Position numbers and translations under genes: made by a program | Shown: positions 1-64,000 of the stretch, one piece after another | Layout: every line of letters begins with the position of its first letter | Numbering within the stretch: the first letter of the stretch is position 1 | Virus record (IMG/VR): IMGVR_UViG_3300021963_004241 | Location: 47,182 to 111,181 of that record | Direction: 5' to 3' (one strand) | Source: a virus | DNA: 64,000 nt | The notes under the pieces: model-generated | What the model was told of the DNA's origin: nothing | Seen by the model: only the letters and a program-made list of their open reading frames with translations | Database searches by the model: none

Positions 1-3000
1 GGAGTTAGAAGCAGCAATAGATGCCAGTGCTGTAGTAGGACCGTTGCTAAGAATGCTGATCAGATTGTTTAGATTAGCGATTACTCTAAGATCAAACGTA
101 CTGTCAGATGCCTGAGATACTAGCAAATCTCTAGTTTTAGTGAATGCTAAGATAGTAGCAGTCTTTTGTGCTGTGCTAACAACATTAGTAGAAGTTAAAT
201 TTCTATAATATGATAATGCAGACTTGATAGTTGCTAGGTTGCTATTGAACATAGCATCAAATCCAACAGCATCGATTACATATCCTACGTCACGTTGGCA
301 AGTTGATACATTATAAGTAAAGCCGTCTCCTGGTCCTACTAGTAGAGAGTAAGAGTTTACTAGACCGCTCAAACTGGCAGTTAGTGCTGTGTCAATATTG
401 ATTCTACCAGTAGACACACCAGTGACCGCCGGGCTTTCATATGACAACACTCTATAATTTTGACCGGCATAACCGAATACGTATTGACCTGTATTCAGTT
501 TAGCAATAGTTGTAGTATCTGTTAGTGCAGTAATACTAATTTGTTTACTGCCAACTGCACCGTGATATGTTCTACCAACCAATTGTTGATCAGTTGACAC
601 TGTCAGCGCCATGTATGTGTAACTATCTCTTAGATTGGCAACTGCTTCACCAGTGCCCCCAGATCTTACATAACCACCTGTGGTATAGTTAATAACTGAG
701 TATACATTTAATGGATCATCGTCGTTGAATAGTAACGCTGTTGAATTCTTCTGTGTAGTGATATCGTCAACATCAGTTAAGAATAGTTTCTTACTCTGTC
801 TAATAGTAACTGACTGCGAGTTAGGAACCGATGCATAAAGTCCTGTAGTACCATCTGCTCTGGTAGTGGATGCCAATACAAGTTTAATTACTCCAGTTGG
901 TAATCCTGAAGTATTAATACTATTGATAGTATAAGTTAATATTCTCGGCATCAATCTTACTACAGGTGTTATGGTACCGCCGCTGACATAAGTTGTCACT
1001 GTTGCGTTAGCATAAGAAATACTACCCGGAGTTGAAGCTGTAATAACTACGACACCGTTGTATCCTGCCGGACTAATTCCTGAAATTGTAACAGTAGATC
1101 CTACTAGGAATGGAGTTACGTATGGTCCTGCTATTGTAGCGGTACCTGTCGGAGTTCCTATGACATTACATAGAACTTCAACATAAGTGGTAGTACAGGC
1201 AGTAACTTGCCAATAGTCATTGTATCCTGTATAGACAGTAAATCCGCTGATTCTGATCTGATCGCCCACTGCATATGGCGCAGAACCTTGTGCGCTGGCA
1301 AATGTAAATCTAGCCGTAGTTCCGTTAGCAAAAGTAAATGTAGAACTGGCTAAAGAAGTTAGTGTAGTTGATGCCTGGACAGGATTAAATGTAACAGTCG
1401 CTGTTCCGCCTCCATTGCCACTAGCACCGGTTATACTGATAGGTGTTAACGAGTAAGTTCCAGTGGCAGCACTAGTATCGAGATTAAGAGTGATAGTACC
1501 ACCGGAAGTATCAACACTGTCAACTACAAATAAATTTTTACTACTGTTGTAATTTAATAAACCAGATAATGTTCCGCCGGCGTATGGAAGTCCGGATACC
1601 TGTACATAATCTTGGCTAGCAAAGTAACCTGCCGCTATTGATCCTACTGCTAACTGTGTCTTAGCACCTTTAGTTACGGCTGTAAAACTAACTCCAGTCT
1701 GTGCGTTAGAATTCTTAAAGTGCGCTATTTCGATCTGGCTGTCAGTTAATGGAATATAGGTATAATTGTTAATGTAAAGCTCAACACCGTTTTGAGCGTT
1801 AGAATATTGTCCTACATTATAAATTGTTGCAGATTGGCTGAAAGGATATCTTGTTCTTACGGCATCTGGAATTTCTTTTGGATCGCTGCCCTCTGCTCTT
1901 AACGCATACACACCGTTGGCGCTTGATCCACCAACTGAACGGATCTGTCCACCGTTTAATGCATAATAAGCATTGTAGCAGTAGTAAGTGAACATACCAA
2001 CTGCTTCACTGATACCGCCATTGGTAGTAAACAGACCGTAACCCATGTCGTTAAGTTGCGTCCAGTCGTTACTTAAAATACTTCTATTACCAGCTGTAAT
2101 CAGTTCAAACAGTTCAGCAACGGTTCCACCGGTTCCGGATGCTGTTTCACCGCTGATAAAACTTACAGTGCTAGTAGTACAATCTGTTACAGTCCATACA
2201 CCGTTATATCCTGTAGCAGTAGTACCAAATCCTGTTACTGTAATTTGATTACCAACAGTAAACGGTGCAGTTCCTCTGGTTGCGAATGTAATGGTTGCCA
2301 CACTTCCTGTTCCGGCAACTGTACAAGGTGTGATCAAACCAGCTAATGCATTGGTGTAAGGGGTTGATGAATCTAACACTAGAGTAGCACTAGATCCAGT
2401 TGGATTGTAAACAAAGTTACGTAGATAGTTTACTTTGTAGTTGACTCCCTGTACTGTAAAGATACAAGGTAACTGTGGTCTTCTAAATAGTTGATCTACT
2501 TCAAGAGTAAAATTGTCAGTCTTTGATTTAATTCTAAATCTTTGATTACCAGTGTATCCGTCTACAAAGATACCTCCACGGAATGATTGTTTGTTGATAC
2601 TAGCAGAGAATATAGATCCTTGCTGTGAATACGGAGACTTAGTAAGTATTTGTCCTTCGGGGTCAAGTACCTGCGCCATTCCACCGTGACCTTGTACAGT
2701 AATCTGCCTTAAAATATTAGCATCATTTAATAAGAATACATCCATTTCTGAATTATTCTTAGGGAAGTTTACTTGGCTAGGTTGATCTAGCATCTGAGAA
2801 ATAACATTGACTAGTGTAGATAATGTTGTTCTGGAGCTAGGAATATTTTGACTAGGGTTACCTGGCTCAGCAGTTAGCGCAAAGTTGATGACCTGAACAG
2901 CATCTGGGTCTGTGTTTAATCTTGTATGAGGTGTGTTTGTAACGACCTTGTCAGCCAGTGTACCTAAGTGTGCTACAGCAGCAAGAGTTAATGGTTTCTG

Positions 3001-5400
3001 ACTTCCCGATCCAACCGGAGTTAATCCTGCGTCGACAGAACCAGTTAATCCAATGGCTATAAGTCCACTGGTACTTTGATAATATTTTAATGCAGATTCA
3101 ACAGATCTGGTATAGCTGCCATAGATTAAATCGTAGGCCAACGCATCGACCATTAACCCCACGTCTCTTTCGCATAGTGTTTGATTATATGGAACTAGTC
3201 CCGGTAATGTGTTTACATAAGCTACTACTTCTTTTTGTAAGAATAATCTGTTCAAACTTAATAGAGTTGAAGCGTTATAGTTCTTACCGATATTGTTAAT
3301 AATAGGCCAGATTGGTCTAGAGTTATCTCTTAGATAATGATAACCGTATTCAAGAACAGTTCGCAAATACCAATTTCCCGCCGTAGCAGTTGTTGTACTG
3401 GTTAACTCATCATAAACCTGTACAGTAAATTGTGTTGAAGAAACGATGCTTCTAACAATACCTTCGCCTCGATTCATTCCAAATACTTTACCTAACCAGT
3501 TAACATTGGCACTAGCAGTACCAATAGTTACGGTGATAAGACCGTTTATTCCGCTAGGTGTTGCTGTAGTATTAAGAGCATCAGCATAGTTAGGACCGCT
3601 CAAGCCTGTTACTCTGAGATTATCGATTACAGGATCTCTTCTGAAGTAAATCTGGGTATACGGACTGGTACTGATTCCTGGTTTAGGTCTAATTAAAGTT
3701 CTACGGAATTCTTCACCAATTAAAGATATATTTGGTGGAATACGCAAAGGTAAGTTTTCTTCAAATACACCAGACTCCATCTGGATGGTAATTTGCTTAT
3801 TCTTTACAAGTTCGCCATAGAGTAATTCTTCACCGTTAATAAATTCACCCTGCAAGATACCTACATCAAACATTTCGTTATTACCGCTACCTGCAGGATA
3901 ACCATTTGCTGGTGTATCTAGAGATGCACTATGGCTTAATATTTCTGCTACAGCGCCAGAAGTTGCTCCTTTGATACCTAACCCTTCTCTGATGTCTTGA
4001 GATCTTGGATCAACGCTCTTTGAAAAATCTGTTTTGATTCCGTTAGTGAATATAAAAAGTCTAGGCAATCTTACTGTAACTGTTGGGATAGCTGTATATC
4101 CAGTTCCGCCAGCTAATAAAGAGACCGTTGTAACAACCCCGTCAGTAACGTTGGCCACTGCGCTAGCTCCACTACCAGTTCCGGAAATCGTAACACTGAC
4201 TGGTCCGTACCCAGTGCCCCCATCGAAGATACTTAATTCTGTTACTTTATATGTTAGATTAAATGTTGCACCGGCACCAATTGCTGTTAGTTGAGACCCT
4301 GGTGCAGAAGTTACTGTAGTTGATACATTAGTAGTTCCAGGTAAACTGCTATAGTTTCCAGAACTTAGTCTTTGATAAGTTAGGATAGCACCATTTGATG
4401 TGTTAATAGACAACACTCTATAAGATGCTTGTGCAGAATATGAACCGCCCTGGATGGTTAGCACGTCGCCGACACGATAACCAGTTCCTGTATTATTTAG
4501 AGCTTCAACTTCAACAGTCATTCTAGCTCTAATGTCTGCGCCCGAACCGCTGTTAGGAGCAGTTTCGATTTTAGTTAATGTACAAGCCAAACCGTCGTTA
4601 TAGGTTAATTTTTTAGCATATACACTAAGTTCGTATAATGATTCAGTTATGACTCTTTCGGCTTCTTTAACTGCTCTTTCAAGAGTCCTAAATGCGTATG
4701 CCGGAGATCTTCCCTTTCTACTATCGGGAATATCTGTTCGATTATCGTTTCCTCCTAGATTCACATATAAAGAAGTTGTGCTGGCAAAACTAGAAGCATC
4801 AACATACGACTTAGTAGCAGCGATTAGGCCGCCATAATTATCATCGTCTTCTGCCCTAGGGGATCTTGACAGAACCAAAGGTCCAGTCATAGTTCCAAAC
4901 GCTCTGTTGGTTATACCTGTAGCAGGATCTATAGCACTAACACCAGCTATACTTAATTTAGAATCTACATATGATTTTTTAGCAGCATCGTCCGCTGCCA
5001 CAGGATCTGCAAGATTTTTAATTCTTCGTGCTATTCCGTCCGAAGTAGCGTTAAGATCGCCGCCCAATGCTGGACTTTTATCATTTACTATGCTCTGATT
5101 TAATGCTGTAAATGTAACTGTTCCGGCTGTTTCGTCGTGTGTGATAGTTAATCCTGTTGCGGCAACTAATCGACGGAATTCCATTCCTGTCTGATTATTG
5201 TTAACTACTAGGATTTTTTGTTGTTGATTGAGATACGATCCAGGAACGTCGTCGAGTCCTGTAAATCTTAGTCGTTCCCCTAATCCTAAAGAGCTGTAAA
5301 GCTCTTGGAAATTATCGTTTACTTTCTTAAACGAGTCGCGAATACTATCGCCTGTGCCGTCATTATCGGTTAAACCAACATCAATTATTTTTCTTGCCAT
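1..5400 (-). CDS. Giant tail-fibre/baseplate-like structural protein (C-terminus outside window)
   Basis: The reading frame is open from an ATG at 5400 through base 1, so at least 1800 residues are present and the C-terminus is missing. The N-terminus MARKIIDVGLTDNDGTGDSI and the following NDNFQELY resemble the head of T4-like marine phage fibre/baseplate proteins. Around residues 210-250 a DNRTD...AFRTLERAVKEAERV stretch resembles the start of a pectate-lyase-like beta-helix. Long Gly/Thr/Val/Ser-rich repeats follow. A CxRDVGxxVDAxxxD module occurs twice, near residues 740 and 1700. A TAAATA late-promoter-like box lies about 30 bases upstream. It is virtually certain to be a virion protein; its exact place in the particle is inferred. 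Confidence 0.85.
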   Translation of the reverse strand, partial: MARKIIDVGLTDNDGTGDSIRDSFKKVNDNFQELYSSLGLGERLRFTGLDDVPGSYLNQQQKILVVNNNQTGMEFRRLVAATGLTITHDETAGTVTFTALNQSIVNDKSPALGGDLNATSDGIARRIKNLADPVAADDAAKKSYVDSKLSIAGVSAIDPATGITNRAFGTMTGPLVLSRSPRAEDDDNYGGLIAATKSYVDASSFASTTSLYVNLGGNDNRTDIPDSRKGRSPAYAFRTLERAVKEAERVITESLYELSVYAKKLTYNDGLACTLTKIETAPNSGSGADIRARMTVEVEALNNTGTGYRVGDVLTIQGGSYSAQASYRVLSINTSNGAILTYQRLSSGNYSSLPGTTNVSTTVTSAPGSQLTAIGAGATFNLTYKVTELSIFDGGTGYGPVSVTISGTGSGASAVANVTDGVVTTVSLLAGGTGYTAIPTVTVRLPRLFIFTNGIKTDFSKSVDPRSQDIREGLGIKGATSGAVAEILSHSASLDTPANGYPAGSGNNEMFDVGILQGEFINGEELLYGELVKNKQITIQMESGVFEENLPLRIPPNISLIGEEFRRTLIRPKPGISTSPYTQIYFRRDPVIDNLRVTGLSGPNYADALNTTATPSGINGLITVTIGTASANVNWLGKVFGMNRGEGIVRSIVSSTQFTVQVYDELTSTTTATAGNWYLRTVLEYGYHYLRDNSRPIWPIINNIGKNYNASTLLSLNRLFLQKEVVAYVNTLPGLVPYNQTLCERDVGLMVDALAYDLIYGSYTRSVESALKYYQSTSGLIAIGLTGSVDAGLTPVGSGSQKPLTLAAVAHLGTLADKVVTNTPHTRLNTDPDAVQVINFALTAEPGNPSQNIPSSRTTLSTLVNVISQMLDQPSQVNFPKNNSEMDVFLLNDANILRQITVQGHGGMAQVLDPEGQILTKSPYSQQGSIFSASINKQSFRGGIFVDGYTGNQRFRIKSKTDNFTLEVDQLFRRPQLPCIFTVQGVNYKVNYLRNFVYNPTGSSATLVLDSSTPYTNALAGLITPCTVAGTGSVATITFATRGTAPFTVGNQITVTGFGTTATGYNGVWTVTDCTTSTVSFISGETASGTGGTVAELFELITAGNRSILSNDWTQLNDMGYGLFTTNGGISEAVGMFTYYCYNAYYALNGGQIRSVGGSSANGVYALRAEGSDPKEIPDAVRTRYPFSQSATIYNVGQYSNAQNGVELYINNYTYIPLTDSQIEIAHFKNSNAQTGVSFTAVTKGAKTQLAVGSIAAGYFASQDYVQVSGLPYAGGTLSGLLNYNSSKNLFVVDSVDTSGGTITLNLDTSAATGTYSLTPISITGASGNGGGTATVTFNPVQASTTLTSLASSTFTFANGTTARFTFASAQGSAPYAVGDQIRISGFTVYTGYNDYWQVTACTTTYVEVLCNVIGTPTGTATIAGPYVTPFLVGSTVTISGISPAGYNGVVVITASTPGSISYANATVTTYVSGGTITPVVRLMPRILTYTINSINTSGLPTGVIKLVLASTTRADGTTGLYASVPNSQSVTIRQSKKLFLTDVDDITTQKNSTALLFNDDDPLNVYSVINYTTGGYVRSGGTGEAVANLRDSYTYMALTVSTDQQLVGRTYHGAVGSKQISITALTDTTTIAKLNTGQYVFGYAGQNYRVLSYESPAVTGVSTGRINIDTALTASLSGLVNSYSLLVGPGDGFTYNVSTCQRDVGYVIDAVGFDAMFNSNLATIKSALSYYRNLTSTNVVSTAQKTATILAFTKTRDLLVSQASDSTFDLRVIANLNNLISILSNGPTTALASIAASNS

Positions 5401-5430
5401 GTTCAATACCCTGGAAAAATGGTTACTTCA

Positions 5431-5439
5431 ATATTTAGC
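5431..5439 (-). promoter_or_regulatory. Late-promoter-like box GCTAAATAT
   Basis: On the minus strand the sequence reads GCTAAATAT about 30 bases before the giant fibre start. It matches the T4-type late consensus core TAAATA that recurs before many starts in this window. Confidence 0.5.
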
Positions 5440-5460
5440 CCAAAGTTTGATAAGCCTAAT

Positions 5461-5468
5461 GTAAATAT
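5461..5468 (+). promoter_or_regulatory. Late-promoter-like box GTAAATAT
   Basis: GTAAATAT ends 3 bases before the ATG of the zinc-ribbon gene and is back-to-back with the box that serves the opposite strand. Confidence 0.45.
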
Positions 5469-5471
5469 TAG

Positions 5472-5759
5472 ATGTTCTTAGATATTGAGACAGTCGTTTC
5501 GGAATATAAACGACCAAGCAAATTAGGCAATGAGCACACCTACACGCGAACTAAAACTGTCGCAGTGTTTAGGTGTGATAATTGTAATGAAATCTTTAAA
5601 AGAGATCTAAAGAAGATTGATCGCAAACGATTAAGCAACAACTACTTTCACGTGTGCTCAAACTGCGATGCCAAGAGATTTGCCCAAAGAAAAGGTGTAG
5701 AGCAAAAGAATATATGGAATTTGCCGGCTAGCAGCAATTTACCTGTGGGAAAATATTAG
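5472..5759 (+). CDS. Small zinc-ribbon-like phage protein
   Basis: This is a 95-residue basic protein with two CxxC pairs (CDNC near residue 35 and CSNC near residue 62), the spacing of a zinc ribbon or zinc finger. It is rich in Lys and Arg, so nucleic-acid binding is plausible but unproven. The gene is transcribed away from the giant fibre gene and its stop codon overlaps the end of the convergent iscA-like gene by 4 bases. I do not recognise a named family, although similar short proteins are common in T4-like marine phages. Confidence 0.7.
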   Translation: MFLDIETVVSEYKRPSKLGNEHTYTRTKTVAVFRCDNCNEIFKRDLKKIDRKRLSNNYFHVCSNCDAKRFAQRKGVEQKNIWNLPASSNLPVGKY

Positions 5760-6076
5760 ATCCTAAAAGATTCTCCACACCCGCATCGATCTTTTTCTAA
5801 AGGATTTATAAAGTCGAACCCTTCGTTTAGCCCGTTACGTTTCCAATCCATTGTTAGTCCTTCTAAAAACGTAAGACTTTTTGGATCTACGAATACGTGT
5901 ACTCCGTAGCTCACAAAGCTAATATCTTCTAATCTAACGGAATCTACGTATTCTAAAGCGTAGGCATACCCGCTGCAACCGGTAGTTTTAACTCCGATTC
6001 GGATACCTAATCCTTTGCCTCTGCGTTCTATTTGTTGTTTTACTTTATCGGCTGCTAACTCAGTCAGTGATATCAT
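5756..6076 (-). CDS. iscA: A-type iron-sulphur carrier (IscA/HesB family)
   Basis: A 106-residue protein with the full A-type carrier signature: TTGCSGY near residue 33 and the C-terminal RCGCGESF, which together give the three cluster-binding cysteines. A-type carriers accept Fe-S clusters from the IscU scaffold and pass them to client proteins. It is the last gene of a minus-strand set sod-iscU-iscA and overlaps iscU by 17 bases, so translation is probably coupled. IscA-like genes are known in marine phages; having the scaffold protein beside it is less usual. The family call is firm; the client proteins are inferred to include the radical SAM enzymes downstream in the window. Confidence 0.93.
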   Translation of the reverse strand: MISLTELAADKVKQQIERRGKGLGIRIGVKTTGCSGYAYALEYVDSVRLEDISFVSYGVHVFVDPKSLTFLEGLTMDWKRNGLNEGFDFINPLEKDRCGCGESFRI

Positions 6077-6446
6077 GTTTCTTTTTGTAGTCTTCTATGG
6101 CTGCTTTAATTGCGTCTTCTGCTAGGATAGAACAATGTATTTTAACCGGAGGGAGCGCAAGCTCTTCTGCAATCTGACTATTCTTAATCTGTGTTGCTTG
6201 GTCAAGCGTTTTGCCCTTAACCCATTCAGTGACCAATGAACTGCTCGCAATAGCACTTCCGCAACCATAAGTTTTAAACTTAGCATCTTCGATAATTCCT
6301 TGATTATTAACTTTGATTTGCAATTTCATTACATCACCACAGGCAGGTGCACCGACCATTCCTGTGCCAATAGTATCATCTATTTCGAACTTGCCCACAT
6401 TTCGTGGATTTTCATAATGATCAATTACTTTTTCAGAATATGCCAT
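6060..6446 (-). CDS. iscU: Iron-sulphur cluster scaffold IscU
   Basis: A 128-residue IscU of normal length. It starts MAYSEKVIDHYENPRNVG and has all three scaffold cysteines: GAPACGD, TYGCGSAIASSS and KIHCSILAEDA. The LPPVK motif recognised by the HscA chaperone is present just before the third cysteine. No cysteine desulphurase or HscA gene is visible here, so the phage protein would have to use host IscS and HscA. It sits one base downstream of the superoxide dismutase stop and overlaps iscA. This looks like a functional, not degenerate, copy. Confidence 0.95.
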   Translation of the reverse strand: MAYSEKVIDHYENPRNVGKFEIDDTIGTGMVGAPACGDVMKLQIKVNNQGIIEDAKFKTYGCGSAIASSSLVTEWVKGKTLDQATQIKNSQIAEELALPPVKIHCSILAEDAIKAAIEDYKKKHDITD

Positions 6447-6447
6447 A

Positions 6448-7002
6448 TTAAACTCCTAGTCTAGTATTAACAACATCCCAATCGATTATTCTCCAAATAT
6501 TTGATAGGTATTTGGCCTTATCTTGTTGATAATCTAATGCCCAGGCGTGTTCCCAAGCATCTATCAACAGAGCAATCTTCATCGTGTTTTTGTATTCGTG
6601 ATTGTGTATGGTATGCAAGTCTCCAGCGGTGTCCATGTAGATCCAATTTGATCCTTGTGCTGCCATAAACTCTTTTTCAAATGCTTTTTTAAATTCTTCA
6701 AAGCTTCCATATTTTTCTTCGATTAAATCCTTGCTTGCACCAATAGCTTTATTTGCAGCTCTTGGGGGAGTTAGATTATTGAAAAATAAATTATGAAGGA
6801 CAGCACCTCCGTAGTTAAAATCCGGGTCGCCTTCACCTTTATTATATCTCTCTGAATACTTAGAAGCAAGCCCATCGTAATGGTATTTTATAGTTGCTTC
6901 GCTCATAACGGGATCAAGCTCATCTTTTTTAAATTTGAGCTTATCTTGTTTTAATTCTCGTTGATCTTTAGATTCTGTTAAACTTTTAATAAAATGTAGC
7001 AT
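6448..7002 (-). CDS. Fe/Mn superoxide dismutase
   Basis: A 184-residue member of the iron/manganese superoxide dismutase family, which converts superoxide to oxygen and hydrogen peroxide. The signature DAWEHAWALDY (canonical DxWEHxxxLxY) lies near residue 148. The N-terminal ligand histidine is in IKYHYDGLA and another is in GGAVLHNLFF. The N-terminus carries a basic, charged extension of about 35 residues before the catalytic domain. There is no signal peptide, so it should act in the host cytoplasm. A TAAATA box lies 5 bases before the ATG. Its pairing with iscU-iscA suggests protection of Fe-S clusters. Whether it uses Fe or Mn cannot be told safely by eye. Confidence 0.93.
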   Translation of the reverse strand: MLHFIKSLTESKDQRELKQDKLKFKKDELDPVMSEATIKYHYDGLASKYSERYNKGEGDPDFNYGGAVLHNLFFNNLTPPRAANKAIGASKDLIEEKYGSFEEFKKAFEKEFMAAQGSNWIYMDTAGDLHTIHNHEYKNTMKIALLIDAWEHAWALDYQQDKAKYLSNIWRIIDWDVVNTRLGV

Positions 7003-7007
7003 ACCTA

Positions 7008-7013
7008 TATTTA
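7008..7013 (-). promoter_or_regulatory. Late-promoter-like TAAATA box for sod-iscU-iscA
   Basis: Minus-strand GGTAAATATAGGT directly precedes the ATG at 7002. It faces another box on the plus strand at 7020. Confidence 0.5.
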
Positions 7014-7019
7014 CCGCGC

Positions 7020-7025
7020 TAAATA
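7020..7025 (+). promoter_or_regulatory. Late-promoter-like TAAATA box
   Basis: GCTAAATATT lies 21 bases before the ATG at 7047 and is followed by a clear AAGGAGA ribosome binding site at about 7032-7038. Confidence 0.5.
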
Positions 7026-7046
7026 TTCCACAAGGAGATTTATAAA

Positions 7047-7334
7047 ATGCTTGGATTACTCAAAAAACTTTTTGGCGGTAAAACTGAAGAGGCACCAAAA
7101 GCAGAAGCCCCATACAAGGTTGAAGCACCTACTACTGTAGCAGAACAAGCTACTGAGGCAATGGTAGCATCTACAGCACCAGCTGCTTGGCCATTCCCAG
7201 ATGCACAAAAGCCTGCGGAACCCGTAGCAGAAGCTGCACCTAAAAAGAAAAAAGCGCCAGCAAAAAAGGCTGCTCCAAAAACTAAAGCAGCCCCTGCTGA
7301 GAAAAAACCACGTACTAAGAAATCAAAGTCCTAA
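7047..7334 (+). CDS. Lys/Ala/Pro-rich histone-H1-like small protein
   Basis: A 95-residue low-complexity protein. The N-terminus MLGLLKKLFGGK is a short amphipathic segment. An acidic, Ala/Pro/Glu-rich middle follows, and then a strongly basic C-terminus with repeated KKKKAPAKKAAPKTKAA-type blocks like the tail of histone H1 or AlgP-type proteins. DNA or RNA binding is likely from composition alone. It has an AAGGAG ribosome binding site and a TAAATA box, suggesting late expression. Its stop overlaps the end of the convergent uvdE gene by 12 bases. No specific family can be named. Confidence 0.7.
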   Translation: MLGLLKKLFGGKTEEAPKAEAPYKVEAPTTVAEQATEAMVASTAPAAWPFPDAQKPAEPVAEAAPKKKKAPAKKAAPKTKAAPAEKKPRTKKSKS

Positions 7335-8348
7335 GCTTTTGGCTTCTTCGTAAAGTGCAAAGCTGGCTAAATTCTTAGCCTTGCTTTCGCACATAATGTC
7401 GTGTGTTTCTCTAAAGCTCAGAGCCCATCTGTTAACTGCTGTATTCCAGTAGAAGTCAGAATGAGCTCTGAGTTTTGCTTTCTTGTAACCATTTTCTAGA
7501 AGAACGGGATAGTCGGGCATTGTATTTGAGCAATGTCCATTGAGAATATCTTCACGGCTAACGGAATAGTGACACACAGGACGAACACCACGCCAGCTAT
7601 CAATGACTTTCTGCACTCGGGCATCTGTTGGTACAATATACTCACCTTCACGACACCAGTGATGATGTATATCGAGCACGATAGGTACAACATCAGAAAT
7701 AGTAAGACAGTCATCTAACCCCCAAGCGTTTTCTTCGTTTTCAATAGTAATAGTATTACGTGCTTCGGGTGTTAGGCGAGCCAACGCAGCACGTATTCCA
7801 TCGGGGCCTCGTCGACCCGCGATATGAACGTTGATTTTAAAGTCTTGAAACGTTTGACCAAACCCCATCCAGCGAGCCATGTCCACATGGTATTCAAACT
7901 CCTCAATTGATCGATTTACAATATCATCGTTATCAGATGCAAGCACAGTAAACTGGCCAGGGTGAAAAGACAACCGAACATTATTCGAACGAGCCACATC
8001 TCCGATTTGTCCAAATCCTCTTTCGCAATAGTTTCTAGTATCGGGAAGCCGCCAAAACCAGCTCCAAGTAGGCTCAGTGTAGACAGGAAGTATATCGCTG
8101 CTGAGTCGTACCATTCTAAGATTTTCATCGAGCCCTCCTACACGCTCTACAAGTTTACGAGTTGCTTCGATGTTTTGGACCATTAGATCCCACAGCTTTT
8201 GTTCAGCAACTGCCTTGTCTTGTCTATTTAACCAGGCCACTGTAGTAGCACCAGTGTTGTAGATCTTACACTCATCTTTGGGTTTAATACCGTCCACTTG
8301 ATCAGGGCGGTCGATCCATTTGCAGGCAAAGCCGATACGTTTAGTCAT
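7323..8348 (-). CDS. uvsE: UV damage endonuclease (UvdE/UvsE family)
   Basis: A 341-residue protein matching the UV damage endonuclease family, a TIM-barrel enzyme that nicks DNA 5' of UV photoproducts and other lesions. Recognisable family blocks are RIGFACKW at the N-terminus, LRMVRLSSDILP, VRLSFHPGQFTVLAS, ENEENAWGLDD, VPIVLDIHHHW, and ARAHSDFYW near the C-terminus; these carry the metal-binding His, Glu and Asp residues. A near-consensus TTGACA-17-TATACT promoter lies directly upstream, so it may be expressed early from host polymerase. The gene is full length and appears intact. Confidence 0.93.
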   Translation of the reverse strand: MTKRIGFACKWIDRPDQVDGIKPKDECKIYNTGATTVAWLNRQDKAVAEQKLWDLMVQNIEATRKLVERVGGLDENLRMVRLSSDILPVYTEPTWSWFWRLPDTRNYCERGFGQIGDVARSNNVRLSFHPGQFTVLASDNDDIVNRSIEEFEYHVDMARWMGFGQTFQDFKINVHIAGRRGPDGIRAALARLTPEARNTITIENEENAWGLDDCLTISDVVPIVLDIHHHWCREGEYIVPTDARVQKVIDSWRGVRPVCHYSVSREDILNGHCSNTMPDYPVLLENGYKKAKLRAHSDFYWNTAVNRWALSFRETHDIMCESKAKNLASFALYEEAKSLGL

Positions 8349-8354
8349 ATAAGC

Positions 8355-8383
8355 AGTATAACGTCATTAACGCCAGTTGTCAA
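8355..8383 (-). promoter_or_regulatory. Sigma70-type promoter for the UvdE gene
   Basis: Minus-strand TTGACA, 17 bases, TATACT, ending 6 bases before the ATG at 8348. It lies inside the 3' end of the glycosyltransferase gene. Confidence 0.75.
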
Positions 8384-9086
8384 CAATAACAGGATCTTCA
8401 ACATCGTGTGGATTTGGAGTTCCGTGGAATGCCAATATACAAGTACCTTTTGGAACTATAGGATCGATTACTTGTTTAAAGAAGAACTGACCTCCTCTTC
8501 TTTCTAACTCGGATTGATTTCTAATTTCCCATTTATAACTGCGTATCCATTCTGCTGGAAAAAATTTAATCTCGTCTCTGTATAAAGACCAGATGTATTC
8601 CTGGTCTCCGGCAAATCTACTGCATATATTAGGATCTTGTTCTATTGTAGTCCATATCCTAGAGTAGTTGTCTCCTCGCCATTTTAACACAGCACTGCCT
8701 AACTTAGGTGCTCGGTATCCGAATACTCTTCCGACATCTTCTAATCCTACAAATTTGTCAGGTTCAAAAGAAAAAAAGTGATCGATGTTTTTTACAATAA
8801 CCATGTCAAGGTCTATAAAGAAGTTGGTATCTTTAGAATCGAAATGACCTTTTTTAAAAATATACGGTTTCCACCACCATCCTCGATAGTTTCCGGCAGG
8901 CAGCATTCTTATATCTATATCAGGATTTAACCCTGCCGCATTATCTGTAAAGCAGATAAAATTATAGGGCAAGGTTAAATTTCTAGATATCATGTTGAAT
9001 AGTTTGTTAACATACTCGGGGCCGTATTTGTCCCCGTGTTTCAAACAGACAATATTAACCTTCGTAGGTTGCGCTGTTTCCTGCAT
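8367..9086 (-). CDS. Glycosyltransferase-like protein (GT-A fold, DxD)
   Basis: I place the start at the ATG at 9086, because a longer frame would run deeper into the upstream gene; this gives 239 residues. The N-terminus VNIVCLKHGDKYGPEYVNKL and the block FIDLDMVIVKNIDHF near residue 95 resemble GT-A glycosyltransferases, with DLD as the sugar-nucleotide/metal DxD motif. The middle has GWWWKPYIFKKG and GDQEYIW. A related use would be glycosylation of a virion or host component. It overlaps the QueD-like gene by about 30 bases, so the two are translated from one message. Donor and acceptor are unknown. Confidence 0.7.
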   Translation of the reverse strand: MQETAQPTKVNIVCLKHGDKYGPEYVNKLFNMISRNLTLPYNFICFTDNAAGLNPDIDIRMLPAGNYRGWWWKPYIFKKGHFDSKDTNFFIDLDMVIVKNIDHFFSFEPDKFVGLEDVGRVFGYRAPKLGSAVLKWRGDNYSRIWTTIEQDPNICSRFAGDQEYIWSLYRDEIKFFPAEWIRSYKWEIRNQSELERRGGQFFFKQVIDPIVPKGTCILAFHGTPNPHDVEDPVIVDNWR

Positions 9087-9621
9087 GCTCGAATACTTTT
9101 GCAGAACGAAGTTTAACACCTGAGCCAGTTGGATAACGTGCTTCAAAGACACGCCCGTCTGGATGGGTCCATCCTCGTCCTTCTTGATATGCTGCTAGTA
9201 TTTCAGACATTGTTTGATATGCTAGTTCAGCAAACTTTTCGCAACCGACCGCATCTACAATTCTAAGATCGCAAAGTGCTCTGCGTTCGTGGGGTTTAAC
9301 AGCTTCTAAAGATCCTGTTCCAGATATAGGAGGATCACCGAGGTTACTCATTTGCCTGAAAAAGTTTAGATGAGGATCATCTTTAGCAACTACTAGAGTA
9401 TGATCGAATTGCCATTCGCTCCATTCTTTGAATGCTTTGAGACCTCCAAAGTCCATAACCCAATTACGATCGTCTAATGTTTCAGATTCGAAAACGAGTT
9501 CGATACCGATTGAGTAACCGTGAATTAATGAGCAGTGTGAGTGTGTAGAACGCCATTGGCGGAAGCAACAACTAAGTCCTCTGTCGTTGCCATAAGTTTT
9601 TGTAGAAAGATATTTTGCCAT
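9055..9621 (-). CDS. 6-pyruvoyl/6-carboxy-tetrahydropterin synthase-like protein (QueD family) with HGY motif
   Basis: The start is chosen at the ATG at 9621 because an AAGGAG site lies 8 bases upstream; this gives 188 residues. Family blocks are CCFRQWRSTHSHCSLIHGYS, NWVMDFGGLK and WQFDHTLVV. In canonical QueD the zinc site uses a His and an HGH pair; here the second HGH histidine is Tyr (HGY). I believe this HGY variant recurs in phage homologues, so it may define a subfamily and not a dead enzyme. QueD makes the precursor of 7-cyano-7-deazaguanine, and a QueC-like protein lies at 49124-49801. GTP cyclohydrolase and QueE are not recognised in the window. Confidence 0.8.
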   Translation of the reverse strand: MAKYLSTKTYGNDRGLSCCFRQWRSTHSHCSLIHGYSIGIELVFESETLDDRNWVMDFGGLKAFKEWSEWQFDHTLVVAKDDPHLNFFRQMSNLGDPPISGTGSLEAVKPHERRALCDLRIVDAVGCEKFAELAYQTMSEILAAYQEGRGWTHPDGRVFEARYPTGSGVKLRSAKVFEHAGNSATYEG

Positions 9622-9707
9622 CTCTAGTCTCCTTGTAAAAGTAGCAAGTTTGATGACATGCAGAGTATTTAAAGTGGGATGAACGCCTAAGACCACTAAC
9701 CAGTAGT

Positions 9708-10313
9708 TTACAGAGTTGCATTGAAAATGTCAATGTCTTTAACAACAACATTCTCCAAATCCCATTGCCTTGGTAACTGCCAATTGGACTTGTTGTAAAC
9801 TACGAAGTATTTATCAGGAAAACTTTCGAAGACCTTTGAGATCTGATAGACCCAATAGCTGTGGTCAATAGCGTGACTATCTGATTTAGAATAGTTTTGA
9901 GTTCCTTTATATACGTTATTGACTTTGCCGTCGATGCCGTATAAATCAAATCCGATCATTTCAACAGTACTGGGATAATCCAATGCTGCCAACAGTGCAG
10001 CATATGGTCCACTACCCCAGTGCCAGGGGTCGTCTTCTCTGTTTGTTCCAGCATACGGCAAGTTGGGAACTACTCTAACCTGTGGGAATTGTTTGTAGTT
10101 GTTTATCCAATCTGTCCTGGTATAAATTTTAGATATTTTTTTAAGACTGACTAGTGCTTCGTCAACCATTCGAGAGTCAACACAGATCAAATGATCTACA
10201 TAATGATCTCTAAAAATAGCATTGCACCCGTATTTGGTACAATGTATTAAATCTAGATTTATATTTTTTCTGCTTTCACCGTTACCAATGACGAGAGTTT
10301 TGTCTGATAGCAT
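9708..10313 (-). CDS. Rossmann-like protein with GNGESR motif, function unknown
   Basis: A 201-residue protein beginning KTLVIGNGESRKNINL, a glycine-rich turn typical of a Rossmann-like nucleotide site and similar to DUF115/GT-29-like phage proteins. Further blocks are GCNAIFRD, HLICVD, WHWGSGPYAALLAAL and VEMIGFDLYG. Such proteins are sometimes annotated as glycosyltransferase-like, but I see no decisive catalytic motif. A TAAATA box lies 5 bases before the ATG. It sits between fibre genes and the QueD/glycosyltransferase pair, which fits a role in decorating virion proteins or nucleotides. That is inference only. Confidence 0.55.
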   Translation of the reverse strand: MLSDKTLVIGNGESRKNINLDLIHCTKYGCNAIFRDHYVDHLICVDSRMVDEALVSLKKISKIYTRTDWINNYKQFPQVRVVPNLPYAGTNREDDPWHWGSGPYAALLAALDYPSTVEMIGFDLYGIDGKVNNVYKGTQNYSKSDSHAIDHSYWVYQISKVFESFPDKYFVVYNKSNWQLPRQWDLENVVVKDIDIFNATL

Positions 10314-10318
10314 TACGC

Positions 10319-10324
10319 TATTTA
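10319..10324 (-). promoter_or_regulatory. Late-promoter-like TAAATA box
   Basis: Minus-strand TTTAAATAGCGTA immediately precedes the ATG at 10313. Confidence 0.5.
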
Positions 10325-10333
10325 AAAAGATTT

Positions 10334-11203
10334 TTAATTGTGATTAAAAATTTGACCGAAAGGTAACCATTGTCCTGGGCGACCTGCTTGCACACAAACC
10401 CATCCAACACATTTACCTAGATTAGGTTCAGTGTTCCACAATATATCACCTTGTGTAAAGCTGCCGTCGCTTGGAGGTTCAGTTCCGCTTAGGTGTAGGT
10501 TATTATTAAATTTAATAGAACCACCTACATGCAATTGGACTCTAGGATCTACAGAATTGACATTTACACCCAATGTACCATTTATAGACACTTTAGTTGG
10601 ACCGAAGTTTTTATTTCCAAGGTCAATGTCTCCGTTAGCCTTAACGGTAATTCTGGATGTACTGTCCGTAACGATATCGAAATCATCAGAAGCAAAGGTT
10701 CCTATTTGTGCCCTAAACTCTTCAGAAGTACCAATAATAATCTCAACACCGTGTTCAGCTACGCTAATGGCAGCATTTGGACTATCTGTTCCGATGCCCA
10801 ATCTATCCGAAGCAGCATCATAATATAAGTACTCGTTTATGATTAGATTGCCATCTACTATTAAACTTTTTAATCTTCCTACTTCTCTTAGGCTGCTAGA
10901 GCTAACACTAGGACCTAGAGAAGATTCTGACAATACAGGAACACCACCTACGCTGTAGATTTTATCTTTGGCGATATCGATGTTTTCTGTAGTAAACAAC
11001 TTATCAGAATTACCAGATAGGATCAGCTGTTTAGTGATTCCTTTACCAGACCAAATCAATCCTTTGCCAACAAGATTTCCGTCTTTGCCTGCTTTAAATT
11101 CTACAAATGGCACATTCACAAGACTTACATCTTGTGTTCTTTCTTCTAATAATTCTTTCAGTGCAGAAGTTATTGTTTCTAAATTTTTATCTAACGAGCT
11201 CAT
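10334..11203 (-). CDS. Tail-fibre-like structural protein B
   Basis: A 289-residue paralogue of the upstream protein at 11200-12330. The two share the order: K(G/A)..G.GL.W.G.GITKQL..SGN.D.LF.TE, then LGPSV, then VDGD(or N)..I.EYL..D....RLG.G.D.PNAAISVAE.G, then QLHVGGSIKF, and finish with GWVCVQAGRPGQWLPFG. The C-terminal GWVC...G.W..FG block is common at the ends of marine phage fibre proteins. Its ATG overlaps the upstream stop (ATGA), so the pair is translationally coupled. It probably forms part of a fibre or fibre-tip; its partner is unknown. Confidence 0.75.
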   Translation of the reverse strand: MSSLDKNLETITSALKELLEERTQDVSLVNVPFVEFKAGKDGNLVGKGLIWSGKGITKQLILSGNSDKLFTTENIDIAKDKIYSVGGVPVLSESSLGPSVSSSSLREVGRLKSLIVDGNLIINEYLYYDAASDRLGIGTDSPNAAISVAEHGVEIIIGTSEEFRAQIGTFASDDFDIVTDSTSRITVKANGDIDLGNKNFGPTKVSINGTLGVNVNSVDPRVQLHVGGSIKFNNNLHLSGTEPPSDGSFTQGDILWNTEPNLGKCVGWVCVQAGRPGQWLPFGQIFNHN

Positions 11204-12330
11204 AAATTAACTATTGCTCCAAATGGTGACCAGGTTCCTGGACTACCTGATTGTGTGCATACCCAACCAACATAACCTCCTACGTGAGGATAGTTGTTCC
11301 AAACAATATCTCCTTGATCGTAGTCACCGGATGTTGGAGAATTGTTTCCGTATTCGTGTCTATGACCGTGGAACTTGATAGGACCGGCAACATGAAGATC
11401 TACGTCCGGATCTGGGACATTCACCCTAACAGCTAGTTTGCCGTGTATTCCTACTTGTATAGGAGGCATTTTGTTATTGCCTAGAGTGATGTTGCCGTTT
11501 GCGGCTATAGAAATTCTAGTAGTGTTATCAGTAACAATATCAAATGCTTGCCCGGCAAAGGTACCGACCATTCCTTTAGTATTGTTGATAGTGCCTAGCA
11601 TCACTTCGATACCATCTTCGGCTACACTGATTGCTGCGTTAGGAGCATCAACACCTAATCCTAGTCTGTTGGTAATAGAATCAAAAAATAGATATTCTGC
11701 TATTTCAACGTCGCCATCTACTTTTAATTCTCTCAGTCTGCCTAATTCTTTTAGATTACTTTTAGTTACAGAAGGTCCAAGTGTGTTTGAAGAAAGCACA
11801 CCAATACCGCCAATGGAAAATGATTTTTCTGCTGCTAGATCAAAATGTTCTGTACTAAACAGCCTATCAGGATTTCCTGACATTACCAATTGCTTAGTAA
11901 TTCCCCAACCAGTCCAAAGCAACCCTTTTCCGTATGGGCTGTCACCTTTGATCGCTTTAAATTCTAATGGAGATGTCTTTTCTAATTTGAGATCAGCTTT
12001 GATTTCTCCAACCTCCAATACTGCTGCTTTTATCGTTCCCGTTACAGTGAGATCGCCTTCTGTAGTCACGGGACCTTGCAGTACTGAAGTGGTTATTTTG
12101 TTTGTTACTATGCCGTCGTCGTTAACTTGTAAAACTAGATCTTTAGCACTATCTTTGATTCCTGTGCTGGCAAAATTTACGATTTTCCCGCCAGAGATAT
12201 GATCACCGGTAAGCCCTCTTTTCGGCATAGCTAATACCAGTTGTGTTGGATCTAGAGCGGCTTTATCTGCTATGTTATTGAGATGTTTTCCGAGATCTTG
12301 AAGGATAGAATCAATAGTTTGTTTGGTCAT
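11200..12330 (-). CDS. Tail-fibre-like structural protein A
   Basis: I choose the ATG at 12330 (MTKQTIDSILQDLGKHLNN, 376 residues) because a TAAATA box lies 7 bases upstream; an in-frame ATG at 12351 is possible but would lie beyond that box. The N-terminal 80 residues are specific to this copy, and the remainder is homologous to the protein encoded just downstream. Residues of the type GDLTVTGTIKAAVLEVGEIK form short beta repeats. The end has GWVCTQSGSPGTWSPFG. The two-gene arrangement suggests duplication followed by loss of the N-terminal head in copy B. It is structural by analogy with phage fibre proteins. Confidence 0.75.
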   Translation of the reverse strand: MTKQTIDSILQDLGKHLNNIADKAALDPTQLVLAMPKRGLTGDHISGGKIVNFASTGIKDSAKDLVLQVNDDGIVTNKITTSVLQGPVTTEGDLTVTGTIKAAVLEVGEIKADLKLEKTSPLEFKAIKGDSPYGKGLLWTGWGITKQLVMSGNPDRLFSTEHFDLAAEKSFSIGGIGVLSSNTLGPSVTKSNLKELGRLRELKVDGDVEIAEYLFFDSITNRLGLGVDAPNAAISVAEDGIEVMLGTINNTKGMVGTFAGQAFDIVTDNTTRISIAANGNITLGNNKMPPIQVGIHGKLAVRVNVPDPDVDLHVAGPIKFHGHRHEYGNNSPTSGDYDQGDIVWNNYPHVGGYVGWVCTQSGSPGTWSPFGAIVNL

Positions 12331-12337
12331 AGTACTG

Positions 12338-12343
12338 TATTTA
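12338..12343 (-). promoter_or_regulatory. Late-promoter-like TAAATA box
   Basis: Minus-strand GATAAATACAGTACT precedes the ATG at 12330 and decides that start over the in-frame ATG at 12351. Confidence 0.5.
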
Positions 12344-12352
12344 TCAGCCAAT

Positions 12353-12375
12353 AAAAAAGCGGGCCGGAGCCCGCT
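12353..12375 (-). terminator. Rho-independent terminator after the 389-residue gene
   Basis: On the minus strand AGCGGGC-TCCG-GCCCGCT is followed by a run of six T. It sits 21 bases after the stop of the 12397-13566 gene and separates it from the fibre genes. Confidence 0.88.
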
Positions 12376-12396
12376 GGTTACTGAGTAATTACTTTG

Positions 12397-13566
12397 TTAT
12401 TGTATTTTTAACAGCACAGTTTCTTCGTTAATACGACCATTCATTTTAGTATCAACAGCATTGATATCTTCAAGGAATTTTCGTAGTGCTACTTTACCAG
12501 CAGATTTAAACTCTTTGAGTTTCTCTTCAGGCTTACGCAGGGTCTTTTGAACGCTGAGATTTTCGCTAAATCCTGTGATGCTGGTTCCTTTAATACCCAA
12601 TTCCATGTATTCATTGGCAACATATTTGCCTAATTTGCGTGTTTTAGTATTGTAAACCCACAGCTCTTTAGAACCAATAATGTCAGCAGGATTAATCGAT
12701 ACTAGTTTCAGCGGCTCAAAAGTTTTAGCATATTTCACTTTAGCTACAAGTTTATCTTTGCTCACGGTCTTTTTGGCACGTGGCTTGCGATTAACTTTAG
12801 CTTCCTGCATCAGCATATTGCAGGCACTAAGAATTTCGTTATAGAAAGAGACGATCTTCTTAACATCTGCTTTGCTAAGGTGTCTATAAGCTTCTTTAAG
12901 CTGCTCGCACTTGCCTTCTTGTAGTTCGACATACTCGTCGTGTTGACGTTGATAAAAGTCACGAATAATTCGAGCGTGTGCAGCCTTGGCGTCTTTGCCT
13001 TTAAGGAGATTAAGAACTTTAAATGCTTTTGGATCGAAGGTTGCAGGATCTTCAGCAAACAGCTCTAGGGCATCTTCAATTTCTTCTGCCATTTTATAGC
13101 TGGCTTCTCTTACACGTTCCTGGATACTGATCTGCGGAACAGCTGATACTGGTTCTGCAGTTTCTTCATCTTCAGCATCATCGCGACCTTCATTAATGAC
13201 ATTCTGGATAGCATTACGTAACCAGGTATCAGTATTACGACCCTCATTGAAATCAGGACGAAGGTCGGGCATTCCTTTAAGAAGATTGGCTGCTACGGCA
13301 CCCATTGTAAGTCCACAACGATTATCTTTAGTTTTCTTAAAAGCAGAAATCTGATCTTTAGTATAACCGTTACGACCCATCCAATCAATAACTTTTGGTT
13401 TTAATTCTTTACCGCTTTTTTCAAGACGATACCATTCCATTGATCGGCGGAAGTGTTTAGAGAATTCGTCAGCTGACCAGGTTTCGTGACCATCCCACTT
13501 TGGGCTGAGATCACGTCCTTTGTTTTCACGAACAGCGATAGACAACTTCTTTGTTTTGGTTACCAA
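12397..13566 (-). CDS. Phage protein of unknown function, 389 residues
   Basis: The start is a TTG at 13566 with an AGGAG site 7 bases upstream. The protein is charged and mostly helical by composition. It has an N-terminal block DLSPKWDGHETWSADEFSKH, an acidic linker (EGRDDAEDEETAEP) near residue 130, and a basic segment NRKPRAKKTVSKDK near residue 265. The C-terminal third (ELWVYNTKTRKLGKYVANEY) looks like a small beta domain. I do not recognise a family with a known function, though proteins of this type occur in other large T4-like phages. It is a single-gene transcription unit with its own promoter-like sequence and terminator, implying substantial expression. Confidence 0.75.
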   Translation of the reverse strand: MVTKTKKLSIAVRENKGRDLSPKWDGHETWSADEFSKHFRRSMEWYRLEKSGKELKPKVIDWMGRNGYTKDQISAFKKTKDNRCGLTMGAVAANLLKGMPDLRPDFNEGRNTDTWLRNAIQNVINEGRDDAEDEETAEPVSAVPQISIQERVREASYKMAEEIEDALELFAEDPATFDPKAFKVLNLLKGKDAKAAHARIIRDFYQRQHDEYVELQEGKCEQLKEAYRHLSKADVKKIVSFYNEILSACNMLMQEAKVNRKPRAKKTVSKDKLVAKVKYAKTFEPLKLVSINPADIIGSKELWVYNTKTRKLGKYVANEYMELGIKGTSITGFSENLSVQKTLRKPEEKLKEFKSAGKVALRKFLEDINAVDTKMNGRINEETVLLKIQ

Positions 13567-13604
13567 TTTAGGCTCCTGTTGTTAAGTTAAACAAAATAAT
13601 ACTT

Positions 13605-13633
13605 AGTGTAACTTCGAAAAAACATTCTGTCAA
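13605..13633 (-). promoter_or_regulatory. Sigma70-type promoter for the 389-residue gene
   Basis: Minus-strand TTGACA, 17 bases, TACACT. The -10 box is weaker than in the other promoters of this class. Confidence 0.5.
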
Positions 13634-13824
13634 TCAAGTACGAATCTCTGGAATTCTTCCAAATCACCATCTTCGGTTTCGCGATAGATCACTGTTTCTG
13701 TAAAGCCTTCGTCTAATGTTCTTTCGGCTAGTTCCATCGCTTCTTTTTGACTTTTAGTTGTTTCGATTAACTGTTCGTGTCCTGCCTCGTCAACGGCCCA
13801 GACCTCATAGAGTTCCCAGGTCAT
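13630..13824 (-). CDS. Small acidic protein, unknown
   Basis: A 64-residue protein, MTWELYEVWAVDEAGHEQLI onward, rich in Glu and Thr. The pattern of alternating strands (YEVWAVDEAG, ETVIYRETEDG) suggests a small alpha/beta fold similar to other short phage proteins. It follows the 198-residue gene by 23 bases and carries no recognised motif. Confidence 0.55.
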   Translation of the reverse strand: MTWELYEVWAVDEAGHEQLIETTKSQKEAMELAERTLDEGFTETVIYRETEDGDLEEFQRFVLD

Positions 13825-13847
13825 TTTATCTCACTTATCTCCTTGAA

Positions 13848-14444
13848 TTAAACAAATTTTTTCCAATCTCCATCGGGCGCCACTGCCCAACCAAGACGTT
13901 GGAGATCATTCCGGATCTCGTCGGTTATACAGCCTTCCGGCACGTATCTGTCAACAACAGCCTTTCTGGCTAATTGTTCTTCGGTAAATTCTTCGTTTTC
14001 TTTAGCAGGTGAATAGATTCCGATATCCCTTATACCTGAACAGTACCAATCTATGTAATCACCTTTTTGTTGCATGTCGGCAACGATGCCTCCGGCATAA
14101 CGCCAAGAGGCGCTCCAAAAATCTTTCTCTGGATCTTGCCTAAGAATCGGAACGACTTCCATTTTGATAAAGTCATTATTGCACATTGCCGCATATAAGT
14201 TTTGGGCATAGGCATCATCAGCACGAGCTTTTTCCAGGATCCAATCGGTGGTTAGGAGATCGTATTCCATGTTGTCGATTCTGCTTTGGGGATCTTCAAA
14301 TTTACGATCGTGATCGTCGAGGACCTTTTCAAAATAATCTAGGTATGCTTCGCTGGGAGGTTCACCTTTTTCCTCCATTCTTTTAACATACCCTTCTTTT
14401 TGAAAGGAGTGCCGCTGTGGGCTCTTAGACACAGTCTTGTTCAT
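13848..14444 (-). CDS. Unknown phage protein, 198 residues
   Basis: It starts at the ATG at 14444, overlapping the upstream gene by 20 bases; an internal ATG at 14378 (MEEKGEPPSEAYLDYFEKVL) is an alternative start. The middle block RYAGGIVADMQQKGDYIDWY is the best conserved-looking part, and the C-terminal half contains VPEGCITDEIRNDLQRLGW. It is acidic overall. No known domain was recognised. It belongs to a tightly packed minus-strand run (15253 down to 13630) of small unknown proteins, typical of early phage genes. Confidence 0.6.
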   Translation of the reverse strand: MNKTVSKSPQRHSFQKEGYVKRMEEKGEPPSEAYLDYFEKVLDDHDRKFEDPQSRIDNMEYDLLTTDWILEKARADDAYAQNLYAAMCNNDFIKMEVVPILRQDPEKDFWSASWRYAGGIVADMQQKGDYIDWYCSGIRDIGIYSPAKENEEFTEEQLARKAVVDRYVPEGCITDEIRNDLQRLGWAVAPDGDWKKFV

Positions 14445-14814
14445 TTGCTTCTTTTACAGCTTGTATATTTTCTTTTTTAGAAAGTCTTTTATTACGGAAT
14501 TCTTTAACATCTTTAATAGATGATTTTAAAGTTTCTGCATAGTTCAATGCAGTCTGTTCGGACATAGTAAGAACTGTTTCCTGTTGTAGATAACCTTTAG
14601 TAAGTAAAGTCCAAATCTGTTTAAATCGATTCATTGACCACCAAGGACTTTTTACAGTTGAATAGATCGTTACAGTAACACCTACATCTTCAGCCTCTAT
14701 CCAAAGATCGTGAGTATGCCAATCTGCACCACAGTCACAGACTACGTGATACATTTTTGAATCACCCCATTCGTTCTTTTTAAGAATACCTTCCGCAGGT
14801 GTTTGTAATTTCAT
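14425..14814 (-). CDS. Unknown small protein with CDCG motif
   Basis: A 129-residue protein with a compact N-terminal block MYHVVCDCGADWHTHDLWIE that holds Cys and His residues able to bind metal, followed by a beta-rich VGVTVTIYSTVK and a basic helical C-terminus. Its ATG overlaps the upstream stop (ATGA), showing translational coupling. No function is recognised. The Cys/His cluster near residues 25-35 is the only feature that hints at a metal site. Confidence 0.6.
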   Translation of the reverse strand: MKLQTPAEGILKKNEWGDSKMYHVVCDCGADWHTHDLWIEAEDVGVTVTIYSTVKSPWWSMNRFKQIWTLLTKGYLQQETVLTMSEQTALNYAETLKSSIKDVKEFRNKRLSKKENIQAVKEANEQDCV

Positions 14815-15086
14815 TGCAGTTTCCTATTCCGTGGCATACCCATGGATTCTAATTCGTTTAATTCTTCTTCGTCAAAAAAATGTTCAGCTAACTGTGCAAG
14901 AATTTCAGGGGGGAGATCATCCGGATCAACCATCCTACCAGAAGATTTAATTTCTTCGTGTGTTTTTCCTTCGAACATTTTTTGAATATCTTTAACAAGC
15001 TCGTTGAGTTCTTCTTGGGTTCCCTCGAAGTGATCGAAGCAACCGGGTGCAAATACAACCTTGGTTTCTTTCTTTTCATCAGTCAT
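14811..15086 (-). CDS. Acidic small protein, unknown
   Basis: A 91-residue, strongly acidic protein with many Glu and Asp (for example HFFDEEELNELESMG near the end). It starts MTDEKKETKVVFAPGCFDHF. It overlaps both neighbours by 4 bases (ATGA at each end). Charge and size resemble phage inhibitors or DNA mimics, but nothing specific supports such a role. Confidence 0.6.
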   Translation of the reverse strand: MTDEKKETKVVFAPGCFDHFEGTQEELNELVKDIQKMFEGKTHEEIKSSGRMVDPDDLPPEILAQLAEHFFDEEELNELESMGMPRNRKLQ

Positions 15087-15253
15087 TGTAATGCTTTCTT
15101 AAATTGGTGTTTAAGCCAATACTTGTGTTTGGCCCAATACTCTTTTATTTTATATGGGGATTCGCCATATGTCAAATGTTCTTCGGAGTTTTCTATCCAA
15201 AGTTGATAAACCCACGCCCGGAATCTACTAGGAGTTTTTGGAGTTAAGTCCAT
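15083..15253 (-). CDS. 56-residue small protein (RFRAWVYQLW type)
   Basis: A short frame from ATG 15253 to TGA 15083, MDLTPKTPSRFRAWVYQLWI onward, rich in Trp, Tyr, Lys and His. It starts 10 bases inside the end of the 269-residue gene and its TGA overlaps the next ATG (ATGA), so it fills the apparent gap exactly. Short aromatic proteins with this pattern (FRxWVxQ.W.E......Y......K.WL) are, from memory, common in T4-like marine phages. Function unknown. Confidence 0.7.
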   Translation of the reverse strand: MDLTPKTPSRFRAWVYQLWIENSEEHLTYGESPYKIKEYWAKHKYWLKHQFKKALQ

Positions 15254-16053
15254 AACGATTCGCGAATTTTAATAAGACGGATCATCATTTCTTCATCTTC
15301 TTTATTGTATGCTTCTTCAAGCTCTCTGGTTTTATTAAGGGCAGTATTACACATTTCTGCCATTTCGGGAGTTTTATCTTCCATATCTAAAAGATGATAA
15401 CCTTTTTCGCGGCGAAGATTACAGTAAGCAGTCCAACCGCTAGCGTCGTGAACATCTGGACGATTTGGATAAATTTCTTTCCACCAGGTATAGAGCTCTA
15501 AGATTTCTTTAGCAGCTTTGGCTTGATATGTAGGTTCTTCCTGTTCGCCTTCTTGGATGAACTCTTTGTTAGTTAGAGTCTTTGCCCAATTTAGATAAGC
15601 AATGCCAGCTTCTGGACACCGCCAGTTTCGATACCAACGACGCCACCAGGGATAGCTGTGCTTTTTACGGGCTTCTTCGTCCCATACACAGTGATGCCAC
15701 GCCTGTTCTATCTCGACGAAATCCACAAGCTCGTTAAAAAGACAGGGAAGAAAACGATTTCCCACATCACGCCATTCGCCAGGCTTAATGTCCCTAGGAT
15801 GGGCAGTAAGAGCATGAGTACGGGTAATCCAACGATTGTTAATATAGTAGCGAACATCATTAATCCTATCAGGAATGAACATCCAAACGTCTTGGATGTA
15901 GTCGAGACCTTCTTCAGCTAACCACCAACGGAAAGGATATCTGGCTTTGGCAGCTTTCTCCCACTCAGCCCATTCTTTTCCGGTGCCACACTTTAGTTTT
16001 GTGGTCCCGCGGATCCAGTCTGCAAATTTTGAACAAGTCCAGTAATTTCTCAT
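15244..16053 (-). CDS. Trp-rich unknown phage protein, 269 residues
   Basis: A 269-residue protein with an unusually high Trp content (about 20). It has blocks FRWWLAEEGLDYIQDVWMF, YYINNRWITRTHALTAHP, WHHCVWDEEARKKHSYPWW and YPNRPDVHDASGWTAYC. It resembles a recurring unknown protein of T4-like marine phages. It is led by a perfect TTGACA-17-TATAAT promoter, implying early, strong expression, and heads the small-protein run down to 13630. No catalytic motif is recognised. Confidence 0.7.
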   Translation of the reverse strand: MRNYWTCSKFADWIRGTTKLKCGTGKEWAEWEKAAKARYPFRWWLAEEGLDYIQDVWMFIPDRINDVRYYINNRWITRTHALTAHPRDIKPGEWRDVGNRFLPCLFNELVDFVEIEQAWHHCVWDEEARKKHSYPWWRRWYRNWRCPEAGIAYLNWAKTLTNKEFIQEGEQEEPTYQAKAAKEILELYTWWKEIYPNRPDVHDASGWTAYCNLRREKGYHLLDMEDKTPEMAEMCNTALNKTRELEEAYNKEDEEMMIRLIKIRESLWT

Positions 16054-16062
16054 AGTAAAGTA

Positions 16063-16091
16063 ATTATAAGATATTTTTTAAAACCTGTCAA
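16063..16091 (-). promoter_or_regulatory. Perfect-consensus sigma70 promoter
   Basis: Minus-strand TTGACA, 17 bases, TATAAT, 9 bases before the ATG at 16053. Both hexamers match the consensus exactly. Confidence 0.85.
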
Positions 16092-16108
16092 TACTTATGA
16101 ATTTTGAT

Positions 16109-16492
16109 TCAAAATTTTCTTTGATATCCGGCTAGATTAAGCATTACAGAATATTGTTCGTAGGCTTTTTGTACAGCAGGATTGGTATTACGATAGTGTG
16201 CTTCTTCTCTTTCTTTGTCCATTAAAGTTTGGAACATATCGACCTCACCCTGACTGTGCCGTTGCCATCTAAAGAATCTGCGCTCCATTTCTATAAGAGT
16301 GCGTAGTCTACCTTCTGGTATTTCTAAAGTAATGACTTTTTCAGTTTCGTATTCTACAATGTCATTTCGGATGATGTCAGCACGTTCTGGTTCTGTAAAG
16401 AATCTGGGAGGGTGATATCGTGCCCTGCGTTTTTGGTCGTTCAGGACACGAACCTCGTAATTTTGACAGAAATCTTTTAATTCTTCAGTCAT
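16109..16492 (-). CDS. Unknown protein downstream of ThyX, 127 residues
   Basis: A charged 127-residue protein (MTEELKDFCQNYEVRVLNDQ onward) with LRTLIEMERRFFRWQRHSQG in the middle and many Arg, Glu and Tyr residues. It overlaps the end of thyX by 8 bases. No family is recognised; the position suggests it is expressed with thyX. Confidence 0.6.
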   Translation of the reverse strand: MTEELKDFCQNYEVRVLNDQKRRARYHPPRFFTEPERADIIRNDIVEYETEKVITLEIPEGRLRTLIEMERRFFRWQRHSQGEVDMFQTLMDKEREEAHYRNTNPAVQKAYEQYSVMLNLAGYQRKF

Positions 16493-17168
16493 TGCTGATT
16501 AAACTCTCGCTCATAGGAAATATAGCAGCGATAGCTTTGGCGCAGGCAAGAGCAACTAATTGATGCTCTTTTTGTGTACCGTTTCCAGAACGCAGTTCAA
16601 TAAAATGAACCCAACTACGTAAGGTACCATTCATGTATAGACGACTCACAGTTAATCCCTCTGGCAGCACCGCACGGGCTTGTTCTTTAGCTATGCCCTT
16701 AGATATAGCCCATTCGTATGTTTCCTTGGCGACTCTGATGAGTTCGAGTTGTCTATCTCTCCATTCATCTTGTATGATTGCATGGCCAAGTGTGCCGTCC
16801 AGAGGGACACTGTTCTGTCTATTTTTTGGATCTTGTAATCTTGCTTCTCTAATAGTAAACGAGAGGTCTCGAGTAGGGTCAGCATATCGTTGGCTGAACT
16901 CTTGGAATGAGAAACTTCTGTGTCGCAAGATTTGTCTTGCGATGTCTCTTGTGGTTTCGATTTCAACGCAGGCTGAGACCATTTCAAGTGGACTCCAGTG
17001 TGCGTGTTTGACCAGGTATCTGATGAGTTTTTCACTTGTCTCTGTATTGAGCTGGTTTGAGGGATTGCTGACACGGGCGCAATACGCAATGAGTTCCTGC
17101 GCATCGTCGATGCCCAAGTTTGCAAATTCCTCTGTTGGTTGTGAATAGGAGACCAATCGTACATTCAT
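16485..17168 (-). CDS. thyX: Flavin-dependent thymidylate synthase ThyX
   Basis: A 227-residue ThyX, which methylates dUMP to dTMP using FAD, NADPH and methylene-tetrahydrofolate. The diagnostic motif RHRSFSFQEFSQRY (RHRxxSxxxxSxRY) lies near residue 79. Other family blocks are SPLEMVSACVEIETTRDIARQ and EQARAVLPEGLTVSRLYMNG, and the C-terminal WVHFIELR. Its ATG follows directly on the upstream stop. Phages carry ThyX to boost dTTP supply during replication. Full length and apparently intact. Confidence 0.96.
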   Translation of the reverse strand: MNVRLVSYSQPTEEFANLGIDDAQELIAYCARVSNPSNQLNTETSEKLIRYLVKHAHWSPLEMVSACVEIETTRDIARQILRHRSFSFQEFSQRYADPTRDLSFTIREARLQDPKNRQNSVPLDGTLGHAIIQDEWRDRQLELIRVAKETYEWAISKGIAKEQARAVLPEGLTVSRLYMNGTLRSWVHFIELRSGNGTQKEHQLVALACAKAIAAIFPMSESLISND

Positions 17169-17636
17169 TTATTTGTCTTTCTTATCAGGGAAGCACAATG
17201 CTTCCATCGTTTTGTAATGTTCGTATGCTTTCTTAAGTGCTTCGAACTGTTCTAATTTTTCTGGATCGGGAACAAGTATTGACAATCTCTGTTCCATTTG
17301 TTCCATAAATTTTGTTAAACTTCTTTCGCCTATTTTTATATCACCGTCCTTGATTTCCATTCCGCCTTGGGTAATTACAACGTTTGCATTATTATTGATA
17401 CCAAGACCGCTATTTGACCAGGTGTATCCATTACTGCCAGCGATAGTATAATTTCCGCCGGTAAAAGAAGTAGTTGAAGAAGTAGGTATAGTTATCGATG
17501 TTGCCATGTTGTTCCATAAAGGATCTATGGTAATAGTGTCTATGCCGGAACTGCTTAATGTATAACTTTCTCCTGTATAGACACTGTTACCAAGATCGAT
17601 AACAATGTCATTGTCTTCGATCTTATCATCGCTCAT
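17169..17636 (-). CDS. Unknown protein, Ser/Thr/Gly-rich with helical tail
   Basis: A 155-residue protein. The N-terminal two thirds are rich in Ser, Thr, Gly and Asn in a beta-structure-like pattern (SSSGIDTITIDPLWNNMATS), and the C-terminal third is helical and charged (GDIKIGERSLTKFMEQMEQR). The tail pattern GDIKIG..SL..FME..E.RL is, from memory, seen in other T4-like phage proteins. A structural or assembly role is possible. It lies directly upstream of thyX with no gap. Confidence 0.55.
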   Translation of the reverse strand: MSDDKIEDNDIVIDLGNSVYTGESYTLSSSGIDTITIDPLWNNMATSITIPTSSTTSFTGGNYTIAGSNGYTWSNSGLGINNNANVVITQGGMEIKDGDIKIGERSLTKFMEQMEQRLSILVPDPEKLEQFEALKKAYEHYKTMEALCFPDKKDK

Positions 17637-17637
17637 T

Positions 17638-17832
17638 TTACGCAGCCTTGGCTTCTTTGCGAGCGTTCTTTTCTTCTGTAATTTCTGTTCTACGAGCTTT
17701 AACTAATTTTGCAACTTCCTGTAATGCTTTACGAGCACGAGTACCTGCTGCACCATTACCACTTGAAAATTTTGCATCTTCTGCTAAGAATGCTTCGAAA
17801 TGAGATTTTAATTGTTCTACTGTATTTGACAT
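17638..17832 (-). CDS. Histone-Hc1-like small basic protein
   Basis: A 64-residue basic protein. The block GNGAAGTRARKALQEVAKLVKA and the Lys/Arg/Ala-rich tail resemble the Hc1 / histone-H1-like family, which occurs in many phages. DNA or RNA binding is the likely activity. It starts 42 bases after the isolated tRNA gene, and a hairpin with stem TTCTCTA at 17851-17871 lies in between. Confidence 0.65.
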   Translation of the reverse strand: MSNTVEQLKSHFEAFLAEDAKFSSGNGAAGTRARKALQEVAKLVKARRTEITEEKNARKEAKAA

Positions 17833-17850
17833 AATTTTTCCTTATATATG

Positions 17851-17871
17851 TTCTCTACTTATTATAGAGAA
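17851..17871 (-). other. Hairpin between tRNA and Hc1-like gene
   Basis: TTCTCTA / TAGAGAA stem of 7 bp with a 7-base loop, directly downstream of the tRNA. It may be a processing or attenuator hairpin. There is no clear T tract. Confidence 0.45.
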
Positions 17872-17873
17872 TG

Positions 17874-17977
17874 GTGTGGTCGGTAGGATTTGAACCTACA
17901 AAGGCGGCGACTACGTCTGTGCCCCATCCCAAGTGCGTTATCACAACGGACCGGAGGTATACCATATTCCACTCACG
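17874..17977 (-). tRNA. Isolated tRNA-like gene, anticodon unresolved
   Basis: A 7-bp acceptor stem GTGGTCG/CGACCAC, a perfect T arm (GTAGG-TTCAAAT-CCTAC) and an encoded CCA identify a tRNA. The D to variable region is longer than normal and I cannot fit a canonical 5-bp/7-base anticodon arm. A GGC...GAC-GTA-GTC...GCC hairpin could be a long variable arm. It lies about 5 kb from the main array under its own promoter. Confidence 0.6.
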
Positions 17978-17988
17978 ACCACATTGTA

Positions 17989-18016
17989 ATTATATATTAA
18001 TAAACTAAAAAGTCAA
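17989..18016 (-). promoter_or_regulatory. Sigma70-type promoter for the isolated tRNA and Hc1-like gene
   Basis: Minus-strand TTGACT, 16 bases, TATAAT, overlapping the T tract of the preceding terminator. Confidence 0.75.
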
Positions 18017-18043
18017 AAAAATAGGGCACCAAAGTGCCCTATT
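18014..18043 (-). terminator. Rho-independent terminator after the 74-residue gene
   Basis: Minus-strand AATAGGGCAC-TTTG-GTGCCCTATT, followed by a T-rich tract. The stop of the upstream gene lies inside the stem. Confidence 0.9.
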
Positions 18044-18266
18044 ATTGTCCCATTCTATCGGGATTGACCATCCAACCTAATTCAGAATTTCTAGTTTGAA
18101 GACGTTCAATTTCATTGGCAGCTTCTTCTAAAAGATCTGATATTCGATCTGGTTTACCTTCTTGAACTGATTTTCGATCTTGATTCTGTCGTCTAATCTC
18201 TGCCCGCTTACGAAGGCGGAAAACTAAACTTTGTTCACTGACCGGTAAATGACTTTCATCTTTCAT
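18042..18266 (-). CDS. Small helical protein downstream of RNA ligase
   Basis: The start is placed at ATG 18266, which overlaps the RNA ligase stop (ATGA), giving 74 residues. It is highly charged, with a likely coiled-coil stretch RISDLLEEAANEIERLQTRN. It is the last gene of the RNA-repair operon before a strong terminator. No domain recognised. Confidence 0.6.
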   Translation of the reverse strand: MKDESHLPVSEQSLVFRLRKRAEIRRQNQDRKSVQEGKPDRISDLLEEAANEIERLQTRNSELGWMVNPDRMGQ

Positions 18267-19162
18267 GCTAATTGTTCCCTTACCCAAGCCAGACGAGATT
18301 GCTCGTCCATTGCTGTATATTCTACTATATTAGCACGTATGGCGTCAACTAGAGGATAGTATTCTTCGTCTAGATTGTGCTTGATGTCTTTCTTCAAATC
18401 TACTAACTTGTCTGTGCGTGGATTGCGAGCAACCCACTTCGAAGTCAAGTAGTAAGGTGACTTGATCTTAGCACTAATACCTTCGTCTGTGTAGAATACA
18501 TAACCTTCGTGCCTGCACTCCTTGGCCATTTGTTCTAGACGTTCCATTGACGTTGTTACGCTTTCTGGAACGAAACAGTTGAACATACGACTCAGGTCTT
18601 GCAGTACAAAAGGATCGTGACCTACTCGACTACCCCATTCGTTTTCACGATATCCTAGCACATACATACCTGACGATTCTGGAATAATATGTGGATCCAA
18701 CGGATGTACACATTCAAACATAACAGTAAGGCCTTGCATGTCGGCAGTAGAAAACGCCAATTGCCAATCTGGCCAGGACATATGTTGCAGCATTCTATCT
18801 TTGGCCATGGTAACAAAGTCGCTGTCAGTGCTGCCAGTAGTAGACACTAATACGTCTCCATTGTACCAAGTGCAGACAACCATAAAGCCGTTAACCTTTC
18901 GGAATGCTGTAACCTTAGTATCTGGAGCAAGCACTGGTGCTTCCTTTTCGATACCATAGTTATAGATCTTTGTAAATGGATAAGCAACCAAGTTGAAATC
19001 CTTGTCCACAATGGATCCACGGCATTCGGCAATGTATTCGTTCCATAAGTTATCGTAGAAAACTTTTTTCTTGTACTTTAGGACATAAATGCCATCTCCG
19101 GCAGACTTCATGTTTACCAGTCCGGATTCAGCAACATACTTTTTTAATTCATCTTTAAACAT
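18263..19162 (-). CDS. RNA ligase (T4 Rnl1-like nucleotidyltransferase)
   Basis: A 299-residue covalent nucleotidyltransferase. The ligase lysine lies in FRKVNGFMV (KxNG, motif I) near residue 89. The upstream EYIAECRGSIVDKDFNLVAY block holds the ECRG motif of T4-Rnl1-like ligases. HEGYVFY (motif IV) and SAKIKSPYYL (motif V) follow near residues 218-238. It seals 3'-OH/5'-P breaks in RNA. With the polynucleotide kinase two genes upstream it forms a tRNA-repair pair like T4 Pnkp/Rnl1, which counters anticodon-nuclease defences. Confidence 0.88.
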   Translation of the reverse strand: MFKDELKKYVAESGLVNMKSAGDGIYVLKYKKKVFYDNLWNEYIAECRGSIVDKDFNLVAYPFTKIYNYGIEKEAPVLAPDTKVTAFRKVNGFMVVCTWYNGDVLVSTTGSTDSDFVTMAKDRMLQHMSWPDWQLAFSTADMQGLTVMFECVHPLDPHIIPESSGMYVLGYRENEWGSRVGHDPFVLQDLSRMFNCFVPESVTTSMERLEQMAKECRHEGYVFYTDEGISAKIKSPYYLTSKWVARNPRTDKLVDLKKDIKHNLDEEYYPLVDAIRANIVEYTAMDEQSRLAWVREQLA

Positions 19163-19337
19163 TTCCTAGTCCAATCCTTGAATAACCAAGTTTACTTCGT
19201 GTTTCTCTGCGAGTCTCTCGTCGCTCGGCGAAACGTTTTACACCAGCCAAATAACCAGCGAGATAACTTTCCCAGTCCAGCTTGTTAGACTCTTTATCGT
19301 AATCACGTCGCACACGTTCAATAAACTCAGGGGTCAT
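19155..19337 (-). CDS. Small basic protein between PNK and RNA ligase
   Basis: The start is placed at ATG 19337, overlapping the kinase stop (TAATG). The product is 60 residues, MTPEFIERVRRDYDKESNKL onward, ending in an Arg-rich tail FAERRETRRETRSKLG. It overlaps the RNA ligase start by 8 bases, so all three are translationally coupled. Function unknown; the basic tail would suit RNA binding. Confidence 0.6.
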   Translation of the reverse strand: MTPEFIERVRRDYDKESNKLDWESYLAGYLAGVKRFAERRETRRETRSKLGYSRIGLGNV

Positions 19338-19798
19338 TAAACTCTCCAAATTTCCTTAAAGCCTTCTTCTTCAGTTGGCTCTTGCAAGTTAGCGATCATA
19401 GAACGCATGACATTATCTGGAATAGACTTGCCTGGTCGATTAACCAGTCTTCGAGATAATTCTTCCTCATCAGGAGTTCTAAATACGATAGCGATTTTTT
19501 CGTAGTTAGGCAACATTGCCAATTTTGCTTTACGACTTTTTGCGCTAGTATTTGTTTGATCCCAGATGATGTTGAGATTATTTGCCTGTGCAATAGCCAC
19601 GTGATTTTCCATCAACTTGGTTGCGATTTTAATATAGTCGTTAAAAATCTCGTTATAAGTTTTGCCCACACGAGCAGCTTCCTCGTCAACAAAACGATCA
19701 GAACTTACAACTGTGCAATCTTTGACCCAGTCTTGATTAGAGATCCAGGTAGACTTTCCGCTACCTGGAACACCGATTAACATATATAAAGTTGGCAT
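19337..19798 (-). CDS. Polynucleotide 5'-kinase-like P-loop protein
   Basis: A 153-residue P-loop kinase with GVPGSGKST (Walker A) at residues 8-16, SSDRF (the acceptor-side Asp/Arg block) near residue 33, and IIWDQTNTSAKSR near residue 75, as in T4-type polynucleotide kinase. It phosphorylates 5'-OH RNA or DNA ends. The 3'-phosphatase domain of T4 Pnkp is absent, so end healing may need the neighbouring metallophosphoesterase or a host enzyme. It directly precedes the RNA ligase operon genes. Confidence 0.85.
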   Translation of the reverse strand: MPTLYMLIGVPGSGKSTWISNQDWVKDCTVVSSDRFVDEEAARVGKTYNEIFNDYIKIATKLMENHVAIAQANNLNIIWDQTNTSAKSRKAKLAMLPNYEKIAIVFRTPDEEELSRRLVNRPGKSIPDNVMRSMIANLQEPTEEEGFKEIWRV

Positions 19799-20302
19799 TT
19801 AGCCTCCGATGTGTTGACGGGCTTCCGCCATTAAGGCAGGATCACCTTTGGTCATTACTTCTAACAACAATCTCTTTTCTTCTAAGTAGGTCTTAGCAAA
19901 CTTTTCATCGTGTTGCATAATACTACGAGTGTTAGAGATTAAGTCAGCCAACTTGACGGTTTGTGCTTCGGCTGGTGCCATTGCAGTGTGCGCTCTGTCG
20001 ATTGCTTTGCGTGTGGCACGATTGCCTTGTTCCGGACGGGATACGTCCGTAAGCCATCCCACCAACTCACTGACTTCTTCACCGAACTCTGCTCGAATAA
20101 CTTCAATAGTAACTCCTGTGTCTTCAACAACATCATGTAACCAAGCCGCTGCCAACATCTCCTTTGAATGAGATACTTTGCTGACGATTTTTACAACTTC
20201 AGCAGGATGGACGATGTAGGGCTCGTTGGTATACTTGCGTAATTGAGCCGCCGCACCGTGAGCTGCTGTAGCAAATACTCTAGCCTTTTCTACTATGTCC
20301 AT
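19799..20302 (-). CDS. HD-domain (p)ppGpp hydrolase-like protein (MESH1/SpoT-HD type)
   Basis: A 167-residue single-domain HD protein. The blocks HGAAAQLRKYTNEPYIVHPAEV, AAWLHDVVEDTG (the HD metal site) and KLADLISNTRSI are those of the small alarmone hydrolase (MESH1-like) group, which degrades (p)ppGpp to GDP/GTP. A phage enzyme could blunt the stringent response of starved marine hosts. It abuts the kinase gene with no gap. Substrate is inferred from family similarity. Confidence 0.85.
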   Translation of the reverse strand: MDIVEKARVFATAAHGAAAQLRKYTNEPYIVHPAEVVKIVSKVSHSKEMLAAAWLHDVVEDTGVTIEVIRAEFGEEVSELVGWLTDVSRPEQGNRATRKAIDRAHTAMAPAEAQTVKLADLISNTRSIMQHDEKFAKTYLEEKRLLLEVMTKGDPALMAEARQHIGG

Positions 20303-20311
20303 AACATCTCC

Positions 20312-20860
20312 TTAAACGTGATGACCTTTGATTTCGCCTTTTAATGCTCTTGAGATAGCATCTTCCATTTCAAGGACGATCCAACCAGTTGAATCCATGC
20401 CTACATCTAATGCACGAAACTTTTCTAATCCACTGGTGTTGCCATGCAAGTGACCGTGGAAGTGAACAGCGCCTCGATGCATTTGATCCCATTCTGCTAT
20501 TGGATAATGGAACATAACACACTTAGTACCATTGTAAGTGATATCTAAGTAATCGTGTATTTCCTCAAAGCAAGAGCGGAATACTGGATCGTTCAACAAT
20601 TTGCGATCGTGATTTCCTTTAACTAATATTTTAACACCATTGCATCGTTTCATGTATTGTACAGCCTTAGCCGATGGCAAAAATGCAACATCGCCTAAGA
20701 TATAAACTTGGTCTTCTGGTTCGACTATTTCGTTCCATTCCTTGACCATTTGTTCGTTCATGTAATCTACATCGTTTTTAAATCTTGCTCTCGTGACAGG
20801 ACAGAACTTCATTATGTTCGTATGTCCGAAATGTAAGTCACTTGTTATATAAGTTTTCAT
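20312..20860 (-). CDS. Calcineurin-like metallophosphoesterase
   Basis: A 182-residue protein with all metallophosphoesterase blocks: SDLHFGHTNI at residues 7-16, ILGDVAF near residue 55, VKGNHDR near residue 80, and HGHLHGN near residue 138. These coordinate two metals. Relatives act as nucleotide or nucleic-acid phosphatases or phosphodiesterases. In an operon with a kinase and an RNA ligase it could supply the missing 2',3'-cyclic-phosphate or 3'-phosphate healing step, which is inference only. Confidence 0.88.
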   Translation of the reverse strand: MKTYITSDLHFGHTNIMKFCPVTRARFKNDVDYMNEQMVKEWNEIVEPEDQVYILGDVAFLPSAKAVQYMKRCNGVKILVKGNHDRKLLNDPVFRSCFEEIHDYLDITYNGTKCVMFHYPIAEWDQMHRGAVHFHGHLHGNTSGLEKFRALDVGMDSTGWIVLEMEDAISRALKGEIKGHHV

Positions 20861-20869
20861 TTTATTCTA

Positions 20870-21061
20870 TTACCAATTCTCCACACTAGAAACTACAACT
20901 TCAAACCTCCCAGTTTGATCATTGACTTTTGTCTCTATGGTCATAGTCGTATGACTGCCAATACCAGAACTATTATCCTGAGTAATTTCTGCTACCTCTA
21001 CATCTGGAAACTTTTCAAAAATTTCCATCATTCTTTTGATATCATCTCTATGTAAGTACAT
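20870..21061 (-). CDS. Small unknown protein
   Basis: A 63-residue protein, MYLHRDDIKRMMEIFEKFPD onward, with a helix followed by three likely beta strands (AEITQD, TTMTIETKV, FEVVVSSV). Its ATG overlaps the upstream stop. No family recognised. Confidence 0.55.
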   Translation of the reverse strand: MYLHRDDIKRMMEIFEKFPDVEVAEITQDNSSGIGSHTTMTIETKVNDQTGRFEVVVSSVENW

Positions 21062-21624
21062 TAAATATCTCCTTCACGTTCTCTACGAGCTCTACGCTCT
21101 GCGGCCAGTGTAAAAACTTTTTCGTTGTCGTTGGTCCACTCTACTGTTTTAGGAAGAATGATCCCGAACTCGGTTGTATGACCGTTGATAGTATGGGGCT
21201 CATTCTCGTCATAGGTCCAACCTAGGCACTTCATCATTCGATGCTTGACTAACAGGTTAGGTGATCGAAAAGCCTCGGAATCACGAAAGCCTAACATAAC
21301 ACCTACTTCTGCTACGGCACCAGAACGACATACACCTGCGTGGCAATGAACTACTACGTTCATATGTTCCTCGAGTGCGTGTTGCAGTAGTCGAACAAGC
21401 TCGTCGGCTTGTTCTTGACTGCATCGCATGGTCTCGTCTATTACAAGATCTTTAGCTTCAACGTCGAGAAACTTAAATTGATGTGTTTCGCGAAACTGAT
21501 GTTTAGGTTCTGGAAATTCCATGTCTGGATCAACGATCTGTATGAGCATAGAATTAAAACCGGCATCGATGTGAAATCCTTTTTTAATATCGCTCAAAGA
21601 TACGTTTTGGATCCAGGGATTCAT
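21061..21624 (-). CDS. Protein-tyrosine/dual-specificity phosphatase-like protein
   Basis: A 187-residue protein with the PTP loop VVHCHAGVCRSG (HCxxxxxR) near residue 95 and an upstream FLDVEAKD stretch that can provide the general acid. Cysteine-based phosphatases of this type dephosphorylate proteins, RNA 5' ends or phosphoinositides. The C-terminal 60 residues, ending AAERRARREREGD, are a charged tail. It could reverse a host defence or signalling phosphorylation, or act on RNA ends with the neighbouring repair genes. Confidence 0.82.
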   Translation of the reverse strand: MNPWIQNVSLSDIKKGFHIDAGFNSMLIQIVDPDMEFPEPKHQFRETHQFKFLDVEAKDLVIDETMRCSQEQADELVRLLQHALEEHMNVVVHCHAGVCRSGAVAEVGVMLGFRDSEAFRSPNLLVKHRMMKCLGWTYDENEPHTINGHTTEFGIILPKTVEWTNDNEKVFTLAAERRARREREGDI

Positions 21625-21803
21625 TTTAAATTCTTCTTAATTTTATTAATGATATCGTTGGCCTGATCAAAGTTATTGATGCACTCCTCTACGATAATCT
21701 CATTATTTAGGTAATCATAGGCAACGGATTTTTGAAATCTCAAATCCTGTTGCCATTTGATCTTATTACCGATGTAGTCTATCTTAATTCTGTCTGTGTT
21801 CAT
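21621..21803 (-). CDS. Small unknown protein, 60 residues
   Basis: The start is set at ATG 21803, which overlaps the upstream stop (ATGA). The product is MNTDRIKIDYIGNKIKWQQD onward, a beta-helix mix with a Lys-rich end. It overlaps the phosphatase start by 4 bases. No function seen. Confidence 0.55.
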   Translation of the reverse strand: MNTDRIKIDYIGNKIKWQQDLRFQKSVAYDYLNNEIIVEECINNFDQANDIINKIKKNLK

Positions 21804-22018
21804 TGTCGCCGCCTTTTCATCCAAGTGTATTTTGATCCATCTGGTAACAGTCCGTCCTTGACGCTATCGGATCCAAAAACTCCAACTAGTTCAAAATCGT
21901 CTCCATTTATTTTTACAAATAAACCAATTTCTTTTGATCTAGTTAATGCTAATTCTAGAGTGTCTACTTCTTCCTCGCAAGCTCTTCCCCTTGCGTCTTT
22001 CCAATTTACTTTATACAT
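21800..22018 (-). CDS. Small unknown phage protein, 72 residues
   Basis: A 72-residue protein, MYKVNWKDARGRACEEEVDT onward, with ELVGVFGSDSVKDGLLPDGS and a basic C-terminus WMKRRRQ. The pattern (V.W.D..G...EEE.D.L..AL....E.G.FV.I.G...E.VG.FG.DS) is, from memory, a recurrent small protein of T4-like marine phages. Function unknown. Confidence 0.65.
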   Translation of the reverse strand: MYKVNWKDARGRACEEEVDTLELALTRSKEIGLFVKINGDDFELVGVFGSDSVKDGLLPDGSKYTWMKRRRQ

Positions 22019-22053
22019 TCCTTGATTATATCTTCTTTTTTCATTCTTGTCTA

Positions 22054-22127
22054 TGGTGCTCCCAACTGGTAACGATCCAGTGTTTCTACATTACCAATGT
22101 AGTGTAATACCTTTATACTATGAGAGC
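22054..22127 (-). tRNA. tRNA-Thr (GGT) with A54/T58 T loop
   Basis: Acceptor GCTCTCA/TGGGAGC, anticodon arm CTACA-TTGGTAA-TGTAG, T stem ACTGG/CCAGT and an encoded CCA give a complete tRNA. The T loop reads ATCGTTA, not TTCGANN. Its 5' end overlaps the 3' end of the SGNH gene by 15 bases. Confidence 0.8.
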
Positions 22128-22757
22128 CGAAAATTTTTCTACTAGTTCTCTATGTGGTCGGATTCCAGGATGGCAGTTATCCGGAAAATCTTCAGACCAT
22201 TTCATTTGATCTAAGATAGTTTTGTGATCTTTTAAAAGACGGTTTTTAAACTCTAAACTGTCTGCGGATTTTTCTATGAGGTCCAAATGACAGAGTGTAT
22301 GTACAGTTGGAAATTGTTTGCCAAAAATAGAACTGCGCCAATCAGGAATCACAAAATCTGCAGATGTTATCTCATAGAAACAATCTAATAATTTTGCCTG
22401 TCCACCAATGACTAATGTTTTAGCCGAGGTGAACTTTTTAAGTTTATCAAATTCCTGATAGATTATTCTAGAATTACTTTCTATAACATCATTTATAAGG
22501 AATGATTTATCAGCATCGAAAAGATTCCTATCTCTTAGAGATTCTGTGTGAAACCAAATGATCCAATCTATTTTAGATATTAAATGATTCTTTGCTGAAC
22601 TAATCGATGCTAGATTAGATCCGCCATTGTTAGCACAGTTGTAAACTGTGTACCCTAGATCTTTTAGTAGAAATTCTGTATGGTATTTTGCATCAACTCC
22701 GGGCGGTCCGTAGTAATTTGGGACCCCCCAACTGTCGCCTAATATTAATATGTTCAT
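22113..22757 (-). CDS. SGNH-type hydrolase-like protein
   Basis: A 214-residue protein starting MNILILGDSWGVPNYYGPPG; GDSW is block I of SGNH esterases and contains the nucleophile Ser. NNGGSN near residue 45 may be the Gly block, and DNCHPGIRPH near residue 195 is the Asp-x-x-His block V. SGNH enzymes deacylate sugars, lipids or peptides. Two tandem relatives lie at 51961-53316. The stop codon lies inside the tRNA-Thr gene. Confidence 0.7.
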   Translation of the reverse strand: MNILILGDSWGVPNYYGPPGVDAKYHTEFLLKDLGYTVYNCANNGGSNLASISSAKNHLISKIDWIIWFHTESLRDRNLFDADKSFLINDVIESNSRIIYQEFDKLKKFTSAKTLVIGGQAKLLDCFYEITSADFVIPDWRSSIFGKQFPTVHTLCHLDLIEKSADSLEFKNRLLKDHKTILDQMKWSEDFPDNCHPGIRPHRELVEKFSALIV

Positions 22758-22768
22758 GTGGATATTTA

Positions 22769-22843
22769 TGGCCTCCCCAGTAGGAATCGAACCTACAACT
22801 AAACCTTAGGAGTGTTTTGTTATATCCATTTAACTATAGGGAG
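22769..22843 (-). tRNA. tRNA-Arg (CCT)
   Basis: Anticodon loop CTCCTAA, T arm GTAGG-TTCGATT-CCTAC, encoded CCA. First tRNA of the dense array after tRNA-Thr. Confidence 0.88.
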
Positions 22844-22847
22844 AATT

Positions 22848-22924
22848 TGGCCTGACTGGAGGGACTCGAACCCCCGACCTACAGCTTAGAAGGCTGTTGC
22901 TCTATCCAGTTGAGCTACAGTCAG
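22848..22924 (-). tRNA. tRNA-Arg (TCT)
   Basis: Anticodon arm ACAGC-CTTCTAA-GCTGT, canonical D and T arms, encoded CCA. Confidence 0.95.
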
Positions 22925-22929
22925 ATATT

Positions 22930-23003
22930 TGGAGCGGGGTAAGAGAATCGAACTCTCCGCATCAGCTTGGAAGGCTGAGGTATTACCACTATACGAACCC
23001 CGC
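22930..23003 (-). tRNA. tRNA-Gly (TCC)
   Basis: Anticodon loop CTTCCAA within a CAGC/GCTG stem, acceptor GCGGGGT, encoded CCA. Confidence 0.95.
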
Positions 23004-23021
23004 ATAGATATTACTGTAGCA

Positions 23022-23432
23022 TCATCTTGATTTTTCTGCAAGTTCTTTATAACCTGCCCAGCTAGGATGTATTGAATCTTTTTGTAAACGATCTGTTTTA
23101 ATGATAGTATCTCCTCGGCTTCTTGCGATTATGTTAACGATATCATTAACGTTGGGTTTACAGAACTTGTCATTACAAGGCGGCAAGATCCAGAACACTT
23201 TATCTGCTTCTACTCTGGCCCGCATAGCAGACAATTCTTTAAAAGTATGAACACCAGAATGGTCATTAGTTCCGAGACTGATGATAACTGTGCTTGCTGC
23301 TATATTTTTTTCAGCAAACTTTTTATTCCAGCCCCAACTGTTGATCCCGCCAACACTGTAACTAACGCATTCTTTCCTTACGTTAGCTGTTCCTACTGCA
23401 ATACTGTCGCCTACGATTAAACATTCTAACAT
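23022..23432 (-). CDS. SGNH-type hydrolase-like protein, short
   Basis: A 136-residue protein with all four SGNH blocks: VGDSIAVG (nucleophile Ser) at residues 7-14, SVGGINSWGW (Gly), SLGTNDH (Asn) near residue 52, and DSIHPSWAGY (Asp/His) near residue 118. It is shorter than most SGNH esterases but has the complete catalytic set. It sits alone between tRNA genes. From memory, similar short SGNH proteins occur in T4-like marine phages. Substrate unknown. Confidence 0.8.
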   Translation of the reverse strand: MLECLIVGDSIAVGTANVRKECVSYSVGGINSWGWNKKFAEKNIAASTVIISLGTNDHSGVHTFKELSAMRARVEADKVFWILPPCNDKFCKPNVNDIVNIIARSRGDTIIKTDRLQKDSIHPSWAGYKELAEKSR

Positions 23433-23443
23433 ATATTATCCTT

Positions 23444-23519
<76 letters not shown>

Positions 23520-23568
23520 ATTGAGACACACTACTTATCCTATTATACGCCATGTGTCAGGGCGAAAT

Positions 23569-23645
<77 letters not shown>

Positions 23646-23651
23646 AATAGA

Positions 23652-23749
23652 TTTAGGGCACAACAACTAAAAGTATCTACAATACTAATGTCATCTTTGT
23701 TATTTAAAATGAGCACAATAACGATGCGTCAAGAGTGCTATTCCCTAAA
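23652..23749 (-). ncRNA. Structured spacer between tRNA-Pro and tRNA-Met
   Basis: TTTAGGG at 23652 pairs with CCCTAAA at 23743, flanked inside by GCAC/GTGC, and encloses small hairpins (for example GTAT/ATAC). No open frame or tRNA signature is present. It may be a small structured RNA or processing spacer; no family is recognised. Confidence 0.35.
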
Positions 23750-23750
23750 A

Positions 23751-23825
23751 TGGTTGCAGGGGAGGGAATCGAACCCCCGACCTCAAGGTTATGAGCCTTG
23801 CCAGATACCGCTTCTAACACCCTGC
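23751..23825 (-). tRNA. tRNA with CAT anticodon (Met, possibly Ile2)
   Basis: Anticodon arm CAAGG-CTCATAA-CCTTG, acceptor GCAGGGT, encoded CCA. It has a G1-C72-type pair, so it is not a classical initiator. A lysidine-modified Ile tRNA cannot be excluded. Confidence 0.9.
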
Positions 23826-24178
23826 GTCAAACTTTTGTTAATGGTACAGTTTACTACCCTCTTGCTACCTATTGTTGATCTGTTACACAGACCATTTACT
23901 AGTATCATAGGCTTTCCGCTTTGGGCAAGGTTAGCTGTGTACATTAGCCCACGAGCTGTACCATTAACAAAAGTGTCTAGCTACAGTTCCCTGTTCCGCC
24001 CTAGACTGAGTTGTCTACCCTGTCGATCAGTATTTAAATTTTTGTCGCCAGTTCTGCTTCTGCCGCCACGGTGTCTCAAGTCGCCGAAAAGGCCTTGGGG
24101 TCGATTACCGTTTGCACCCTGACGTTTTGGTGAAGTCAATTACCCCCTTTAATAACGAGGAAGGGACCCCGGGGTCTG
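23826..24178 (-). ncRNA. 353-base stretch with a 19-bp perfect inverted repeat
   Basis: No convincing gene. ACTTTTGTTAATGGTACAG at 23831-23849 is exactly complementary to 23956-23974, with 106 bases between. The rest to 24178 is GC-richer than flanking genes and holds smaller pairings, including the palindrome GACCCCGGGGTC at 24165-24176. The strand is assumed to follow the tRNA array. It may be a structured RNA or a duplicated-end remnant. Confidence 0.45.
23831..23974. repeat. 19-bp perfect inverted repeat pair
   Basis: The arms are 23831-23849 and 23956-23974, fully complementary over 19 bases. They would form a long hairpin in RNA from either strand. Confidence 0.9.
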
Positions 24179-24751
24179 TTAGATTAATCCTTCTAGTTGA
24201 AGAGTTGCAACAACTTCATCGCTGAGAGGGATCTCAGTTTTGATGTTTAACTCAAGAACTTCATCATTCAAAGATTGTTTCTGTTTCTTGAGATCATTTA
24301 ATTGAGCACGGAAACGATCAATGTCTCCTACTCGCAACACACTGGTTTCAACAGTGTCACCGTAGCCATAGATACGACTACGTGCTTCGTCTTTCAAATT
24401 CTTGATCTTCTCAAGTTTGCCTTTGACAACTTCGATGTCAGTGACAGTGTCACGACCAACGATTTCAGTCAGTTGTGCAACACGCTTGTCGATGAAAGCT
24501 GCTTTAGTCAGCTTAAGATCGATTCCGCTTTCGGCATTTGCGGCACACACTAGTCCGCGAATGTTGTAAAGGGCAACCAACAGGTTAGTCCTTCGGAGAT
24601 CATTTTCCAGCATCTTCTGATTGGCTTTTTCAATCTCAGCTTCTGGATTTTGAAATTCGTTGAGAGTTACATTGAACTCTACTTTGATATTTTTAACGGC
24701 ATCGTTGATGCTGTTTTGAATTGCATTTGCTTTACGTAATGTTACTTTCAT
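24179..24751 (-). CDS. Unknown coiled-coil-type protein, 190 residues
   Basis: A 190-residue, mostly helical charged protein (MKVTLRKANAIQNSINDAVK onward) with LNDLKKQKQSLNDEVLELNI near the C-terminus that looks coiled-coil. The centre has SRIYGYGDTVETSVLRVGDI. It is preceded by a 280-base leader with a consensus promoter. No domain of known function is recognised. Confidence 0.65.
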   Translation of the reverse strand: MKVTLRKANAIQNSINDAVKNIKVEFNVTLNEFQNPEAEIEKANQKMLENDLRRTNLLVALYNIRGLVCAANAESGIDLKLTKAAFIDKRVAQLTEIVGRDTVTDIEVVKGKLEKIKNLKDEARSRIYGYGDTVETSVLRVGDIDRFRAQLNDLKKQKQSLNDEVLELNIKTEIPLSDEVVATLQLEGLI

Positions 24752-24759
24752 TTGTGCCT

Positions 24760-25037
24760 CTCTATGTTAACGGGTCGGTAAAGGGTCAAGTAATAGACCG
24801 GACAATTGACAAGACCTATTGTGCGATGTCGTCGGTCTGGACAATATGCAATAGACAGGCTACAGAGACCTGAATATTTCCGATTAGCAATTGACAGGTA
24901 TATAAGAATCGGTTCACTCAAGCACGAACAGTTTTCAAGACTGTTTGCCAGGATTAGTTCGTATTCGCTTATGGGCGAAAACGATTGTCTATTCTCTTCT
25001 ACCCTCTACTTCACCGGCTTTGGTATTACTACCTCAG
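24760..25037 (-). ncRNA. Long structured leader or small RNA
   Basis: About 280 bases without an open frame lie between a consensus promoter and the 190-residue gene. Visible hairpins are AGACCG/CGGTCT (24795/24833), AACAGT/ACTGTT with a 7-base loop (24927/24940) and TTCGC/GCGAA. The repeated words TTGTCAATTG and CTGTCAATTG occur on the transcribed strand. It could be a 5' leader with regulatory structure or an independent RNA. Confidence 0.45.
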
Positions 25038-25044
25038 CAAAACT

Positions 25045-25072
25045 ATTATAGTTGATTTAAAACTAATGTCAA
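25045..25072 (-). promoter_or_regulatory. Perfect-hexamer sigma70 promoter
   Basis: Minus-strand TTGACA, 16 bases, TATAAT, reading into the structured leader and the gene at 24179-24751. Confidence 0.85.
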
Positions 25073-25099
25073 CCAGTTGTCTTAAATTTTTCTTTATTT

Positions 25100-25175
25100 T
25101 GGCTCCCCGGGGAAGGATCGAACTTCCGACCAATTGATTAACAGTCAACTGCTACTACCGCTGAGCTACCGGGGA
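25100..25175 (-). tRNA. tRNA-Asn (GTT)
   Basis: Anticodon loop CTGTTAA, acceptor TCCCCGG/CCGGGGA, encoded CCA. Confidence 0.95.
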
Positions 25176-25182
25176 ATGTGTT

Positions 25183-25256
25183 TGGTGCCCCTACACAGAA
25201 TCGAACTGCAAACTACGGATTACAAAACCGTCGTTATACCATTTAACTATAAGGGC
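25183..25256 (-). tRNA. tRNA-Thr (TGT)
   Basis: Anticodon loop TTTGTAA, acceptor GCCCTTA/TAGGGGC, T loop TTCGATT, encoded CCA. Confidence 0.9.
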
Positions 25257-25262
25257 GAAACT

Positions 25263-25430
25263 TTACTTACTTCTTGATTCTAATGTCCTGATTCTATTTT
25301 GAATCTTGCTCTTGTCTTTTGGACGAGAGCTCTTTTCTAACATCTCACGTAATTGTACTAGATTAAGTGGTCCTAGTCTAGTCTTTCCTGTTTTTGTTTT
25401 CATTGGATCTGCATGATTTGTTTTTGACAT
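25263..25430 (-). CDS. 55-residue basic protein
   Basis: A short frame from ATG 25430 to TAA 25263 with a good GAGG ribosome binding site. The product starts MSKTNHADPMKTKTGKTRLG and contains PLNLVQLREMLEKSSRPK. It is basic and helical. The pattern DPMK.KTGRTRLGPLN..QL...LE.T.RPK is, from memory, seen in small proteins of T4-like marine phages. It is encoded between tRNA genes. Confidence 0.72.
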   Translation of the reverse strand: MSKTNHADPMKTKTGKTRLGPLNLVQLREMLEKSSRPKDKSKIQNRIRTLESRSK

Positions 25431-25444
25431 ATTATCCTCTTATT

Positions 25445-25520
25445 TGGTGGAGGTAAACGGGATCGAACCGATGACCTTTAGCTTGCAAAGCTACTGCTCT
25501 CCCAGCTGAGCTATACCCCC
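25445..25520 (-). tRNA. tRNA-Ala (TGC)
   Basis: Anticodon arm TAGCT-TTGCA-AGCTA, acceptor GGGGGTA/TACCTCC, encoded CCA. Its 5' end contains the stop codon of the next upstream gene. Confidence 0.95.
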
Positions 25521-25990
25521 ATTGTGTACTTATAAACGTTTTTTTCTACTGGTAACCATTCCGGATTTTCTAAAGGATCAAAATATTTAGAATCGTATTC
25601 TCCAGAATATATAACACAATCATTTTTTACTAACAAATCTTTATTACCAGAAAACTTGGATAGATTTAAGTATCCTAGTTCTCTGTTTCTTACACACATA
25701 TTCCAAGCCATTCCTGCTAAGAATATTCCATCGACGGTATCGTCATCTAGTAAGAATTTAATCTCATCGATAGTAGTGGCGTAAATTTTTTTACCTTTAA
25801 GATTACATACTATAGAAGATGCTTTCTTGTTATCGTATGCAGCTATGACTATAGTGTCGATGTCATTTCTCGATTCAACGAATCTTTTGATATTTCTCAA
25901 CACAGCATAATGCGCTGACAACGGAAAAAGTAAAATATTAATCCAATCTAATTCCCAGGGATCTATAATTATTAAAATCCTCTTTTTCAT
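25511..25990 (-). CDS. Isochorismatase-like (cysteine hydrolase fold) protein
   Basis: A 159-residue protein starting MKKRILIIIDPWELDWINIL. The early Asp in LIIIDPW, the DTIVIAAYD strand and the late GIFLAGMAWNMCVRNRELGY block, with Cys after a small-residue strand, follow the isochorismatase-like cysteine hydrolase pattern (D near the N-terminus, CV in the AG..T..CV block). It lacks an obvious catalytic Lys by eye and is shorter than typical members. The TAG stop lies in tRNA-Ala. Family call moderate; substrate unknown. Confidence 0.55.
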   Translation of the reverse strand: MKKRILIIIDPWELDWINILLFPLSAHYAVLRNIKRFVESRNDIDTIVIAAYDNKKASSIVCNLKGKKIYATTIDEIKFLLDDDTVDGIFLAGMAWNMCVRNRELGYLNLSKFSGNKDLLVKNDCVIYSGEYDSKYFDPLENPEWLPVEKNVYKYTMGV

Positions 25991-25998
25991 TAGACGAG

Positions 25999-26181
25999 TT
26001 ATTCTTCTGCTTTGTCTTTATTTCGAGATCTCGACGATACTGGTTTAATCAACGCAGCCATCTCGGCTTGTATCATTGCACGTTTCCACTGAGCCTTTTT
26101 GTGAGGATCTTGAAACTTAGACAATGCTAAACTTGTCTTTAGAGGTTTTGACATTCTATAATTAGCGCCTGGTTTTAACAT
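25999..26181 (-). CDS. 60-residue basic protein
   Basis: The start is chosen at ATG 26181 because the longer frame would run through the tRNA-Ser gene; AGGAAAA lies just upstream. The product MLKPGANYRMSKPLKTSLAL onward is basic and helical, with HKKAQWKRAMIQAEMAAL in the middle. Similar short proteins occur in phages; function unknown. Confidence 0.65.
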   Translation of the reverse strand: MLKPGANYRMSKPLKTSLALSKFQDPHKKAQWKRAMIQAEMAALIKPVSSRSRNKDKAEE

Positions 26182-26201
26182 ATTTTTCCTTTTTAAAAAT
26201 T

Positions 26202-26296
26202 TGGCGGAGTGTATTGGATTCGAACCAATGATGCAGGTTTTTGCCCACATGCCTTCTTAGCAGGAAGGTGCCTTCGACCAACTCGGCCAACACTCC
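26202..26296 (-). tRNA. tRNA-Ser (GCT)
   Basis: Class II tRNA with a long variable arm, anticodon loop CTGCTAA in a CTTC/GAAG stem, acceptor GGAGTGT, encoded CCA. Confidence 0.95.
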
Positions 26297-26302
26297 AATG
26301 TT

Positions 26303-27907
26303 TCACTTGAGATACTTTCTTTCCCAGGTTTTATAATCTACATCCTGGAATATATTTTCTTTTAACCATTCATAATTATTAGGTAAGTCATCGCTGATTA
26401 AATCGTGCTTTACTTCTCTCGAAGTAAAATAATGACGTCCTAAGTTCAACTGATTTTTAGTTATCGAATCTTTCTTAAATTTAGATAAATCTAATTTCCA
26501 AGAAGCCGCTAACTGCAACCACATATATTCTGCAAATAATGTCCAATGGTCTTTAGCATTGGTTATGGAATTTCTTCCATCGCTATACTTTTGAAAAATC
26601 AAATCTTCGTGACGTTCTTTGTCGCCGATCGATCGCATGTCGTTCCAAAAGTCAGTGTCAGTTCTCTTACTAAGAGTGTAATGTATCTTTATAAAATCTG
26701 TTAGATCGTCAATGGTGTATGCCAGTTTCTTATTGTAATTGGACCAATCTAAGTTTCCAGTTTTTTTATATCCGTCTAAACTGTTGATCAATTCGTATAT
26801 TCCACTGATCAAAATGTATAACGCATTTGCTTCTAATGGTTCGTAGAAACCAGAACACAGTCCTACAGTGGCTACGTTACCATTGGCAAATTGTTCTAAT
26901 CTAGCAGGTTTCCAGGATAGCACTCTGGGTTCTAATCTTCTATTAGAATTTAGTTTTTTGTACTCGTCTATAGCCTGTTCAACATCTAAGTGACTAGAAC
27001 TAAAACAAAGTCCACATCCCATCCTATGATATAAACCGATCTTAAACATCCATCCGTTGGGTTGTGCTATCGATTGTGTGTAATTTACTAACTCTTTTTG
27101 TATGTCGTTATATTCTAATTGTGCAACTACAGCAGTATCGATGGCATAATCTTTGTAGGGAATCACATTCCAGTTTAGTGCTTTGACTAACAGTCTCGCG
27201 AAACCAGAAGCATCAACAAACAAATCAGCTGTAACAACTTCTCCATCTTCTAAAACAACGGATGATATTTTATCCTGTTCACATTTTACTTCTATGACTT
27301 TTTTAGAAATATGTTTCACACCGTTCGGTAATGCAATAAAATCTCTTACATAGTCTCCGCATTTATCTGCGTTGATGTGTTGACTCCAGCTGTAAAACTG
27401 ATTAAGTAGATACTTGTCATTTAAAAACGGAGAAACGTTTTTCTCCATGTAATGATATGCACTACTCCAATACCTATCAAACTTGTCTATGGAACCATCT
27501 AACAACAGTTGAGAAAATACATCTGTTGTTTTAACAGTACTCTCTGGATATTTTAAATCGTTGTAGCTGACTAATTCTGAAGTTTCTCTGTACAGCAACT
27601 CTGCTGCGGAAGGATACGAAAATCCAAAATATTCGGATTCATTTTGATCCCCAGTGATCCATCCAGTGAACTTGTTAGCTAATTTATAAACAGCACCAGT
27701 TTCATTCATCCAGTGCTTTGTGTCAATTTCTAGAAAATCAAAAAATCCTTGTACGTGCGGTGTAACACTTTCTCCTACTCCAATCTTTGGAATATCCGGA
27801 GACTCTATCAAAGTGATATTAAATTGATCATAGACTTTTGAAAGAGCTCCTGCTGTAAACCAGCCAGAAGTGCCGCCACCGACTATAACTATATTTTTTA
27901 TTTTCAT
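26303..27907 (-). CDS. Flavin-dependent tryptophan-halogenase family protein
   Basis: The start is at ATG 27907 (534 residues); a longer frame would enter a tRNA. The FAD site GGGTSGW is at residues 10-16 and IGVGES near residue 42. The block GAVYKLANKF places Lys79 where tryptophan halogenases have their catalytic lysine. The second family signature WxWxIP is changed to WMFKIG in NGWMFKIGLYHR near residue 300. C-terminal blocks VGLCSGFYEPLEANAL and DFWNDM fit the family. Such genes are known in marine T4-like phages. Halogenation of an indole or other aromatic is possible; the altered WxWxIP leaves the activity uncertain. Confidence 0.88.
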   Translation of the reverse strand: MKIKNIVIVGGGTSGWFTAGALSKVYDQFNITLIESPDIPKIGVGESVTPHVQGFFDFLEIDTKHWMNETGAVYKLANKFTGWITGDQNESEYFGFSYPSAAELLYRETSELVSYNDLKYPESTVKTTDVFSQLLLDGSIDKFDRYWSSAYHYMEKNVSPFLNDKYLLNQFYSWSQHINADKCGDYVRDFIALPNGVKHISKKVIEVKCEQDKISSVVLEDGEVVTADLFVDASGFARLLVKALNWNVIPYKDYAIDTAVVAQLEYNDIQKELVNYTQSIAQPNGWMFKIGLYHRMGCGLCFSSSHLDVEQAIDEYKKLNSNRRLEPRVLSWKPARLEQFANGNVATVGLCSGFYEPLEANALYILISGIYELINSLDGYKKTGNLDWSNYNKKLAYTIDDLTDFIKIHYTLSKRTDTDFWNDMRSIGDKERHEDLIFQKYSDGRNSITNAKDHWTLFAEYMWLQLAASWKLDLSKFKKDSITKNQLNLGRHYFTSREVKHDLISDDLPNNYEWLKENIFQDVDYKTWERKYLK

Positions 27908-27916
27908 ATTTGTATA

Positions 27917-27944
27917 TATTATAGAAAAATAGTTTTCTATAATA
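27917..27944. repeat. 12-bp perfect inverted repeat upstream of halogenase
   Basis: TATTATAGAAAA and TTTTCTATAATA separated by 4 bases, located between the tRNA-Ile-like gene and the halogenase start. It could be an RNA processing hairpin or operator. Confidence 0.7.
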
Positions 27945-27947
27945 AAT

Positions 27948-28046
27948 TGGTGCCTCCGGCAGGACTCGAACCTGCACACTCAGGCTTATCTGGCCTGTGC
28001 TTTGGCGAGGTATAAGCTCGCTTCTTTACCATTAAGCTACGGAGGC
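27948..28046 (-). tRNA. tRNA-Ile-like (TAT) with unusual long variable arm
   Basis: Acceptor GCCTCCG/CGGAGGC, canonical D loop AATGGTAAAG, T arm GCAGG-TTCGAGT-CCTGC and CCA. A CGAG-CTTATAC-CTCG arm gives anticodon TAT. An extra CAGGC-CAGATAA-GCCTG hairpin would then be a class-II-like variable arm, abnormal for Ile. If that second hairpin were the anticodon arm, the anticodon would be GAT with A33. Confidence 0.6.
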
Positions 28047-28051
28047 ATTTT

Positions 28052-28126
28052 TGGTGCATCGTGAGAGGGTTGAACTCCCGACCTTGGCCTTGTAAGGGCC
28101 CTGCTCTACCACTGAGCTAACGATGC
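28052..28126 (-). tRNA. tRNA-Val (TAC)
   Basis: Anticodon loop CTTACAA, acceptor GCATCGT/ACGATGC, T loop TTCAACC, encoded CCA. Confidence 0.95.
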
Positions 28127-28348
28127 TTATTTCTTTTTCCCTATCTCTTTAGAAACTTTAGTTAGATACTGTTTCATTTCTTTATATGTAGGAAAATGAA
28201 GTTTGTCCCCTTGTATCTCAAGTACCCACATTATTTCGTCTGCGTCATGAGGGCTTTCAACTTGTTCTACTACGAAGTCGACATTAGGCAGTTTCTTTTC
28301 AAAGTCCGCCATGTCTTTGGTAAATTTTGCGAAATTAATCTCTTCCAT
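28127..28348 (-). CDS. 73-residue unknown protein between tRNA genes
   Basis: The start is set at ATG 28348, since the longer frame runs into tRNA-Leu. The product MEEINFAKFTKDMADFEKKL onward has an alpha/beta pattern with IMWVLEIQGDKLHFPTYKEM and a Lys-rich C-terminus. It ends immediately before tRNA-Val. No family recognised. Confidence 0.6.
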   Translation of the reverse strand: MEEINFAKFTKDMADFEKKLPNVDFVVEQVESPHDADEIMWVLEIQGDKLHFPTYKEMKQYLTKVSKEIGKKK

Positions 28349-28357
28349 GATTATCCT

Positions 28358-28441
28358 TGGTGCCCCAGGAGAGACTCGAACTCTCACGCCTTGCGACATT
28401 GGCTTCTAAGACCAACGTGTCTACCATTCCACCACCGGGGC
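28358..28441 (-). tRNA. tRNA-Leu (TAG)
   Basis: Class II tRNA, D arm GGTGGAATGGTAGACAC typical of Leu, anticodon TAG, encoded CCA. Confidence 0.95.
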
Positions 28442-28449
28442 ATAAATCT

Positions 28450-28477
28450 ATTATAGCAAATTACTTAGCTGTGTCAA
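28450..28477 (-). promoter_or_regulatory. Perfect-hexamer sigma70 promoter
   Basis: Minus-strand TTGACA, 16 bases, TATAAT, just upstream of tRNA-Leu(TAG) and inside the end of the 61-residue gene. Confidence 0.82.
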
Positions 28478-28646
28478 GTCTCTTTTCTAATTTTTTTAGA
28501 GTATCCTTGCGCATTAAGAATCGTCTTTCCTGACTAGGCCTATGAACGACGAGATATTCAACACCATCTATTACCTGCACATCTCGCGTGTTCTCACAAA
28601 CAAATTTTTCGTGATTAAGAATGTTTTCAAAAGTTACAGGCTTCAT
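28461..28646 (-). CDS. 61-residue unknown protein
   Basis: The product MKPVTFENILNHEKFVCENT onward contains a likely beta hairpin VQVIDGVEYLVVHRP and a basic helix (LKKLEKRLDTAK). An AGGAGAT ribosome binding site precedes the ATG. It is encoded between tRNA-His and tRNA-Leu. The pattern ...VDGVEYL.V......R...MRKD.L... is reminiscent of small phage proteins of unknown role. Confidence 0.65.
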   Translation of the reverse strand: MKPVTFENILNHEKFVCENTRDVQVIDGVEYLVVHRPSQERRFLMRKDTLKKLEKRLDTAK

Positions 28647-28657
28647 AATTATCTCCT

Positions 28658-28731
28658 TGGGGTGCCTTGGGGAATCGAACCCTCGCCTGCTGATTCACAG
28701 TCAGCTTTGCTACCACTACACTAAAGACACC
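28658..28731 (-). tRNA. tRNA-His (GTG)
   Basis: Anticodon arm GCTGA-CTGTGAA-TCAGC, acceptor GGTGTCTT region, T loop TTCGATT, encoded CCA. Confidence 0.92.
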
Positions 28732-28737
28732 ATTGTG

Positions 28738-28811
28738 TGGCGGCGGTACCAGGGCTCGAACCTAGAACGACTGAGTCAAAGTCAGTTGTGTTACCATTAC
28801 ACCATACCGCT
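28738..28811 (-). tRNA. tRNA-Gln (TTG)
   Basis: Anticodon arm ACTGA-CTTTGAC-TCAGT, D loop AATGGTAA, weak first acceptor pair as is common in Gln tRNAs, encoded CCA. Confidence 0.92.
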
Positions 28812-28816
28812 ATATT

Positions 28817-28892
28817 TGGTGCTGCCTCGTGGGATCGAACCACGTTCCTCGGTTCTTCAGACCGGTGCTATGACCACATCAGCTAAAGCAGC
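28817..28892 (-). tRNA. tRNA-Phe (GAA)
   Basis: Anticodon loop CTGAAGA in a CGGT/ACCG stem, acceptor GCTGCTT/AGGCAGC, T loop TTCGATC, encoded CCA. Confidence 0.9.
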
Positions 28893-28897
28893 AAAAT

Positions 28898-28973
28898 TGG
28901 TGGAGGCACAGGGACTCGAACCCTGAACCTACCGGTTAAAAGCCGGTTGCTCTAGCCATTGAGCTATACCTCC
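28898..28973 (-). tRNA. tRNA-Lys (TTT)
   Basis: Anticodon arm CCGGC-TTTTAA-CCGG, acceptor GGAGGTA, encoded CCA. Confidence 0.95.
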
Positions 28974-29065
28974 GTATAGTCCGTATTAGATTGATTTACT
29001 GTGCCAACCCGGACCACACGGAGTACCGGGCGACACTAAGGTTTACCTACCTTCATGCCATTCTC

Positions 29066-29133
29066 CTATTTTAAATTTTTGTCTATCCAAATTAATCCTA
29101 CTACAACCAAAATAATAACTGCGATCGCCCCAT
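29066..29133 (-). pseudogene. Possible one-helix membrane miniprotein with a G-run frameshift
   Basis: AAGGAG precedes ATGGGG at 29133. One base out of frame, the sequence encodes AIAVIILVVVGLIWIDKNLK then a stop, a classic single transmembrane segment. One extra G in the GGGG run would restore a 22-residue protein. It may be a sequencing or assembly slip, or a real inactivation. Confidence 0.35.
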
Positions 29134-29150
29134 TTTGTTTTCTCCTTTAA

Positions 29151-29232
29151 TGGTACCCCTGCCCGGACTCGAACCGGGAGAAACTAACACTCCTTTTGAG
29201 AGAGCTGCCTTTACCAATTTGGCCACAGGGGC
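29151..29232 (-). tRNA. tRNA-Leu (CAA)
   Basis: Anticodon arm GCTCT-CTCAAAA-GGAGT, extended variable region, acceptor GCCCCTG/CAGGGGT, encoded CCA. Confidence 0.85.
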
Positions 29233-29235
29233 ATT

Positions 29236-29320
29236 TGGTGCGAGCGGAGGGTCACGATCCCTCAATCCCGAAGGCGGCAGATTTTAAGTCTGCTGTGTAT
29301 ACCAATTCCACCACGCTCGC
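29236..29320 (-). tRNA. tRNA-Leu (TAA)
   Basis: Class II tRNA, anticodon TAA in CAGA/TCTG stem, long variable arm, acceptor GCGAGCG, encoded CCA. Confidence 0.93.
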
Positions 29321-29327
29321 ATATTTC

Positions 29328-29403
29328 TGGCACCCCTGGAAGGAATCGAACCTCCTACTCCGATGTTCGTAGCATCGTACTCTGTCCAATGAGTTACAGG
29401 GGT
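29328..29403 (-). tRNA. tRNA-Arg (ACG)
   Basis: Anticodon arm CGATG-CTACGAA-CATCG; A34 would need deamination to inosine by host TadA. Acceptor ACCCCTG, encoded CCA. Confidence 0.92.
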
Positions 29404-29405
29404 AT

Positions 29406-29480
29406 TGGCCGGCCTGGAGAGATTCGAACTCCCGACAGCTGGTTTCGAAGACCAGAACTCTTCCACTGAGCTACAGGCCG
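29406..29480 (-). tRNA. tRNA-Arg (TCG)
   Basis: Anticodon arm CTGGT-CTTCGAA-ACCAG, acceptor CGGCCTG/CAGGCCG, encoded CCA. Confidence 0.95.
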
Positions 29481-29483
29481 AAT

Positions 29484-29562
29484 TGGTCTGGATGGTAGGA
29501 TTCGAACCTACAACCTCGATCTTCCAAAGATCGCCGTCTACGCAGATTGACATTACACCCAG
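29484..29562 (-). tRNA. tRNA-Pro-like (TGG), second copy
   Basis: Anticodon arm CGATC-TTTGGAA-GATCG gives TGG. The T arm is canonical and CCA is encoded. The D loop lacks the usual GG pair (CTGCG instead), so folding may be altered or the identity may differ. Confidence 0.65.
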
Positions 29563-29798
29563 GTTAAAGGATTGTAGCCTAGCGTCCTCAGGTTCATCGC
29601 TAGTGTTTACGCATACAGAGCCGGACTTCCTTATGCGGAGGTTTTCCAGGACATGTTACTTGGGCTACTAAGCCAGGCGCTTCCACTTCAGCTACCGCCC
29701 GGAATGGACGGTGGGGAGTCGAACCCCCTCCTGCTCTACATTGTATTAAGTTTCGAACCTTTTTACAATGTGCTTTTTACTTGCTAACGCTACAAACT
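29563..29798 (-). ncRNA. Structured RNA element with tRNA-like halves in permuted order
   Basis: On the minus strand a T-arm-like GGGGG-TTCGACT-CCCC (about 29715-29730) is followed by ACCGTCC. After ATTCC comes its complement GGGCGGT and then a D-arm-like AGCTGAAGTGGAAGC. The 3' acceptor half thus precedes the 5' half, as in permuted tRNA or tmRNA genes. Flanking hairpins are ACATTGTA/TACAATGT, CGCATA/TATGCG and CTAGCG/CGCTAG. No anticodon or tag frame is clear, so the element may simply be a hairpin-rich RNA. Confidence 0.4.
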
Positions 29799-29873
29799 TG
29801 GTGCCGCAGGGTGGGAACGATCCACCGACCTACGCCTTATCAAGACGTTGCTCTACCACTGAGCTACTGAGGC
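29799..29873 (-). tRNA. tRNA-Ile (GAT) with A54/T58 T loop
   Basis: Anticodon loop CTTGATAA, canonical D arm, acceptor GCCTCAG/CTGCGGC with one mismatch, T stem GGTGG/CCACC with T loop ATCGTTC, encoded CCA. Confidence 0.85.
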
Positions 29874-29883
29874 AAATTTTATT

Positions 29884-29958
29884 TGGTGGTAACGATAGGA
29901 CTCGAACCTATACCTTGCAGCGTATGAAGCTGTTGCACGACCATTATGCTACGTTACC
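29884..29958 (-). tRNA. tRNA-Met (CAT)
   Basis: Anticodon arm CAGC-TTCATAC-GCTG, acceptor GGTAACG/CGTTACC, T loop TTCGAGT, encoded CCA. Confidence 0.9.
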
Positions 29959-29960
29959 GT

Positions 29961-30035
29961 TGGCGGTCCCAAGGGGTAACGATCCCCTTCTTTCAGCGTG
30001 ACAGGCTGATGTGCGTCCATGAACACTTTGAGACC
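29961..30035 (-). tRNA. tRNA-Asp (GTC) with A54/T58 T loop
   Basis: Anticodon arm TCAGC-CTGTCAC-GCTGA, acceptor GGTCTCA/TGGGACC, T stem GGGG/CCCC with loop ATCGTTA, encoded CCA. Confidence 0.85.
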
Positions 30036-30041
30036 TAATGT

Positions 30042-30131
30042 TGGCGGAAGCGGTGAGATTCGAACTCACGGACCATTTCTGATCGTCTGTTTTCAAGACA
30101 GGTGCAATAAACCGGACTCTGCCACACTTCC
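30042..30131 (-). tRNA. tRNA-Ser (TGA)
   Basis: Class II tRNA, anticodon loop CTTGAAA, long variable arm, acceptor GGAAGTG/CGCTTCC, encoded CCA. Overlapped over 39 bases by the end of the upstream gene. Confidence 0.95.
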
Positions 30132-30593
30132 TTCGATTTTAAATTTTGTTAGAATGTCTACACTCCAACGATAAGCATAACTAGTGCCATGCTCATTACT
30201 AAAGAATAATTTTTTACTGTGAGGTAGATCCATGTCTAGGATATAGACATGGTCTGGATCAAACTTAGGATCATTGAATCCTATGTAAACTTTTGTATCG
30301 TGTTTCTTAGCTATGTTTTTATAACTGTTATAGAATCGTTCATCAAAGCCAAAGTATCTTTGACCATACATTTCGTAACAGTTTCTTTTCTTAGCATCTA
30401 TAAAACAGATCTTTTCTGTCTCAGTATTGTAAAGAACATAGTCGGGAAATTGATCTCCGTCCTCGTCTCTATGTACGTCTCGGGTATCATTGACTTCCCA
30501 GTTTGTATTAGCGAAGTATTGGTCCATCCATTTCTCCATCTTGGATTCCCATACTTGGCCTACAGCTAATGATTTTCTAAATTTAATTCCCAT
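30093..30593 (-). CDS. PD-(D/E)XK-nuclease-like protein
   Basis: A 166-residue protein. The block DQFPDYVLYNTETEKICFID followed by AKKR fits the PD-xn-(D/E)xK nuclease core (FPDY ... FIDAKK) near residues 48-70, preceded by a helical N-terminus. Nucleases of this fold in phages include Holliday-junction resolvases and restriction-like enzymes. The last 13 codons are shared with the tRNA-Ser gene, so one may constrain the other. It has its own sigma70-type promoter. Family call moderate. Confidence 0.6.
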   Translation of the reverse strand: MGIKFRKSLAVGQVWESKMEKWMDQYFANTNWEVNDTRDVHRDEDGDQFPDYVLYNTETEKICFIDAKKRNCYEMYGQRYFGFDERFYNSYKNIAKKHDTKVYIGFNDPKFDPDHVYILDMDLPHSKKLFFSNEHGTSYAYRWSVDILTKFKIEGSVAESGLLHLS

Positions 30594-30600
30594 ACTACAG

Positions 30601-30627
30601 TGTATAGTATAAAAATTAGTTTGTCAA
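30601..30627 (-). promoter_or_regulatory. Sigma70-type promoter for the nuclease-like gene
   Basis: Minus-strand TTGACA, 15 bases, TATACA; the -10 box is only 7 bases from the ATG at 30593, which implies a near-leaderless transcript or a different start. Confidence 0.55.
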
Positions 30628-30705
30628 TGGAGCACCGGGTAGGATTTGAACCTACGGTTTTATGGATTTGCAATCCACTGCATTGGGCCTCTCTGCCACC
30701 GGTGC
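30628..30705 (-). tRNA. tRNA-Cys (GCA)
   Basis: Anticodon arm GTGGA-TTGCAAA-TCCA, acceptor GCACCGG/CCGGTGC, encoded CCA. Confidence 0.93.
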
Positions 30706-30710
30706 ATAAC

Positions 30711-30786
30711 TGGTACACGGTACGGGAATCGAACCCGTCTTTCCGCCTTGAAAGGGCAGCGTCCTCGACCGATAGACGAACCGTGC
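30711..30786 (-). tRNA. tRNA-Glu (TTC)
   Basis: Anticodon arm GCC-CTTTCAA-GGC, D arm GTCTATCGGTCGAGGAC typical of Glu, acceptor GCACGGT, encoded CCA. Confidence 0.93.
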
Positions 30787-30883
30787 ATAAAAACTGCTAA
30801 GGGACACACAGGGCTGTTGTTTAAGAGTGAGCGGCGACTTTACGTAAAAGTCTCCTCCCGCAACTCTCCCATTAAGACTTTAC

Positions 30884-30958
30884 TGGCGTACCCCCAGGGA
30901 TTCGAACCCCGACTAGCAGTTTTGGAGACTGTCGTGCTGCCGTTGACACTAGGGATAC
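30884..30958 (-). tRNA. tRNA-Trp (CCA)
   Basis: Anticodon loop CTCCAAA in CAGT/ACTG stem, acceptor GTATCCC/GGGGTAC, encoded CCA. Between it and tRNA-Glu lies a GACTTT/AAAGTC hairpin and no gene. Confidence 0.92.
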
Positions 30959-30964
30959 ATTCTT

Positions 30965-31049
30965 TGGTGGATGCGGCTGGAGTCGAACCAGCAGTGCCAG
31001 AGGCGGCGGATTTACAGTCCACTGGGGTTACCAATTTTCCTACACATCC
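30965..31049 (-). tRNA. tRNA-Tyr (GTA)
   Basis: Class II tRNA, anticodon loop CTGTAAA, long variable arm, acceptor GGATGTG/CGCATCC, encoded CCA. Confidence 0.95.
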
Positions 31050-32025
31050 AAAAACTATTCTGAAATACACTGACGACAATATGCTATGCATCCTATTTCT
31101 ATGCGTCTAGGCTGTGGCCAATATGTTTTAGAATAGTGTTAAAGCTGAGATTACACTTTAACCAGTAACACCTCGAGCATTATACTGCACCTTGCGAGCA
31201 CAGCTTCTCTCGACATCCACATAAGCCCTTGCGGTACCTATGTCTGCTACCAGCATCGCCGTTTTTAAAGACAGGCAGTAGTCTTGTCGTCATACGCTAT
31301 TCTGTATCATCTATCCCGTTGACCTTGCGAGCCATTCAAGTGCGCTAACACTTTACGAAACTTCCAATACAAACTAGTATCACCTTGCGAGCTTTACTAG
31401 GCTTGATTCACTTGCGTGTCAAGCATTAGATGCTTTTCACGTATGACCGAGGCAGTCTTTGCATTTTTGTGTTGATAGTTGGAATCGAACCAACTGCCGT
31501 CTGTTTAACATACAGATGCTCTACCGAATGAGCTATATCGAACCTACCGTGATGAGCTACCTCTGTTGCTCAATAATCTTTTGGACTACTGAATACAACT
31601 CACCACATACCTTTTGTCTTGCGGACTACTCAGTGATGTTTCACGATCGGTGTCCTGCATCAAAACAGTCCACTAACCATTAACATTGCACACGAGCTCT
31701 TGACTGCAACATCTCGAACCAATGCACTACCCTTTCTCATACCTGTTCGCAAGTTGGTTTTGTTAGGAAGTCAGCACCACCTGTTACTTTTCATACGCCC
31801 AGGTTCCTTACGGCCTGTCGACGCACATTCTTTCCCTAACACTTGCTTCACAGTTACATCCACCGGTCTTATCAGTGAACGCTACCTCGCGGTAGTGAGC
31901 AGGCTTGTTTACGTGAACCATTGCTGGCGCTAGTATGTAGGCATTCTAGCTTTGGCTGTGTCACCACAGTTATTCTTCGTAACGCTGGGCGAACCATACG
32001 CTACAGGACAATAAACTGCCCTAAG
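31050..32025 (-). ncRNA. Candidate large ornate RNA (GOLLD/ROOL-like)
   Basis: Nearly 1 kb without a convincing gene, led by a perfect TTGACA-16-TATAAT promoter at 32031-32058 and ending at tRNA-Tyr. Helices seen: 31054-31066 with 31125-31137 (13 bp, 2 G-U), 31138-31144 with 31156-31162, and 31401-31406 with 31419-31424. The 11-mer ACCTTGCGAGC (plus strand) occurs exactly at 31189, 31322 and 31382. A tRNA-Asn-like element is embedded at 31470-31543. Large phage RNAs of the GOLLD and ROOL classes lie beside tRNA genes, and some GOLLD RNAs contain a tRNA. The class itself is inferred, not matched. Confidence 0.55.
31470..31543 (-). tRNA. tRNA-Asn-like (GTT), degenerate acceptor, no CCA
   Basis: D arm AGCTCATTCGGTAGAGC, anticodon arm TCTGT-ATGTTAA-ACAGA and T arm GTTGG-TTCGATT-CCAAC are good. 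The acceptor pairs GTT(C)GATA with TATCAAC only with a bulged C, and no CCA is encoded, unlike nearly every other tRNA here. It may be a tRNA-like domain of the surrounding RNA. Confidence 0.6.
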
Positions 32026-32030
32026 TCTCT

Positions 32031-32058
32031 ATTATATACAAGTTATTTTACTTGTCAA
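32031..32058 (-). promoter_or_regulatory. Perfect-hexamer sigma70 promoter for the large RNA
   Basis: Minus-strand TTGACA, 16 bases, TATAAT; no coding frame follows for 1 kb, so its product is an RNA. Confidence 0.85.
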
Positions 32059-32306
32059 TACTTTTTGGTTAAACACTCTTCCCTATGGTTTTAGACAGCG
32101 TCAGGGGCTGAATGAAGAGTGTGTATTAAAGTGCTCTATGTACGCTATGCGCCGCCTTGTTCAGAGGTCGATAGAACACTTTAATACGCTACCATTTTAC
32201 GCATCTAGGTTGTCGCCCTAGACTTACCATCCGGTAGGCCGCCCACATTAGTAGCAAGATTTTTATAGTGCCCTGCAGGGTCGCGTTCCCTATCACACTT
32301 CGCGTT
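32059..32306 (-). ncRNA. Second structured non-coding stretch
   Basis: About 250 bases without a gene. ACACTCTT (32073) pairs with AAGAGTGT (32115), and a 14-bp helix with one mismatch joins 32124-32137 to 32173-32186. CTAGG/CCTAG hairpin near 32205. It lies between the 52-residue gene and the large-RNA promoter and is transcribed from the upstream promoter. Confidence 0.4.
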
Positions 32307-32465
32307 CTACGAAAGGTCTTCCTTACGTTCCCGCACTTTGTCTAACGAGTAAAAAAATGTGTTTCTTTTCACTTTAGATTCAATTAATTTCTTAAATTGT
32401 TCTTCAGTTAAAACAAATCCTTCACTGTGCTCAACTTTGTAATCGTCATCTATCTCAAATTCCAT
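32307..32465 (-). CDS. 52-residue acidic/charged small protein
   Basis: A short frame from ATG 32465 (AAAGGA upstream) to TAG 32307. The product MEFEIDDDYKVEHSEGFVLT onward has EEQFKKLIESKVKRNTFFYS and a charged tail. No family recognised. It lies downstream of a terminator, so it needs its own start site or read-through. Confidence 0.6.
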   Translation of the reverse strand: MEFEIDDDYKVEHSEGFVLTEEQFKKLIESKVKRNTFFYSLDKVRERKEDLS

Positions 32466-32487
32466 CTGTTCCTTTCGGCAAACAAAA

Positions 32488-32512
32488 ACCCCAGGGTTTT
32501 TAATCCTGGGGT
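32488..32512 (-). terminator. Rho-independent terminator of the 47-residue gene
   Basis: Minus-strand ACCCCAGG...CCTGGGGT, 8-bp stem, followed by TTTTTG. It lies 26 bases after the stop at 32538. The hairpin is nearly symmetric. Confidence 0.88.
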
Positions 32513-32537
32513 CCTTTTGAAGTTTGTGTAGTTTTGT

Positions 32538-32681
32538 TTACGCTACACGATCCTCCGAGGACCCCGATTCTGGTGTACGATCATTAGATAGACTAATCTC
32601 ACATACAGACCAATATGAGGGCATAAAGCCTCCCAACTGGGCTATCTGTTTCGCTTGTCTATGTAACGATAATTGTTTCAT
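32538..32681 (-). CDS. 47-residue small protein at the head of the tRNA region
   Basis: A frame from ATG 32681 to TAA 32538 with an AAGGAAAG ribosome binding site, a consensus promoter at 32721-32749 and a terminator just after the stop. The product starts MKQLSLHRQAKQIAQLGGFM and ends in Ser/Asp/Glu-rich residues. It forms a complete tiny transcription unit. No function recognised; expression should be early and strong. Confidence 0.68.
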   Translation of the reverse strand: MKQLSLHRQAKQIAQLGGFMPSYWSVCEISLSNDRTPESGSSEDRVA

Positions 32682-32720
32682 TTGCTTTTCTTTCCTTGTG
32701 CTGTTTCCAGCGATGTTCTT

Positions 32721-32749
32721 ACTATAACAACTGTTAAGAAGCTTGTCAA
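32721..32749 (-). promoter_or_regulatory. Sigma70 promoter heading the minus-strand tRNA region
   Basis: Minus-strand TTGACA, 17 bases, TATAGT, 40 bases before the 47-residue gene. Confidence 0.85.
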
Positions 32750-32804
32750 CCTATTTTGGCATTCTTCCTAACCATTGCAAAAATTATAATGTAACTTTAT
32801 TTAG

Positions 32805-32831
32805 TTGTCAATCTAAAAAGTACACTATAAT
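32805..32831 (+). promoter_or_regulatory. Possible sigma70 promoter for the radical SAM module
   Basis: TTGTCA, 15 bases, TATAAT on the plus strand, 63 bases before the first radical SAM gene. Spacing is short, so confidence is moderate. Confidence 0.45.
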
Positions 32832-32881
32832 GTGGTATTTTTACAACATTCTAAATATTGTACACAGTTATTTATGTTCTG

Positions 32882-32887
32882 TAAATA
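32882..32887 (+). promoter_or_regulatory. Late-promoter-like TAAATA box
   Basis: TGTAAATACACTGG directly precedes the ATGATG start of the first radical SAM gene. Confidence 0.5.
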
Positions 32888-32893
32888 CACTGG

Positions 32894-33868
32894 ATGATGA
32901 ATTACGAAAAAATTTCTTGGCAGTCTATAAAATCGTTTGGTCAACAAACAATGTTAGATCGTCCACTGTTCAACATAAGTTGGATACTGGGCAGGTTCTG
33001 CAATTACAAATGTAGCTACTGTTGGCCCTACGCCAGAAGCGATCAACAAGACTACCAATCACTTGATGTGTATAAGAATACAATTGATCAAATTAAAAGT
33101 CAAGCCCGTTCGAACGGATTCACAGAGTTCCATTGGAGCTTCAGCGGCGGCGAGCCAACTGCTTATAAACATCTAAATGACTTAGTCAAGTATTTGGACG
33201 AGAAGGAAAGTTCCTATCAAAGTGTGCATATGACTACTAATCTTAGTCCGGGAAGCAAATGGTGGAACACCTGGTGTAGTAATACTTGTTTATTACAAAG
33301 AAGAAGCATCACAGCCAGCTTTCACGAGGAGTTTGCCAAAGAGCAAGAGTTTGGAGACAAGTGTTTGCAACTAATGTATGAGCGTGTGCATGTAACTATC
33401 AATCAAGTAATGGTGCCTGATCGATTCTATGAGCTGTATGAACGCTGCGATCGATTCCACAGGAAAGGTATCAACGTCACATTGAAACCCCAAAGTGATC
33501 CTACTGCTAGCCGTGTAGTAGAAGGGTACACTGACGAAATGATAAAGATTATGCAAACAGGATTTCCCCAAAGATCTGAAGATGAAAATGTATATCAAAT
33601 CCGTTTAAACAACGGAACAACAGATTATTACTTTGATCAAGCAGAAAGATTTAATGCTTTTGGATTTAATAAATTTAAAAATTGGACCTGCAACAGCGGG
33701 TATCAAAGTCTAGTGATCAGAGGAAATGAAGTAAAACGTGCTTACAGTTGCAAAGAAGAACCCTTAGGAACTTTGGAGGATTTCCAAATTTTTAAAGAAC
33801 CTAAGGTCTGTGTAACAGAAACTTGTGTAAGTTCAGCAGACAGTAAAATACCAAAAAGAATACAATGA
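32894..33868 (+). CDS. Radical SAM protein 1
   Basis: A 324-residue radical SAM enzyme. The [4Fe-4S] motif CNYKCSYC (C36, C40, C43) is followed by SGGEP near residue 93. The C-terminus has further cysteines (WTCNSGYQSL, YSCKEEPLG and KVCVTETCVSS) that could bind an auxiliary cluster in a SPASM-like way. A second in-frame ATG (MNYE) is equally good as the start. It heads a plus-strand operon and overlaps the next gene by 4 bases. It is closely similar in layout to radical SAM 6 (43962-44936) and 8 (46010-46906). Substrate unknown. Confidence 0.93.
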   Translation: MMNYEKISWQSIKSFGQQTMLDRPLFNISWILGRFCNYKCSYCWPYARSDQQDYQSLDVYKNTIDQIKSQARSNGFTEFHWSFSGGEPTAYKHLNDLVKYLDEKESSYQSVHMTTNLSPGSKWWNTWCSNTCLLQRRSITASFHEEFAKEQEFGDKCLQLMYERVHVTINQVMVPDRFYELYERCDRFHRKGINVTLKPQSDPTASRVVEGYTDEMIKIMQTGFPQRSEDENVYQIRLNNGTTDYYFDQAERFNAFGFNKFKNWTCNSGYQSLVIRGNEVKRAYSCKEEPLGTLEDFQIFKEPKVCVTETCVSSADSKIPKRIQ

Positions 33869-34542
33869 TTTGGAATCAATACTTTAAATTAGATGAGCAG
33901 GGCAATCGCTGTATGGCCCAGCAGACCTATGAACCGTTAGTTAGCGAGGATGGCAAAACTTTTTGTAAAAACTACGATCAGGATAACGAATACCAAAAAT
34001 TAACAGGATACCCGAGACCTTTGTATACTAGAGAAGTAGTTGATTGGTTTTTTAATAACGAAATCAAATGGTTAGAATTTTTTAAAAATAAACCATATGC
34101 TCCAGAAGTTGTTGACATAGATTTAAAAAATAAAAAGATCTACATCAAATGGTATAACGAAACCTGTAATCAAATTATGTATGGTGGGAAGTTTTGGCCT
34201 AAAGATATTTGGAAACAACAGATAAAAGACATAATTAAAGATCAATACCGAGATGGTGTATACAAACTCACGATGTATCCGCACTGCCATTACATCGATG
34301 ATCAAAATAACATGAGGGCGATTGATTGGTACGGATGTGTTCCTGTATCAGACCCTTTTGTAGAAGCTGTTTACATGGACGGAATCATACACGAGACAGC
34401 TAAATTTAGATTAGACGAAACAGGAGATCAGATCGACCATAGATACAATCTTGAAATCATGTTCAAGAATAGTTTAAGATCTCACGTCCTCTGGGGAGAA
34501 GAAAACATGAGTTTCATTTATAAGGATCTCTTCAATGCCTAA
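33865..34542 (+). CDS. Kinase-fold-like protein A
   Basis: A 225-residue paralogue of the protein at 38195-38890. Both have an early SEDGKTFCKNY / SKDRKTFCQWY block, then PEVVDIDLKNKKIYIKW, and later a Y..(T/S)(M/L)(Y/H)P....(I/V)..... AIDW or SINY stretch that resembles the HxxxxN...D catalytic region of aminoglycoside/choline-kinase-like folds. The catalytic residues are not cleanly preserved, so this could be a pseudo-kinase or another fold. It overlaps radical SAM 1 and the next hydroxylase-like gene by 4-8 bases. Confidence 0.5.
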   Translation: MIWNQYFKLDEQGNRCMAQQTYEPLVSEDGKTFCKNYDQDNEYQKLTGYPRPLYTREVVDWFFNNEIKWLEFFKNKPYAPEVVDIDLKNKKIYIKWYNETCNQIMYGGKFWPKDIWKQQIKDIIKDQYRDGVYKLTMYPHCHYIDDQNNMRAIDWYGCVPVSDPFVEAVYMDGIIHETAKFRLDETGDQIDHRYNLEIMFKNSLRSHVLWGEENMSFIYKDLFNA

Positions 34543-35110
34543 GTATGTAGGTTCCACTGAAAATTTAATAGACTGGGGAAGCATTGTAAAAATATGCAAG
34601 TCCAGGAATGATGGTGACTTTAATTCTGTAACCACAGTAGTTGATAGATCTGAATCTAGCTGGCAGGAGGATCAGGATCTGTTAGGGTCTTATAGAGAAG
34701 TTATAAAAATTTGGACCGATGCTGGATATGCCTTAGAAAAAATACAGTGGTACGATTACTATCCAGGAACTCATTTTGATATAGAGGTACAAAATAAATT
34801 TGCAGATCTAGTCAATGCAGATCCAAGAAGGGTATTTGTTAGCGAACTATGGCCAGGCCGATGTGTTCCATACCACTGGGATGTAGAAGACAAAGAGAAA
34901 GAATGGTTAGCCGAAGGCGATCTAGTTCGTTACGTTTGCTTTATGGAGAAGCCTCAATTTGGTCATGTGTTGATAATTGAAAATGATATTTTTTATAATA
35001 CCAAACAACACGATGTATGGGAATGGGACAACTATAGGAATTGGCATGCTGGAACTAATTGTGGTTCAGAGCCCTATTACCTATTTCATTTTTTAGGAAA
35101 ACCTAGATGA
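34535..35110 (+). CDS. 2OG/Fe(II) oxygenase-like protein (Asp/Asn-hydroxylase type) A
   Basis: A 191-residue jelly-roll-like protein. VPYHWDVEDK supplies an HxD metal pair near residue 112 and NWHAGTNCG the distal His near residue 170. FGHVLIIENDIFYNTKQHD is the core strand pair. It is a tandem paralogue of the next gene (YVGS/YIGN start, HWDV, FGHV, WHAG.NCG). Such enzymes hydroxylate amino acid side chains or small molecules using 2-oxoglutarate. The 2OG-binding Arg is not certain. Confidence 0.68.
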   Translation: MPKYVGSTENLIDWGSIVKICKSRNDGDFNSVTTVVDRSESSWQEDQDLLGSYREVIKIWTDAGYALEKIQWYDYYPGTHFDIEVQNKFADLVNADPRRVFVSELWPGRCVPYHWDVEDKEKEWLAEGDLVRYVCFMEKPQFGHVLIIENDIFYNTKQHDVWEWDNYRNWHAGTNCGSEPYYLFHFLGKPR

Positions 35111-35652
35111 TAGAATACATAGGAAACTGTTCTCAGATAATAGATTGGGATGAAATAATAAAACAGTGTGCATCGACTGCTCCGGAATACATAGGACCTA
35201 GTCATAAGAAAAGTGATGACATTCCTGGTCTTAAAGAAGTCTCGGACTTATGGGACCATGCCGGATACAAAAATCTAAATGAAGGCGGCACCGTTGGATG
35301 GAGTATGTATCTTCCAGGTAAGCAATTTGATTCTTCAGTGATTGATAAGTTTTGTGGATTTTACAATATTGAAACTTATCGCACTGCCTGGATCAGTAGG
35401 ATAGATGTTGGACACTTTGCTCCTATACATTGGGATGTAAACGATCAGGAAGAACAATTATCTAAGTTACCTCCTATGGTCCGATATCATTGTCATATAT
35501 CAAAACCAAAGTTCGGACACGTTTTTATAGTAGAAGATCAATGCTTCTATAACAAAGCGCAAGGCGATACATTTAAATGGGCAGATAGGAGATACTGGCA
35601 CGCCGGATCTAACTGCGGACTAGAACCTAAATATATTTTGAATTTGTGGTGA
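35107..35652 (+). CDS. 2OG/Fe(II) oxygenase-like protein B
   Basis: A 181-residue tandem paralogue of the preceding protein, with FAPIHWDVND (HxD), FGHVFIVEDQCFYNKAQGD, and YWHAGSNCG (distal His). It overlaps the upstream gene by 4 bases. The two probably arose by local duplication and may act on related positions of one substrate or as a heterodimer (inference). Confidence 0.68.
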   Translation: MIEYIGNCSQIIDWDEIIKQCASTAPEYIGPSHKKSDDIPGLKEVSDLWDHAGYKNLNEGGTVGWSMYLPGKQFDSSVIDKFCGFYNIETYRTAWISRIDVGHFAPIHWDVNDQEEQLSKLPPMVRYHCHISKPKFGHVFIVEDQCFYNKAQGDTFKWADRRYWHAGSNCGLEPKYILNLW

Positions 35653-35655
35653 TGT

Positions 35656-36111
35656 ATGTTTAAAGTTTGTATTACAGGTACAACTAGAGGACTTGGTAAA
35701 TTTTTAAAAGAATATTTTACCAAGAAGGGATATTTTGTTATTGGATTAAATCGAGGTGATGATATCGTTACTTCGGCAGTAGGTTGTAATTTGTTTATTA
35801 ATAATGCTTACGGCGGAAAATTGCAAATAGATCTTTTTAATGAATTACACTCTAGAATTAAAAATATAGTAGTAATGGGTAGCGTAGCCGCAGACTATCC
35901 CGATCCTAGTATGCCTGAATATAGTCAGAATAAAAAAGAATTAAAACAACGTGTATTAGAAGTAGCGAATACAAGTGACAGAAATATATTGTTATTAGAA
36001 CTAACAGGTGCAAGTTATAATGATCCAGAAACAATAGGTAAAGTTATTGATTTTTGGCTTGCTAATCCAACAGTAACTTGTGTATCGTTTATTCACGGAG
36101 AAAAGAATTGA
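35656..36111 (+). CDS. Short Rossmann-fold SDR-like protein A
   Basis: A 151-residue short-chain-dehydrogenase-like protein: ITGTTRGLGK (TGxxxGxG nucleotide loop) at residues 6-15, CNLFINNAYGG (the NNAG-type strand) near residue 48 and VVMGSVAADYP (catalytic Ser region) with YSQNKKEL (YxxxK) near residue 94. It is much shorter than a usual 250-residue SDR, so substrate loops are missing. It is a paralogue of the next gene. Confidence 0.75.
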   Translation: MFKVCITGTTRGLGKFLKEYFTKKGYFVIGLNRGDDIVTSAVGCNLFINNAYGGKLQIDLFNELHSRIKNIVVMGSVAADYPDPSMPEYSQNKKELKQRVLEVANTSDRNILLLELTGASYNDPETIGKVIDFWLANPTVTCVSFIHGEKN

Positions 36112-36704
36112 GTAAGAGGATAGTTATAACTGGTCACACCAGCGGCATTGGCAAATCTATATATGATGCTCTCAAGCAAGATAGCTGTAGAGAAATTGTA
36201 GGGTTGTCTCGCAGTAATGGATACGACATTGATAAAGATTTTGATCGAGTGGTCGAAGAAGCGTCTGGTTGTGAGTTGTTTATTAACAATGCCTACAGGG
36301 ACGGACAGCAGTTAAAGTTGCTACAAGCACTAAAGAATAAAGTTGATTCTATGGTAGTTATGGGCAGTGTCAGTAGATTTTATCCAGAAATTATACCTAC
36401 GCAATATGTGAAAGACAAGCAAGAGTTAGCAGAAGAATGTAGATTGATAAGTTTAGATCCAAACGGAATACCTATACTGCATTTAGATCTTAGTTTTATC
36501 GAAGGCACAACAGTTGACAATGATCCTGCTGCGTTTGTTAGTGATTATACCACTAGCCACGACGATATAATAGAGTCGATTGTGTTCTGGACTAGACATC
36601 CCGTTGTAAGACAAATGGAATTTAGATGGAAGCTGACTCCTTATCTAAGGGAGCAGCTATACAGGATTAATCCAAATTTAGATCCATCTAGGATAACGAT
36701 TTAA
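36108..36704 (+). CDS. Short SDR-like protein B, TTG start
   Basis: The start is assigned to TTG 36108, which overlaps the upstream TGA (TTGA) and has GGAG 7 bases before it; the product is 198 residues. ITGHTSGIGKS, CELFINNAYRDG and VVMGSVSRFYP with YVKDKQEL (YxxxK) match SDR blocks and the upstream paralogue. The C-terminal third is extra (SDYTTSHDDIIESIVFW). The stop overlaps the convergent GNAT-like gene by about 26 bases. Confidence 0.75.
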   Translation: MSKRIVITGHTSGIGKSIYDALKQDSCREIVGLSRSNGYDIDKDFDRVVEEASGCELFINNAYRDGQQLKLLQALKNKVDSMVVMGSVSRFYPEIIPTQYVKDKQELAEECRLISLDPNGIPILHLDLSFIEGTTVDNDPAAFVSDYTTSHDDIIESIVFWTRHPVVRQMEFRWKLTPYLREQLYRINPNLDPSRITI

Positions 36705-37232
36705 ATTTTCATAGAACTTATCAACTTTTATTTTCCAAACAGTTTGATCAGTTCCTCTATAAAATACATCTTTAACTTTTTCAACGATTCCTAGTTTTTC
36801 AAGAGTAGGGAAGTAAGTTCTGTGTACAAATCTTTGGCTAGCAACAATACTTTCATTAGAGGTTGCATAGATATTATCTCCAGCCCACTCAATGCAAGCA
36901 GGTAGGAAGAATTGATCGGTGATGTTTTGATGTTGACCTATTGCCACTCGAGCAGTCATCATTCCACCGTTTGATCTAGCACCTGTTAGTACACAGCATC
37001 TCGCCAACACTCTGTAACTACCCGTACCCATTACATCATCAAAAGTGTGAGAGACTACACTACCCACTGCTTGATCATTTTCGTAGAGTATCCAAGCTTT
37101 CCAATCTCTCTCGTTTTTAAAACAGTCTATCATTCTTTGTTGATTACTGTTATTGTAAAAACCTTTTTGGTCAGCTTTATTATAAAAGTCAGTTAGATCT
37201 AGATCAGAGGTCCATTCTAATAACTTGTACAT
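36678..37232 (-). CDS. Acetyltransferase-like (GNAT-type) protein
   Basis: I start it at ATG 37232 (MYKLLEWTSDLDLTDFYNKA), 9 bases after AAGGAAG; an ATG at 37241 is an alternative. The product is 184 residues. The order N-terminal helices, WILYENDQAVGSVVSHTFDD, then CVLTGARSNGGMMTARV suggests a GNAT acyltransferase, although the acetyl-CoA loop is not canonical. It overlaps the upstream radical SAM gene by 29 bases. Confidence 0.55.
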   Translation of the reverse strand: MYKLLEWTSDLDLTDFYNKADQKGFYNNSNQQRMIDCFKNERDWKAWILYENDQAVGSVVSHTFDDVMGTGSYRVLARCCVLTGARSNGGMMTARVAIGQHQNITDQFFLPACIEWAGDNIYATSNESIVASQRFVHRTYFPTLEKLGIVEKVKDVFYRGTDQTVWKIKVDKFYENLNRYPRWI

Positions 37233-38193
37233 TGGTAACATCTTCCTTGGATCTATTAAAATATTTGGTTCCGCACATATCACATTCTGCAATGGCACAA
37301 AATTTACTTAAATGAAATTTCATCACATCGCCGTCTGTGCAGTTTTCTAAATCTAGATAATTGTAATCGAGATACTTTTTCCAGTCCGGATCATCTAGAC
37401 TATTATGAAATTCTAACAATCTTTTTAGTGTGCCAAGTGCAGCACATTTATATATTTTCTTGTCTATTAGAAAACTGCACATAGGACTACTACATCCTTG
37501 CTTATACGAAAGATGTGGTAGTCCTGTTTGAAATGGTTTAGGTTTACCATCTTTCATATAATGATTCTTTTTAAATTCTCCTTGCGGTCTAAAGTGTACA
37601 AATATTTCGTTGTCGTGATAGTAAAGATCGTTGGGTTGTTCTCCCTGGCTGTAATCTTTATTAATATCAATCCACTTAGCAAAGAACGGATCGTTTCTAG
37701 GATTGTCTAATTTCATAAAGTCGTACAAGAATTTGTTAGCATCACCGGGTTTCAGACCTAACTGATTTACTAATTCGTCAACGCTGTTTGATATTTTCTC
37801 TGACATCGATGCATCAAATGATGAAAAATGATTGCACACAAATAGACTGCATTTATGTTTTCTTAGTAATTCAGAAACTTCATTTATTCTTTTAGACAAT
37901 AATGTTCCGTTTGTAGAGAACTGTATTGGAGTATCCGGATCAAGAGACCTTATGTATGAAAGGATAGCATCTATTTTATCAAGGTAATACAAGGGTTCGC
38001 CACCAATCATGCTGTAAAGTTCGATTTCAAACTTTTCTCTTGCTAATCGAATCCCCTCGAATATAGTTTCAAGGTCAGGATCGTTAGTTGTATCTCTGAT
38101 AGTATCACTACGAGTGTCACATTGGTTGCAAAACAAATTACATCTTGCACCGTAGTAGATGTCTAACATTTTTAAATATGGTTTGAATATCAT
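37204..38193 (-). CDS. Radical SAM protein 2
   Basis: A 329-residue radical SAM enzyme with CNLFCNQC (C18, C22, C25) and MIGGEPLYYL near residue 62. The second half has QGCSSPMCSF, YKCAALGT and the terminal CAIAECDMCG, a cysteine set compatible with a SPASM-type auxiliary cluster domain. It follows the kinase-fold-like gene by one base on the minus strand. Unlike its neighbours it has CNQCDT after the core motif. Substrate unknown, but SPASM-type enzymes usually modify peptides or proteins. Confidence 0.93.
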   Translation of the reverse strand: MIFKPYLKMLDIYYGARCNLFCNQCDTRSDTIRDTTNDPDLETIFEGIRLAREKFEIELYSMIGGEPLYYLDKIDAILSYIRSLDPDTPIQFSTNGTLLSKRINEVSELLRKHKCSLFVCNHFSSFDASMSEKISNSVDELVNQLGLKPGDANKFLYDFMKLDNPRNDPFFAKWIDINKDYSQGEQPNDLYYHDNEIFVHFRPQGEFKKNHYMKDGKPKPFQTGLPHLSYKQGCSSPMCSFLIDKKIYKCAALGTLKRLLEFHNSLDDPDWKKYLDYNYLDLENCTDGDVMKFHLSKFCAIAECDMCGTKYFNRSKEDVTNVQVIRMDL

Positions 38194-38194
38194 T

Positions 38195-38890
38195 TTATTT
38201 GTATATGTTTTTGGCTTGTTCCATTAAATCGTCTGGAAAATTATTTTTAAAACTATCAAATGCCAGCATCTGTAAATCAATAAACGGAACAGGGCTATCG
38301 ACTGACAGTCCTAGTTTATCTATTTTTAAATAGAGATCCTTTTGTCTATCTTCACTGATGTGGCTCAACACACTGTTAATCGTGATCGGAGCTTCGTGAT
38401 CTTTGTAACAAAAGAAATAATTGATGCTTTTTAATTTTCCATTAATTACAAAGTAACTACTAGGGTGTAGACTATACTTATAGATTCCTAATTGTCTATG
38501 TGCTCTAAATATGTCAAGCATCTGTTCTTTCCAATCAGGAAGAACGCTGTCATAATTTTGTTCTACAGTCCCTGCCTGTTGCCAAAAATCATAACCGTCG
38601 ATTTCTAGATAGATTTTTCTTTTGTCTAGATCTATATTAAGTATCTTTGGTACCAAGTCCGGAAACGAATTACGCATCTGTGTAATATAATTTACTTCAC
38701 GCAACCATTTTTCTTCCATTAAAGAAGAATCTACGACTTGATTTTGTCCTCGATGATATTCAGTATCGTTATGATACCATTGGCAAAATGTTTTACGGTC
38801 TTTGCTTATAAGGCTTGTGTAGATTAAATTATTTCGGCAAAGGCCTTTGCCAGGAACATCATTGTAGTAATATTCGTAATCCGTATTCAT
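38195..38890 (-). CDS. Kinase-fold-like protein B
   Basis: A 231-residue paralogue of the protein at 33865-34542. Blocks are SLISKDRKTFCQWYHND, VPKILNIDLDKRKIYLEIDG and GIYKYSLHPSSYFVINGKLK followed by SINYFF. The last resembles a kinase-like catalytic strand-loop-strand but without a clear HxD. Both copies sit beside a radical SAM gene, suggesting a shared partner role. It begins with a TAAGTA box 6 bases before the ATG. Confidence 0.5.
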   Translation of the reverse strand: MNTDYEYYYNDVPGKGLCRNNLIYTSLISKDRKTFCQWYHNDTEYHRGQNQVVDSSLMEEKWLREVNYITQMRNSFPDLVPKILNIDLDKRKIYLEIDGYDFWQQAGTVEQNYDSVLPDWKEQMLDIFRAHRQLGIYKYSLHPSSYFVINGKLKSINYFFCYKDHEAPITINSVLSHISEDRQKDLYLKIDKLGLSVDSPVPFIDLQMLAFDSFKNNFPDDLMEQAKNIYK

Positions 38891-38895
38891 GCAAA

Positions 38896-38901
38896 TACTT
38901 A
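38896..38901 (-). promoter_or_regulatory. Late-promoter-like TAAGTA box (minus)
   Basis: Minus-strand GATAAGTATTTGC directly precedes the ATG at 38890; variant of the TAAATA box. Confidence 0.4.
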
Positions 38902-38906
38902 TCAGC

Positions 38907-38912
38907 TAAGTA
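38907..38912 (+). promoter_or_regulatory. Late-promoter-like TAAGTA box (plus)
   Basis: GCTAAGTATTGCT precedes the ATG at 38918; divergent with the box at 38896. Confidence 0.4.
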
Positions 38913-38917
38913 TTGCT

Positions 38918-39733
38918 ATGATTAGAGGTATTGGCGGTAAGCCCTACATTAACTTAGATCCGTTTTTGGATGTAAAAGGATTTATAGATCTACACGCTGA
39001 GATCTGTAAAGGTTTTGCTTTGGCTAGAGATTATGCCAAGGAAGGAACTTGGATGGCACCTGGCTTTGATCAAAGCAGAGGTAGTTATGTTATCGATTGG
39101 AAACCAATCTACAAAGCGTTTGAAGAATATCAGAAACTACCCGATGATCATCCTATTAAGGTGCAGGGAAAAGAAATCTATCCTACAGACTTTAAAGATT
39201 ATAAACAGCGCAATTTATTCACACGTTATCTTAAGAGTGTGTTGGGTGCTAATGATCCTTACGTATATTATTTCCTATGGAATGAAGGCGACTGGAATGA
39301 ACGCAATGCTGAACGTCAGCTAACAGAAGAAAGTCGATTCTTTCCGGGCGTAGTAAGTTGGGTAAAAAGTTTGCAGGCACACGGTGTGATAGATCGTATT
39401 GGACGTGTGATATTCTTTCATTGCGACCATAACGGTAAGGCTTTTGAGCACAGAGACTTAGATGCTAAGAATGGTGTGTTTGAAAACGACTACTATACTC
39501 CTCATAACAATGAGTTTATACACATACGTTATCGTACCAAACGTGGGTTCTATATTTGGGATCCAGACACACAAGACAAACACTATGTAAACTCACATGC
39601 CGCTTTCTGGAACGACCAAGATTGGCACGGTGGAGAACACAGTTTAGAACAAGAATACGGACTAAGAATAGATTGTAAGTTTAGTAAAGAATTTAGAAAA
39701 ATTATAAACATAGATCATTTGGATTTTTATTAA
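38918..39733 (+). CDS. 2OG/Fe(II) oxygenase-like protein C
   Basis: A 271-residue protein. VIFFHCDHNGKAFEHRDLD (HRD as HxD) near residue 173 is followed by HIRYRTKRGFYIWD and DWHGGEHSLEQEYGLRID (distal His, then an Arg that could bind 2OG). This is the double-stranded beta-helix order of a 2-oxoglutarate oxygenase. The N-terminal half is helical and unique. It heads an operon of two radical SAM genes and a prolyl-hydroxylase-like gene. Its TAA overlaps the next ATG (TAATG). Confidence 0.65.
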   Translation: MIRGIGGKPYINLDPFLDVKGFIDLHAEICKGFALARDYAKEGTWMAPGFDQSRGSYVIDWKPIYKAFEEYQKLPDDHPIKVQGKEIYPTDFKDYKQRNLFTRYLKSVLGANDPYVYYFLWNEGDWNERNAERQLTEESRFFPGVVSWVKSLQAHGVIDRIGRVIFFHCDHNGKAFEHRDLDAKNGVFENDYYTPHNNEFIHIRYRTKRGFYIWDPDTQDKHYVNSHAAFWNDQDWHGGEHSLEQEYGLRIDCKFSKEFRKIINIDHLDFY

Positions 39734-40881
39734 TGACTTCCAAGTATTGTCCTTTGCCCTTTAGGGAAGTAGTTCTATTCAACGGTGACATTTTACAGCC
39801 CTGTTGTCAAAATCACGCTTATAAAGTTTTTATAAAAGATTCCTTCGATCAGTCTTTTAACACAGGAGTGTTAGAACAGTTCAGGAATCAATTGTTGTCC
39901 GGCCAACCTGTTAAAGGCTGCGACCAATGTTATAACGAAGAAGCTGCCGGTGTAGAATCTATGAGGCAAAGAAGTATTAACCGATACGGATATGTTGATA
40001 ATGTTGAGATCCACGCAATTCAAATGCAGTTTGATAACTTGTGTAATTTAAAATGTAGAATGTGTGCATCTACTAATAGTCATATGTTGTATGAAGATGA
40101 AATAGAAGTATTAGGTAAGACAATCAATCCTAAAAAGTTTATCTTAACAACAAGACATAATGAAATAGATAAGACACATTTAAAAGAAATTAAATTTTGG
40201 GGCGGTGAACCGTTAATAAGTCCTAGAGCTCAAGAATTTTTTAAAGACTTTACGACCTCCGGAGAAATATCTCAAGTTGTAATCTCTACATACACTAACG
40301 GAATGGTCACACCTTCAGGATACATTTTAGAAGCGTTTGAAAAATGTAGGTATCTTGATTTGTTTGTTAGCATAGATGCATACGGCGGATTGAATGAATA
40401 CATTAGAGGAAAGTCAAACTTTGATGATATTGTTAACACACTAAATTTCTTGCGGTCTTTAATGAAATCAAGACCTCCCGAAAGTACTTTTATCGGCGTG
40501 TCGACTCTTGTGAATATATACAATGTTAATAAGTTACAAGACTTAGATTCATTTATTAAGAAAGAATTTCCTGAGTTTGGGTTAGAGAAGAAATTTTTAT
40601 TCTATCCGGAATTTTTAAGAATAAGTTCTTTGCCCGCCGAGTATAAAAATAAAATAAGATCTTCAGTTGAACCATATCCGGAAGTTCTTAAATTTTTAAA
40701 CAACGAAGATACTGAGTACTTCGATGAATTTATTTTTTATAGTAATTCAATTGATAAGCTAAGACAAGAATTTTTAAAAGAAGTAAACCCGGAGTTGTAT
40801 GATTTTATGAAATCTTACAAATCAAAGAAGCAAGTTAAACAAATAGATTTACAAAAATTATATCCACAGATAGATTTATGA
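39733..40881 (+). CDS. Radical SAM protein 3, with N-terminal auxiliary-cluster (twitch-like) domain
   Basis: A 382-residue enzyme. The N-terminal 80 residues hold Cys pairs YCPLPF, QPCCQ and KGCDQC, like the SPASM/twitch domain found at the front of phage radical SAM proteins. The core motif CNLKCRMC starts near residue 102, followed by FWGGEP near residue 156. It shares this front-loaded architecture with radical SAM 4 and 10. It overlaps the following prolyl-hydroxylase-like gene by 4 bases, so the two are probably made together. Confidence 0.92.
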   Translation: MTSKYCPLPFREVVLFNGDILQPCCQNHAYKVFIKDSFDQSFNTGVLEQFRNQLLSGQPVKGCDQCYNEEAAGVESMRQRSINRYGYVDNVEIHAIQMQFDNLCNLKCRMCASTNSHMLYEDEIEVLGKTINPKKFILTTRHNEIDKTHLKEIKFWGGEPLISPRAQEFFKDFTTSGEISQVVISTYTNGMVTPSGYILEAFEKCRYLDLFVSIDAYGGLNEYIRGKSNFDDIVNTLNFLRSLMKSRPPESTFIGVSTLVNIYNVNKLQDLDSFIKKEFPEFGLEKKFLFYPEFLRISSLPAEYKNKIRSSVEPYPEVLKFLNNEDTEYFDEFIFYSNSIDKLRQEFLKEVNPELYDFMKSYKSKKQVKQIDLQKLYPQIDL

Positions 40882-41477
40882 ACAAAATAGTATATTCAGA
40901 AATGCCTTTAGTTGCCGTCTACGAAGATGTTGTTGATCACGAATACTGTGATTATATCATTGACAAGTTTAATAAAGACGGAATGAATCCTAGAGCAGGG
41001 TGGGAATCCTATCAGCAGTCAGACGGACAAGTACACGAAGGAATTGAACAACGTAACATAAGTTGGGATACGCCACAAGAAATCAGAGAACACTTTTGGG
41101 CCATAATAACCCAAGTCACAGGAGTACCTCGAAGTCATATTGAAGCTGGAGACATTTATAGATACGATCAAGGTCAGTTTTTTGATCTACACGTAGATTT
41201 TCCTTTAGAACCAAGGAAGATCAAATATTATGAAAAGGGCGGAGATCGAAAGCATACTGCTATATTCTATTTGAATGATGATTATGAAGGTGGAGAACTT
41301 AGTTTTCCTGTATTAGGTTTTTCGATAAAGCCTAAAAAAGGTTCAATGGCTTGGCTAGAATATGACTATCCAGATGAATCAATTAATCAGTCTGGCGTAC
41401 ACGAGTCAACAGTAATAACCAAAGGCGAGAAATGGATCTGTGCTACGTTTATAGCAAACGGACCTAGGGTGATCTAA
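40878..41477 (+). CDS. Prolyl-4-hydroxylase-type 2OG/Fe(II) oxygenase
   Basis: A 199-residue protein with the complete P4H motif: FFDLHVDFPLE (HxD) near residue 98, AIFYLNDDYEGGELSFP, then SGVHESTVITKGEKW (distal His and the 2OG-binding Lys) near residue 173. These enzymes hydroxylate proline or other residues in proteins or free amino acids. It is the best-preserved oxygenase of the module. It overlaps both radical SAM neighbours by 1-4 bases. Confidence 0.9.
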   Translation: MNKIVYSEMPLVAVYEDVVDHEYCDYIIDKFNKDGMNPRAGWESYQQSDGQVHEGIEQRNISWDTPQEIREHFWAIITQVTGVPRSHIEAGDIYRYDQGQFFDLHVDFPLEPRKIKYYEKGGDRKHTAIFYLNDDYEGGELSFPVLGFSIKPKKGSMAWLEYDYPDESINQSGVHESTVITKGEKWICATFIANGPRVI

Positions 41478-42886
41478 TGGAAGAATTTTGGATTAAACCT
41501 CAAGATACTGAGCTAGGCCATTGGCAAAATAAAATAGCATCGATGACCGGCAGCAATACTTTTTGTGCATTGCCCTGGATACACTTTGCAACTAGACCAA
41601 ATGGCGACATGAGATTATGTTGTTCGTCAAATGCCTCTGGTGCTGGCGAAGATCATATAGTAGGATTAGTAAAAAACGAAACAGGACGACCTGCTAACTT
41701 CGGTAGAGAAACTCCTATGAGCGCCTGGAATAACGAATACATGCGTTCGGTTAGAACAACGATGCTGCGCAATGAAATTCCTGCTAGCTGTCGTAAATGT
41801 TTTGAAGAAGAAAGCAAAGGAATAGCCAGCAAGCGCATTTGGGAAACAGCATCCTGGTCTTTGGACGGAATCGATTTAGAGGAGTTAGTAGAACAGACTG
41901 CTCAAGATGGCACTGTGCCGGAGAAGTTAGTCTATCTAGATCTTAGATTAGGCCATACCTGTAACTTAAAATGTGTTATGTGCAGTCCACACGATTCGAG
42001 TTTGTGGGTAGCAGATCATAAAAAAGTCTATCCGTTATTCAAACACGATGCATTGAAGAGTCAAATGAGTTGGGACCAAAAGGAGTTCAACAATTATTGG
42101 CACGAAAATCCAGACTTCTGGAAAGAAATGTATAAACAGATTCCTAATCTAAAACAAGTTTACTTTGCAGGCGGGGAACCTTTACTAATAAAAGAACACA
42201 AAAAGTTTTTAGAAGAAATAATCAGTCAAGGATATGCGGATAAGATCCTAATCAGATACAACACAAACGGATTATTAGTAAATGAAGAGATCATTGATCT
42301 ATGGACAAAATTTAAAAAAGTTAAAGTAGGATTTAGCATAGATGCTTATGGTGATAAAAATTATTACATAAGATATCCTAGCGATTGGTCAGTTATCGAA
42401 AAGAACTTGCACAGGTTAGATAACACCCCAGACAATATACAAGTCAGTATAGCCACAGCTATACAGATACTAAACATCAAACATCTGCCAGACTTTGCTC
42501 GATGGAAGATAAAACAGAACTTTAAAAAGATAAATTTTGAAAATGTCACGGGCGGAATACAAGCAGGTGGCGGTATCTTTAATATGCATCTGCTTTACAT
42601 ACCTACATTTTTAGATATTAGATGTTTACCGCAAGAAGATAAAGCAGAAGTAAGAAAATCATTTGCAGAATTTGCAACCTGGTTACACGAAAATTACAGA
42701 CAGGATGAAGACTTTTGGAAAAAGAATCCTTATGGTTGGCGCCGCTGGCAAGCTGTACTAGAATTTATGGATTCGGCAGACAACAGTCATTTGTTACCAG
42801 CATTAAAAGAATATCTCGCAGAGTTAGATAAAGTAAGAAATACAAAGTTTTCTACTTTCTTCCCAGAATTAAAATTCATAGAATAA
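41477..42886 (+). CDS. Radical SAM protein 4, with N-terminal auxiliary-cluster domain
   Basis: A 469-residue enzyme. The front domain has TFCALPWIHFATRPNGDMRL followed by CCSS and ASCRKCFEEE. The core CNLKCVMC lies near residue 160 and YFAGGEP near residue 232. Later blocks are FSIDAYGDKNYYIRYP (a conserved strand also seen in proteins 3 and 10). Its ATG overlaps the previous stop by one base and its own stop overlaps the next ATG. The family is normally tied to peptide or natural-product modification. Confidence 0.93.
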   Translation: MEEFWIKPQDTELGHWQNKIASMTGSNTFCALPWIHFATRPNGDMRLCCSSNASGAGEDHIVGLVKNETGRPANFGRETPMSAWNNEYMRSVRTTMLRNEIPASCRKCFEEESKGIASKRIWETASWSLDGIDLEELVEQTAQDGTVPEKLVYLDLRLGHTCNLKCVMCSPHDSSLWVADHKKVYPLFKHDALKSQMSWDQKEFNNYWHENPDFWKEMYKQIPNLKQVYFAGGEPLLIKEHKKFLEEIISQGYADKILIRYNTNGLLVNEEIIDLWTKFKKVKVGFSIDAYGDKNYYIRYPSDWSVIEKNLHRLDNTPDNIQVSIATAIQILNIKHLPDFARWKIKQNFKKINFENVTGGIQAGGGIFNMHLLYIPTFLDIRCLPQEDKAEVRKSFAEFATWLHENYRQDEDFWKKNPYGWRRWQAVLEFMDSADNSHLLPALKEYLAELDKVRNTKFSTFFPELKFIE

Positions 42887-43968
42887 TGCCAGATTTTAAG
42901 TTTTTAGATCAAACTAATAATCATCACTCATTTCAAGTAGCTTGGGAATCTACTTTAAAATGTAATCTTGATTGTAGTTATTGCGGTGATGGGCACGACA
43001 ATAAGATAGATCATCCTAGTTTAGAAGATAGTTTATCTACAATTGACTTTATAGTAGAGTATCTCAATCTTTACATGATGGATAGGCCCGAGCATATAAG
43101 ATTTGCAAATCTAAATATCCAAGGCGGAGAAAGTATATTCCATCCAAATATTATAGAAATATTAGAGTACTTGAGAAAAAAGAAAAGCCTCTACAATGAT
43201 TGGAACTTGAATGTAGCATTGATTACAAATGGAACTACAGGAACCGATCGATGGAAACGTATTGCAGATCTTGTTGACTACTTTACAATGAGTTTTCATT
43301 CAGAAAGCTTGCCTAAGCAACAGGAACTATTTAAATCTAATGTTCTTTATCTTAGAGATCAAAAAAAGAATTTTAAAGTTTCCGTATTGATGCATCCTAA
43401 ACACTGGGATAGGTGTGTAGAGATTGTTGAATGGTGTAAAGAAAACAATATAAGTTATACTCCAAGACAACTAGATCATACTTGGACTGAGTTTAGATTT
43501 AATTACAACGCTGAACAAACTGAATACTTGACAGGAATAAAACAAGTTCCGATTACAACTAAGGTCATTTCATTTTTTAGAAATGGTATCAATCTTTCTT
43601 CTCAGGGCAGAGCTTGCTGCGGGGGAGAAGTACTATGCACAGACAAAGATAAAGAAACAACCTACATAAAAGGAAATAATTTTAAAGGCTGGCATTGTTC
43701 TGTGAATAGATTCTTTCTCTACATTAGGCAAACAACAGGAGAGATCTATACTAATAAAGACTGTAGAATGAATCTAGAGGGAAAGGTTGGAGTCATAGGG
43801 ATGTTAAAAGACTCAGATAAAATTTTAAAAGACCTAAAAGAACGGATATCAACCGATACATTACCAGATATAATTTGTAAGAAACATAGTTGTTGGTGTG
43901 GACTGTGTGCTCCTAAAGCAGAAACAAAAGAAATGTTTGATGAAATAATGGAAAAGTACAAATGCTGA
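42886..43968 (+). CDS. Radical SAM protein 5
   Basis: A 360-residue enzyme with CNLDCSYC (C26, C30, C33) and a NIQGGES variant of the GGE motif near residue 85. The C-terminal half has ACCGGEVLC, GWHCSVNRF, KDCRMN and SCWCGLCAPKAE, enough cysteines for one or two auxiliary clusters. It is a clear paralogue of radical SAM 7 (44914-46017): ACCGG, WHC.VN.FF and CG.C.PKA are shared. It overlaps the next gene by 7 bases. Confidence 0.92.
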   Translation: MPDFKFLDQTNNHHSFQVAWESTLKCNLDCSYCGDGHDNKIDHPSLEDSLSTIDFIVEYLNLYMMDRPEHIRFANLNIQGGESIFHPNIIEILEYLRKKKSLYNDWNLNVALITNGTTGTDRWKRIADLVDYFTMSFHSESLPKQQELFKSNVLYLRDQKKNFKVSVLMHPKHWDRCVEIVEWCKENNISYTPRQLDHTWTEFRFNYNAEQTEYLTGIKQVPITTKVISFFRNGINLSSQGRACCGGEVLCTDKDKETTYIKGNNFKGWHCSVNRFFLYIRQTTGEIYTNKDCRMNLEGKVGVIGMLKDSDKILKDLKERISTDTLPDIICKKHSCWCGLCAPKAETKEMFDEIMEKYKC

Positions 43969-44936
43969 CTCGTGTTATTAACAGCAGAAAATCAAATGTT
44001 CTTAGCATAGAATTTATGTTAGGTAATCTATGCAATTACAAATGTTCGTATTGCTTTCCTGGCAGCAACGAAGGTGATCATCCCTGGCCAGATTATGAAT
44101 TATTAATTAAAAATTTAAAATATCTTTTAGACACTTATAAAAATAACGGTAAAGATGTTTTTGAATTCTACTTAGTAGGTGGTGAACCTACACTGTGGAA
44201 GAAGTTGCCTGACTTATGTAAGTTTTTAAAATCAAATTATAATGCAGTTATCCGATTATCAACTAATGGTTACAAAAGTAGCAACTGGTGGAAACAACAT
44301 GCTAAGTTGTTTGATGCTGTAGAAATATCTGTGCATCACGAATATGCCAAACCGCATCACATTATCGATGTAGGGGATGCTCTTTATAGAGAAAAAACTA
44401 ATCTAGTTGCCAATGTATTAATGGATCCTGCACATTGGGATAAGTGCAAAGGCATATTAGAGATGTTAAGGGGCAGCGAAAAGCGTTGGCCTATAGTTGC
44501 CAAATGGGTACACTTTAACGGAGAAAGTAGATACAACTCTGATCAAGTTCAATATCTCGAGAAGCCTCTCAAACGTTGGCCTAATCTATGGTGGTGGTTT
44601 ACTTTGCCCTACAAAGAATATTATAAACTATGGGTGATCGAGAACGGAAAAAAGAAACTTGTTGCAGATAATTGGCTTACTCTACAAGGGAAAAATAAAT
44701 TCAAAGGATGGATCTGTAACTTAGGTGTAGATCATCTTGAAATATTTCAGACAGGCCGTATAGGTGGCAATTGTAAACAGAAGGTTTACGGGAGAGATTC
44801 TTTTTATAATCTCTATGATGAGAACTTTGTTAGAGAGTTTAGTCCCAATATCAAACCGATAGTTTGTCAGAAAGACATATGTGAGTGCGGTTTTGAAACC
44901 GGAATTAATAAATTTATTCCAATTCAGCCGTTGTAA
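43962..44936 (+). CDS. Radical SAM protein 6
   Basis: A 324-residue enzyme with CNYKCSYC (C24, C28, C31) and LVGGEP near residue 68. The C-terminus has GWICNLGVDHLEI and CQKDICECGFETG, as in radical SAM 1 and 8. It is the last gene of the plus-strand operon; its stop overlaps the convergent radical SAM 7 gene by 23 bases. Confidence 0.92.
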   Translation: MLTRVINSRKSNVLSIEFMLGNLCNYKCSYCFPGSNEGDHPWPDYELLIKNLKYLLDTYKNNGKDVFEFYLVGGEPTLWKKLPDLCKFLKSNYNAVIRLSTNGYKSSNWWKQHAKLFDAVEISVHHEYAKPHHIIDVGDALYREKTNLVANVLMDPAHWDKCKGILEMLRGSEKRWPIVAKWVHFNGESRYNSDQVQYLEKPLKRWPNLWWWFTLPYKEYYKLWVIENGKKKLVADNWLTLQGKNKFKGWICNLGVDHLEIFQTGRIGGNCKQKVYGRDSFYNLYDENFVREFSPNIKPIVCQKDICECGFETGINKFIPIQPL

Positions 44937-46017
44937 CTTCTTTCCAAAGCTGTTTAAAATCTTCAAACGATTGTGCTTTAGGTACACACATACCACAACC
45001 GCATCTCTGATTAGGACATACGATTGCAGGAAGTTTATCCTTGTTTAAAAACTCTTTTAAATTATCTAGGATCTGTTGTGATTCTTTTATATTACCAATA
45101 GGACCCTTGCCATCAAATGTAGCTTGACAAGTTTGATGATGAAAGACATTTCCTGTATGTTGGTCAATGTGCATAAAGAACCAATTAACTGTACAATGCC
45201 AATCTTTAAACCAGTTCTTTACTAACTTTACCTCAGTCCACTCGCCGTTGACTTTTCCTGTAGTGCATCTGCCACCGCAGCAGGCTCGACCTATGTTAGT
45301 TCCTTCTTGTTTTTGTTCAGCCGATCTATCAAGATTCATAAATTTAAAGAACCAATCTTGTTGTTCTTTAGTATATTCGTGACTGGTTCTACGATTCTTA
45401 CCTTCTGAATCTATGAACCATCCCTTGCGTTCCATGTTACCATCACCGATGGGCACAGGGTTTATCTTTGTAATACCGTTAGATCTTAGATTTTCACAAA
45501 TCTCAACAGCTTCATCGAAGTGGTCACAGTGTAACATTATATTGGCCTGCACACTCATTCCCGCTTTATGCAATTCAATGATGTTCTTCCAGCTGCGTAA
45601 CTTTAATTTCGGAGAAGCTTCCGTATGATAACTGATAGTAACGTGTATAAAGTTATCTAAGATCTTGCTTGTGAATTGAGGTCCCCAGGTTCCGTTGGTA
45701 GTAAGACCTAATTTGAATCCTCCTACGGATTTTATATAATCAATTAAAGGCCAGAAGTTAGGATTAGCCGTAGGCTCACCTCCGGTAAAATCTATATTGC
45801 TGTGATCTTTGTATACTCTTTTGTCTTTATACAAGTCAGTATATTGTTTAATGAAGTTGAAAGTTTCTTTTAATTCTTCTAGTGAGGGGTAAGGACTGTA
45901 ATTATTGTGTCTGGTGCTTTCGCAGTAGGAGCAATCTAAGTTACACCTTCTTAACATATCCCAGGTTATCATTAATCCGGAAGGATTTTTTAAATTAATA
46001 GCAGTAGTTTCAATCAT
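44914..46017 (-). CDS. Radical SAM protein 7
   Basis: A 367-residue enzyme with CNLDCSYC (C25, C29, C32) and FTGGEP near residue 73. The rear has ACCGGRCTTG, WHCTVNWFFM and RCGCGMCVPKAQ, all shared with radical SAM 5. It is the last gene of a minus-strand operon of four radical SAM genes and a QueC-like gene, overlapping the upstream gene by 8 bases. The presence of copies in both divergent operons suggests local duplication. Confidence 0.92.
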   Translation of the reverse strand: MIETTAINLKNPSGLMITWDMLRRCNLDCSYCESTRHNNYSPYPSLEELKETFNFIKQYTDLYKDKRVYKDHSNIDFTGGEPTANPNFWPLIDYIKSVGGFKLGLTTNGTWGPQFTSKILDNFIHVTISYHTEASPKLKLRSWKNIIELHKAGMSVQANIMLHCDHFDEAVEICENLRSNGITKINPVPIGDGNMERKGWFIDSEGKNRRTSHEYTKEQQDWFFKFMNLDRSAEQKQEGTNIGRACCGGRCTTGKVNGEWTEVKLVKNWFKDWHCTVNWFFMHIDQHTGNVFHHQTCQATFDGKGPIGNIKESQQILDNLKEFLNKDKLPAIVCPNQRCGCGMCVPKAQSFEDFKQLWKEVTTAELE

Positions 46018-46906
46018 TTTTGTATTTTGTTAGCGGGATATCGGCTGCACAAGTACACCAATCTCTAGTACAAACAATTGGACTGGAAGGAATTTCAAAT
46101 GTTCCTTCGTATATGTTGCCAAGGCTTCCACCGACCCTACAGGTTGCTCTATGTACTTCACCGTTCCAGTTAATCATCAAACTTTCAATTCCGGCATTAC
46201 AAGTCCATCCTTTGAATTGATTCAAGTGATTCTTAATAATATCATTAGCATGTATTATCTGTTGGTCATCTATTCTGCAATTGGGCTTGGCAGTTGCATC
46301 TTGACTTAATAGCCATTCTAGATCGTCACCGTCATATCTTAAATCATCAAATATATTATGATCTCCATCAGTCCATCTTATCCTACGAACAGCATACCTG
46401 ATGCCTAACTCTTGGAATTTTTTCACTACCGTACGAACACTGTGCATGTGTTTATGATGCGCCATTACATTAACATGAAAATCACGCTCGGTGCTGTCAT
46501 AAAACTTAAGAATAGTGTCAAACACTCTCATCCATTCTTGTTCGAAGTGCAGACTGAATACTAAATGATTATAAAAAATTTCGTTATCTAAATACCATTT
46601 ATATCCTCTGGTACCGTTGGTAGTTACGTTAACCCAAAACACATATTTTCTTTTTAAGTATTCTAGAAAATCCTCGATGTCGGGATGAACGCAAGGTTCT
46701 CCACCAGTTAAACTAATTCTTAAGGGTTTACCTATTTCACATAAAGTATCAACTGCTGACTCGAGAACGTTTATATCAGTGTGAGGACTGTAATTATCGT
46801 GTATGCTGCTAGGACAATATGAACAGTCGTAGTTACACCGCTTGCCTAGATTCCACTCTACTTTAAGTTGATCCTGATGTGGCCAAGAACTAGTGATCTT
46901 GTACAA
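46010..46906 (-). CDS. Radical SAM protein 8, TTG start
   Basis: I choose a TTG at 46906 with GGGAG 6 bases upstream (298 residues); a TTG at 46927 is also possible. CNYDCSYC falls at C24, C28, C31, with LTGGEP near residue 68. The C-terminus GWTCNAGIESLMINWNGEVH, ATCRVGGSLGNIY and CTRDWCTCAAD matches the auxiliary-cluster ending of radical SAM 1 and 6. It overlaps the upstream gene by 17 bases. Confidence 0.9.
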   Translation of the reverse strand: MYKITSSWPHQDQLKVEWNLGKRCNYDCSYCPSSIHDNYSPHTDINVLESAVDTLCEIGKPLRISLTGGEPCVHPDIEDFLEYLKRKYVFWVNVTTNGTRGYKWYLDNEIFYNHLVFSLHFEQEWMRVFDTILKFYDSTERDFHVNVMAHHKHMHSVRTVVKKFQELGIRYAVRRIRWTDGDHNIFDDLRYDGDDLEWLLSQDATAKPNCRIDDQQIIHANDIIKNHLNQFKGWTCNAGIESLMINWNGEVHRATCRVGGSLGNIYEGTFEIPSSPIVCTRDWCTCAADIPLTKYKND

Positions 46907-47882
46907 ATTGTTCTCCCAACTTATCAAATGATCCGCACTGTCTGCTACATTCTCTTAGAGGTTTATTCATCCAGGTAGATTCTATCTTGTGAAAATAGTC
47001 AGAATTAAAAATTTCTTCAAGTGTATTTTCTCTTAGACTAGGTAGCATATCTATTTGATCCATGTAGTCTACTCTGCTTTCGTGTCTAGGAAGTATCCAA
47101 CTAAAATCTAACCAGCAACAAGGACTAATAGATCCCGATGCTCCTATATAAAATTCTTTATTATTTTGCACCTTGCAGTTTATAAAAGGTTTTTCTACTT
47201 TCAATGATTCTACGATTTTAGGAATCATCTCCTTGCTCTTAACTGTTGGTTGAAGTATATGTGTAGTTTTTCCTCGCTCGTCAATGACGTGCAGTTTATC
47301 ATCTTGAAATCTAGATGTGTGTTTAACAGTAAATTTTCTAAATCCTAAATCTTGAGACATAGATCTGCAGGATTCTATCTGGTGTTCATTATGAGCAAAC
47401 GCTAACATAGCCCATTCAGCGTTACCGCCTGCTTGTATAAATGCCCGAGCATTTTCTATTATCTTATCAAAGTCAGTATCGATCCTATACAAATGATGTG
47501 TATCCTTTAGTCCATCGATGCCGAATGCTACCCTTATGTTGAGCTTGGCTAATCTTTCCCACCATTTGATATCTCTAGCACTTCCATTAGTGTGCATATT
47601 CAATATAACAGAAGGATTTATAGATCTAATGTATTCTAATATTTCTAAACAATCCTTGGCAATTATAGGATCTCCAAGATTCCCGCATAGATTAATTCCC
47701 TGTAACTGCTGAATAAAACTTTCAGGAAACCATTTTTTAAATACATCTAGATCAATTTCTGTTATTTCAAACAATGGATTTAATATTCCACCATTGATTC
47801 TTCTAGGACACATAGGACACCTAGCTTGGCATCTTGTGGTTAATTCCAAGTGTATACTTTTTATGTCGGAAAGTTTATACAT
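46890..47882 (-). CDS. Radical SAM protein 9 (SPASM type)
   Basis: The start is ATG 47882, 8 bases inside the end of the upstream gene; 330 residues. CQARCPMC (C18, C22, C25) and the NLCGNLGDP variant replacing GGEP near residue 64 resemble SPASM proteins with a CPMCPR core. The rear has ISPCCWLDF and a terminal CSRQCGS. The conserved ISPCC element indicates a SPASM domain. It belongs to a subclass distinct from its neighbours. Confidence 0.9.
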   Translation of the reverse strand: MYKLSDIKSIHLELTTRCQARCPMCPRRINGGILNPLFEITEIDLDVFKKWFPESFIQQLQGINLCGNLGDPIIAKDCLEILEYIRSINPSVILNMHTNGSARDIKWWERLAKLNIRVAFGIDGLKDTHHLYRIDTDFDKIIENARAFIQAGGNAEWAMLAFAHNEHQIESCRSMSQDLGFRKFTVKHTSRFQDDKLHVIDERGKTTHILQPTVKSKEMIPKIVESLKVEKPFINCKVQNNKEFYIGASGSISPCCWLDFSWILPRHESRVDYMDQIDMLPSLRENTLEEIFNSDYFHKIESTWMNKPLRECSRQCGSFDKLGEQFVQDH

Positions 47883-49140
47883 AGTCTTTAAACTCTGGCA
47901 CAGCATCTGTTAGACTTTGATTACGTGTGCTGTCTAATCTTTTATTAAATTCAACAAAGTCGTTCCATAGATGACTTTGATCTTTAGCCTGTAGATAATT
48001 TATATTATCTTTGATTTGTTGTCTTGTTACTTTTTCTAGCAAAGCATTTTCTGTTATAGCTGGAAACGTAAACAGTCTTTGTTCTACTGATTTCAATCTG
48101 TTAATTGCTTCTTCTTTTAACGGTTGAGGCAATACCTGTGCAGATAACACATTAGGGTAACTTACTCTATGACTATAGAATACTATTCCTAATTCGTTGA
48201 TAAAATGATCTACACATTCTGCAGCCTGTAATATATTAGCGGCCTGCGCGGTAAATGCTCCTACTATTCGCGTAACATTTTTGATTTTTTGTATTTCTCG
48301 TATGTTGTTAACAACCAAATCCCAGTTACTGTTAGTGCGTATGTAATTGTAAACATTCCCAACGCCGTCAAGGCTGACATTAACGGCAACTGATCTAAAC
48401 TTAGGCCAATATTCGTGAACACTTCTTCCTCCCTTTATTCCTAGTGTTGTGCCATTAGTGGCATATTTTAATTCTATATTCTTGCCATATGGCTCTAGCA
48501 TATCTAGTATTCGATAATGCTGCGGATCCATTAGAGGTTCGCCGCCTGCAAATTCTACACGTCTAAAATGAGGAAGTAATTTTTCAAAACTATTCCACCA
48601 ATTATCAGTGTTATCAAACGGTCCTATGTATTGTCCGGGAGTCTTAACTAACTTGGCTACAGTAGGTACTAGGTAATTGTTTTCTTTTTCGTAGAAAGGT
48701 TTAACTTCATCCCAATCTTTCCAGTTCGTGCTATCCAACGGATTGCACATTCTACATTTGAGATTGCAAAGATTGTTAAGTTTAATCTCAATAGTAGGAA
48801 ATGTAAATGGCATATTGAAGTTATGATCCATTCCATTTAGTGCGTGTGGATATAAGTTAATACGTGCTTCAGGAATGACGCCATTAATGTGACGCTGGCG
48901 TAGACTTTCAACTCCCTGATCTTCTAGATCGAAACAAGGTTTACAAACTTCAGGTCTTTCATTATGTAAGACCTGTTGCCGGACCAGTTTCATGTTATCA
49001 CTGTTCCACACTTCTTCTAAACTTTGTTCTTGTATCCAACCAATAGGTTGGCTGCGGCAGCATATTTTAATTGCACCGTCTTCGCGTGTTGCTAATCCTG
49101 TAAAAGGATGCATACAAAAGGTTTTACTTGGATGATTCAA
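47875..49140 (-). CDS. Radical SAM protein 10, with N-terminal auxiliary-cluster domain, TTG start
   Basis: The best start is TTG 49140 (NHPSKTFCMHPFTGLATREDG follows in part), because the family needs the early FC residue; 421 residues. The front has KICCRS and KPCFDLEDQG. The core CNLKCRMC is near residue 122, and EFAGGEP near residue 197. It shares architecture with radical SAM 3 and 4. It overlaps the QueC-like gene by 17 bases. No clear ribosome site was found for the TTG, so the start is tentative. Confidence 0.88.
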   Translation of the reverse strand: MNHPSKTFCMHPFTGLATREDGAIKICCRSQPIGWIQEQSLEEVWNSDNMKLVRQQVLHNERPEVCKPCFDLEDQGVESLRQRHINGVIPEARINLYPHALNGMDHNFNMPFTFPTIEIKLNNLCNLKCRMCNPLDSTNWKDWDEVKPFYEKENNYLVPTVAKLVKTPGQYIGPFDNTDNWWNSFEKLLPHFRRVEFAGGEPLMDPQHYRILDMLEPYGKNIELKYATNGTTLGIKGGRSVHEYWPKFRSVAVNVSLDGVGNVYNYIRTNSNWDLVVNNIREIQKIKNVTRIVGAFTAQAANILQAAECVDHFINELGIVFYSHRVSYPNVLSAQVLPQPLKEEAINRLKSVEQRLFTFPAITENALLEKVTRQQIKDNINYLQAKDQSHLWNDFVEFNKRLDSTRNQSLTDAVPEFKDYV

Positions 49141-49801
49141 TTGCCCAGGCTCTTTCTTTACACCAAAAACATTTCCCACAAGTAGGAACATATTGACCAG
49201 GTTGATAGGTTTGATAATCAATACCTTCAAATTCTCCCTCACAACTGCGAGTTAGATTTAATAAATCTTCAATATGATTTTCATAATATTGTTTTACTAT
49301 CCAATCTTTAGTTGTGTGTACGAACGGATGACAAATACTAATTCCATTATGTTCAAAGTACGGAGGTATATGTCCTTCATCTCTATCACTCAATGAGCCG
49401 TCTATCGGAATATTTGGATTTTTGTTTATGCCCCCATATAGTGCATTTAAATTATATTTGTGAGCGATATATTCATTGTGCGATCTCAATATGATTTGAT
49501 TACCGCTTTTCAACTTTCCGTATTCGTCGATAATATTAGGACCTTTGTCTGCCCATTCTAATTCGGGAGGAATTAGATTTCGATGTACATAAAATTTATT
49601 TTTAAAACGTTTCTGAAACCAACCTATTACTTTATCGGCTACGTATTCCTGCCAAGGTCTAGTTTTCCAAAGTCGTATCTGATTGGTAAAATGTATTTCT
49701 GCATCAGTATTAGAACAAATTAAAAATGATAATAGCGCACTGTCTGCTCCACCACTTATGCTAATTCCAATCTTTTTCCACTCGGGGTTAAGGTATAGGT
49801 T
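49124..49801 (-). CDS. QueC-like ATP-pyrophosphatase (7-cyano-7-deazaguanine-synthase-like)
   Basis: The start is ATG 49801, preceded by a TAAATA box (225 residues); an upstream in-frame ATG would cover that box. SISGGADSALLSF near residue 15 is the PP-loop (SGGxDS). The C-terminal SCEGEFEG and PTCGKCFWCKERAWA supply four cysteines in the order of the QueC zinc site. QueC makes preQ0 from 7-carboxy-7-deazaguanine. Other PP-loop amide- or thio-forming enzymes share the motif. It heads the operon of four radical SAM genes. Confidence 0.72.
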   Translation of the reverse strand, partial: NLYLNPEWKKIGISISGGADSALLSFLICSNTDAEIHFTNQIRLWKTRPWQEYVADKVIGWFQKRFKNKFYVHRNLIPPELEWADKGPNIIDEYGKLKSGNQIILRSHNEYIAHKYNLNALYGGINKNPNIPIDGSLSDRDEGHIPPYFEHNGISICHPFVHTTKDWIVKQYYENHIEDLLNLTRSCEGEFEGIDYQTYQPGQYVPTCGKCFWCKERAWAIESSK

Positions 49802-49809
49802 CATAAACG

Positions 49810-49815
49810 TATTTA
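49810..49815 (-). promoter_or_regulatory. Late-promoter-like TAAATA box (minus)
   Basis: Minus-strand GTAAATACGTTT precedes the ATG at 49801; divergent with 49834. Confidence 0.5.
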
Positions 49816-49833
49816 CATCATTATAGTAGCACA

Positions 49834-49839
49834 TAAATA
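49834..49839 (+). promoter_or_regulatory. Late-promoter-like TAAATA box (plus)
   Basis: CATAAATATTTCT precedes the ATG at 49845. Confidence 0.5.
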
Positions 49840-49844
49840 TTTCT

Positions 49845-50516
49845 ATGATTAAGAAGCAACGATGGCAATGCCCAGATGGATTAATTGAGAAGGCCCTTAA
49901 AGAATGTCCTATTCAGGATGATAGTGCGGTACTTAACGAACCAACTGGTAATTTCTTTTATGATGAATGGACTATTAAAGAGATTTATAAGGGCACGGCC
50001 TGGGAAGAAGTTTTAAATACACTTCCCTACACTGTTGGACAGGCACGTATTATCAAATTAGAGCCCGGCGAAAGTTACATGGCACACGCTGATATAGACA
50101 ATCGCTGGCACTTAAATTTAACAGGCGAACAATCTTATCTAATTGATTTAGATAATAAGGTAATGCACGAATGTGTTAGAGATAATCGATGGGCATACAT
50201 GGATGCTAGTCATATACACGCTGCTACCAATTACGGATCTATTCCACGTTTACAACTTGTAGTAAGAGAGCTGCTGTTTACTAGTCGAACTCCGACAGAT
50301 CTAATTGACATTTCTATTGAACCTGCGTATGAACAGCACGATTATAGATACAAGTTTGATAAGATCTTTAGTCCATTTTTAAATCGTGCTAATCAGAAAT
50401 ACAAACTAGCAGACTTTTTTCATAATTCGTCTAAGGTATCATTTAGATTAGAGAGAGAATTGTTAGAAGATTTTAAACAGATAACAACGGACGATTTTAA
50501 AATTAATTATGAATGA
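49845..50516 (+). CDS. 2OG/Fe(II) oxygenase-like protein D (Asp/Asn-beta-hydroxylase type)
   Basis: A 223-residue protein. GESYMAHADIDNRWHLNLTG near residue 75 supplies the HxD pair and the NRWHLNL strand typical of aspartyl/asparaginyl beta-hydroxylases. HIHAATNYGSIPRLQLVVRE near residue 125 supplies the distal His and the Arg for 2-oxoglutarate. The C-terminal 80 residues are extra and helical. It is coupled to radical SAM 11 (8-base overlap). Confidence 0.78.
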   Translation: MIKKQRWQCPDGLIEKALKECPIQDDSAVLNEPTGNFFYDEWTIKEIYKGTAWEEVLNTLPYTVGQARIIKLEPGESYMAHADIDNRWHLNLTGEQSYLIDLDNKVMHECVRDNRWAYMDASHIHAATNYGSIPRLQLVVRELLFTSRTPTDLIDISIEPAYEQHDYRYKFDKIFSPFLNRANQKYKLADFFHNSSKVSFRLERELLEDFKQITTDDFKINYE

Positions 50517-51447
50517 AAAAATATTAATAGAAACAAACGTTTCTATAATGGTTAACAATCTTTGTAACATGACCTGTAGTCATTGCACAGGATTAGCAAT
50601 GTATGATTTTCTAGGAACATTTAAGTGGACCTCTTACGAAGAATATTACAAAGAATGGGCTAAGATTTTAGATTTAAAATACATATCCTTGTGCGGAGGG
50701 GAACCATACCTGCATCCTGAATTAGAATTATGGTTTGATAATGTTCGACAGTTATGGCCAGACGCTAGACTAGAAATATTAACTAATGGTACACGCCTTG
50801 CCCAACGAAAAGAACTGTCTAGAAAATTTGTACAAGATCAAAAAACCTGGATACAAGTTTCTTGTCACGATGAAAGTACATTTGAAAAACAAAGAAAAGA
50901 TGTTTTAGACATACTATCTCCCTGGATGGATCGAGTTACTACTATAGAAAAAGAAAAAGTCCATCTCAAAGAATGGAAGATGATAGAGTATTACTTAGAT
51001 GGTCGGATAGCAATACGATTACAGCAGGTAACTGAAATGGCTCCACCGTATCATAAGACGGTTGAAAATGGTATAGTATATTTTGAAATGGGTGGGGATC
51101 AGGAAGCAAGCCATCAGAATTGTGCTTGGAAAGATACATACACATTCCAAAATGGTCGTTTATATAAATGTCCGCCAGTTACAAACTATCCAGAAGCCAA
51201 ATTGCAGATTAGATACGAACCAGAAGCCCAGGAAGTTTTAGAGAAATACAAAGGCTGCAATCCATTTGACGAATATGAATTAATTAAAGAGTTCGTTCAA
51301 CGGCTACCAGAATCGATTCCTGTGTGCAAACTGTGTGCGTTTGACAAACAAAAAGATACATTGTGTTTGAGTATTCCGGTTACACTCGATGCTAGCCGCA
51401 AGAAAAAATTTAGACAATTTAAAATTACCCCAGTAACTACTCCATAA
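50509..51447 (+). CDS. Radical SAM protein 11
   Basis: A 312-residue enzyme with CNMTCSHC (C19, C23, C26) and LCGGEP near residue 62. The tail has NCAWKDTYTFQNGRLYKCPP and PVCKLCAFDKQ, giving SPASM-like cysteines. It lies between two 2OG-oxygenase-like genes. A TAAATA box follows its stop region and serves the next gene. Confidence 0.92.
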   Translation: MNEKILIETNVSIMVNNLCNMTCSHCTGLAMYDFLGTFKWTSYEEYYKEWAKILDLKYISLCGGEPYLHPELELWFDNVRQLWPDARLEILTNGTRLAQRKELSRKFVQDQKTWIQVSCHDESTFEKQRKDVLDILSPWMDRVTTIEKEKVHLKEWKMIEYYLDGRIAIRLQQVTEMAPPYHKTVENGIVYFEMGGDQEASHQNCAWKDTYTFQNGRLYKCPPVTNYPEAKLQIRYEPEAQEVLEKYKGCNPFDEYELIKEFVQRLPESIPVCKLCAFDKQKDTLCLSIPVTLDASRKKKFRQFKITPVTTP

Positions 51448-51450
51448 ATA
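51445..51450 (+). promoter_or_regulatory. Late-promoter-like TAAATA box
   Basis: CATAAATATCAGCAT precedes the ATG at 51458 and overlaps the stop of radical SAM 11. Confidence 0.45.
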
Positions 51451-51457
51451 TCAGCAT

Positions 51458-51964
51458 ATGACAGACGCAATGAAATACATCGGCAATTTTGCCGAATTTA
51501 TACAAGACGAATGGATAGAAGAAATAATGTCCAAGGACGGAAAAGCCAGACCTAGAGATTGGCCTCCAGCTTTTAAACACGAAAGTGACGAATATAAAAA
51601 GGCTAGAGATGCTGGATATGACCTAGAGGGCGTTCATTGGTTTGTATTTGACCCACCTGATTTAAGTTTTAAATTAAATTTTCCTTTCTTAAAAAACGAT
51701 TATCACTGGTGGGTTACAAAATTGTTACCAGGCCAGTATATGCCTATGCATTCAGATCCTCACGTTTATGAAAGAGATGGTACACGATATTGGATACCTT
51801 TGCAAGATTATCATTCAGGTCACGTGTTTATATACAATGACAAGCTAATGACCGATTATAAGAAGGGCGATGTATTTGTATTTTTAGACTCTTACGATGT
51901 ACACGGTGCTGCTAACATCGGACATCAAACAAGACTATCTTTGTTGATCACTGAATATACATGA
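51458..51964 (+). CDS. 2OG/Fe(II) oxygenase-like protein E
   Basis: A 168-residue jelly-roll-type protein. YMPMHSDPHVYE (HxD) near residue 104, SGHVFIYNDKLMTDYKKGD, and DVHGAANIGHQTRLSLL (distal His and Arg) near residue 148. The paralogues at 34535, 35107 and 60454 begin M(K/I/P)(K)Y(I/V)(G)N, so the true start may be the ATG at 51470 (MKYIGN). Its stop overlaps the ATG of the SGNH gene. Confidence 0.7.
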   Translation: MTDAMKYIGNFAEFIQDEWIEEIMSKDGKARPRDWPPAFKHESDEYKKARDAGYDLEGVHWFVFDPPDLSFKLNFPFLKNDYHWWVTKLLPGQYMPMHSDPHVYERDGTRYWIPLQDYHSGHVFIYNDKLMTDYKKGDVFVFLDSYDVHGAANIGHQTRLSLLITEYT

Positions 51965-52689
51965 AAATAGGGTTCTTCGGTGATAGCTTCTGTATGGAAG
52001 AGAGTAACTTTCATAGTTGGGGCAATGGATACGAAACTTATATACGTAAACTTAAAAAACATTACGGTGCTAAGGTTGCGTGTCTGGGACACGGAGGAAG
52101 CTCCGGATGGGATGTTATTTTAAATCAATTCCCCCAGCATCGAGACCAGCTCCCGGATGTATGTATTTTTTGTTGGACAGATTGCAATAGATTATTCAAT
52201 GAAAATATTAGGAACATAGGCCTATGGGTGATGGATCCTGAACACAGAAAAGATCCAGTAGTAAATGCTATACATTGGTTTAACAGAAAAACATACGATG
52301 CTGCTAGAGAGTATTACACACATATACACAATGAAAGAAAAGCTGTTAGAGAAATGCAAGCAGCATGGTATCATTTTGATAACACCGTGCTAAAGCCTCT
52401 AGAGAATAAAACTAAAATCATCCATTTATGGAGTTTTGGCAACATACAAAAACGTAACGAGGATCGAACTGTAGATCCAGAAAACGTAACATATGATTAT
52501 AGGTGGTCATCCGGAGTAGAGATACGGCCAGCATTATCTTGTTTTAGATTAGAAGGTCCTAAATTCTTCCACTCAGCTAATCATATAGGCACAGATGAAT
52601 CAAACTCAAAGGTAGCAAATCTAATTATTGATGCTATCGATAACTACGAAACTGGAAAATTAATTGTTTATGATAAATCTTGTAGGTGA
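51961..52689 (+). CDS. SGNH-type hydrolase-like protein, tandem copy 1
   Basis: A 242-residue protein beginning MKIGFFGDSFCMEESNFHSW. GDSF is the SGNH nucleophile block, CLGHGGSSGWD the Gly block, and SANHIGTDESN near residue 213 carries a late His. It is a tandem duplicate of the next gene; both share the first 20 residues almost exactly, YETYIRK, DVCIFCWT and the NH.......SK.ANL.I end. Deacylase or acyltransferase activity is plausible. Confidence 0.72.
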   Translation: MKIGFFGDSFCMEESNFHSWGNGYETYIRKLKKHYGAKVACLGHGGSSGWDVILNQFPQHRDQLPDVCIFCWTDCNRLFNENIRNIGLWVMDPEHRKDPVVNAIHWFNRKTYDAAREYYTHIHNERKAVREMQAAWYHFDNTVLKPLENKTKIIHLWSFGNIQKRNEDRTVDPENVTYDYRWSSGVEIRPALSCFRLEGPKFFHSANHIGTDESNSKVANLIIDAIDNYETGKLIVYDKSCR

Positions 52690-52698
52690 TACGCTGCT

Positions 52699-53316
52699 AT
52701 GAAAATAGGATTCTTTGGCGATAGTTTTTGCATGGAAGAAAGTAACCCGCATAGTTGGTTTCTTAATTACGAAACTTATATTAGAAAAATCAAAAACAAC
52801 TATAAAGCAGATATAGTAAATCTAGGTCGGCCGGGTAGCAGCTATTGGGATACTATATTAGATCAATTCACATCTGTAGATACTCCCGACGTGTGTATTT
52901 TTTGTTGGACCAGTCATCACAGAATATATCATCCTGTGGTTAGAAATTTAACTTATTCTACTGTGCTGGATTTAAAGTTAAAAGATATAAAACTTTCTAA
53001 TATATTAAATCACGGTGTAGTTAATGCTGCAAAACATTATTACAAATTTTTGTATGATGATAGAAAAGCTAGAGAAGAAATGATTTCTGCGTTTTATAGA
53101 TTTGATAGAGAAGTATTATCTAATTTAAAAAATACAAAAATTATACACCTATGGTGTTTTGAAAAATCATATGACTGGCAAAATGGAATTACTGTTCCTG
53201 TAATTTTAAAAGAACTGTCAGCTGATAGTTCGCCTTCTGCACCTAATCATTTCGAAGGTGATGCGATTAATTCTAAACTAGCGAATTTACTAATAGAGAT
53301 TATAGATGCCAAGTAG
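52699..53316 (+). CDS. SGNH-type hydrolase-like protein, tandem copy 2
   Basis: A 205-residue tandem duplicate of the previous protein (MKIGFFGDSFCMEESNPHSW start, RPGSSYWD, DVCIFCWTSHHRIYHP, APNHFEGDAINSKLANLLIE end), lacking about 40 internal and C-terminal residues. Its stop overlaps the convergent gene by 17 bases. The two may act on different acyl positions (inference). Confidence 0.72.
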   Translation: MKIGFFGDSFCMEESNPHSWFLNYETYIRKIKNNYKADIVNLGRPGSSYWDTILDQFTSVDTPDVCIFCWTSHHRIYHPVVRNLTYSTVLDLKLKDIKLSNILNHGVVNAAKHYYKFLYDDRKAREEMISAFYRFDREVLSNLKNTKIIHLWCFEKSYDWQNGITVPVILKELSADSSPSAPNHFEGDAINSKLANLLIEIIDAK

Positions 53317-54430
53317 GCACAGCAGTAATTATGTTTGCCGATAGGCTGACATTTATATCTGCATCGGGCATTGTATTTTCAATATCTCTTATTAACGAGT
53401 TTTCTTTATATTTTCTATAATTTAAACTGTAGAAAAACAAAGTTCCTTCGTAGTTAAAAATGTTTGATAGATTTATTAGTGTATTGCCTATACTCGTGTC
53501 TACATAATCTAACAAATTATCGTTGCCTAGAAGATCACACTTTACAAATTTGTAATTAGGATATTGCTTCTGCCAATAATCTAAAGAAGATTTGTTGTAA
53601 TCGTACATAATTACTGTTCCTTTATCGGACAGATATTCAGTAAACCACACTCCACTGGCAGGAGTAACAATCTGATCATATTTCTTTATAGGAAGATCTA
53701 CAGTTTCTGTGTTGGCTGTGTGAACAAATGTATCGTGACAGTAGTTTAGTCGATGGTATGCCCAACTTAATTGCTTGTAAAAATCAGCAGGACTTTCAGG
53801 ATAGAAATGTTTTTTATTATTTCTAAGTTCTTCGTCAAACACTAACATAGTAGAATCTTCTTCGAAGCCTTTGCTAAGTATATTCCAACCGTGGCATTGA
53901 TGATGGTACTGCTTAGTATCATCTCCTACGCTGACCCATTTAGGAGTATAGTCGTCGTGCCAGTTTTCAGGGCTACGCCAGGGCATCCACTGCTTGTGTT
54001 TTGCTCCTAATTGTTGTTTTCCTATTTCGGGTTTACCTAGTTGTTTGTAATACTTTAAGTTAATAACATAACATTGGTGATGCAATTCGTAATACGCATC
54101 GCCACGATCTAGTATATGTCCTGCTACAAAGAAATCTTTTGTAATCAGATTTGATAATGCATCAAAGAATGCAGTTCCGTTGATAAATTCTGTACCAGTG
54201 CTGACCACTAATGCAAATTCGTATCCTAATGTAGATACATGATTAATCAGTGCATCCTCATCTACCCATTGAAAAACAGTATAACCTTTTTTGTACAGAT
54301 TAGATAACACTCCATCTGCTTGATTTTTTATTAATTCGCGGATCTCAGGCTGATACTGTCTTGTGTTATCAACAAAACATACAGCTATGTTTCTATCCCA
54401 TCCGGGATTAAATTCTAGAATGTTTATCAT
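53300..54430 (-). CDS. Two-domain protein: glycosyltransferase-like front, methyltransferase-like rear
   Basis: A 376-residue protein. The first 200 residues (DRNIAVCFVDNTRQYQPEIR, GYEFALVVSTGTEF, FFVAGHILDRGDAYYELHHQ) resemble a recurrent phage/bacterial sugar-related domain. The rear third (DQIVTPASGVWFTEYLSDKG, TVIMYDYNKSSLDYW, YKFVKCDLL) looks like a Rossmann methyltransferase with an acidic MYDYN loop. Both assignments are by pattern only. It overlaps the upstream oxygenase-like gene by 23 bases. Confidence 0.5.
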   Translation of the reverse strand: MINILEFNPGWDRNIAVCFVDNTRQYQPEIRELIKNQADGVLSNLYKKGYTVFQWVDEDALINHVSTLGYEFALVVSTGTEFINGTAFFDALSNLITKDFFVAGHILDRGDAYYELHHQCYVINLKYYKQLGKPEIGKQQLGAKHKQWMPWRSPENWHDDYTPKWVSVGDDTKQYHHQCHGWNILSKGFEEDSTMLVFDEELRNNKKHFYPESPADFYKQLSWAYHRLNYCHDTFVHTANTETVDLPIKKYDQIVTPASGVWFTEYLSDKGTVIMYDYNKSSLDYWQKQYPNYKFVKCDLLGNDNLLDYVDTSIGNTLINLSNIFNYEGTLFFYSLNYRKYKENSLIRDIENTMPDADINVSLSANIITAVPTWHL

Positions 54431-55163
54431 ACTGTTTTATATAACTGCGAACGACTAACTCTGCAAATTCTTCTTTTTTAATACCAGGTATACCGTGTGA
54501 TATTAAGTGTACTCTAGGAATGTTAGAAAGATTGATAACACTATGATAGTTCCTTATGTTAACAATAAATGCTCGACCTTCTTTAAAAGGAACAACTCCG
54601 TACCCCTCGACTGATAGATAACAAGTATCTGGATGATGGATAGCTATGTTGATTGGTACTCCGAAGTCTAACATATCAAGATTATTTTCACCTGGTAGTT
54701 TTCCAGGTGCATCGCTATGAGGATTAATATATCCGTTAGGTTCTACCTGCATAAATCTTATTCTGCGATAAGACTCGTAAGGAAAATCTGTCCAAAAAGA
54801 TTTTATAGAAGGAGTCTGTTCCGATAAAGATGTCCAATGATAAGGAACTTGAGACTCATCAGTATAGCCATAGTTCGTCCAGGCTCCTGTTTTATCAACA
54901 TCAATACCGTGTATACAACAACTGTTCCATCCCTTGCTGTCTGTTTCTCTATGTGGTACTAATCGAAATTCAGATTTGTCCGATTCTCTTTGCCAGGATT
55001 CTACATCAATGTCTAGGTCAAGTTCCAACCATCCTATCTTAGAATAGTTTAAAATCCATCGGGCAATCTGTAGATTACCGAGAAGGTCTTCTGGTATTTC
55101 TGGAGTCTTCCAAATTATATCTTTGTTCTTCAAATAAAAATCAAATGCTGTTTGGGTATTCAT
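54408..55163 (-). CDS. 2OG/Fe(II) oxygenase-like protein F (Asp/Asn-beta-hydroxylase type)
   Basis: A 251-residue protein. The rear half has YINPHSDAPGKL (HxD) near residue 158, NIAIHHPDTCYLSVEGYGVV, KEGRAFIVNIRNYHSVINLS (distal His), and IPRVHLISHG (Arg), the classic aspartyl/asparaginyl beta-hydroxylase order. The first 120 residues are a unique helical region. It leads a two-gene minus-strand operon. Confidence 0.8.
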   Translation of the reverse strand: MNTQTAFDFYLKNKDIIWKTPEIPEDLLGNLQIARWILNYSKIGWLELDLDIDVESWQRESDKSEFRLVPHRETDSKGWNSCCIHGIDVDKTGAWTNYGYTDESQVPYHWTSLSEQTPSIKSFWTDFPYESYRRIRFMQVEPNGYINPHSDAPGKLPGENNLDMLDFGVPINIAIHHPDTCYLSVEGYGVVPFKEGRAFIVNIRNYHSVINLSNIPRVHLISHGIPGIKKEEFAELVVRSYIKQYDKHSRI

Positions 55164-55180
55164 ATATGTAATTATCTGCG

Positions 55181-55186
55181 TATTTA
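55181..55186 (-). promoter_or_regulatory. Late-promoter-like TAAATA box (minus)
   Basis: Minus-strand GTTAAATACGCAG lies about 18 bases before the ATG at 55163. Confidence 0.45.
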
Positions 55187-55191
55187 ACGAA

Positions 55192-55197
55192 TAAGTA
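55192..55197 (+). promoter_or_regulatory. Late-promoter-like TAAGTA box (plus)
   Basis: GAATAAGTAGTTAT precedes the ATG at 55203; TAAGTA variant as at 38907. Confidence 0.4.
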
Positions 55198-55202
55198 GTT
55201 AT

Positions 55203-56060
55203 ATGACTGCACCACCTAACGATAAAAGATCTCTACCCTATGGCGGATCATTTGCTATTATGGATCCAGAGACTTTGGACAGCCTACCTCAGGCTGTGAA
55301 CATAGATGCCGAGACATTTTGTAAAAGATACTTAGAGTGGATAAAGTCTACTGAACTAAACACCATTACGGGAATAGAAAATTTTCCATACGCTGTATTT
55401 TCCAACGGAACCACAGAAGCATTTGATAAGTTTTATATAAAAAATAACAAAAGACGATTCCGCTGCTTCAAAGGAGAATACATCTATCATCAAGTGACCT
55501 GGAGGAACAGCTGGCCGGATTGGAAATTTATAGAAGATGCACCATTAGAAACTAACGATGCAGTGGTTATCAGTCTACCGTTTAGCGACACAGGTAACGA
55601 GCATTCCAAAATGAGAGAAACTTTGCGTATCTGTACAGAACTTGAAATTCCTGTATTGGTTGACTGTGTATATTTTGGTGTATGTTCTGACATAGATTTT
55701 AATTTTAATTTTGACTGCATTACAGATATTACGTTTAGTCTATCAAAAGCATTTCCTTTAGCATATGCTCGTGTTGGTATGAGACTGACCAGAGAGGACA
55801 ATGACGATTCTTTACTAATGTTGCACAAGATCGACTATACCAATAGAGTAGGAGCAGGATTGGGATATAAAATGATCGAAAGATTCTCTCCAGATTTTAT
55901 TGTTCAGCGTTACAAGAAACATCAAATAGAACTTTGTAAGACTCTTGGTATTAAACCTAGCAATACTGTGTTATTTGGTATAGATGAATACAATCGTTAT
56001 CCAGAATACAACAGGGGCGGTCCAACGAATCGTCTGGGATTATACAAGCACTATGTATAA
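55203..56060 (+). CDS. PLP-dependent aminotransferase-like protein
   Basis: A 285-residue protein with a fold-type-I PLP pattern: AVFSNGTTEAFDKF (phosphate-side loop) near residue 63, VLVDCVYFGVCSDID (Asp that pairs with the pyridine ring) near residue 152, and DITFSLSKAFPLAYARVGMR with SLSK as the Schiff-base lysine near residue 181. It is shorter than a typical 350-400-residue aminotransferase, so the N- and C-terminal subdomains are trimmed. It begins the sugar/ligase operon. Exact reaction unknown. Confidence 0.72.
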   Translation: MTAPPNDKRSLPYGGSFAIMDPETLDSLPQAVNIDAETFCKRYLEWIKSTELNTITGIENFPYAVFSNGTTEAFDKFYIKNNKRRFRCFKGEYIYHQVTWRNSWPDWKFIEDAPLETNDAVVISLPFSDTGNEHSKMRETLRICTELEIPVLVDCVYFGVCSDIDFNFNFDCITDITFSLSKAFPLAYARVGMRLTREDNDDSLLMLHKIDYTNRVGAGLGYKMIERFSPDFIVQRYKKHQIELCKTLGIKPSNTVLFGIDEYNRYPEYNRGGPTNRLGLYKHYV

Positions 56061-57084
56061 GATTGTTAATTTAGAAACATTTGCTGTTTCACAAGACACC
56101 GTTGAAGATTTATTAAAGCAAGAGATAGGTGATAGCAAACATATTTTAGGGTTGTTGTTATTAGATGGATTTCTTTTTAATAACAACTGTAACATAGATC
56201 TAATAGACAACAGCATCGATCTGCATGTAGTTGCAGGCATAGTTAACGACCAACATCAATACAAGAATATAATTCATTTTGATTTTATGATGCACACTGT
56301 TTTTATGGGATATAAAAATAAAGAAACATATACCTGGAATAAAAATTCTAATAAATTTTTATTTCTAGGAGGAGTTCCTAACAGGCCCAACAGAGCAGGT
56401 CTCTTGAATAAATTTAGAAAAAGCGATTTATTAAAAGATTCAGTGTATACATTTTTTAAACCCTGGACTGAAGAACAAGAACAATGGTGTAAAAATAATG
56501 TAGATGGATATGATGAGATAATCGAGCAGTCCATAGACGATGTTTATTCCTCATCTAAGCATTACGGAACTAGTCCTTCCCAGAACGAGTGGACAAAGAA
56601 TATAGGATGGATCGAACCAACAGTTTATAAGAACACCGTATTAAGCATAATTTCAGAAGGTGTGAGCAGCAGTGACTTAACTTCTAGATATCTTACAGAA
56701 AAGACCTATAGAGTATTTGTTCAACGCCATCCATTTTTACATGCTTCTACTCCGGAGATGTTTAGATACATTAAAGAATTAGGATTTAAAACTTTTGAAG
56801 AATATATGCTAATAAAAGATTATGCATACCTAGCCGACGAAGATGAGAGATTAGAAGCCATAGTAAAAAACACAAAGTATTTTTTAGAAAATTATCAAAG
56901 ATTCGAAGATGATATAGAAAATGATATCAACTATAACTACGATCATTTTTTTAAACTGGCAAAAAGTAATGCAGACAAGCTGCTATACATAAAAGATAAA
57001 TTCAACATAGAACAACACGAAATAGACAAGTGGTTTAATCAGACAGGGTTCTCACATTTGATAAGGGCATATAACAATGTATAA
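56053..57084 (+). CDS. Glycosyltransferase-like protein
   Basis: The start is ATG 56053, 8 bases inside the previous gene (343 residues). The rear block LTEKTYRVFVQRHPFLHAST near residue 205, followed by PEMFRYIKELGFKTFEEYM, is a hallmark of an exostosin/fucosyltransferase-like group common in phages and surface-glycan clusters. The first half has KFLFLGGVPNRPNRAGLLNK. It overlaps the next gene by 8 bases. Donor and acceptor unknown. Confidence 0.65.
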   Translation: MYKIVNLETFAVSQDTVEDLLKQEIGDSKHILGLLLLDGFLFNNNCNIDLIDNSIDLHVVAGIVNDQHQYKNIIHFDFMMHTVFMGYKNKETYTWNKNSNKFLFLGGVPNRPNRAGLLNKFRKSDLLKDSVYTFFKPWTEEQEQWCKNNVDGYDEIIEQSIDDVYSSSKHYGTSPSQNEWTKNIGWIEPTVYKNTVLSIISEGVSSSDLTSRYLTEKTYRVFVQRHPFLHASTPEMFRYIKELGFKTFEEYMLIKDYAYLADEDERLEAIVKNTKYFLENYQRFEDDIENDINYNYDHFFKLAKSNADKLLYIKDKFNIEQHEIDKWFNQTGFSHLIRAYNNV

Positions 57085-57748
57085 CAGTGCAGAAATCTTA
57101 TCTAGTCAATATGTAGATTTTAATAAGGTACTAGAACTGAAACAGATATGTGCCGACGAAGTTTCTAAAATAGACTGGAAAGAGTTAAAGGATTTCCTAC
57201 TGACCCAACCAAAGGATGACGAAACTAATGACGGTCCTTCTTGGATGGTACTGAAAAGCAATGTTGAAGAAGGAATGCAAAGTTACGAAGATAGTAGATC
57301 ATTGCAAGAAGTTATTAACAATGACCCGAAGCATGATCTAGGAACTTGGTTATGTGTAACTTTTCTAGATAATGAATGGAACAAGCAAACAAATAATCCT
57401 AGAGTTGTAGAACACTTTAAGAACACGATTAAACATATAGAAACTCTTTCTGGATTAATACATGCAAGTGTACATTTTGTCAGCCCTAAATTTCTGATAG
57501 TCAAACATACTGATTCTTCGAGCCTTTATTCTATGTTGTTAACTTTTTCTATATCGAAAAGTAATCCGGAAAAAGTTACTCTACACATGAGCACTGGTGA
57601 GGAATTTAATTTTAAAGATAGAGAATTTTTTACATTTATTCCGCAGATAGAACATTCGTCATCTAATCTCTCCGACAGCGACTGGATTTTTATGATGTTG
57701 AGAATAGACAAAACCAAATTTAAACAAGATGAAAATACAATCAAATAA
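57077..57748 (+). CDS. Divergent 2OG/Fe(II) oxygenase-like protein G
   Basis: A 223-residue protein. FLIVKHTDSSSLYSMLLTFS (HxD near residue 140), FNFKDREFFTFIPQIEHSSS (distal His near residue 197) and NLSDSDWIFMMLRID follow the Asp/Asn-hydroxylase layout, but no 2OG-binding Arg is obvious. It could be inactive or use another ligand. It overlaps its neighbours by 8 and 20 bases. Confidence 0.5.
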   Translation: MYNSAEILSSQYVDFNKVLELKQICADEVSKIDWKELKDFLLTQPKDDETNDGPSWMVLKSNVEEGMQSYEDSRSLQEVINNDPKHDLGTWLCVTFLDNEWNKQTNNPRVVEHFKNTIKHIETLSGLIHASVHFVSPKFLIVKHTDSSSLYSMLLTFSISKSNPEKVTLHMSTGEEFNFKDREFFTFIPQIEHSSSNLSDSDWIFMMLRIDKTKFKQDENTIK

Positions 57749-58784
57749 CGACTGGGATCCTTTAAAAGAAATAGTAGTAGGTCGAGCAGATAAAGCTCGA
57801 GTCCCCACAGTTGACCTTAGCACTATGAGCATGAGTTATACTAACTATGCCATTGAAAAAGTCAAGCCTTTAGAAGGAGAGTATCCGCAATGGTTAATTG
57901 ATGAAGCCAACGAAGATGCCGACGAGTTATCTTCGGTACTAGAACAAGCAGGGGTCAAGGTACATAGACCAGAACTAATAGATCATTCTAAAATATTTTC
58001 TACACCAGACTGGACTACTACTGGTTGGTATACCTGGTGTCCTAGAGATCTGTTATTACCATTAAACAATCTAATGATTGAAACTCCTAGTCCTTGTCGC
58101 AGCAGACTATTTGAAACTAGAGCATATCACAACATAATGATAGATGCAGTTAAAGACGGAACTGAATGGATCGCTGCTCCGAAACCTAGATTATTAGACG
58201 AGTCATATCAGTTTAAAGAGTTGAGTAAGCCCAGTCTCAATAACCTAGAACCTATATTTGATGCTCCTAATTGTATAAGATTAGGACGAGATATTTTGTT
58301 TCAGATATCTAATACAGGTAATTGGTTAGGATTCCAATGGTTAAAAAATACGCTAGAGCCTAGGGGTTATAGATTACACGCAGCGGAACATATCTACAGT
58401 TTCGCACACTTTGACAGCACTATCATTCCTCTTCGTCCTGGTTTGGTGTTGTTAAACAGTACAAGAGTAACACCGGAGAACTGTCCTAAATTATTTGAGA
58501 AGTGGGATAAGATTTATTTTAAAGATGTTAATGTCAATCCTGTTACACAATCGGGTCCGGGCAGTATTAGTCCGTGTAGTCCTTACATCGGAATGAACAT
58601 TCTAAGTATCGATCAGGACACTGTAATAGTAGGAAAAGATCAAACTAATTTAATAAAAGTATTAGAGCAGCACAAGTTCACGGTCATACCAACACGAATG
58701 AGACACGCACAAACTCTTAGTGGGGGGTATCATTGTGCTACATTAGATCTAGCAAGACAAGGAAATCTCGAGGATTATTTTTAA
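57729..58784 (+). CDS. Amidinotransferase (glycine/inosamine amidinotransferase family)
   Basis: A 351-residue protein of the AGAT/StrB1 amidinotransferase fold. WDPLKEIVVGRADKARVP starts the domain. GWYTWCPRDLLLPL matches the conserved CPRD block, AHFDSTIIPLRPGLVL the catalytic His block (HxDxTxxxLRPG), and GGYHCATLDLARQG the catalytic Cys block near residue 335. These enzymes move an amidino group from arginine to an amine, giving guanidino compounds such as guanidinoacetate or streptidine. In this operon it could guanidinylate an amino sugar or amino acid. Confidence 0.9.
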   Translation: MKIQSNNDWDPLKEIVVGRADKARVPTVDLSTMSMSYTNYAIEKVKPLEGEYPQWLIDEANEDADELSSVLEQAGVKVHRPELIDHSKIFSTPDWTTTGWYTWCPRDLLLPLNNLMIETPSPCRSRLFETRAYHNIMIDAVKDGTEWIAAPKPRLLDESYQFKELSKPSLNNLEPIFDAPNCIRLGRDILFQISNTGNWLGFQWLKNTLEPRGYRLHAAEHIYSFAHFDSTIIPLRPGLVLLNSTRVTPENCPKLFEKWDKIYFKDVNVNPVTQSGPGSISPCSPYIGMNILSIDQDTVIVGKDQTNLIKVLEQHKFTVIPTRMRHAQTLSGGYHCATLDLARQGNLEDYF

Positions 58785-60226
58785 TGCAGAATACTATCTC
58801 TAGATACATGATCAGTGATAATTTTATAGGATTACCTTTACATAAGGGGCACCAGTACGATAAAAAAGATTTAGTTTCTAAAATCGATCTTTGGAAATAT
58901 GTATTGAAATATAAATGTGATGCACAGTCTGGTGAATCTATTCTCATAGGAATGCAGACACTCAATATTGATTATCTTGCAGTGTGTTTCGCTGCGGCAG
59001 AATTGTCTTTAAAGATAGTGATAGTAGACTACACTAGAAATGATGATTTTTCAGACGTTACATATTACGATCCAAAGACAAAAATATTATCACCTATAGA
59101 TATATTTTTGCACGACTTTTCAAAAAAAGAAATCGAAGAAAAGCCAAAAGCATTTTCTAAATTTATATTTTTTTCAAATTGCTCAAATAGAACCTACAGT
59201 ATAAAAGAGATAGATTTTACTGTTGATGATAAACAGTTTGAAGTTTCTAAGAATATTTTCCCTAACCCATCCGACGTAGTAATGCGATGCACTAGCAGCG
59301 GTACTACAGGAACACCTAAAATAGTAGAACATACACACGAATTCTTGTATAAAGTTTCTATGAGAAATTCAAAAAAGTTTTCTGGAAAATGTTTACACGT
59401 AAGAAATCTAAATCACGGAAGTAGTTTAGCTGTGTATCTTTTACCAACATTAATTAGCGACAAGGTAACTGAACACCTATTCTACGATCTAGATGAACTG
59501 CTTCCAATGGAAGATTTTATAAACGATATCTACGAATTTAAAAATGATCTAGAGTTTGTTATATTCCCTTATCCGTTTATGATAGATAGGTTCATAGATG
59601 TTAGCATAAAAAATAACATCCAATGGCCTAATTTAAATGTACAAACTTTATCATACATACAAGATAAATCAAAACAGGCCATCGCACAGGGAGTATTTAG
59701 ATCCATTACTAGCATATTTGGTTCTAATGAAACTAGTGGACCAATTTTTACAGTAGTCATTGATAAATCAAATGTATATCAGGATTCTGCGATATTTGAT
59801 CACGTAGATGATTTTTATAAAATTAAAATTTATCAAGGCGGGCTGCTAGGAGTTACCTTGCCAGTATATGATACAGAAATAATAACCAACGATCTTTTTG
59901 AGCAACAGGGAGTGTTTTACAAACATAAGGGCAGAAGTGATCTAGTTAAAATTAATGGCGAAGTATTAGACATAAAAATTGTTAATGATTTTAACGATAA
60001 AAATACTAACTCATACCTAGTCACAGACACTGTAAAAAATTGTCTATACCTAGCATTTTGGGACGATAAAGATTCCTACATACTAAACGAGTATACTAAC
60101 TTTTTTAAAAACAATTTCAAACGGATAGAGATAGTAAAGACCTCAGTATTAAATAAACATAAATTCTTAACAGGTATTAAGATAGATAACGAATTGTTAA
60201 GAGAATACTTTAGAAATTATGTTTGA
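58784..60226 (+). CDS. Adenylate-forming (ANL superfamily) ligase-like protein
   Basis: The start is ATG 58784, overlapping the upstream TAA (TAATG); 480 residues. CTSSGTTGTPKIVEHTH near residue 170 is the AMP-binding P-loop (core A3), FGSNETSGP near residue 312 corresponds to core A5, and KGRSDLVKINGEVLDI near residue 388 to A7/A8. Such enzymes activate a carboxylate as an acyl-adenylate for thioester, amide or ester formation. It lacks a visible carrier protein partner in the window. It could activate an amino or hydroxy acid for transfer to a sugar or peptide. Confidence 0.88.
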   Translation: MQNTISRYMISDNFIGLPLHKGHQYDKKDLVSKIDLWKYVLKYKCDAQSGESILIGMQTLNIDYLAVCFAAAELSLKIVIVDYTRNDDFSDVTYYDPKTKILSPIDIFLHDFSKKEIEEKPKAFSKFIFFSNCSNRTYSIKEIDFTVDDKQFEVSKNIFPNPSDVVMRCTSSGTTGTPKIVEHTHEFLYKVSMRNSKKFSGKCLHVRNLNHGSSLAVYLLPTLISDKVTEHLFYDLDELLPMEDFINDIYEFKNDLEFVIFPYPFMIDRFIDVSIKNNIQWPNLNVQTLSYIQDKSKQAIAQGVFRSITSIFGSNETSGPIFTVVIDKSNVYQDSAIFDHVDDFYKIKIYQGGLLGVTLPVYDTEIITNDLFEQQGVFYKHKGRSDLVKINGEVLDIKIVNDFNDKNTNSYLVTDTVKNCLYLAFWDDKDSYILNEYTNFFKNNFKRIEIVKTSVLNKHKFLTGIKIDNELLREYFRNYV

Positions 60227-60461
60227 TGAACATCTCAATAAAAGCAAAGTTACATACCTAGAGCATCTATCCTGGGCGTTTATTTCTGGAATAAGATTAA
60301 TCTATGCGGGCATAGCTAGTATTATCCACGGAGTATTTCCTTCGTTGTTCAATAGCACAGCACCTAGGACAGTGATCGACATTTATCATTCTCATCTAAC
60401 AGATCATCCAAATACAGAATATCAGGATTTAATAGAAAAGGCCAGAAAGAAAAATGATTGA
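60219..60461 (+). CDS. DUF6356 family small membrane protein
   Basis: An 80-residue protein with one central hydrophobic segment (WAFISGIRLIYAGIASIIHG) followed by VFPSLFNSTAPRTVIDIY; this order (HL.FA...G..L..AG.A...H..FP..F...) matches the DUF6356 family of unknown function. It should span or dip into the membrane once. It overlaps both neighbours by 8 bases. It may anchor the operon products at the membrane (inference). Confidence 0.72.
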   Translation: MFDEHLNKSKVTYLEHLSWAFISGIRLIYAGIASIIHGVFPSLFNSTAPRTVIDIYHSHLTDHPNTEYQDLIEKARKKND

Positions 60462-60939
60462 ATATGTAAGGAACATAACAAACTTTTGGGATGGTGATTT
60501 AAAAACCCACGAGTTTGCAAGGCAAGTTCCGTTTGTTGCTAAGAATTTTGATCATTTGGATAGGAAGTTTTATAATTCTGGTTATCTATTGCAGAGCTTC
60601 AATGACGAATTAGTCAATGCTGAAGAATTTAAAAAAGTGTTGGATGTTGTAGAAGGTTCTGTTAGTTGGACTTGCATACTTCCAAATTTAATATTGCCTA
60701 CGCATTCAGACACATTCTATACCCTACGAGAACAACATAGTGTAAACATAGACAGATGTTTTAGATATCTAATCTTTTTAGAAGATTGGACATTTGGGCA
60801 TTATGTGGGATTTGAAAAAATTAATATAACAAATTGGAAAGCCGGTGATGTTTGGATCTTTGATAGCGAGGAAACACACTACGGTGTTAATGCCAGCAAT
60901 GTTCCTTTTTATTCTTGTCAAGTGAGTTCATTCAAATGA
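60454..60939 (+). CDS. 2OG/Fe(II) oxygenase-like protein H
   Basis: A 161-residue jelly-roll protein: LILPTHSDTFYTL (HxD) near residue 88, CFRYLIFLEDWTFGHYVGFE, NWKAGDVWIFDSEETHYGVN (distal His) near residue 147. It is a paralogue of the proteins at 34535, 35107 and 51458 (shared MIEY start, RY....E...FGH, GD...F.S...H). The terminal Arg is missing. Its stop overlaps the next ATG (ATGA). Confidence 0.68.
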   Translation: MIEYVRNITNFWDGDLKTHEFARQVPFVAKNFDHLDRKFYNSGYLLQSFNDELVNAEEFKKVLDVVEGSVSWTCILPNLILPTHSDTFYTLREQHSVNIDRCFRYLIFLEDWTFGHYVGFEKINITNWKAGDVWIFDSEETHYGVNASNVPFYSCQVSSFK

Positions 60940-61676
60940 AATTGGGAATTGCAGGTTACGGCATTGTGGGAAAGGCCACACACAAAGGTTTACTTAAAAA
61001 TAGTCCTGTAGTAATACACGATTTATTAACAGGCACAACTATTGAAGACTTGTATGTGTGTAACTATGTGTTCTTTTGTATTCCAACTGACACTGACGCG
61101 AGCATACAAATACTAGTTGACGAAATCAAACGCCTTAAGGCAGTTAATCCTAGTTGCGTTATTATTATTAGAAGTACTGTTCCTGTAGGTACGTGTAAAT
61201 CTATTGAAAAAATAATCAATGATAAAATTTACTATATGCCAGAATTCCTGCGTGAACGTATGTGGGAAGAAGATTGTTTCGATCGCCCTATAATTGTAGG
61301 TAGCGATAGCCAGGCAGTTCCTATTTGGTTACAGGGAGAGGAATGTATATTTTGTACATTAGAAGAAGCAGAAGTTATTAAGATGTTGAGCAACAACATG
61401 GCTGCGGCAAGAGTTGTATTTGCAAATCACATGTATGAACTAAGCAAGGCAGCCGGTGCAAATTACGATAACGTACTAAATGCATACCTTCAGGTTAATC
61501 ACGATCAAAACTATTTAGAAGTAAATGAGAACATGCGAGCATTCGGAGGCAAGTGCTTACCAAAAGATTTAGATTTTTTGATCAATACTTTTAAGCAGCT
61601 AGGTATTCCGCAGACTTATTTTACAGCAATGAAAGAAGACAACCAACTATGGCCAGTAACCGTAAGAAAATCCTAA
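60936..61676 (+). CDS. Short nucleotide-sugar (UDP-glucose-type) dehydrogenase
   Basis: The start is ATG 60936, overlapping the upstream TGA; 246 residues. GIAGYGIVGKA (GxGxxG) at residues 3-13 is the NAD loop, RSTVPVG near residue 87 and YMPEFLRER near residue 100 are dehydrogenase blocks, and AFGGKCLPKDLDF near residue 202 carries the catalytic Cys. UGD enzymes oxidise UDP-hexoses to uronic acids. The usual C-terminal UDP-binding domain (about 120 residues) is absent, so it may work differently or with a partner. Confidence 0.85.
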   Translation: MKLGIAGYGIVGKATHKGLLKNSPVVIHDLLTGTTIEDLYVCNYVFFCIPTDTDASIQILVDEIKRLKAVNPSCVIIIRSTVPVGTCKSIEKIINDKIYYMPEFLRERMWEEDCFDRPIIVGSDSQAVPIWLQGEECIFCTLEEAEVIKMLSNNMAAARVVFANHMYELSKAAGANYDNVLNAYLQVNHDQNYLEVNENMRAFGGKCLPKDLDFLINTFKQLGIPQTYFTAMKEDNQLWPVTVRKS

Positions 61677-62536
61677 TCACAGGTGCGTGTGGACTAATTG
61701 GTCGAGAATTGTGCAATCAACTCAGCTTGCATCACGATGTTACGGCTGTGGATAACAATCAACGTTTTAGAGATTACACTCCTAAAAACTGTATCTATGT
61801 CAGATCTAATTTGTCGGAATACTTAGAACAAACTAGGAATACATTTGATATAATATATCATTTAGCAGCAACTAATGGTACCAAATATTTTTATAGTCAA
61901 CCCAATGATGTGTTGCGTAACAATGTAACACTAGACTTATCTATTTTTAAATTTGCAGAATCTAATCCTAAGTGTAAATTAATCTATGCAAGTAGTAGCG
62001 AAGTTGTATCAGGCTCATATATTTTCCCCACTCCTGAAATTGTTGATATTACTATAGGCAATCTACACAATCCCAGATGGAGTTACATGCTGCCCAAGAT
62101 GCTTGCAGAAAACTATCTATTCAATAGTCCTATTGATTTTTTAATTATTAGATTTTTTAATGTCTACAGCGAACACAGCGGCCAGGGACATTTTTTCAAA
62201 GATATAGTTGAAAAAATTAAAAATGAAAATTACGAGTTGATAGGTTCAACTGAAACAAGAAGTTTTTGTTATGTTGAAGATGCTGTAGACGCAATGATTA
62301 AAATTTCTAATGTATCTGGGCAAGTTGTTAATATCGGGTCTGATGAAGAAATAAAAATAGTCGATGCTGCAAACTTGATCGCACAAAGATTAGGAATTAA
62401 AAATATCAATTGGATTACTAAAGACAGCCTTCCTGGTAGCACATCGAGAAGAACTCCGGATATAGAAAAACTTAAATCCTATTATCCAGAGTTCAAACCT
62501 AGATCGTTTAAAACGATTATTGATAAAATCTTATGA
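61649..62536 (+). CDS. NAD-dependent nucleotide-sugar epimerase/dehydratase
   Basis: A 295-residue extended SDR. ILITGACGLIGREL (TGxxGxxG) at residues 9-22, IYHLAATNG, ASSSEVV near residue 115 and YMLPKMLAEN (YxxxK) near residue 147 are all in place. RRTPDIEKLK near the C-terminus fits the family. It interconverts or dehydrates a nucleotide sugar and overlaps the upstream dehydrogenase by 28 bases. It ends the module; its stop overlaps the convergent fibre gene by 6 bases. Confidence 0.92.
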   Translation: MASNRKKILITGACGLIGRELCNQLSLHHDVTAVDNNQRFRDYTPKNCIYVRSNLSEYLEQTRNTFDIIYHLAATNGTKYFYSQPNDVLRNNVTLDLSIFKFAESNPKCKLIYASSSEVVSGSYIFPTPEIVDITIGNLHNPRWSYMLPKMLAENYLFNSPIDFLIIRFFNVYSEHSGQGHFFKDIVEKIKNENYELIGSTETRSFCYVEDAVDAMIKISNVSGQVVNIGSDEEIKIVDAANLIAQRLGIKNINWITKDSLPGSTSRRTPDIEKLKSYYPEFKPRSFKTIIDKIL

Positions 62537-63430
62537 TTTTAATGGAAAGACTGGTATAGCAAATTCTGTACCTGGATGTGTTCCATCTGTCCAAATACTG
62601 ATCTTAAGATATGCGGGTGATTCAGTATTTACTCTTTCAGCAGGTATTAGATTATTGGCTAAATGTAATACTTGATGTTTGTCGAGACCTAACGCTAATT
62701 TCCATCCGTCGTCTGGGCTAGAAGTTACAACACTTAATCTACTAGGAACTGCTCCTTTTTTCACATCGTCGTCTACTTCAAAAAATAGAGCAGCGGACAT
62801 TGTGAGATTACTATCTGCATCAGCACCTAAGTATTCAAAACTATAAATGATGTCGTCTTTCTCTAGTGGCTTAGGATCTGCAAGAGTGCCTCTAGATCTT
62901 CCAACAAGAAACGATTGTGCATCTCTTCCTGGAAACGCACCTTTGATCATAAGAGCGTGTGAACGCTGATTGTCTTCTTCAGTTTCGATCTTAATCTGCG
63001 GAGGTAATGATCTATCATTTAGATGAGTAACATGGACTAGGTCAGTAGTCAATGCTCCAGTATGCAGTCCATAAGTTGATCCTGTAACGTCACCGTATAC
63101 ATCTCCTAAAACTGTTCCTCTAAATCTACCTTCAGTTACAACATCAGATACAACTCTTAGTTCCGAATTTACAGTTATTGATATATCTCCGTTTGAACTG
63201 ATAGTGTTAGTGAAAACATTTCCTGTTACGCTACCTACAACATCGCCTGTGACATTTCCGTTTACGTTTACATTTAAGCTGCCTTCTACCGAAGATAACA
63301 TAGTTGAAATATCGATGTTATCAGCAAAGGTGATTCTACCCGTTTTATCGACTTTGATACAGGGTACTTTGTTAAGTCCACCGTATGTTCCGGGTTCTAC
63401 ACCCGATTGAGCTATTTGAAAGTTAGGCAT
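62531..63430 (-). CDS. Fibre-like structural protein C
   Basis: A 299-residue protein starting MPNFQIAQSGVEPGTYGGLN, followed by repeated short beta motifs (GNVTGDVVGSVTGNVFTN, GTVLGDVYGDVTGSTYG) typical of phage fibre trimeric beta repeats, and a jelly-roll-like C-terminal half. It has a TAAATA box 27 bases upstream. It is very likely a virion protein; it flanks the enzyme module as fibre proteins A and B do on the other side of the window. Confidence 0.78.
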   Translation of the reverse strand: MPNFQIAQSGVEPGTYGGLNKVPCIKVDKTGRITFADNIDISTMLSSVEGSLNVNVNGNVTGDVVGSVTGNVFTNTISSNGDISITVNSELRVVSDVVTEGRFRGTVLGDVYGDVTGSTYGLHTGALTTDLVHVTHLNDRSLPPQIKIETEEDNQRSHALMIKGAFPGRDAQSFLVGRSRGTLADPKPLEKDDIIYSFEYLGADADSNLTMSAALFFEVDDDVKKGAVPSRLSVVTSSPDDGWKLALGLDKHQVLHLANNLIPAERVNTESPAYLKISIWTDGTHPGTEFAIPVFPLKS

Positions 63431-63456
63431 TTTGTCAATCCAAAAATATTATAGTA

Positions 63457-63462
63457 TATTTA
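63457..63462 (-). promoter_or_regulatory. Late-promoter-like TAAATA box
   Basis: Minus-strand AGATAAATATAC lies about 27 bases before the ATG at 63430. Confidence 0.5.
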
Positions 63463-63469
63463 TCTTGGA

Positions 63470-64000
63470 CTAGAGCAAAGAACGATGACAGACTTTCCCC
63501 TCAGAAATCGCTTCTAAGTTTTGGGTTATCATTTTGAGCAGCTTTCTAAAGGGCTGTCCGTTGTAAAACCAGTAGTAATAGTCAGCTAGATAGCAGTCTT
63601 TCTTAACAGCAGAATCTATATCGTTCAGCTGATCTACTGCACGATTACCGTACATCCTATAAAAATTATGTGCTATGTTTACTGAATACGCAAACATTTC
63701 GTCCGGATCTAGGTAGTAGTCTCTTTCCGGAACTCCAGACCCATCATAAGAAGAATCTTTCCCGCGCAGTTTAAATTGCTTTCTATGTATACTCTCGTGA
63801 CAGAGAGTGTCAGCTACATCGTGGATCAGTAGTTTTTTAAATTTTGCATTAATGGGGATTTTCTTTTTGTAACTAGAACAGCAAACTTCTATTTCGATAT
63901 CTTTTTTAACTTCTGAATCAAAATATCCATTGATTCCAAAACAATCAACTAATGCTTTTGATCGTCTATACGAAACTTTAATTCAAATTTTGTTGGCAGC
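63470..64000 (-). CDS. HExxH putative metallopeptidase, apparent frameshift near 63978, N-terminus outside window
   Basis: The frame ending at 63470 can be read upstream past the ATG at 63697 to about 63980. That part contains TLCHESIHRKQFKLRG, with HESIH as an HExxH zinc-protease motif, and DYYLDPDEMFAYSVN with possible third-ligand acidic residues. Upstream of about 63980 the protein-like sequence (LPTKFELK) continues in another frame; one extra A in the AAA run would join them. Either the sequence has a one-base error or the gene is broken. The role in phages is unknown; processing of virion proteins is possible. Confidence 0.6.

Follow-up and report, generated by a model that had tools for sequence, protein, structure and literature searches.

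What a phage might build with eleven radical SAM proteins and nine 2OG-oxygenase-like proteins encoded in one block is the question raised by positions 32894-62536 of the window, the 64,000-nucleotide stretch analysed here. It comes from a 111-kb fragment of an uncultured T4-superfamily phage, probably a large one of the jumbo class. Beside these proteins, the module encodes a StrB1-like amidinotransferase together with sugar, ligase and PLP-type enzymes. Coding sequence accounts for 99.7% of the module, whose intergenic bases total 99 and whose largest gap is 39 bases. An earlier note on this DNA had described about 30 kb of alternating, coupled operons, and this arrangement is borne out by seven alternating strand blocks in which 29 of 36 gene junctions overlap or abut, counting the junction to the adjoining gene STRUCT. 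When each gene was compared with its nearest relative, pN/pS ranged from 0.09 to 0.65 in 37/37 genes (the 36 of the module plus STRUCT); many of the pairs are saturated at synonymous sites. The answer preferred here, held tentatively and with a little less than even confidence, is a cytoplasmic phage pathway whose product would be a sugar-like decoration, hydroxylated and in many cases guanidinylated, that is probably destined for the tail fibre.

Radical SAM and 2OG-oxygenase-like proteins

The eleven radical SAM genes span 18.6 kb. All 11 proteins lie above the PF04055 cut-off in a six-frame search and 10 do in a protein scan, where the product of 39733-40881 reaches 28.9 vs 29.5 bits; the failure of profile searches for most CxxxCxxC proteins, which would have spoken against the earlier note, did not occur. 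The cysteines of this motif are kept in all 11 families (98-100% of rows), and each family has four or more additional cysteines that at least 90% of rows share; after removal of rows with unusual length or poor identity, the alignments comprise 3 to 81 sequences per family. The count of eleven read from the letters therefore stands.

Five of the families belong to a core found in 16/16 related records: rSAM1 (32894..33868, + strand; PF04055 43.4 bits), with conserved cysteines at 36/40/43 and a SPASM-like C-terminal set at 266/286/306/311; rSAM4tw (41477..42886, +; PF04055 47.5 and SPASM 23.4 bits), which served as the probe for relatives; rSAM8 (46010..46897, -; PF04055 52.8 bits); rSAM9sp, with a C-terminal SPASM domain (46890..47879, -; PF04055 40.5 and SPASM 25.7 bits); and rSAM10tw (47875..49191, -). 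The proteins kin2 and 'GNAT' are likewise present in all 16 of these records. The periphery of the module varies across the 16 records: rSAM2 (37204..38193, -; PF04055 46.5 bits, extra conserved cysteines) occurs in 9, rSAM3tw (39733..40881, +) in 8, rSAM6 (43962..44936, +; 45.4 bits) in 11, rSAM7 (44914..46017, -; 48.9 bits) in 7 and rSAM11 (50509..51447, +; 34.2 bits) in 8, while rSAM5 (42886..43968, +; 42.1 bits) is the best match in 0/16. Three proteins exceed the 170-bit cut-off of NF033640 (N_Twi_rSAM), the NCBIfam model of twitch domain-containing radical SAM proteins, namely rSAM3tw (222 bits), rSAM4tw (403) and rSAM10tw (333); eight radical SAM proteins were scanned, and the other five stay below it.

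Eight to nine 2OG-oxygenase-like proteins had been claimed, and nine candidates were found. Pfam cut-offs are passed by three: the prolyl-4-hydroxylase-type OG4 (40878..41477, +; PF13640 44.6 bits; 12/16 records) and the Asp/Arg-hydroxylase-type OG5 (49845..50516, +; PF05118 25.8 bits, cut-off 22.6; 15/16) and OG7 (54408..55163, -; PF05118 30.7 bits; 11/16). The fast-evolving, Asp/Arg-hydroxylase-like OG8 (57077..57748, +; 0/16) falls just under the PF05118 cut-off (21.9 against 22.6 bits). The other five give no Pfam match and are termed 2OG-like because their HxD...H triad is invariant: OG1 (34535..35110, +; 15/16), its paralogue OG2 (35107..35652, +; 12/16), OG6 (51458..51964, +; 12/16) and OG9 (60454..60939, +; 9/16), which form one group with the triad in 26/26 aligned sequences, and OG3 (38918..39733, +; 15/16), with H178xD180...H237 in 13/13. 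Among these five, profile comparison gave one match, a weak one to AtsK (E 0.013).

SPASM/twitch radical SAM enzymes mostly modify peptides, and PF05118 and PF13640 include protein hydroxylases. That the typical substrates of 2OG enzymes of the Asp/Arg-hydroxylase type and of SPASM radical SAM enzymes are peptides and proteins was counted against a sugar decoration. It is conceivable, though unlikely, that the enzymes act directly on side chains of virion proteins, as a large RiPP-like fibre maturation without any sugar. The extra SPASM/twitch-like cysteines in all 11 radical SAM families and the PF05118 and PF13640 members of the module speak for such remodelling, as does the persistence of the core radical SAM genes in records where sugar genes are not seen. 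Against it, PqqD was found in 0/11 records, which may be incomplete, and gaps of at most 39 bases leave no room for a precursor gene within the module, although a distant precursor or diverged elements may exist. The modified peptide that the earlier note had listed among the possible products becomes less likely on the same two grounds.

Amidinotransferase, sugar and fold-predicted genes

A guanidine step is the best supported part of the predicted decorating pathway. AmidT (57729..58784, +; 10/16 records) matches StrB1, the inosamine-phosphate amidinotransferase of streptomycin biosynthesis (PDB 1bwd), over its full length with 304.7 bits (E 8.8e-90), against 209 for HsvA, 204 for SxtG and 200 for AGAT among the solved amidinotransferases. 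Profile comparison favours the StrB1 type by 412 against 268, and the conserved His/Asp/Cys residues (H227, D229, C336) are invariant in 7/7 sequences. Unlike StrB1, AmidT stands in a phage context, and the class assignment is not meant to imply a shared acceptor. Relatives of AmidT occur in 435 viral stretches; within 8 kb of AmidT in the best 80 of these, an OG9-like 2OG protein is present at 77/80 loci and a PLP-type protein at 73/80. GTx occurs at 51/80 of these loci, in part at low scores. At one locus (L243), the AmidT cassette lies beside a GXM-type methyltransferase, FkbM, two glycosyltransferase-type matches and a CTP_transf/ManP-isomerase protein.

The neighbours of AmidT in the module are of uneven clarity. 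Of the sugar, ligase, PLP and amidinotransferase set claimed earlier, the amidinotransferase holds strongly, and the nucleotide-sugar dehydrogenase UGD (60915..61676, +; PF00984 60 and PF03721 30.6 bits; 6/16 records) and the NAD-dependent epimerase/dehydratase EPI (61649..62536, +; PF01370 109 bits; 6/16) are confirmed too. The AMP-dependent-ligase-like ANL (58733..60226, +; PF00501 27.4 bits, cut-off 29.9) and the PLP protein (55203..56060, +; 9/16) are weak matches; the latter is a short fold-type-I aminotransferase-like protein with SxSK invariant in 5/5 sequences and a weak structure-database match to 2o1b (E 0.06). A DUF6356 small protein (60219..60461, +; PF19883 54.7 bits; 3/16) follows ANL, and GTx (55984..57084, +) is glycosyltransferase-like by eye, with no Pfam match. 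Since AmidT is not seen in 6/16 records, nor UGD and EPI in 10/16, guanidine and those sugars would not belong to the core product.

Outside the module, a tryptophan-halogenase homologue (26303..27979, -; PF04820 299 bits), known from 64 phage records, is a possible accessory. Together with ANL and the kinship of AmidT to streptomycin biosynthesis, this homologue, which also lies at 5/80 AmidT loci (best 80 of 435), lends something to the idea that infection yields a soluble small molecule (an antibiotic-like compound, a signal or an anti-defence agent) through AMP-ligase, PP-loop and halogenase steps. That idea is nevertheless very improbable: ANL occurs in just 3/16 and the halogenase homologue in 5/16 related records, a Pfam scan of the 36 module proteins, many of which match nothing, gave no transporter or carrier protein, and PADLOC, run on 10 module proteins, returned only weak viperin-type hits for rSAM1.

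For several other genes, folds were predicted. The product of kin1 (33865..34542, +; no Pfam match; 14/16 records) has a protein-kinase-like fold in its AF2 model (pLDDT 93), with kinase-like folds in the PDB, VIA with Z up to 13.4 over 185 residues, and a Foldseek hit of the same kind (E 2e-5); the predicted fold does not imply activity. Its diverged paralogue kin2 (38195..38890, -) shares about 20% identity with it, by alignment only. GT_MT (53300..54430, -; no Pfam match; 14/16) is predicted to have a GT-A-like fold over residues 10-227 (AF2 model pLDDT 87; Foldseek top E 3e-5). The nearest folds of this domain include protein glycosyltransferases: LH3 (Z 10.6 over 160 residues, to its residues 293-542, which we take not to be its catalytic transferase domain) and the PBCV-1 capsid glycosyltransferase (Z 10.3). 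As sugar-nucleotide cytidylyl- and uridylyltransferases also reach Z 9, the fold does not fix an activity; the C-terminal part is Rossmann/methyltransferase-like by weak matches only (E 0.007). The GT-A-like fold and the StrB1-like amidinotransferase indicate sugars, which tells against direct protein remodelling. Weighed against a sugar decoration were the absence of Pfam matches for GT_MT and GTx, the position of the LH3 match, the weak C-terminal matches of GT_MT and the weak resemblance of rSAM11 to BtrN (profile E 0.003).

The remaining genes comprise the short SDR-like SDR1 (35656..36111, +; PF00106 21.6 bits, under the cut-off of 26.6; 13/16 records) and four proteins without a Pfam match that were assigned by eye: SDR2 (36108..36704, +; 12/16), whose N-terminus resembles SDR1, the acetyltransferase-like 'GNAT' (36678..37211, -), the SGNH-hydrolase-like GDSL1 (51961..52689, +) and its paralogue GDSL2 (52699..53316, +).

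A QueC-like N-type ATP pyrophosphatase (49124..49834, -; 14/16 records) carries a PP-loop SGGxDSA and four conserved cysteines, its motif residues being invariant in 15/15 sequences; it matches phrog_1550 over 73 residues (E 1.2e-8) and gives no match in a PF06508 search. This protein raises the possibility that the substrate is DNA, with the module tailoring a base of 7-deazaguanine or hydroxymethyl type in the phage genome. A QueD-type PTPS match is present in 10/12 records, the phage studied here included, as well as in CP220; GTP cyclohydrolase I is encoded on the window's contig; and dADG has been cited as a constituent of DNA in certain Campylobacter phages. On the window's contig, however, PTPS lies about 23 kb and GTP cyclohydrolase about 75 kb from the module, two records (G004 and G016) lack the QueC-like gene yet keep PTPS, PF06508 is found in 0/12 records, and PF00303, the thymidylate-synthase-type hydroxymethylase expected for thymine hypermodification, in 1/11, possibly as a plain thymidylate synthase. 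DNA hypermodification is accordingly given little credence. One ORF looks DpdA-like by eye but has no Pfam match.

Distribution and comparison with known phage systems

The module is viral. Relatives of rSAM4tw were found in 99 viral contigs, whereas a scan of 84,980 cellular genomes, which detects close relatives only, yielded one 3.5-kb contig; within that reach, the case of the same module in a bacterial chromosome without phage genes did not arise.

According to the earlier note, so dense a set of such enzymes was not known from any phage described. That claim falls, since 11 and 12 radical SAM proteins had already been reported for the Campylobacter phages CP220 and CPt10, including a cluster of 10-12 genes with five radical SAM proteins plus an amidinotransferase (Timms, 2010; PMC2853527). 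At E 0.001, 11 radical SAM matches were obtained in CP220 and 11 in a further Campylobacter phage, WX1, several of them neighbouring an amidinotransferase, with baseplate or tail genes annotated nearby, and the likeness extends in CP220 to profile matches of rSAM9sp (E 1.5e-27, to a radical SAM protein) and AmidT (1e-63). By contrast, the 2OG, kinase-fold, QueC-like, PLP and GT_MT profiles found no match in the stretches of 33 kb covered in CP220 and WX1. No description was found of one 30-kb block in which the radical SAM genes are joined by nine 2OG-like genes as well as kinase-fold and PP-loop genes.

The cyanophage S-SCSM2R (PQ898602) keeps an inosamine-type amidinotransferase, an OG9-like gene and an rSAM11-like gene (rSAM11 profile E 7.8e-43) together, amid annotated glycosyltransferases and an aminotransferase-type gene. 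It differs from the module in having several annotated glycosyltransferases, and its whole genome gives 2 radical SAM matches, so that the five-enzyme core cannot be complete there; the kin, GNAT, QueC-like, OG3, OG5 and GT_MT profiles have no match in the 25.6 kb covered.

In pelagimyophages, the host recognition cluster, bounded by VrlC and gp14, is hypervariable and contains tail fibres along with sugar genes; two genomes differ there by radical SAM cassettes (Zaragoza-Solas, 2020; PMC7029224). As a variable region with a tail fibre it resembles the module; HTVC008M differs in giving 1 radical SAM match, and a tblastn search with its VrlC and gp14, which may be too diverged, gave no match in 18 records. 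This cluster also holds 63/162 LPS-related pelagimyophage proteins (PMC7029224), a point that, with the presence of UGD and EPI in the module, fits a product that is added to glycans or lipids of the host, where it would keep other phages out or help release. Such modification of the host surface is judged improbable, as the PF02397 initiating sugar transferase, the PF01943 Wzx-type flippase and family-2 glycosyltransferases (GT2) were each found in 0/11 records, which may be incomplete; diverged families or host enzymes could serve instead. In weighing the preferred decoration, the absence of the initiating transferase, the flippase and PqqD was counted in favour of it and that of GT2 against it.

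Tail fibre and the proposed decoration

At the end of the module lies STRUCT (62531..63430, -), a fibre-like protein with a weak match to phrog_36881 (E 2.4e-5) that it shares with another protein of the contig bearing Mtd_N. Weak relatives of STRUCT occur at 25/80 AmidT loci (best 80 of 435), the phage studied here among them, and at 80 bits in 0/16 related records. Among the 11 records with an Mtd_N gene and known module limits, this fibre gene lies less than 5 kb from the module in 9, where 2.6 are expected (simulated P 1e-5). The exceptions are the window's own phage (G000), at 38.5 kb, and G019, at 14 kb. The linkage would suit direct protein remodelling as well. The distance in the window's own phage and the weak PHROG match that ties STRUCT to fibres were counted against a fibre target. 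Shared late expression or insertion hotspots might also bring fibre genes and module together. In mycobacteriophages, a phage-encoded glycan on virion proteins is described (Freeman, 2023, as cited in PMC12619734), which, as far as the citing text goes, resembles the attachment that would take place here.

The guanidino and hydroxylated groups that the earlier note had proposed fit the enzymes found; from the gene content we infer, in addition, a sugar-like substrate, an order of steps, a fibre target and the benefit of the module. In the preferred pathway, a fixed core would make and attach a sugar-like scaffold, through five radical SAM enzymes with auxiliary Fe-S cysteines, kin2, usually kin1, OG1, OG3 and OG5, the QueC-like PP-loop enzyme, the GT-A-like glycosyltransferase and, in relatives, a small methyltransferase-like protein recognized by eye. 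A swappable periphery would then tailor this scaffold: the PLP-type enzyme may introduce an amine, which the StrB1-like amidinotransferase would convert to a guanidine with arginine as donor, OG9 would hydroxylate the product, and UGD and the epimerase would provide sugars. The likeliest target would be the tail fibre, a receptor-binding protein whose gene lies at the end of the module. The proximity of fibre genes in most of the related phages examined suggests that the virions themselves receive an unusual chemical decoration and, with the fibre as target and the periphery swappable, each phage population would present a chemically different fibre surface.

Composition and phage setting of the module

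The region at window positions 32894-62536 is a real, conserved and phage-borne biosynthetic island. The earlier note had counted eleven radical SAM proteins in it, and all eleven matched PF04055 when each claimed protein was checked against Pfam; for the weakest, at 39733-40881, the protein scan gave 28.9 bits (cut-off 29.5), and a six-frame search placed it above the threshold. Against NF033640, a curated twitch-type family with a cut-off of 170, eight of these proteins were scanned, of which three reached 222, 403 and 333 bits and five remained below the threshold. Every radical SAM family retains the three cysteines of CxxxCxxC together with at least four further conserved cysteines, in agreement with the expectation for an auxiliary Fe-S cluster. 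The same note had put the 2OG-oxygenase-like proteins at eight to nine, a number that stands in part on Pfam and in part on a motif: among nine such proteins, three exceed the Pfam cut-off, one falls just under it and five are recognised through the HxD...H pattern, which is invariant in their aligned sequences (26/26 and 13/13).

Among the remaining enzymes, the nucleotide-sugar dehydrogenase UGD and the epimerase are secure in Pfam, the AMP-ligase scores under its Pfam cut-off, and the PLP-type, aminotransferase-like protein is recognised by a fully conserved SxSK together with one weak match. The labels kin, SDR, GNAT, GDSL, GTx, GT_MT and STRUCT are names coined in this analysis. Profile searches against the PDB returned no match for the QueC-like protein or the oxygenase-like OG3, a best E of 0.45 for the glycosyltransferase-like GT_MT, only general radical SAM matches for the rSAM8 group, 7wzv as the best match of rSAM11, and for kin1 3u4z at E 0.028, with kinases from E 0.27 on. 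PADLOC, run on 10 module proteins, gave only weak viperin-type hits of rSAM1.

The module is 99.7% coding, is arranged in seven alternating strand blocks, and 29 of its 36 gene junctions overlap or abut. The window forms the final 64 kb of a linear virus record of 111,181 bases, whose B-type DNA polymerase is closest to those of the jumbo phages Phosso (50.9%, 469 kb) and Atu_ph07 (46.6%, 490 kb). The contig also encodes families of baseplate and tail-fibre proteins as well as an array of 30 tRNAs at 22054-31542 (minus strand), and a second record of the same phage (G010) carries the same module at 99-100% by gene and extends about 12 kb further right into phage-like genes. Taken together, these features mark the record as one fragment from the genome of a T4-superfamily phage, probably a jumbo one. 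A bacterial island was rejected as the source, since tRNAs, fibre-like and other phage genes flank the module; the bacterial chromosome with no phage genes around the module, named earlier as the adverse case, did not turn up in a cellular scan that reaches close relatives.

Two further observations concern the surrounding sequence. Within the tRNA array, positions 26303-27979 (minus strand) encode a homologue of flavin-dependent tryptophan halogenases (PF04820, 299 bits) with relatives in 64 phage records, all below 60% identity; in the pelagimyophage HTVC008M, a homologue lies between the terminase genes. VirX1 is a viral halogenase. At 5756-7002 (minus strand), neighbouring ORFs resemble by eye an IscA-type carrier, an IscU-type scaffold and an Fe/Mn superoxide dismutase, which might assist or protect the numerous Fe-S enzymes.

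Conserved core and variable periphery

The twitch-type protein rSAM4tw (41477), used as a probe, has 99 relatives among viral contigs; the 80 that scored best were taken as loci and share 65-100% identity. Among 84,980 cellular species, the same probe, which detects close relatives only, found a single relative on a 3,537-base contig. This 3.5-kb contig of a Thermoplasmata MAG carries relatives of rSAM4tw, rSAM7 and rSAM8 in a gene order that matches some phages, and is probably a mis-binned viral piece contaminating a public genome. In isolated phages, rSAM4tw relatives occur in three records, all below 25% identity, and searches with the QueC-like protein and kin2 matched no isolated phage. 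A close isolate was also sought with window 1-25000; this gave 63 records, which among the matches listed covered the tRNA stretch only.

Each of 27 larger viral records contains 6-16 radical SAM matches. The same gene set had been proposed for a search in other phage genomes, and related sets were mapped in 16 of the 26 other longer records (G001 partly; G003, G006, G008, G009, G014, G021-G023, G025 and G027 left out), where a family counts as present if its best match in the sequence analysed for a record scores 80 bits or more. All 16 carry rSAM1, rSAM8, rSAM9sp, rSAM10tw, kin2 and the 'GNAT' protein, as well as rSAM4tw, for which 16/16 holds by construction because the records were picked for carrying it. 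OG1, OG3 and OG5 are each present in 15 records, and kin1, the QueC-like protein and GT_MT each in 14. Frequencies then fall from SDR1 (13/16) through AmidT (10/16), OG9 and PLP (9/16) and UGD and EPI (6/16) to ANL and DUF6356 (3/16), and OG8, rSAM5 and STRUCT were found in none of the 16 at 80 bits. A 199-residue protein, methyltransferase-like by eye (L112:1546-2145 and 14 other records), occurs in 15 of the 16; the window's contig yielded no copy. These counts point to a fixed core with a changing periphery. For all 37 genes compared, pN/pS lies between 0.09 and 0.65 (highest for STRUCT), with synonymous change saturated in many pairs.

The best classified part of the module, as judged by sequence comparison, is the amidinotransferase AmidT, which among solved amidinotransferases matches StrB1 (1bwd) at 304.7 bits, followed by HsvA (209), SxtG (204) and AGAT (200). 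Of the 435 viral stretches that its profile matched, the best 80, among which close relatives are over-represented, were examined for neighbours: OG9 lies within 8 kb per side (where available) in 77 loci, PLP in 73, GTx in 51, rSAM11 in 41 and rSAM3tw in 40. In more distant phages (for instance L218 and L223) the cassette is reduced to PLP, AmidT, two OG9-like genes and an epimerase, and adjoins genes read as tail-sheath and neck genes. In L243 it stands beside a GXM-type methyltransferase, an FkbM methyltransferase and a CTP_transf/ManP-isomerase protein, with nucleotide-sugar and family-8 glycosyltransferase matches also among its neighbours. One related phage has two divergent amidinotransferase copies (33-35% identity) flanking UGD/EPI genes (L011:108-1091 and L011:3994-4977).

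Fibre linkage and the class of product

The fibre-gene domain Mtd_N (PF18454) was matched in 17 of 24 records. Where both a match and known module limits are available, it lies within 5 kb of the module in 9 of 11 records, against 2.6 expected at random (simulated P 1e-5). This statistic covers 17 records, the window's and 16 others, and omits G003 and G009 (pattern same as G002), G010, and G027-G030, which lack computed module limits; among the six records that lack an Mtd_N match, four stop no more than 320 bases from a module edge. The exceptions are G019 and the window's own phage, in which the nearest Mtd_N gene is 38.5 kb from the module; the module's neighbour in the window, the fibre-like STRUCT (62531..63430, minus strand), shares only phrog_36881 with that distant fibre. 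Mtd has a role in tropism. A guessed fibre motif, GTYG...VP, occurred in 0 of 25 and was dropped, the Mtd_N family being tested instead, and a reverse transcriptase for a diversity-generating element was found in 0 of 21 records. A pelagimyophage study (PMC7029224) describes a host-recognition cluster whose radical SAM cassettes differ between two genomes, the same idea as a module near a fibre.

Predicted structures add likeness at the level of fold, which does not prove activity. The GT_MT model (pLDDT 87) is GT-A-like over residues 10-227, its nearest folds being LH3 residues 293-542 (Z 10.6, 160 residues, 3.3 A) and the PBCV-1 capsid glycosyltransferase (Z 10.3), with nucleotidyltransferases such as GlmU next (Z 9); the matches of its C-terminal part to methyltransferases are all weak. 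The kin1 model (pLDDT 93) has a protein-kinase-like fold (Z 13.4, 185 residues) of no clear subfamily.

Most likely, the module provides the fibre with a tailored, sugar-like decoration, in many cases guanidine-bearing; support for this class of chemistry is moderate, and the fibre as target is suggested by position. Other products were weighed through marker families, in scans where diverged members may escape the models and records are possibly incomplete: PqqD, GT2, the initiating sugar transferase and the Wzx flippase were each matched in 0 of 11 records, the thymidylate-synthase-type PF00303 in 1 of 11, PTPS in 10 of 12 phage records and QueC (PF06508) in 0 of 12. Collectively, these outcomes speak against a standard RiPP cluster, for whose separate short precursor gene the module's gaps (99 bases in total, the largest 39) leave no room, and against a lipid-linked envelope polysaccharide. 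Modification of DNA is a minor rival, favoured by PTPS and opposed by the QueC and PF00303 results; CP220, a Campylobacter phage, matched both QueC PF06508 and PTPS. Outside the module, a GTP cyclohydrolase I (L001:3812-4651), a 513-residue protein that is DpdA/TGT-like by eye (L001:7947-9488) and a PTPS/QueD match (window 9055-9696) were observed, and the window's phage may, on these sequence matches, modify its own DNA with a 7-deazaguanine.

Known phage clusters and implications

Radical SAM clusters have a precedent in Campylobacter phages (Timms 2010; PMC2853527), and such cassettes have been on record in T4-like phages since 2010, with no established function. Other studies deal with Campylobacter phages (PMC3322345, PMC12398825), list radical SAM among the common genes of Tasman Sea phages (PMC7150976) or form further related literature (PMC12619734, PMC6884629, PMC8226683, PMC11360552). 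At E 0.001, radical SAM matches number 11 in CP220, 11 in WX1, 6 in K566, 2 in the cyanophage S-SCSM2R and 1 in HTVC008M. S-SCSM2R resembles the module in carrying AmidT (E 8.5e-127), OG9-like (E 1.2e-12) and rSAM11-like (E 7.8e-43) genes amid annotated glycosyltransferases. In Vibrio phage K566 (L168), five genes match the twitch radical SAM profile (four annotated as radical SAM, one as hypothetical); a PagP-like gene and ribonucleotide reductase lie close by. The Campylobacter phage WX1 has a radical SAM gene annotated BtrN in its cluster (L170:19147-19992) and an aminotransferase nearby, which the PLP profile did not match. No phage description combining radical SAM and 2OG sets was recognised among the openly licensed papers searched, and the island surpasses in size and diversity those radical SAM cassettes for which a description was found.

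A further-reaching and rather unlikely reading is that of a phage pathway resembling those of natural products, whose product would be a synthesised ligand or shield on the tail fibre and not a free antibiotic. A fixed radical SAM core would build this product and exchangeable cassettes (guanidine, halogen, extra hydroxyls, acyl group) would vary it, so that recombination of chemistry would act beside protein sequence change in the evolution of host range.

The conserved core, the swap-in guanidinylation cassette and the linkage to a receptor-binding fibre turn the puzzle of 2010 into testable questions, and for biocatalysis the module provides a large set of uncharacterised radical SAM and 2OG enzymes. 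If the decoration reading is right, phages would use small-molecule chemistry to tune their contact with hosts, and many of the viral genes now classed as 'auxiliary metabolic' would instead serve virion decoration.
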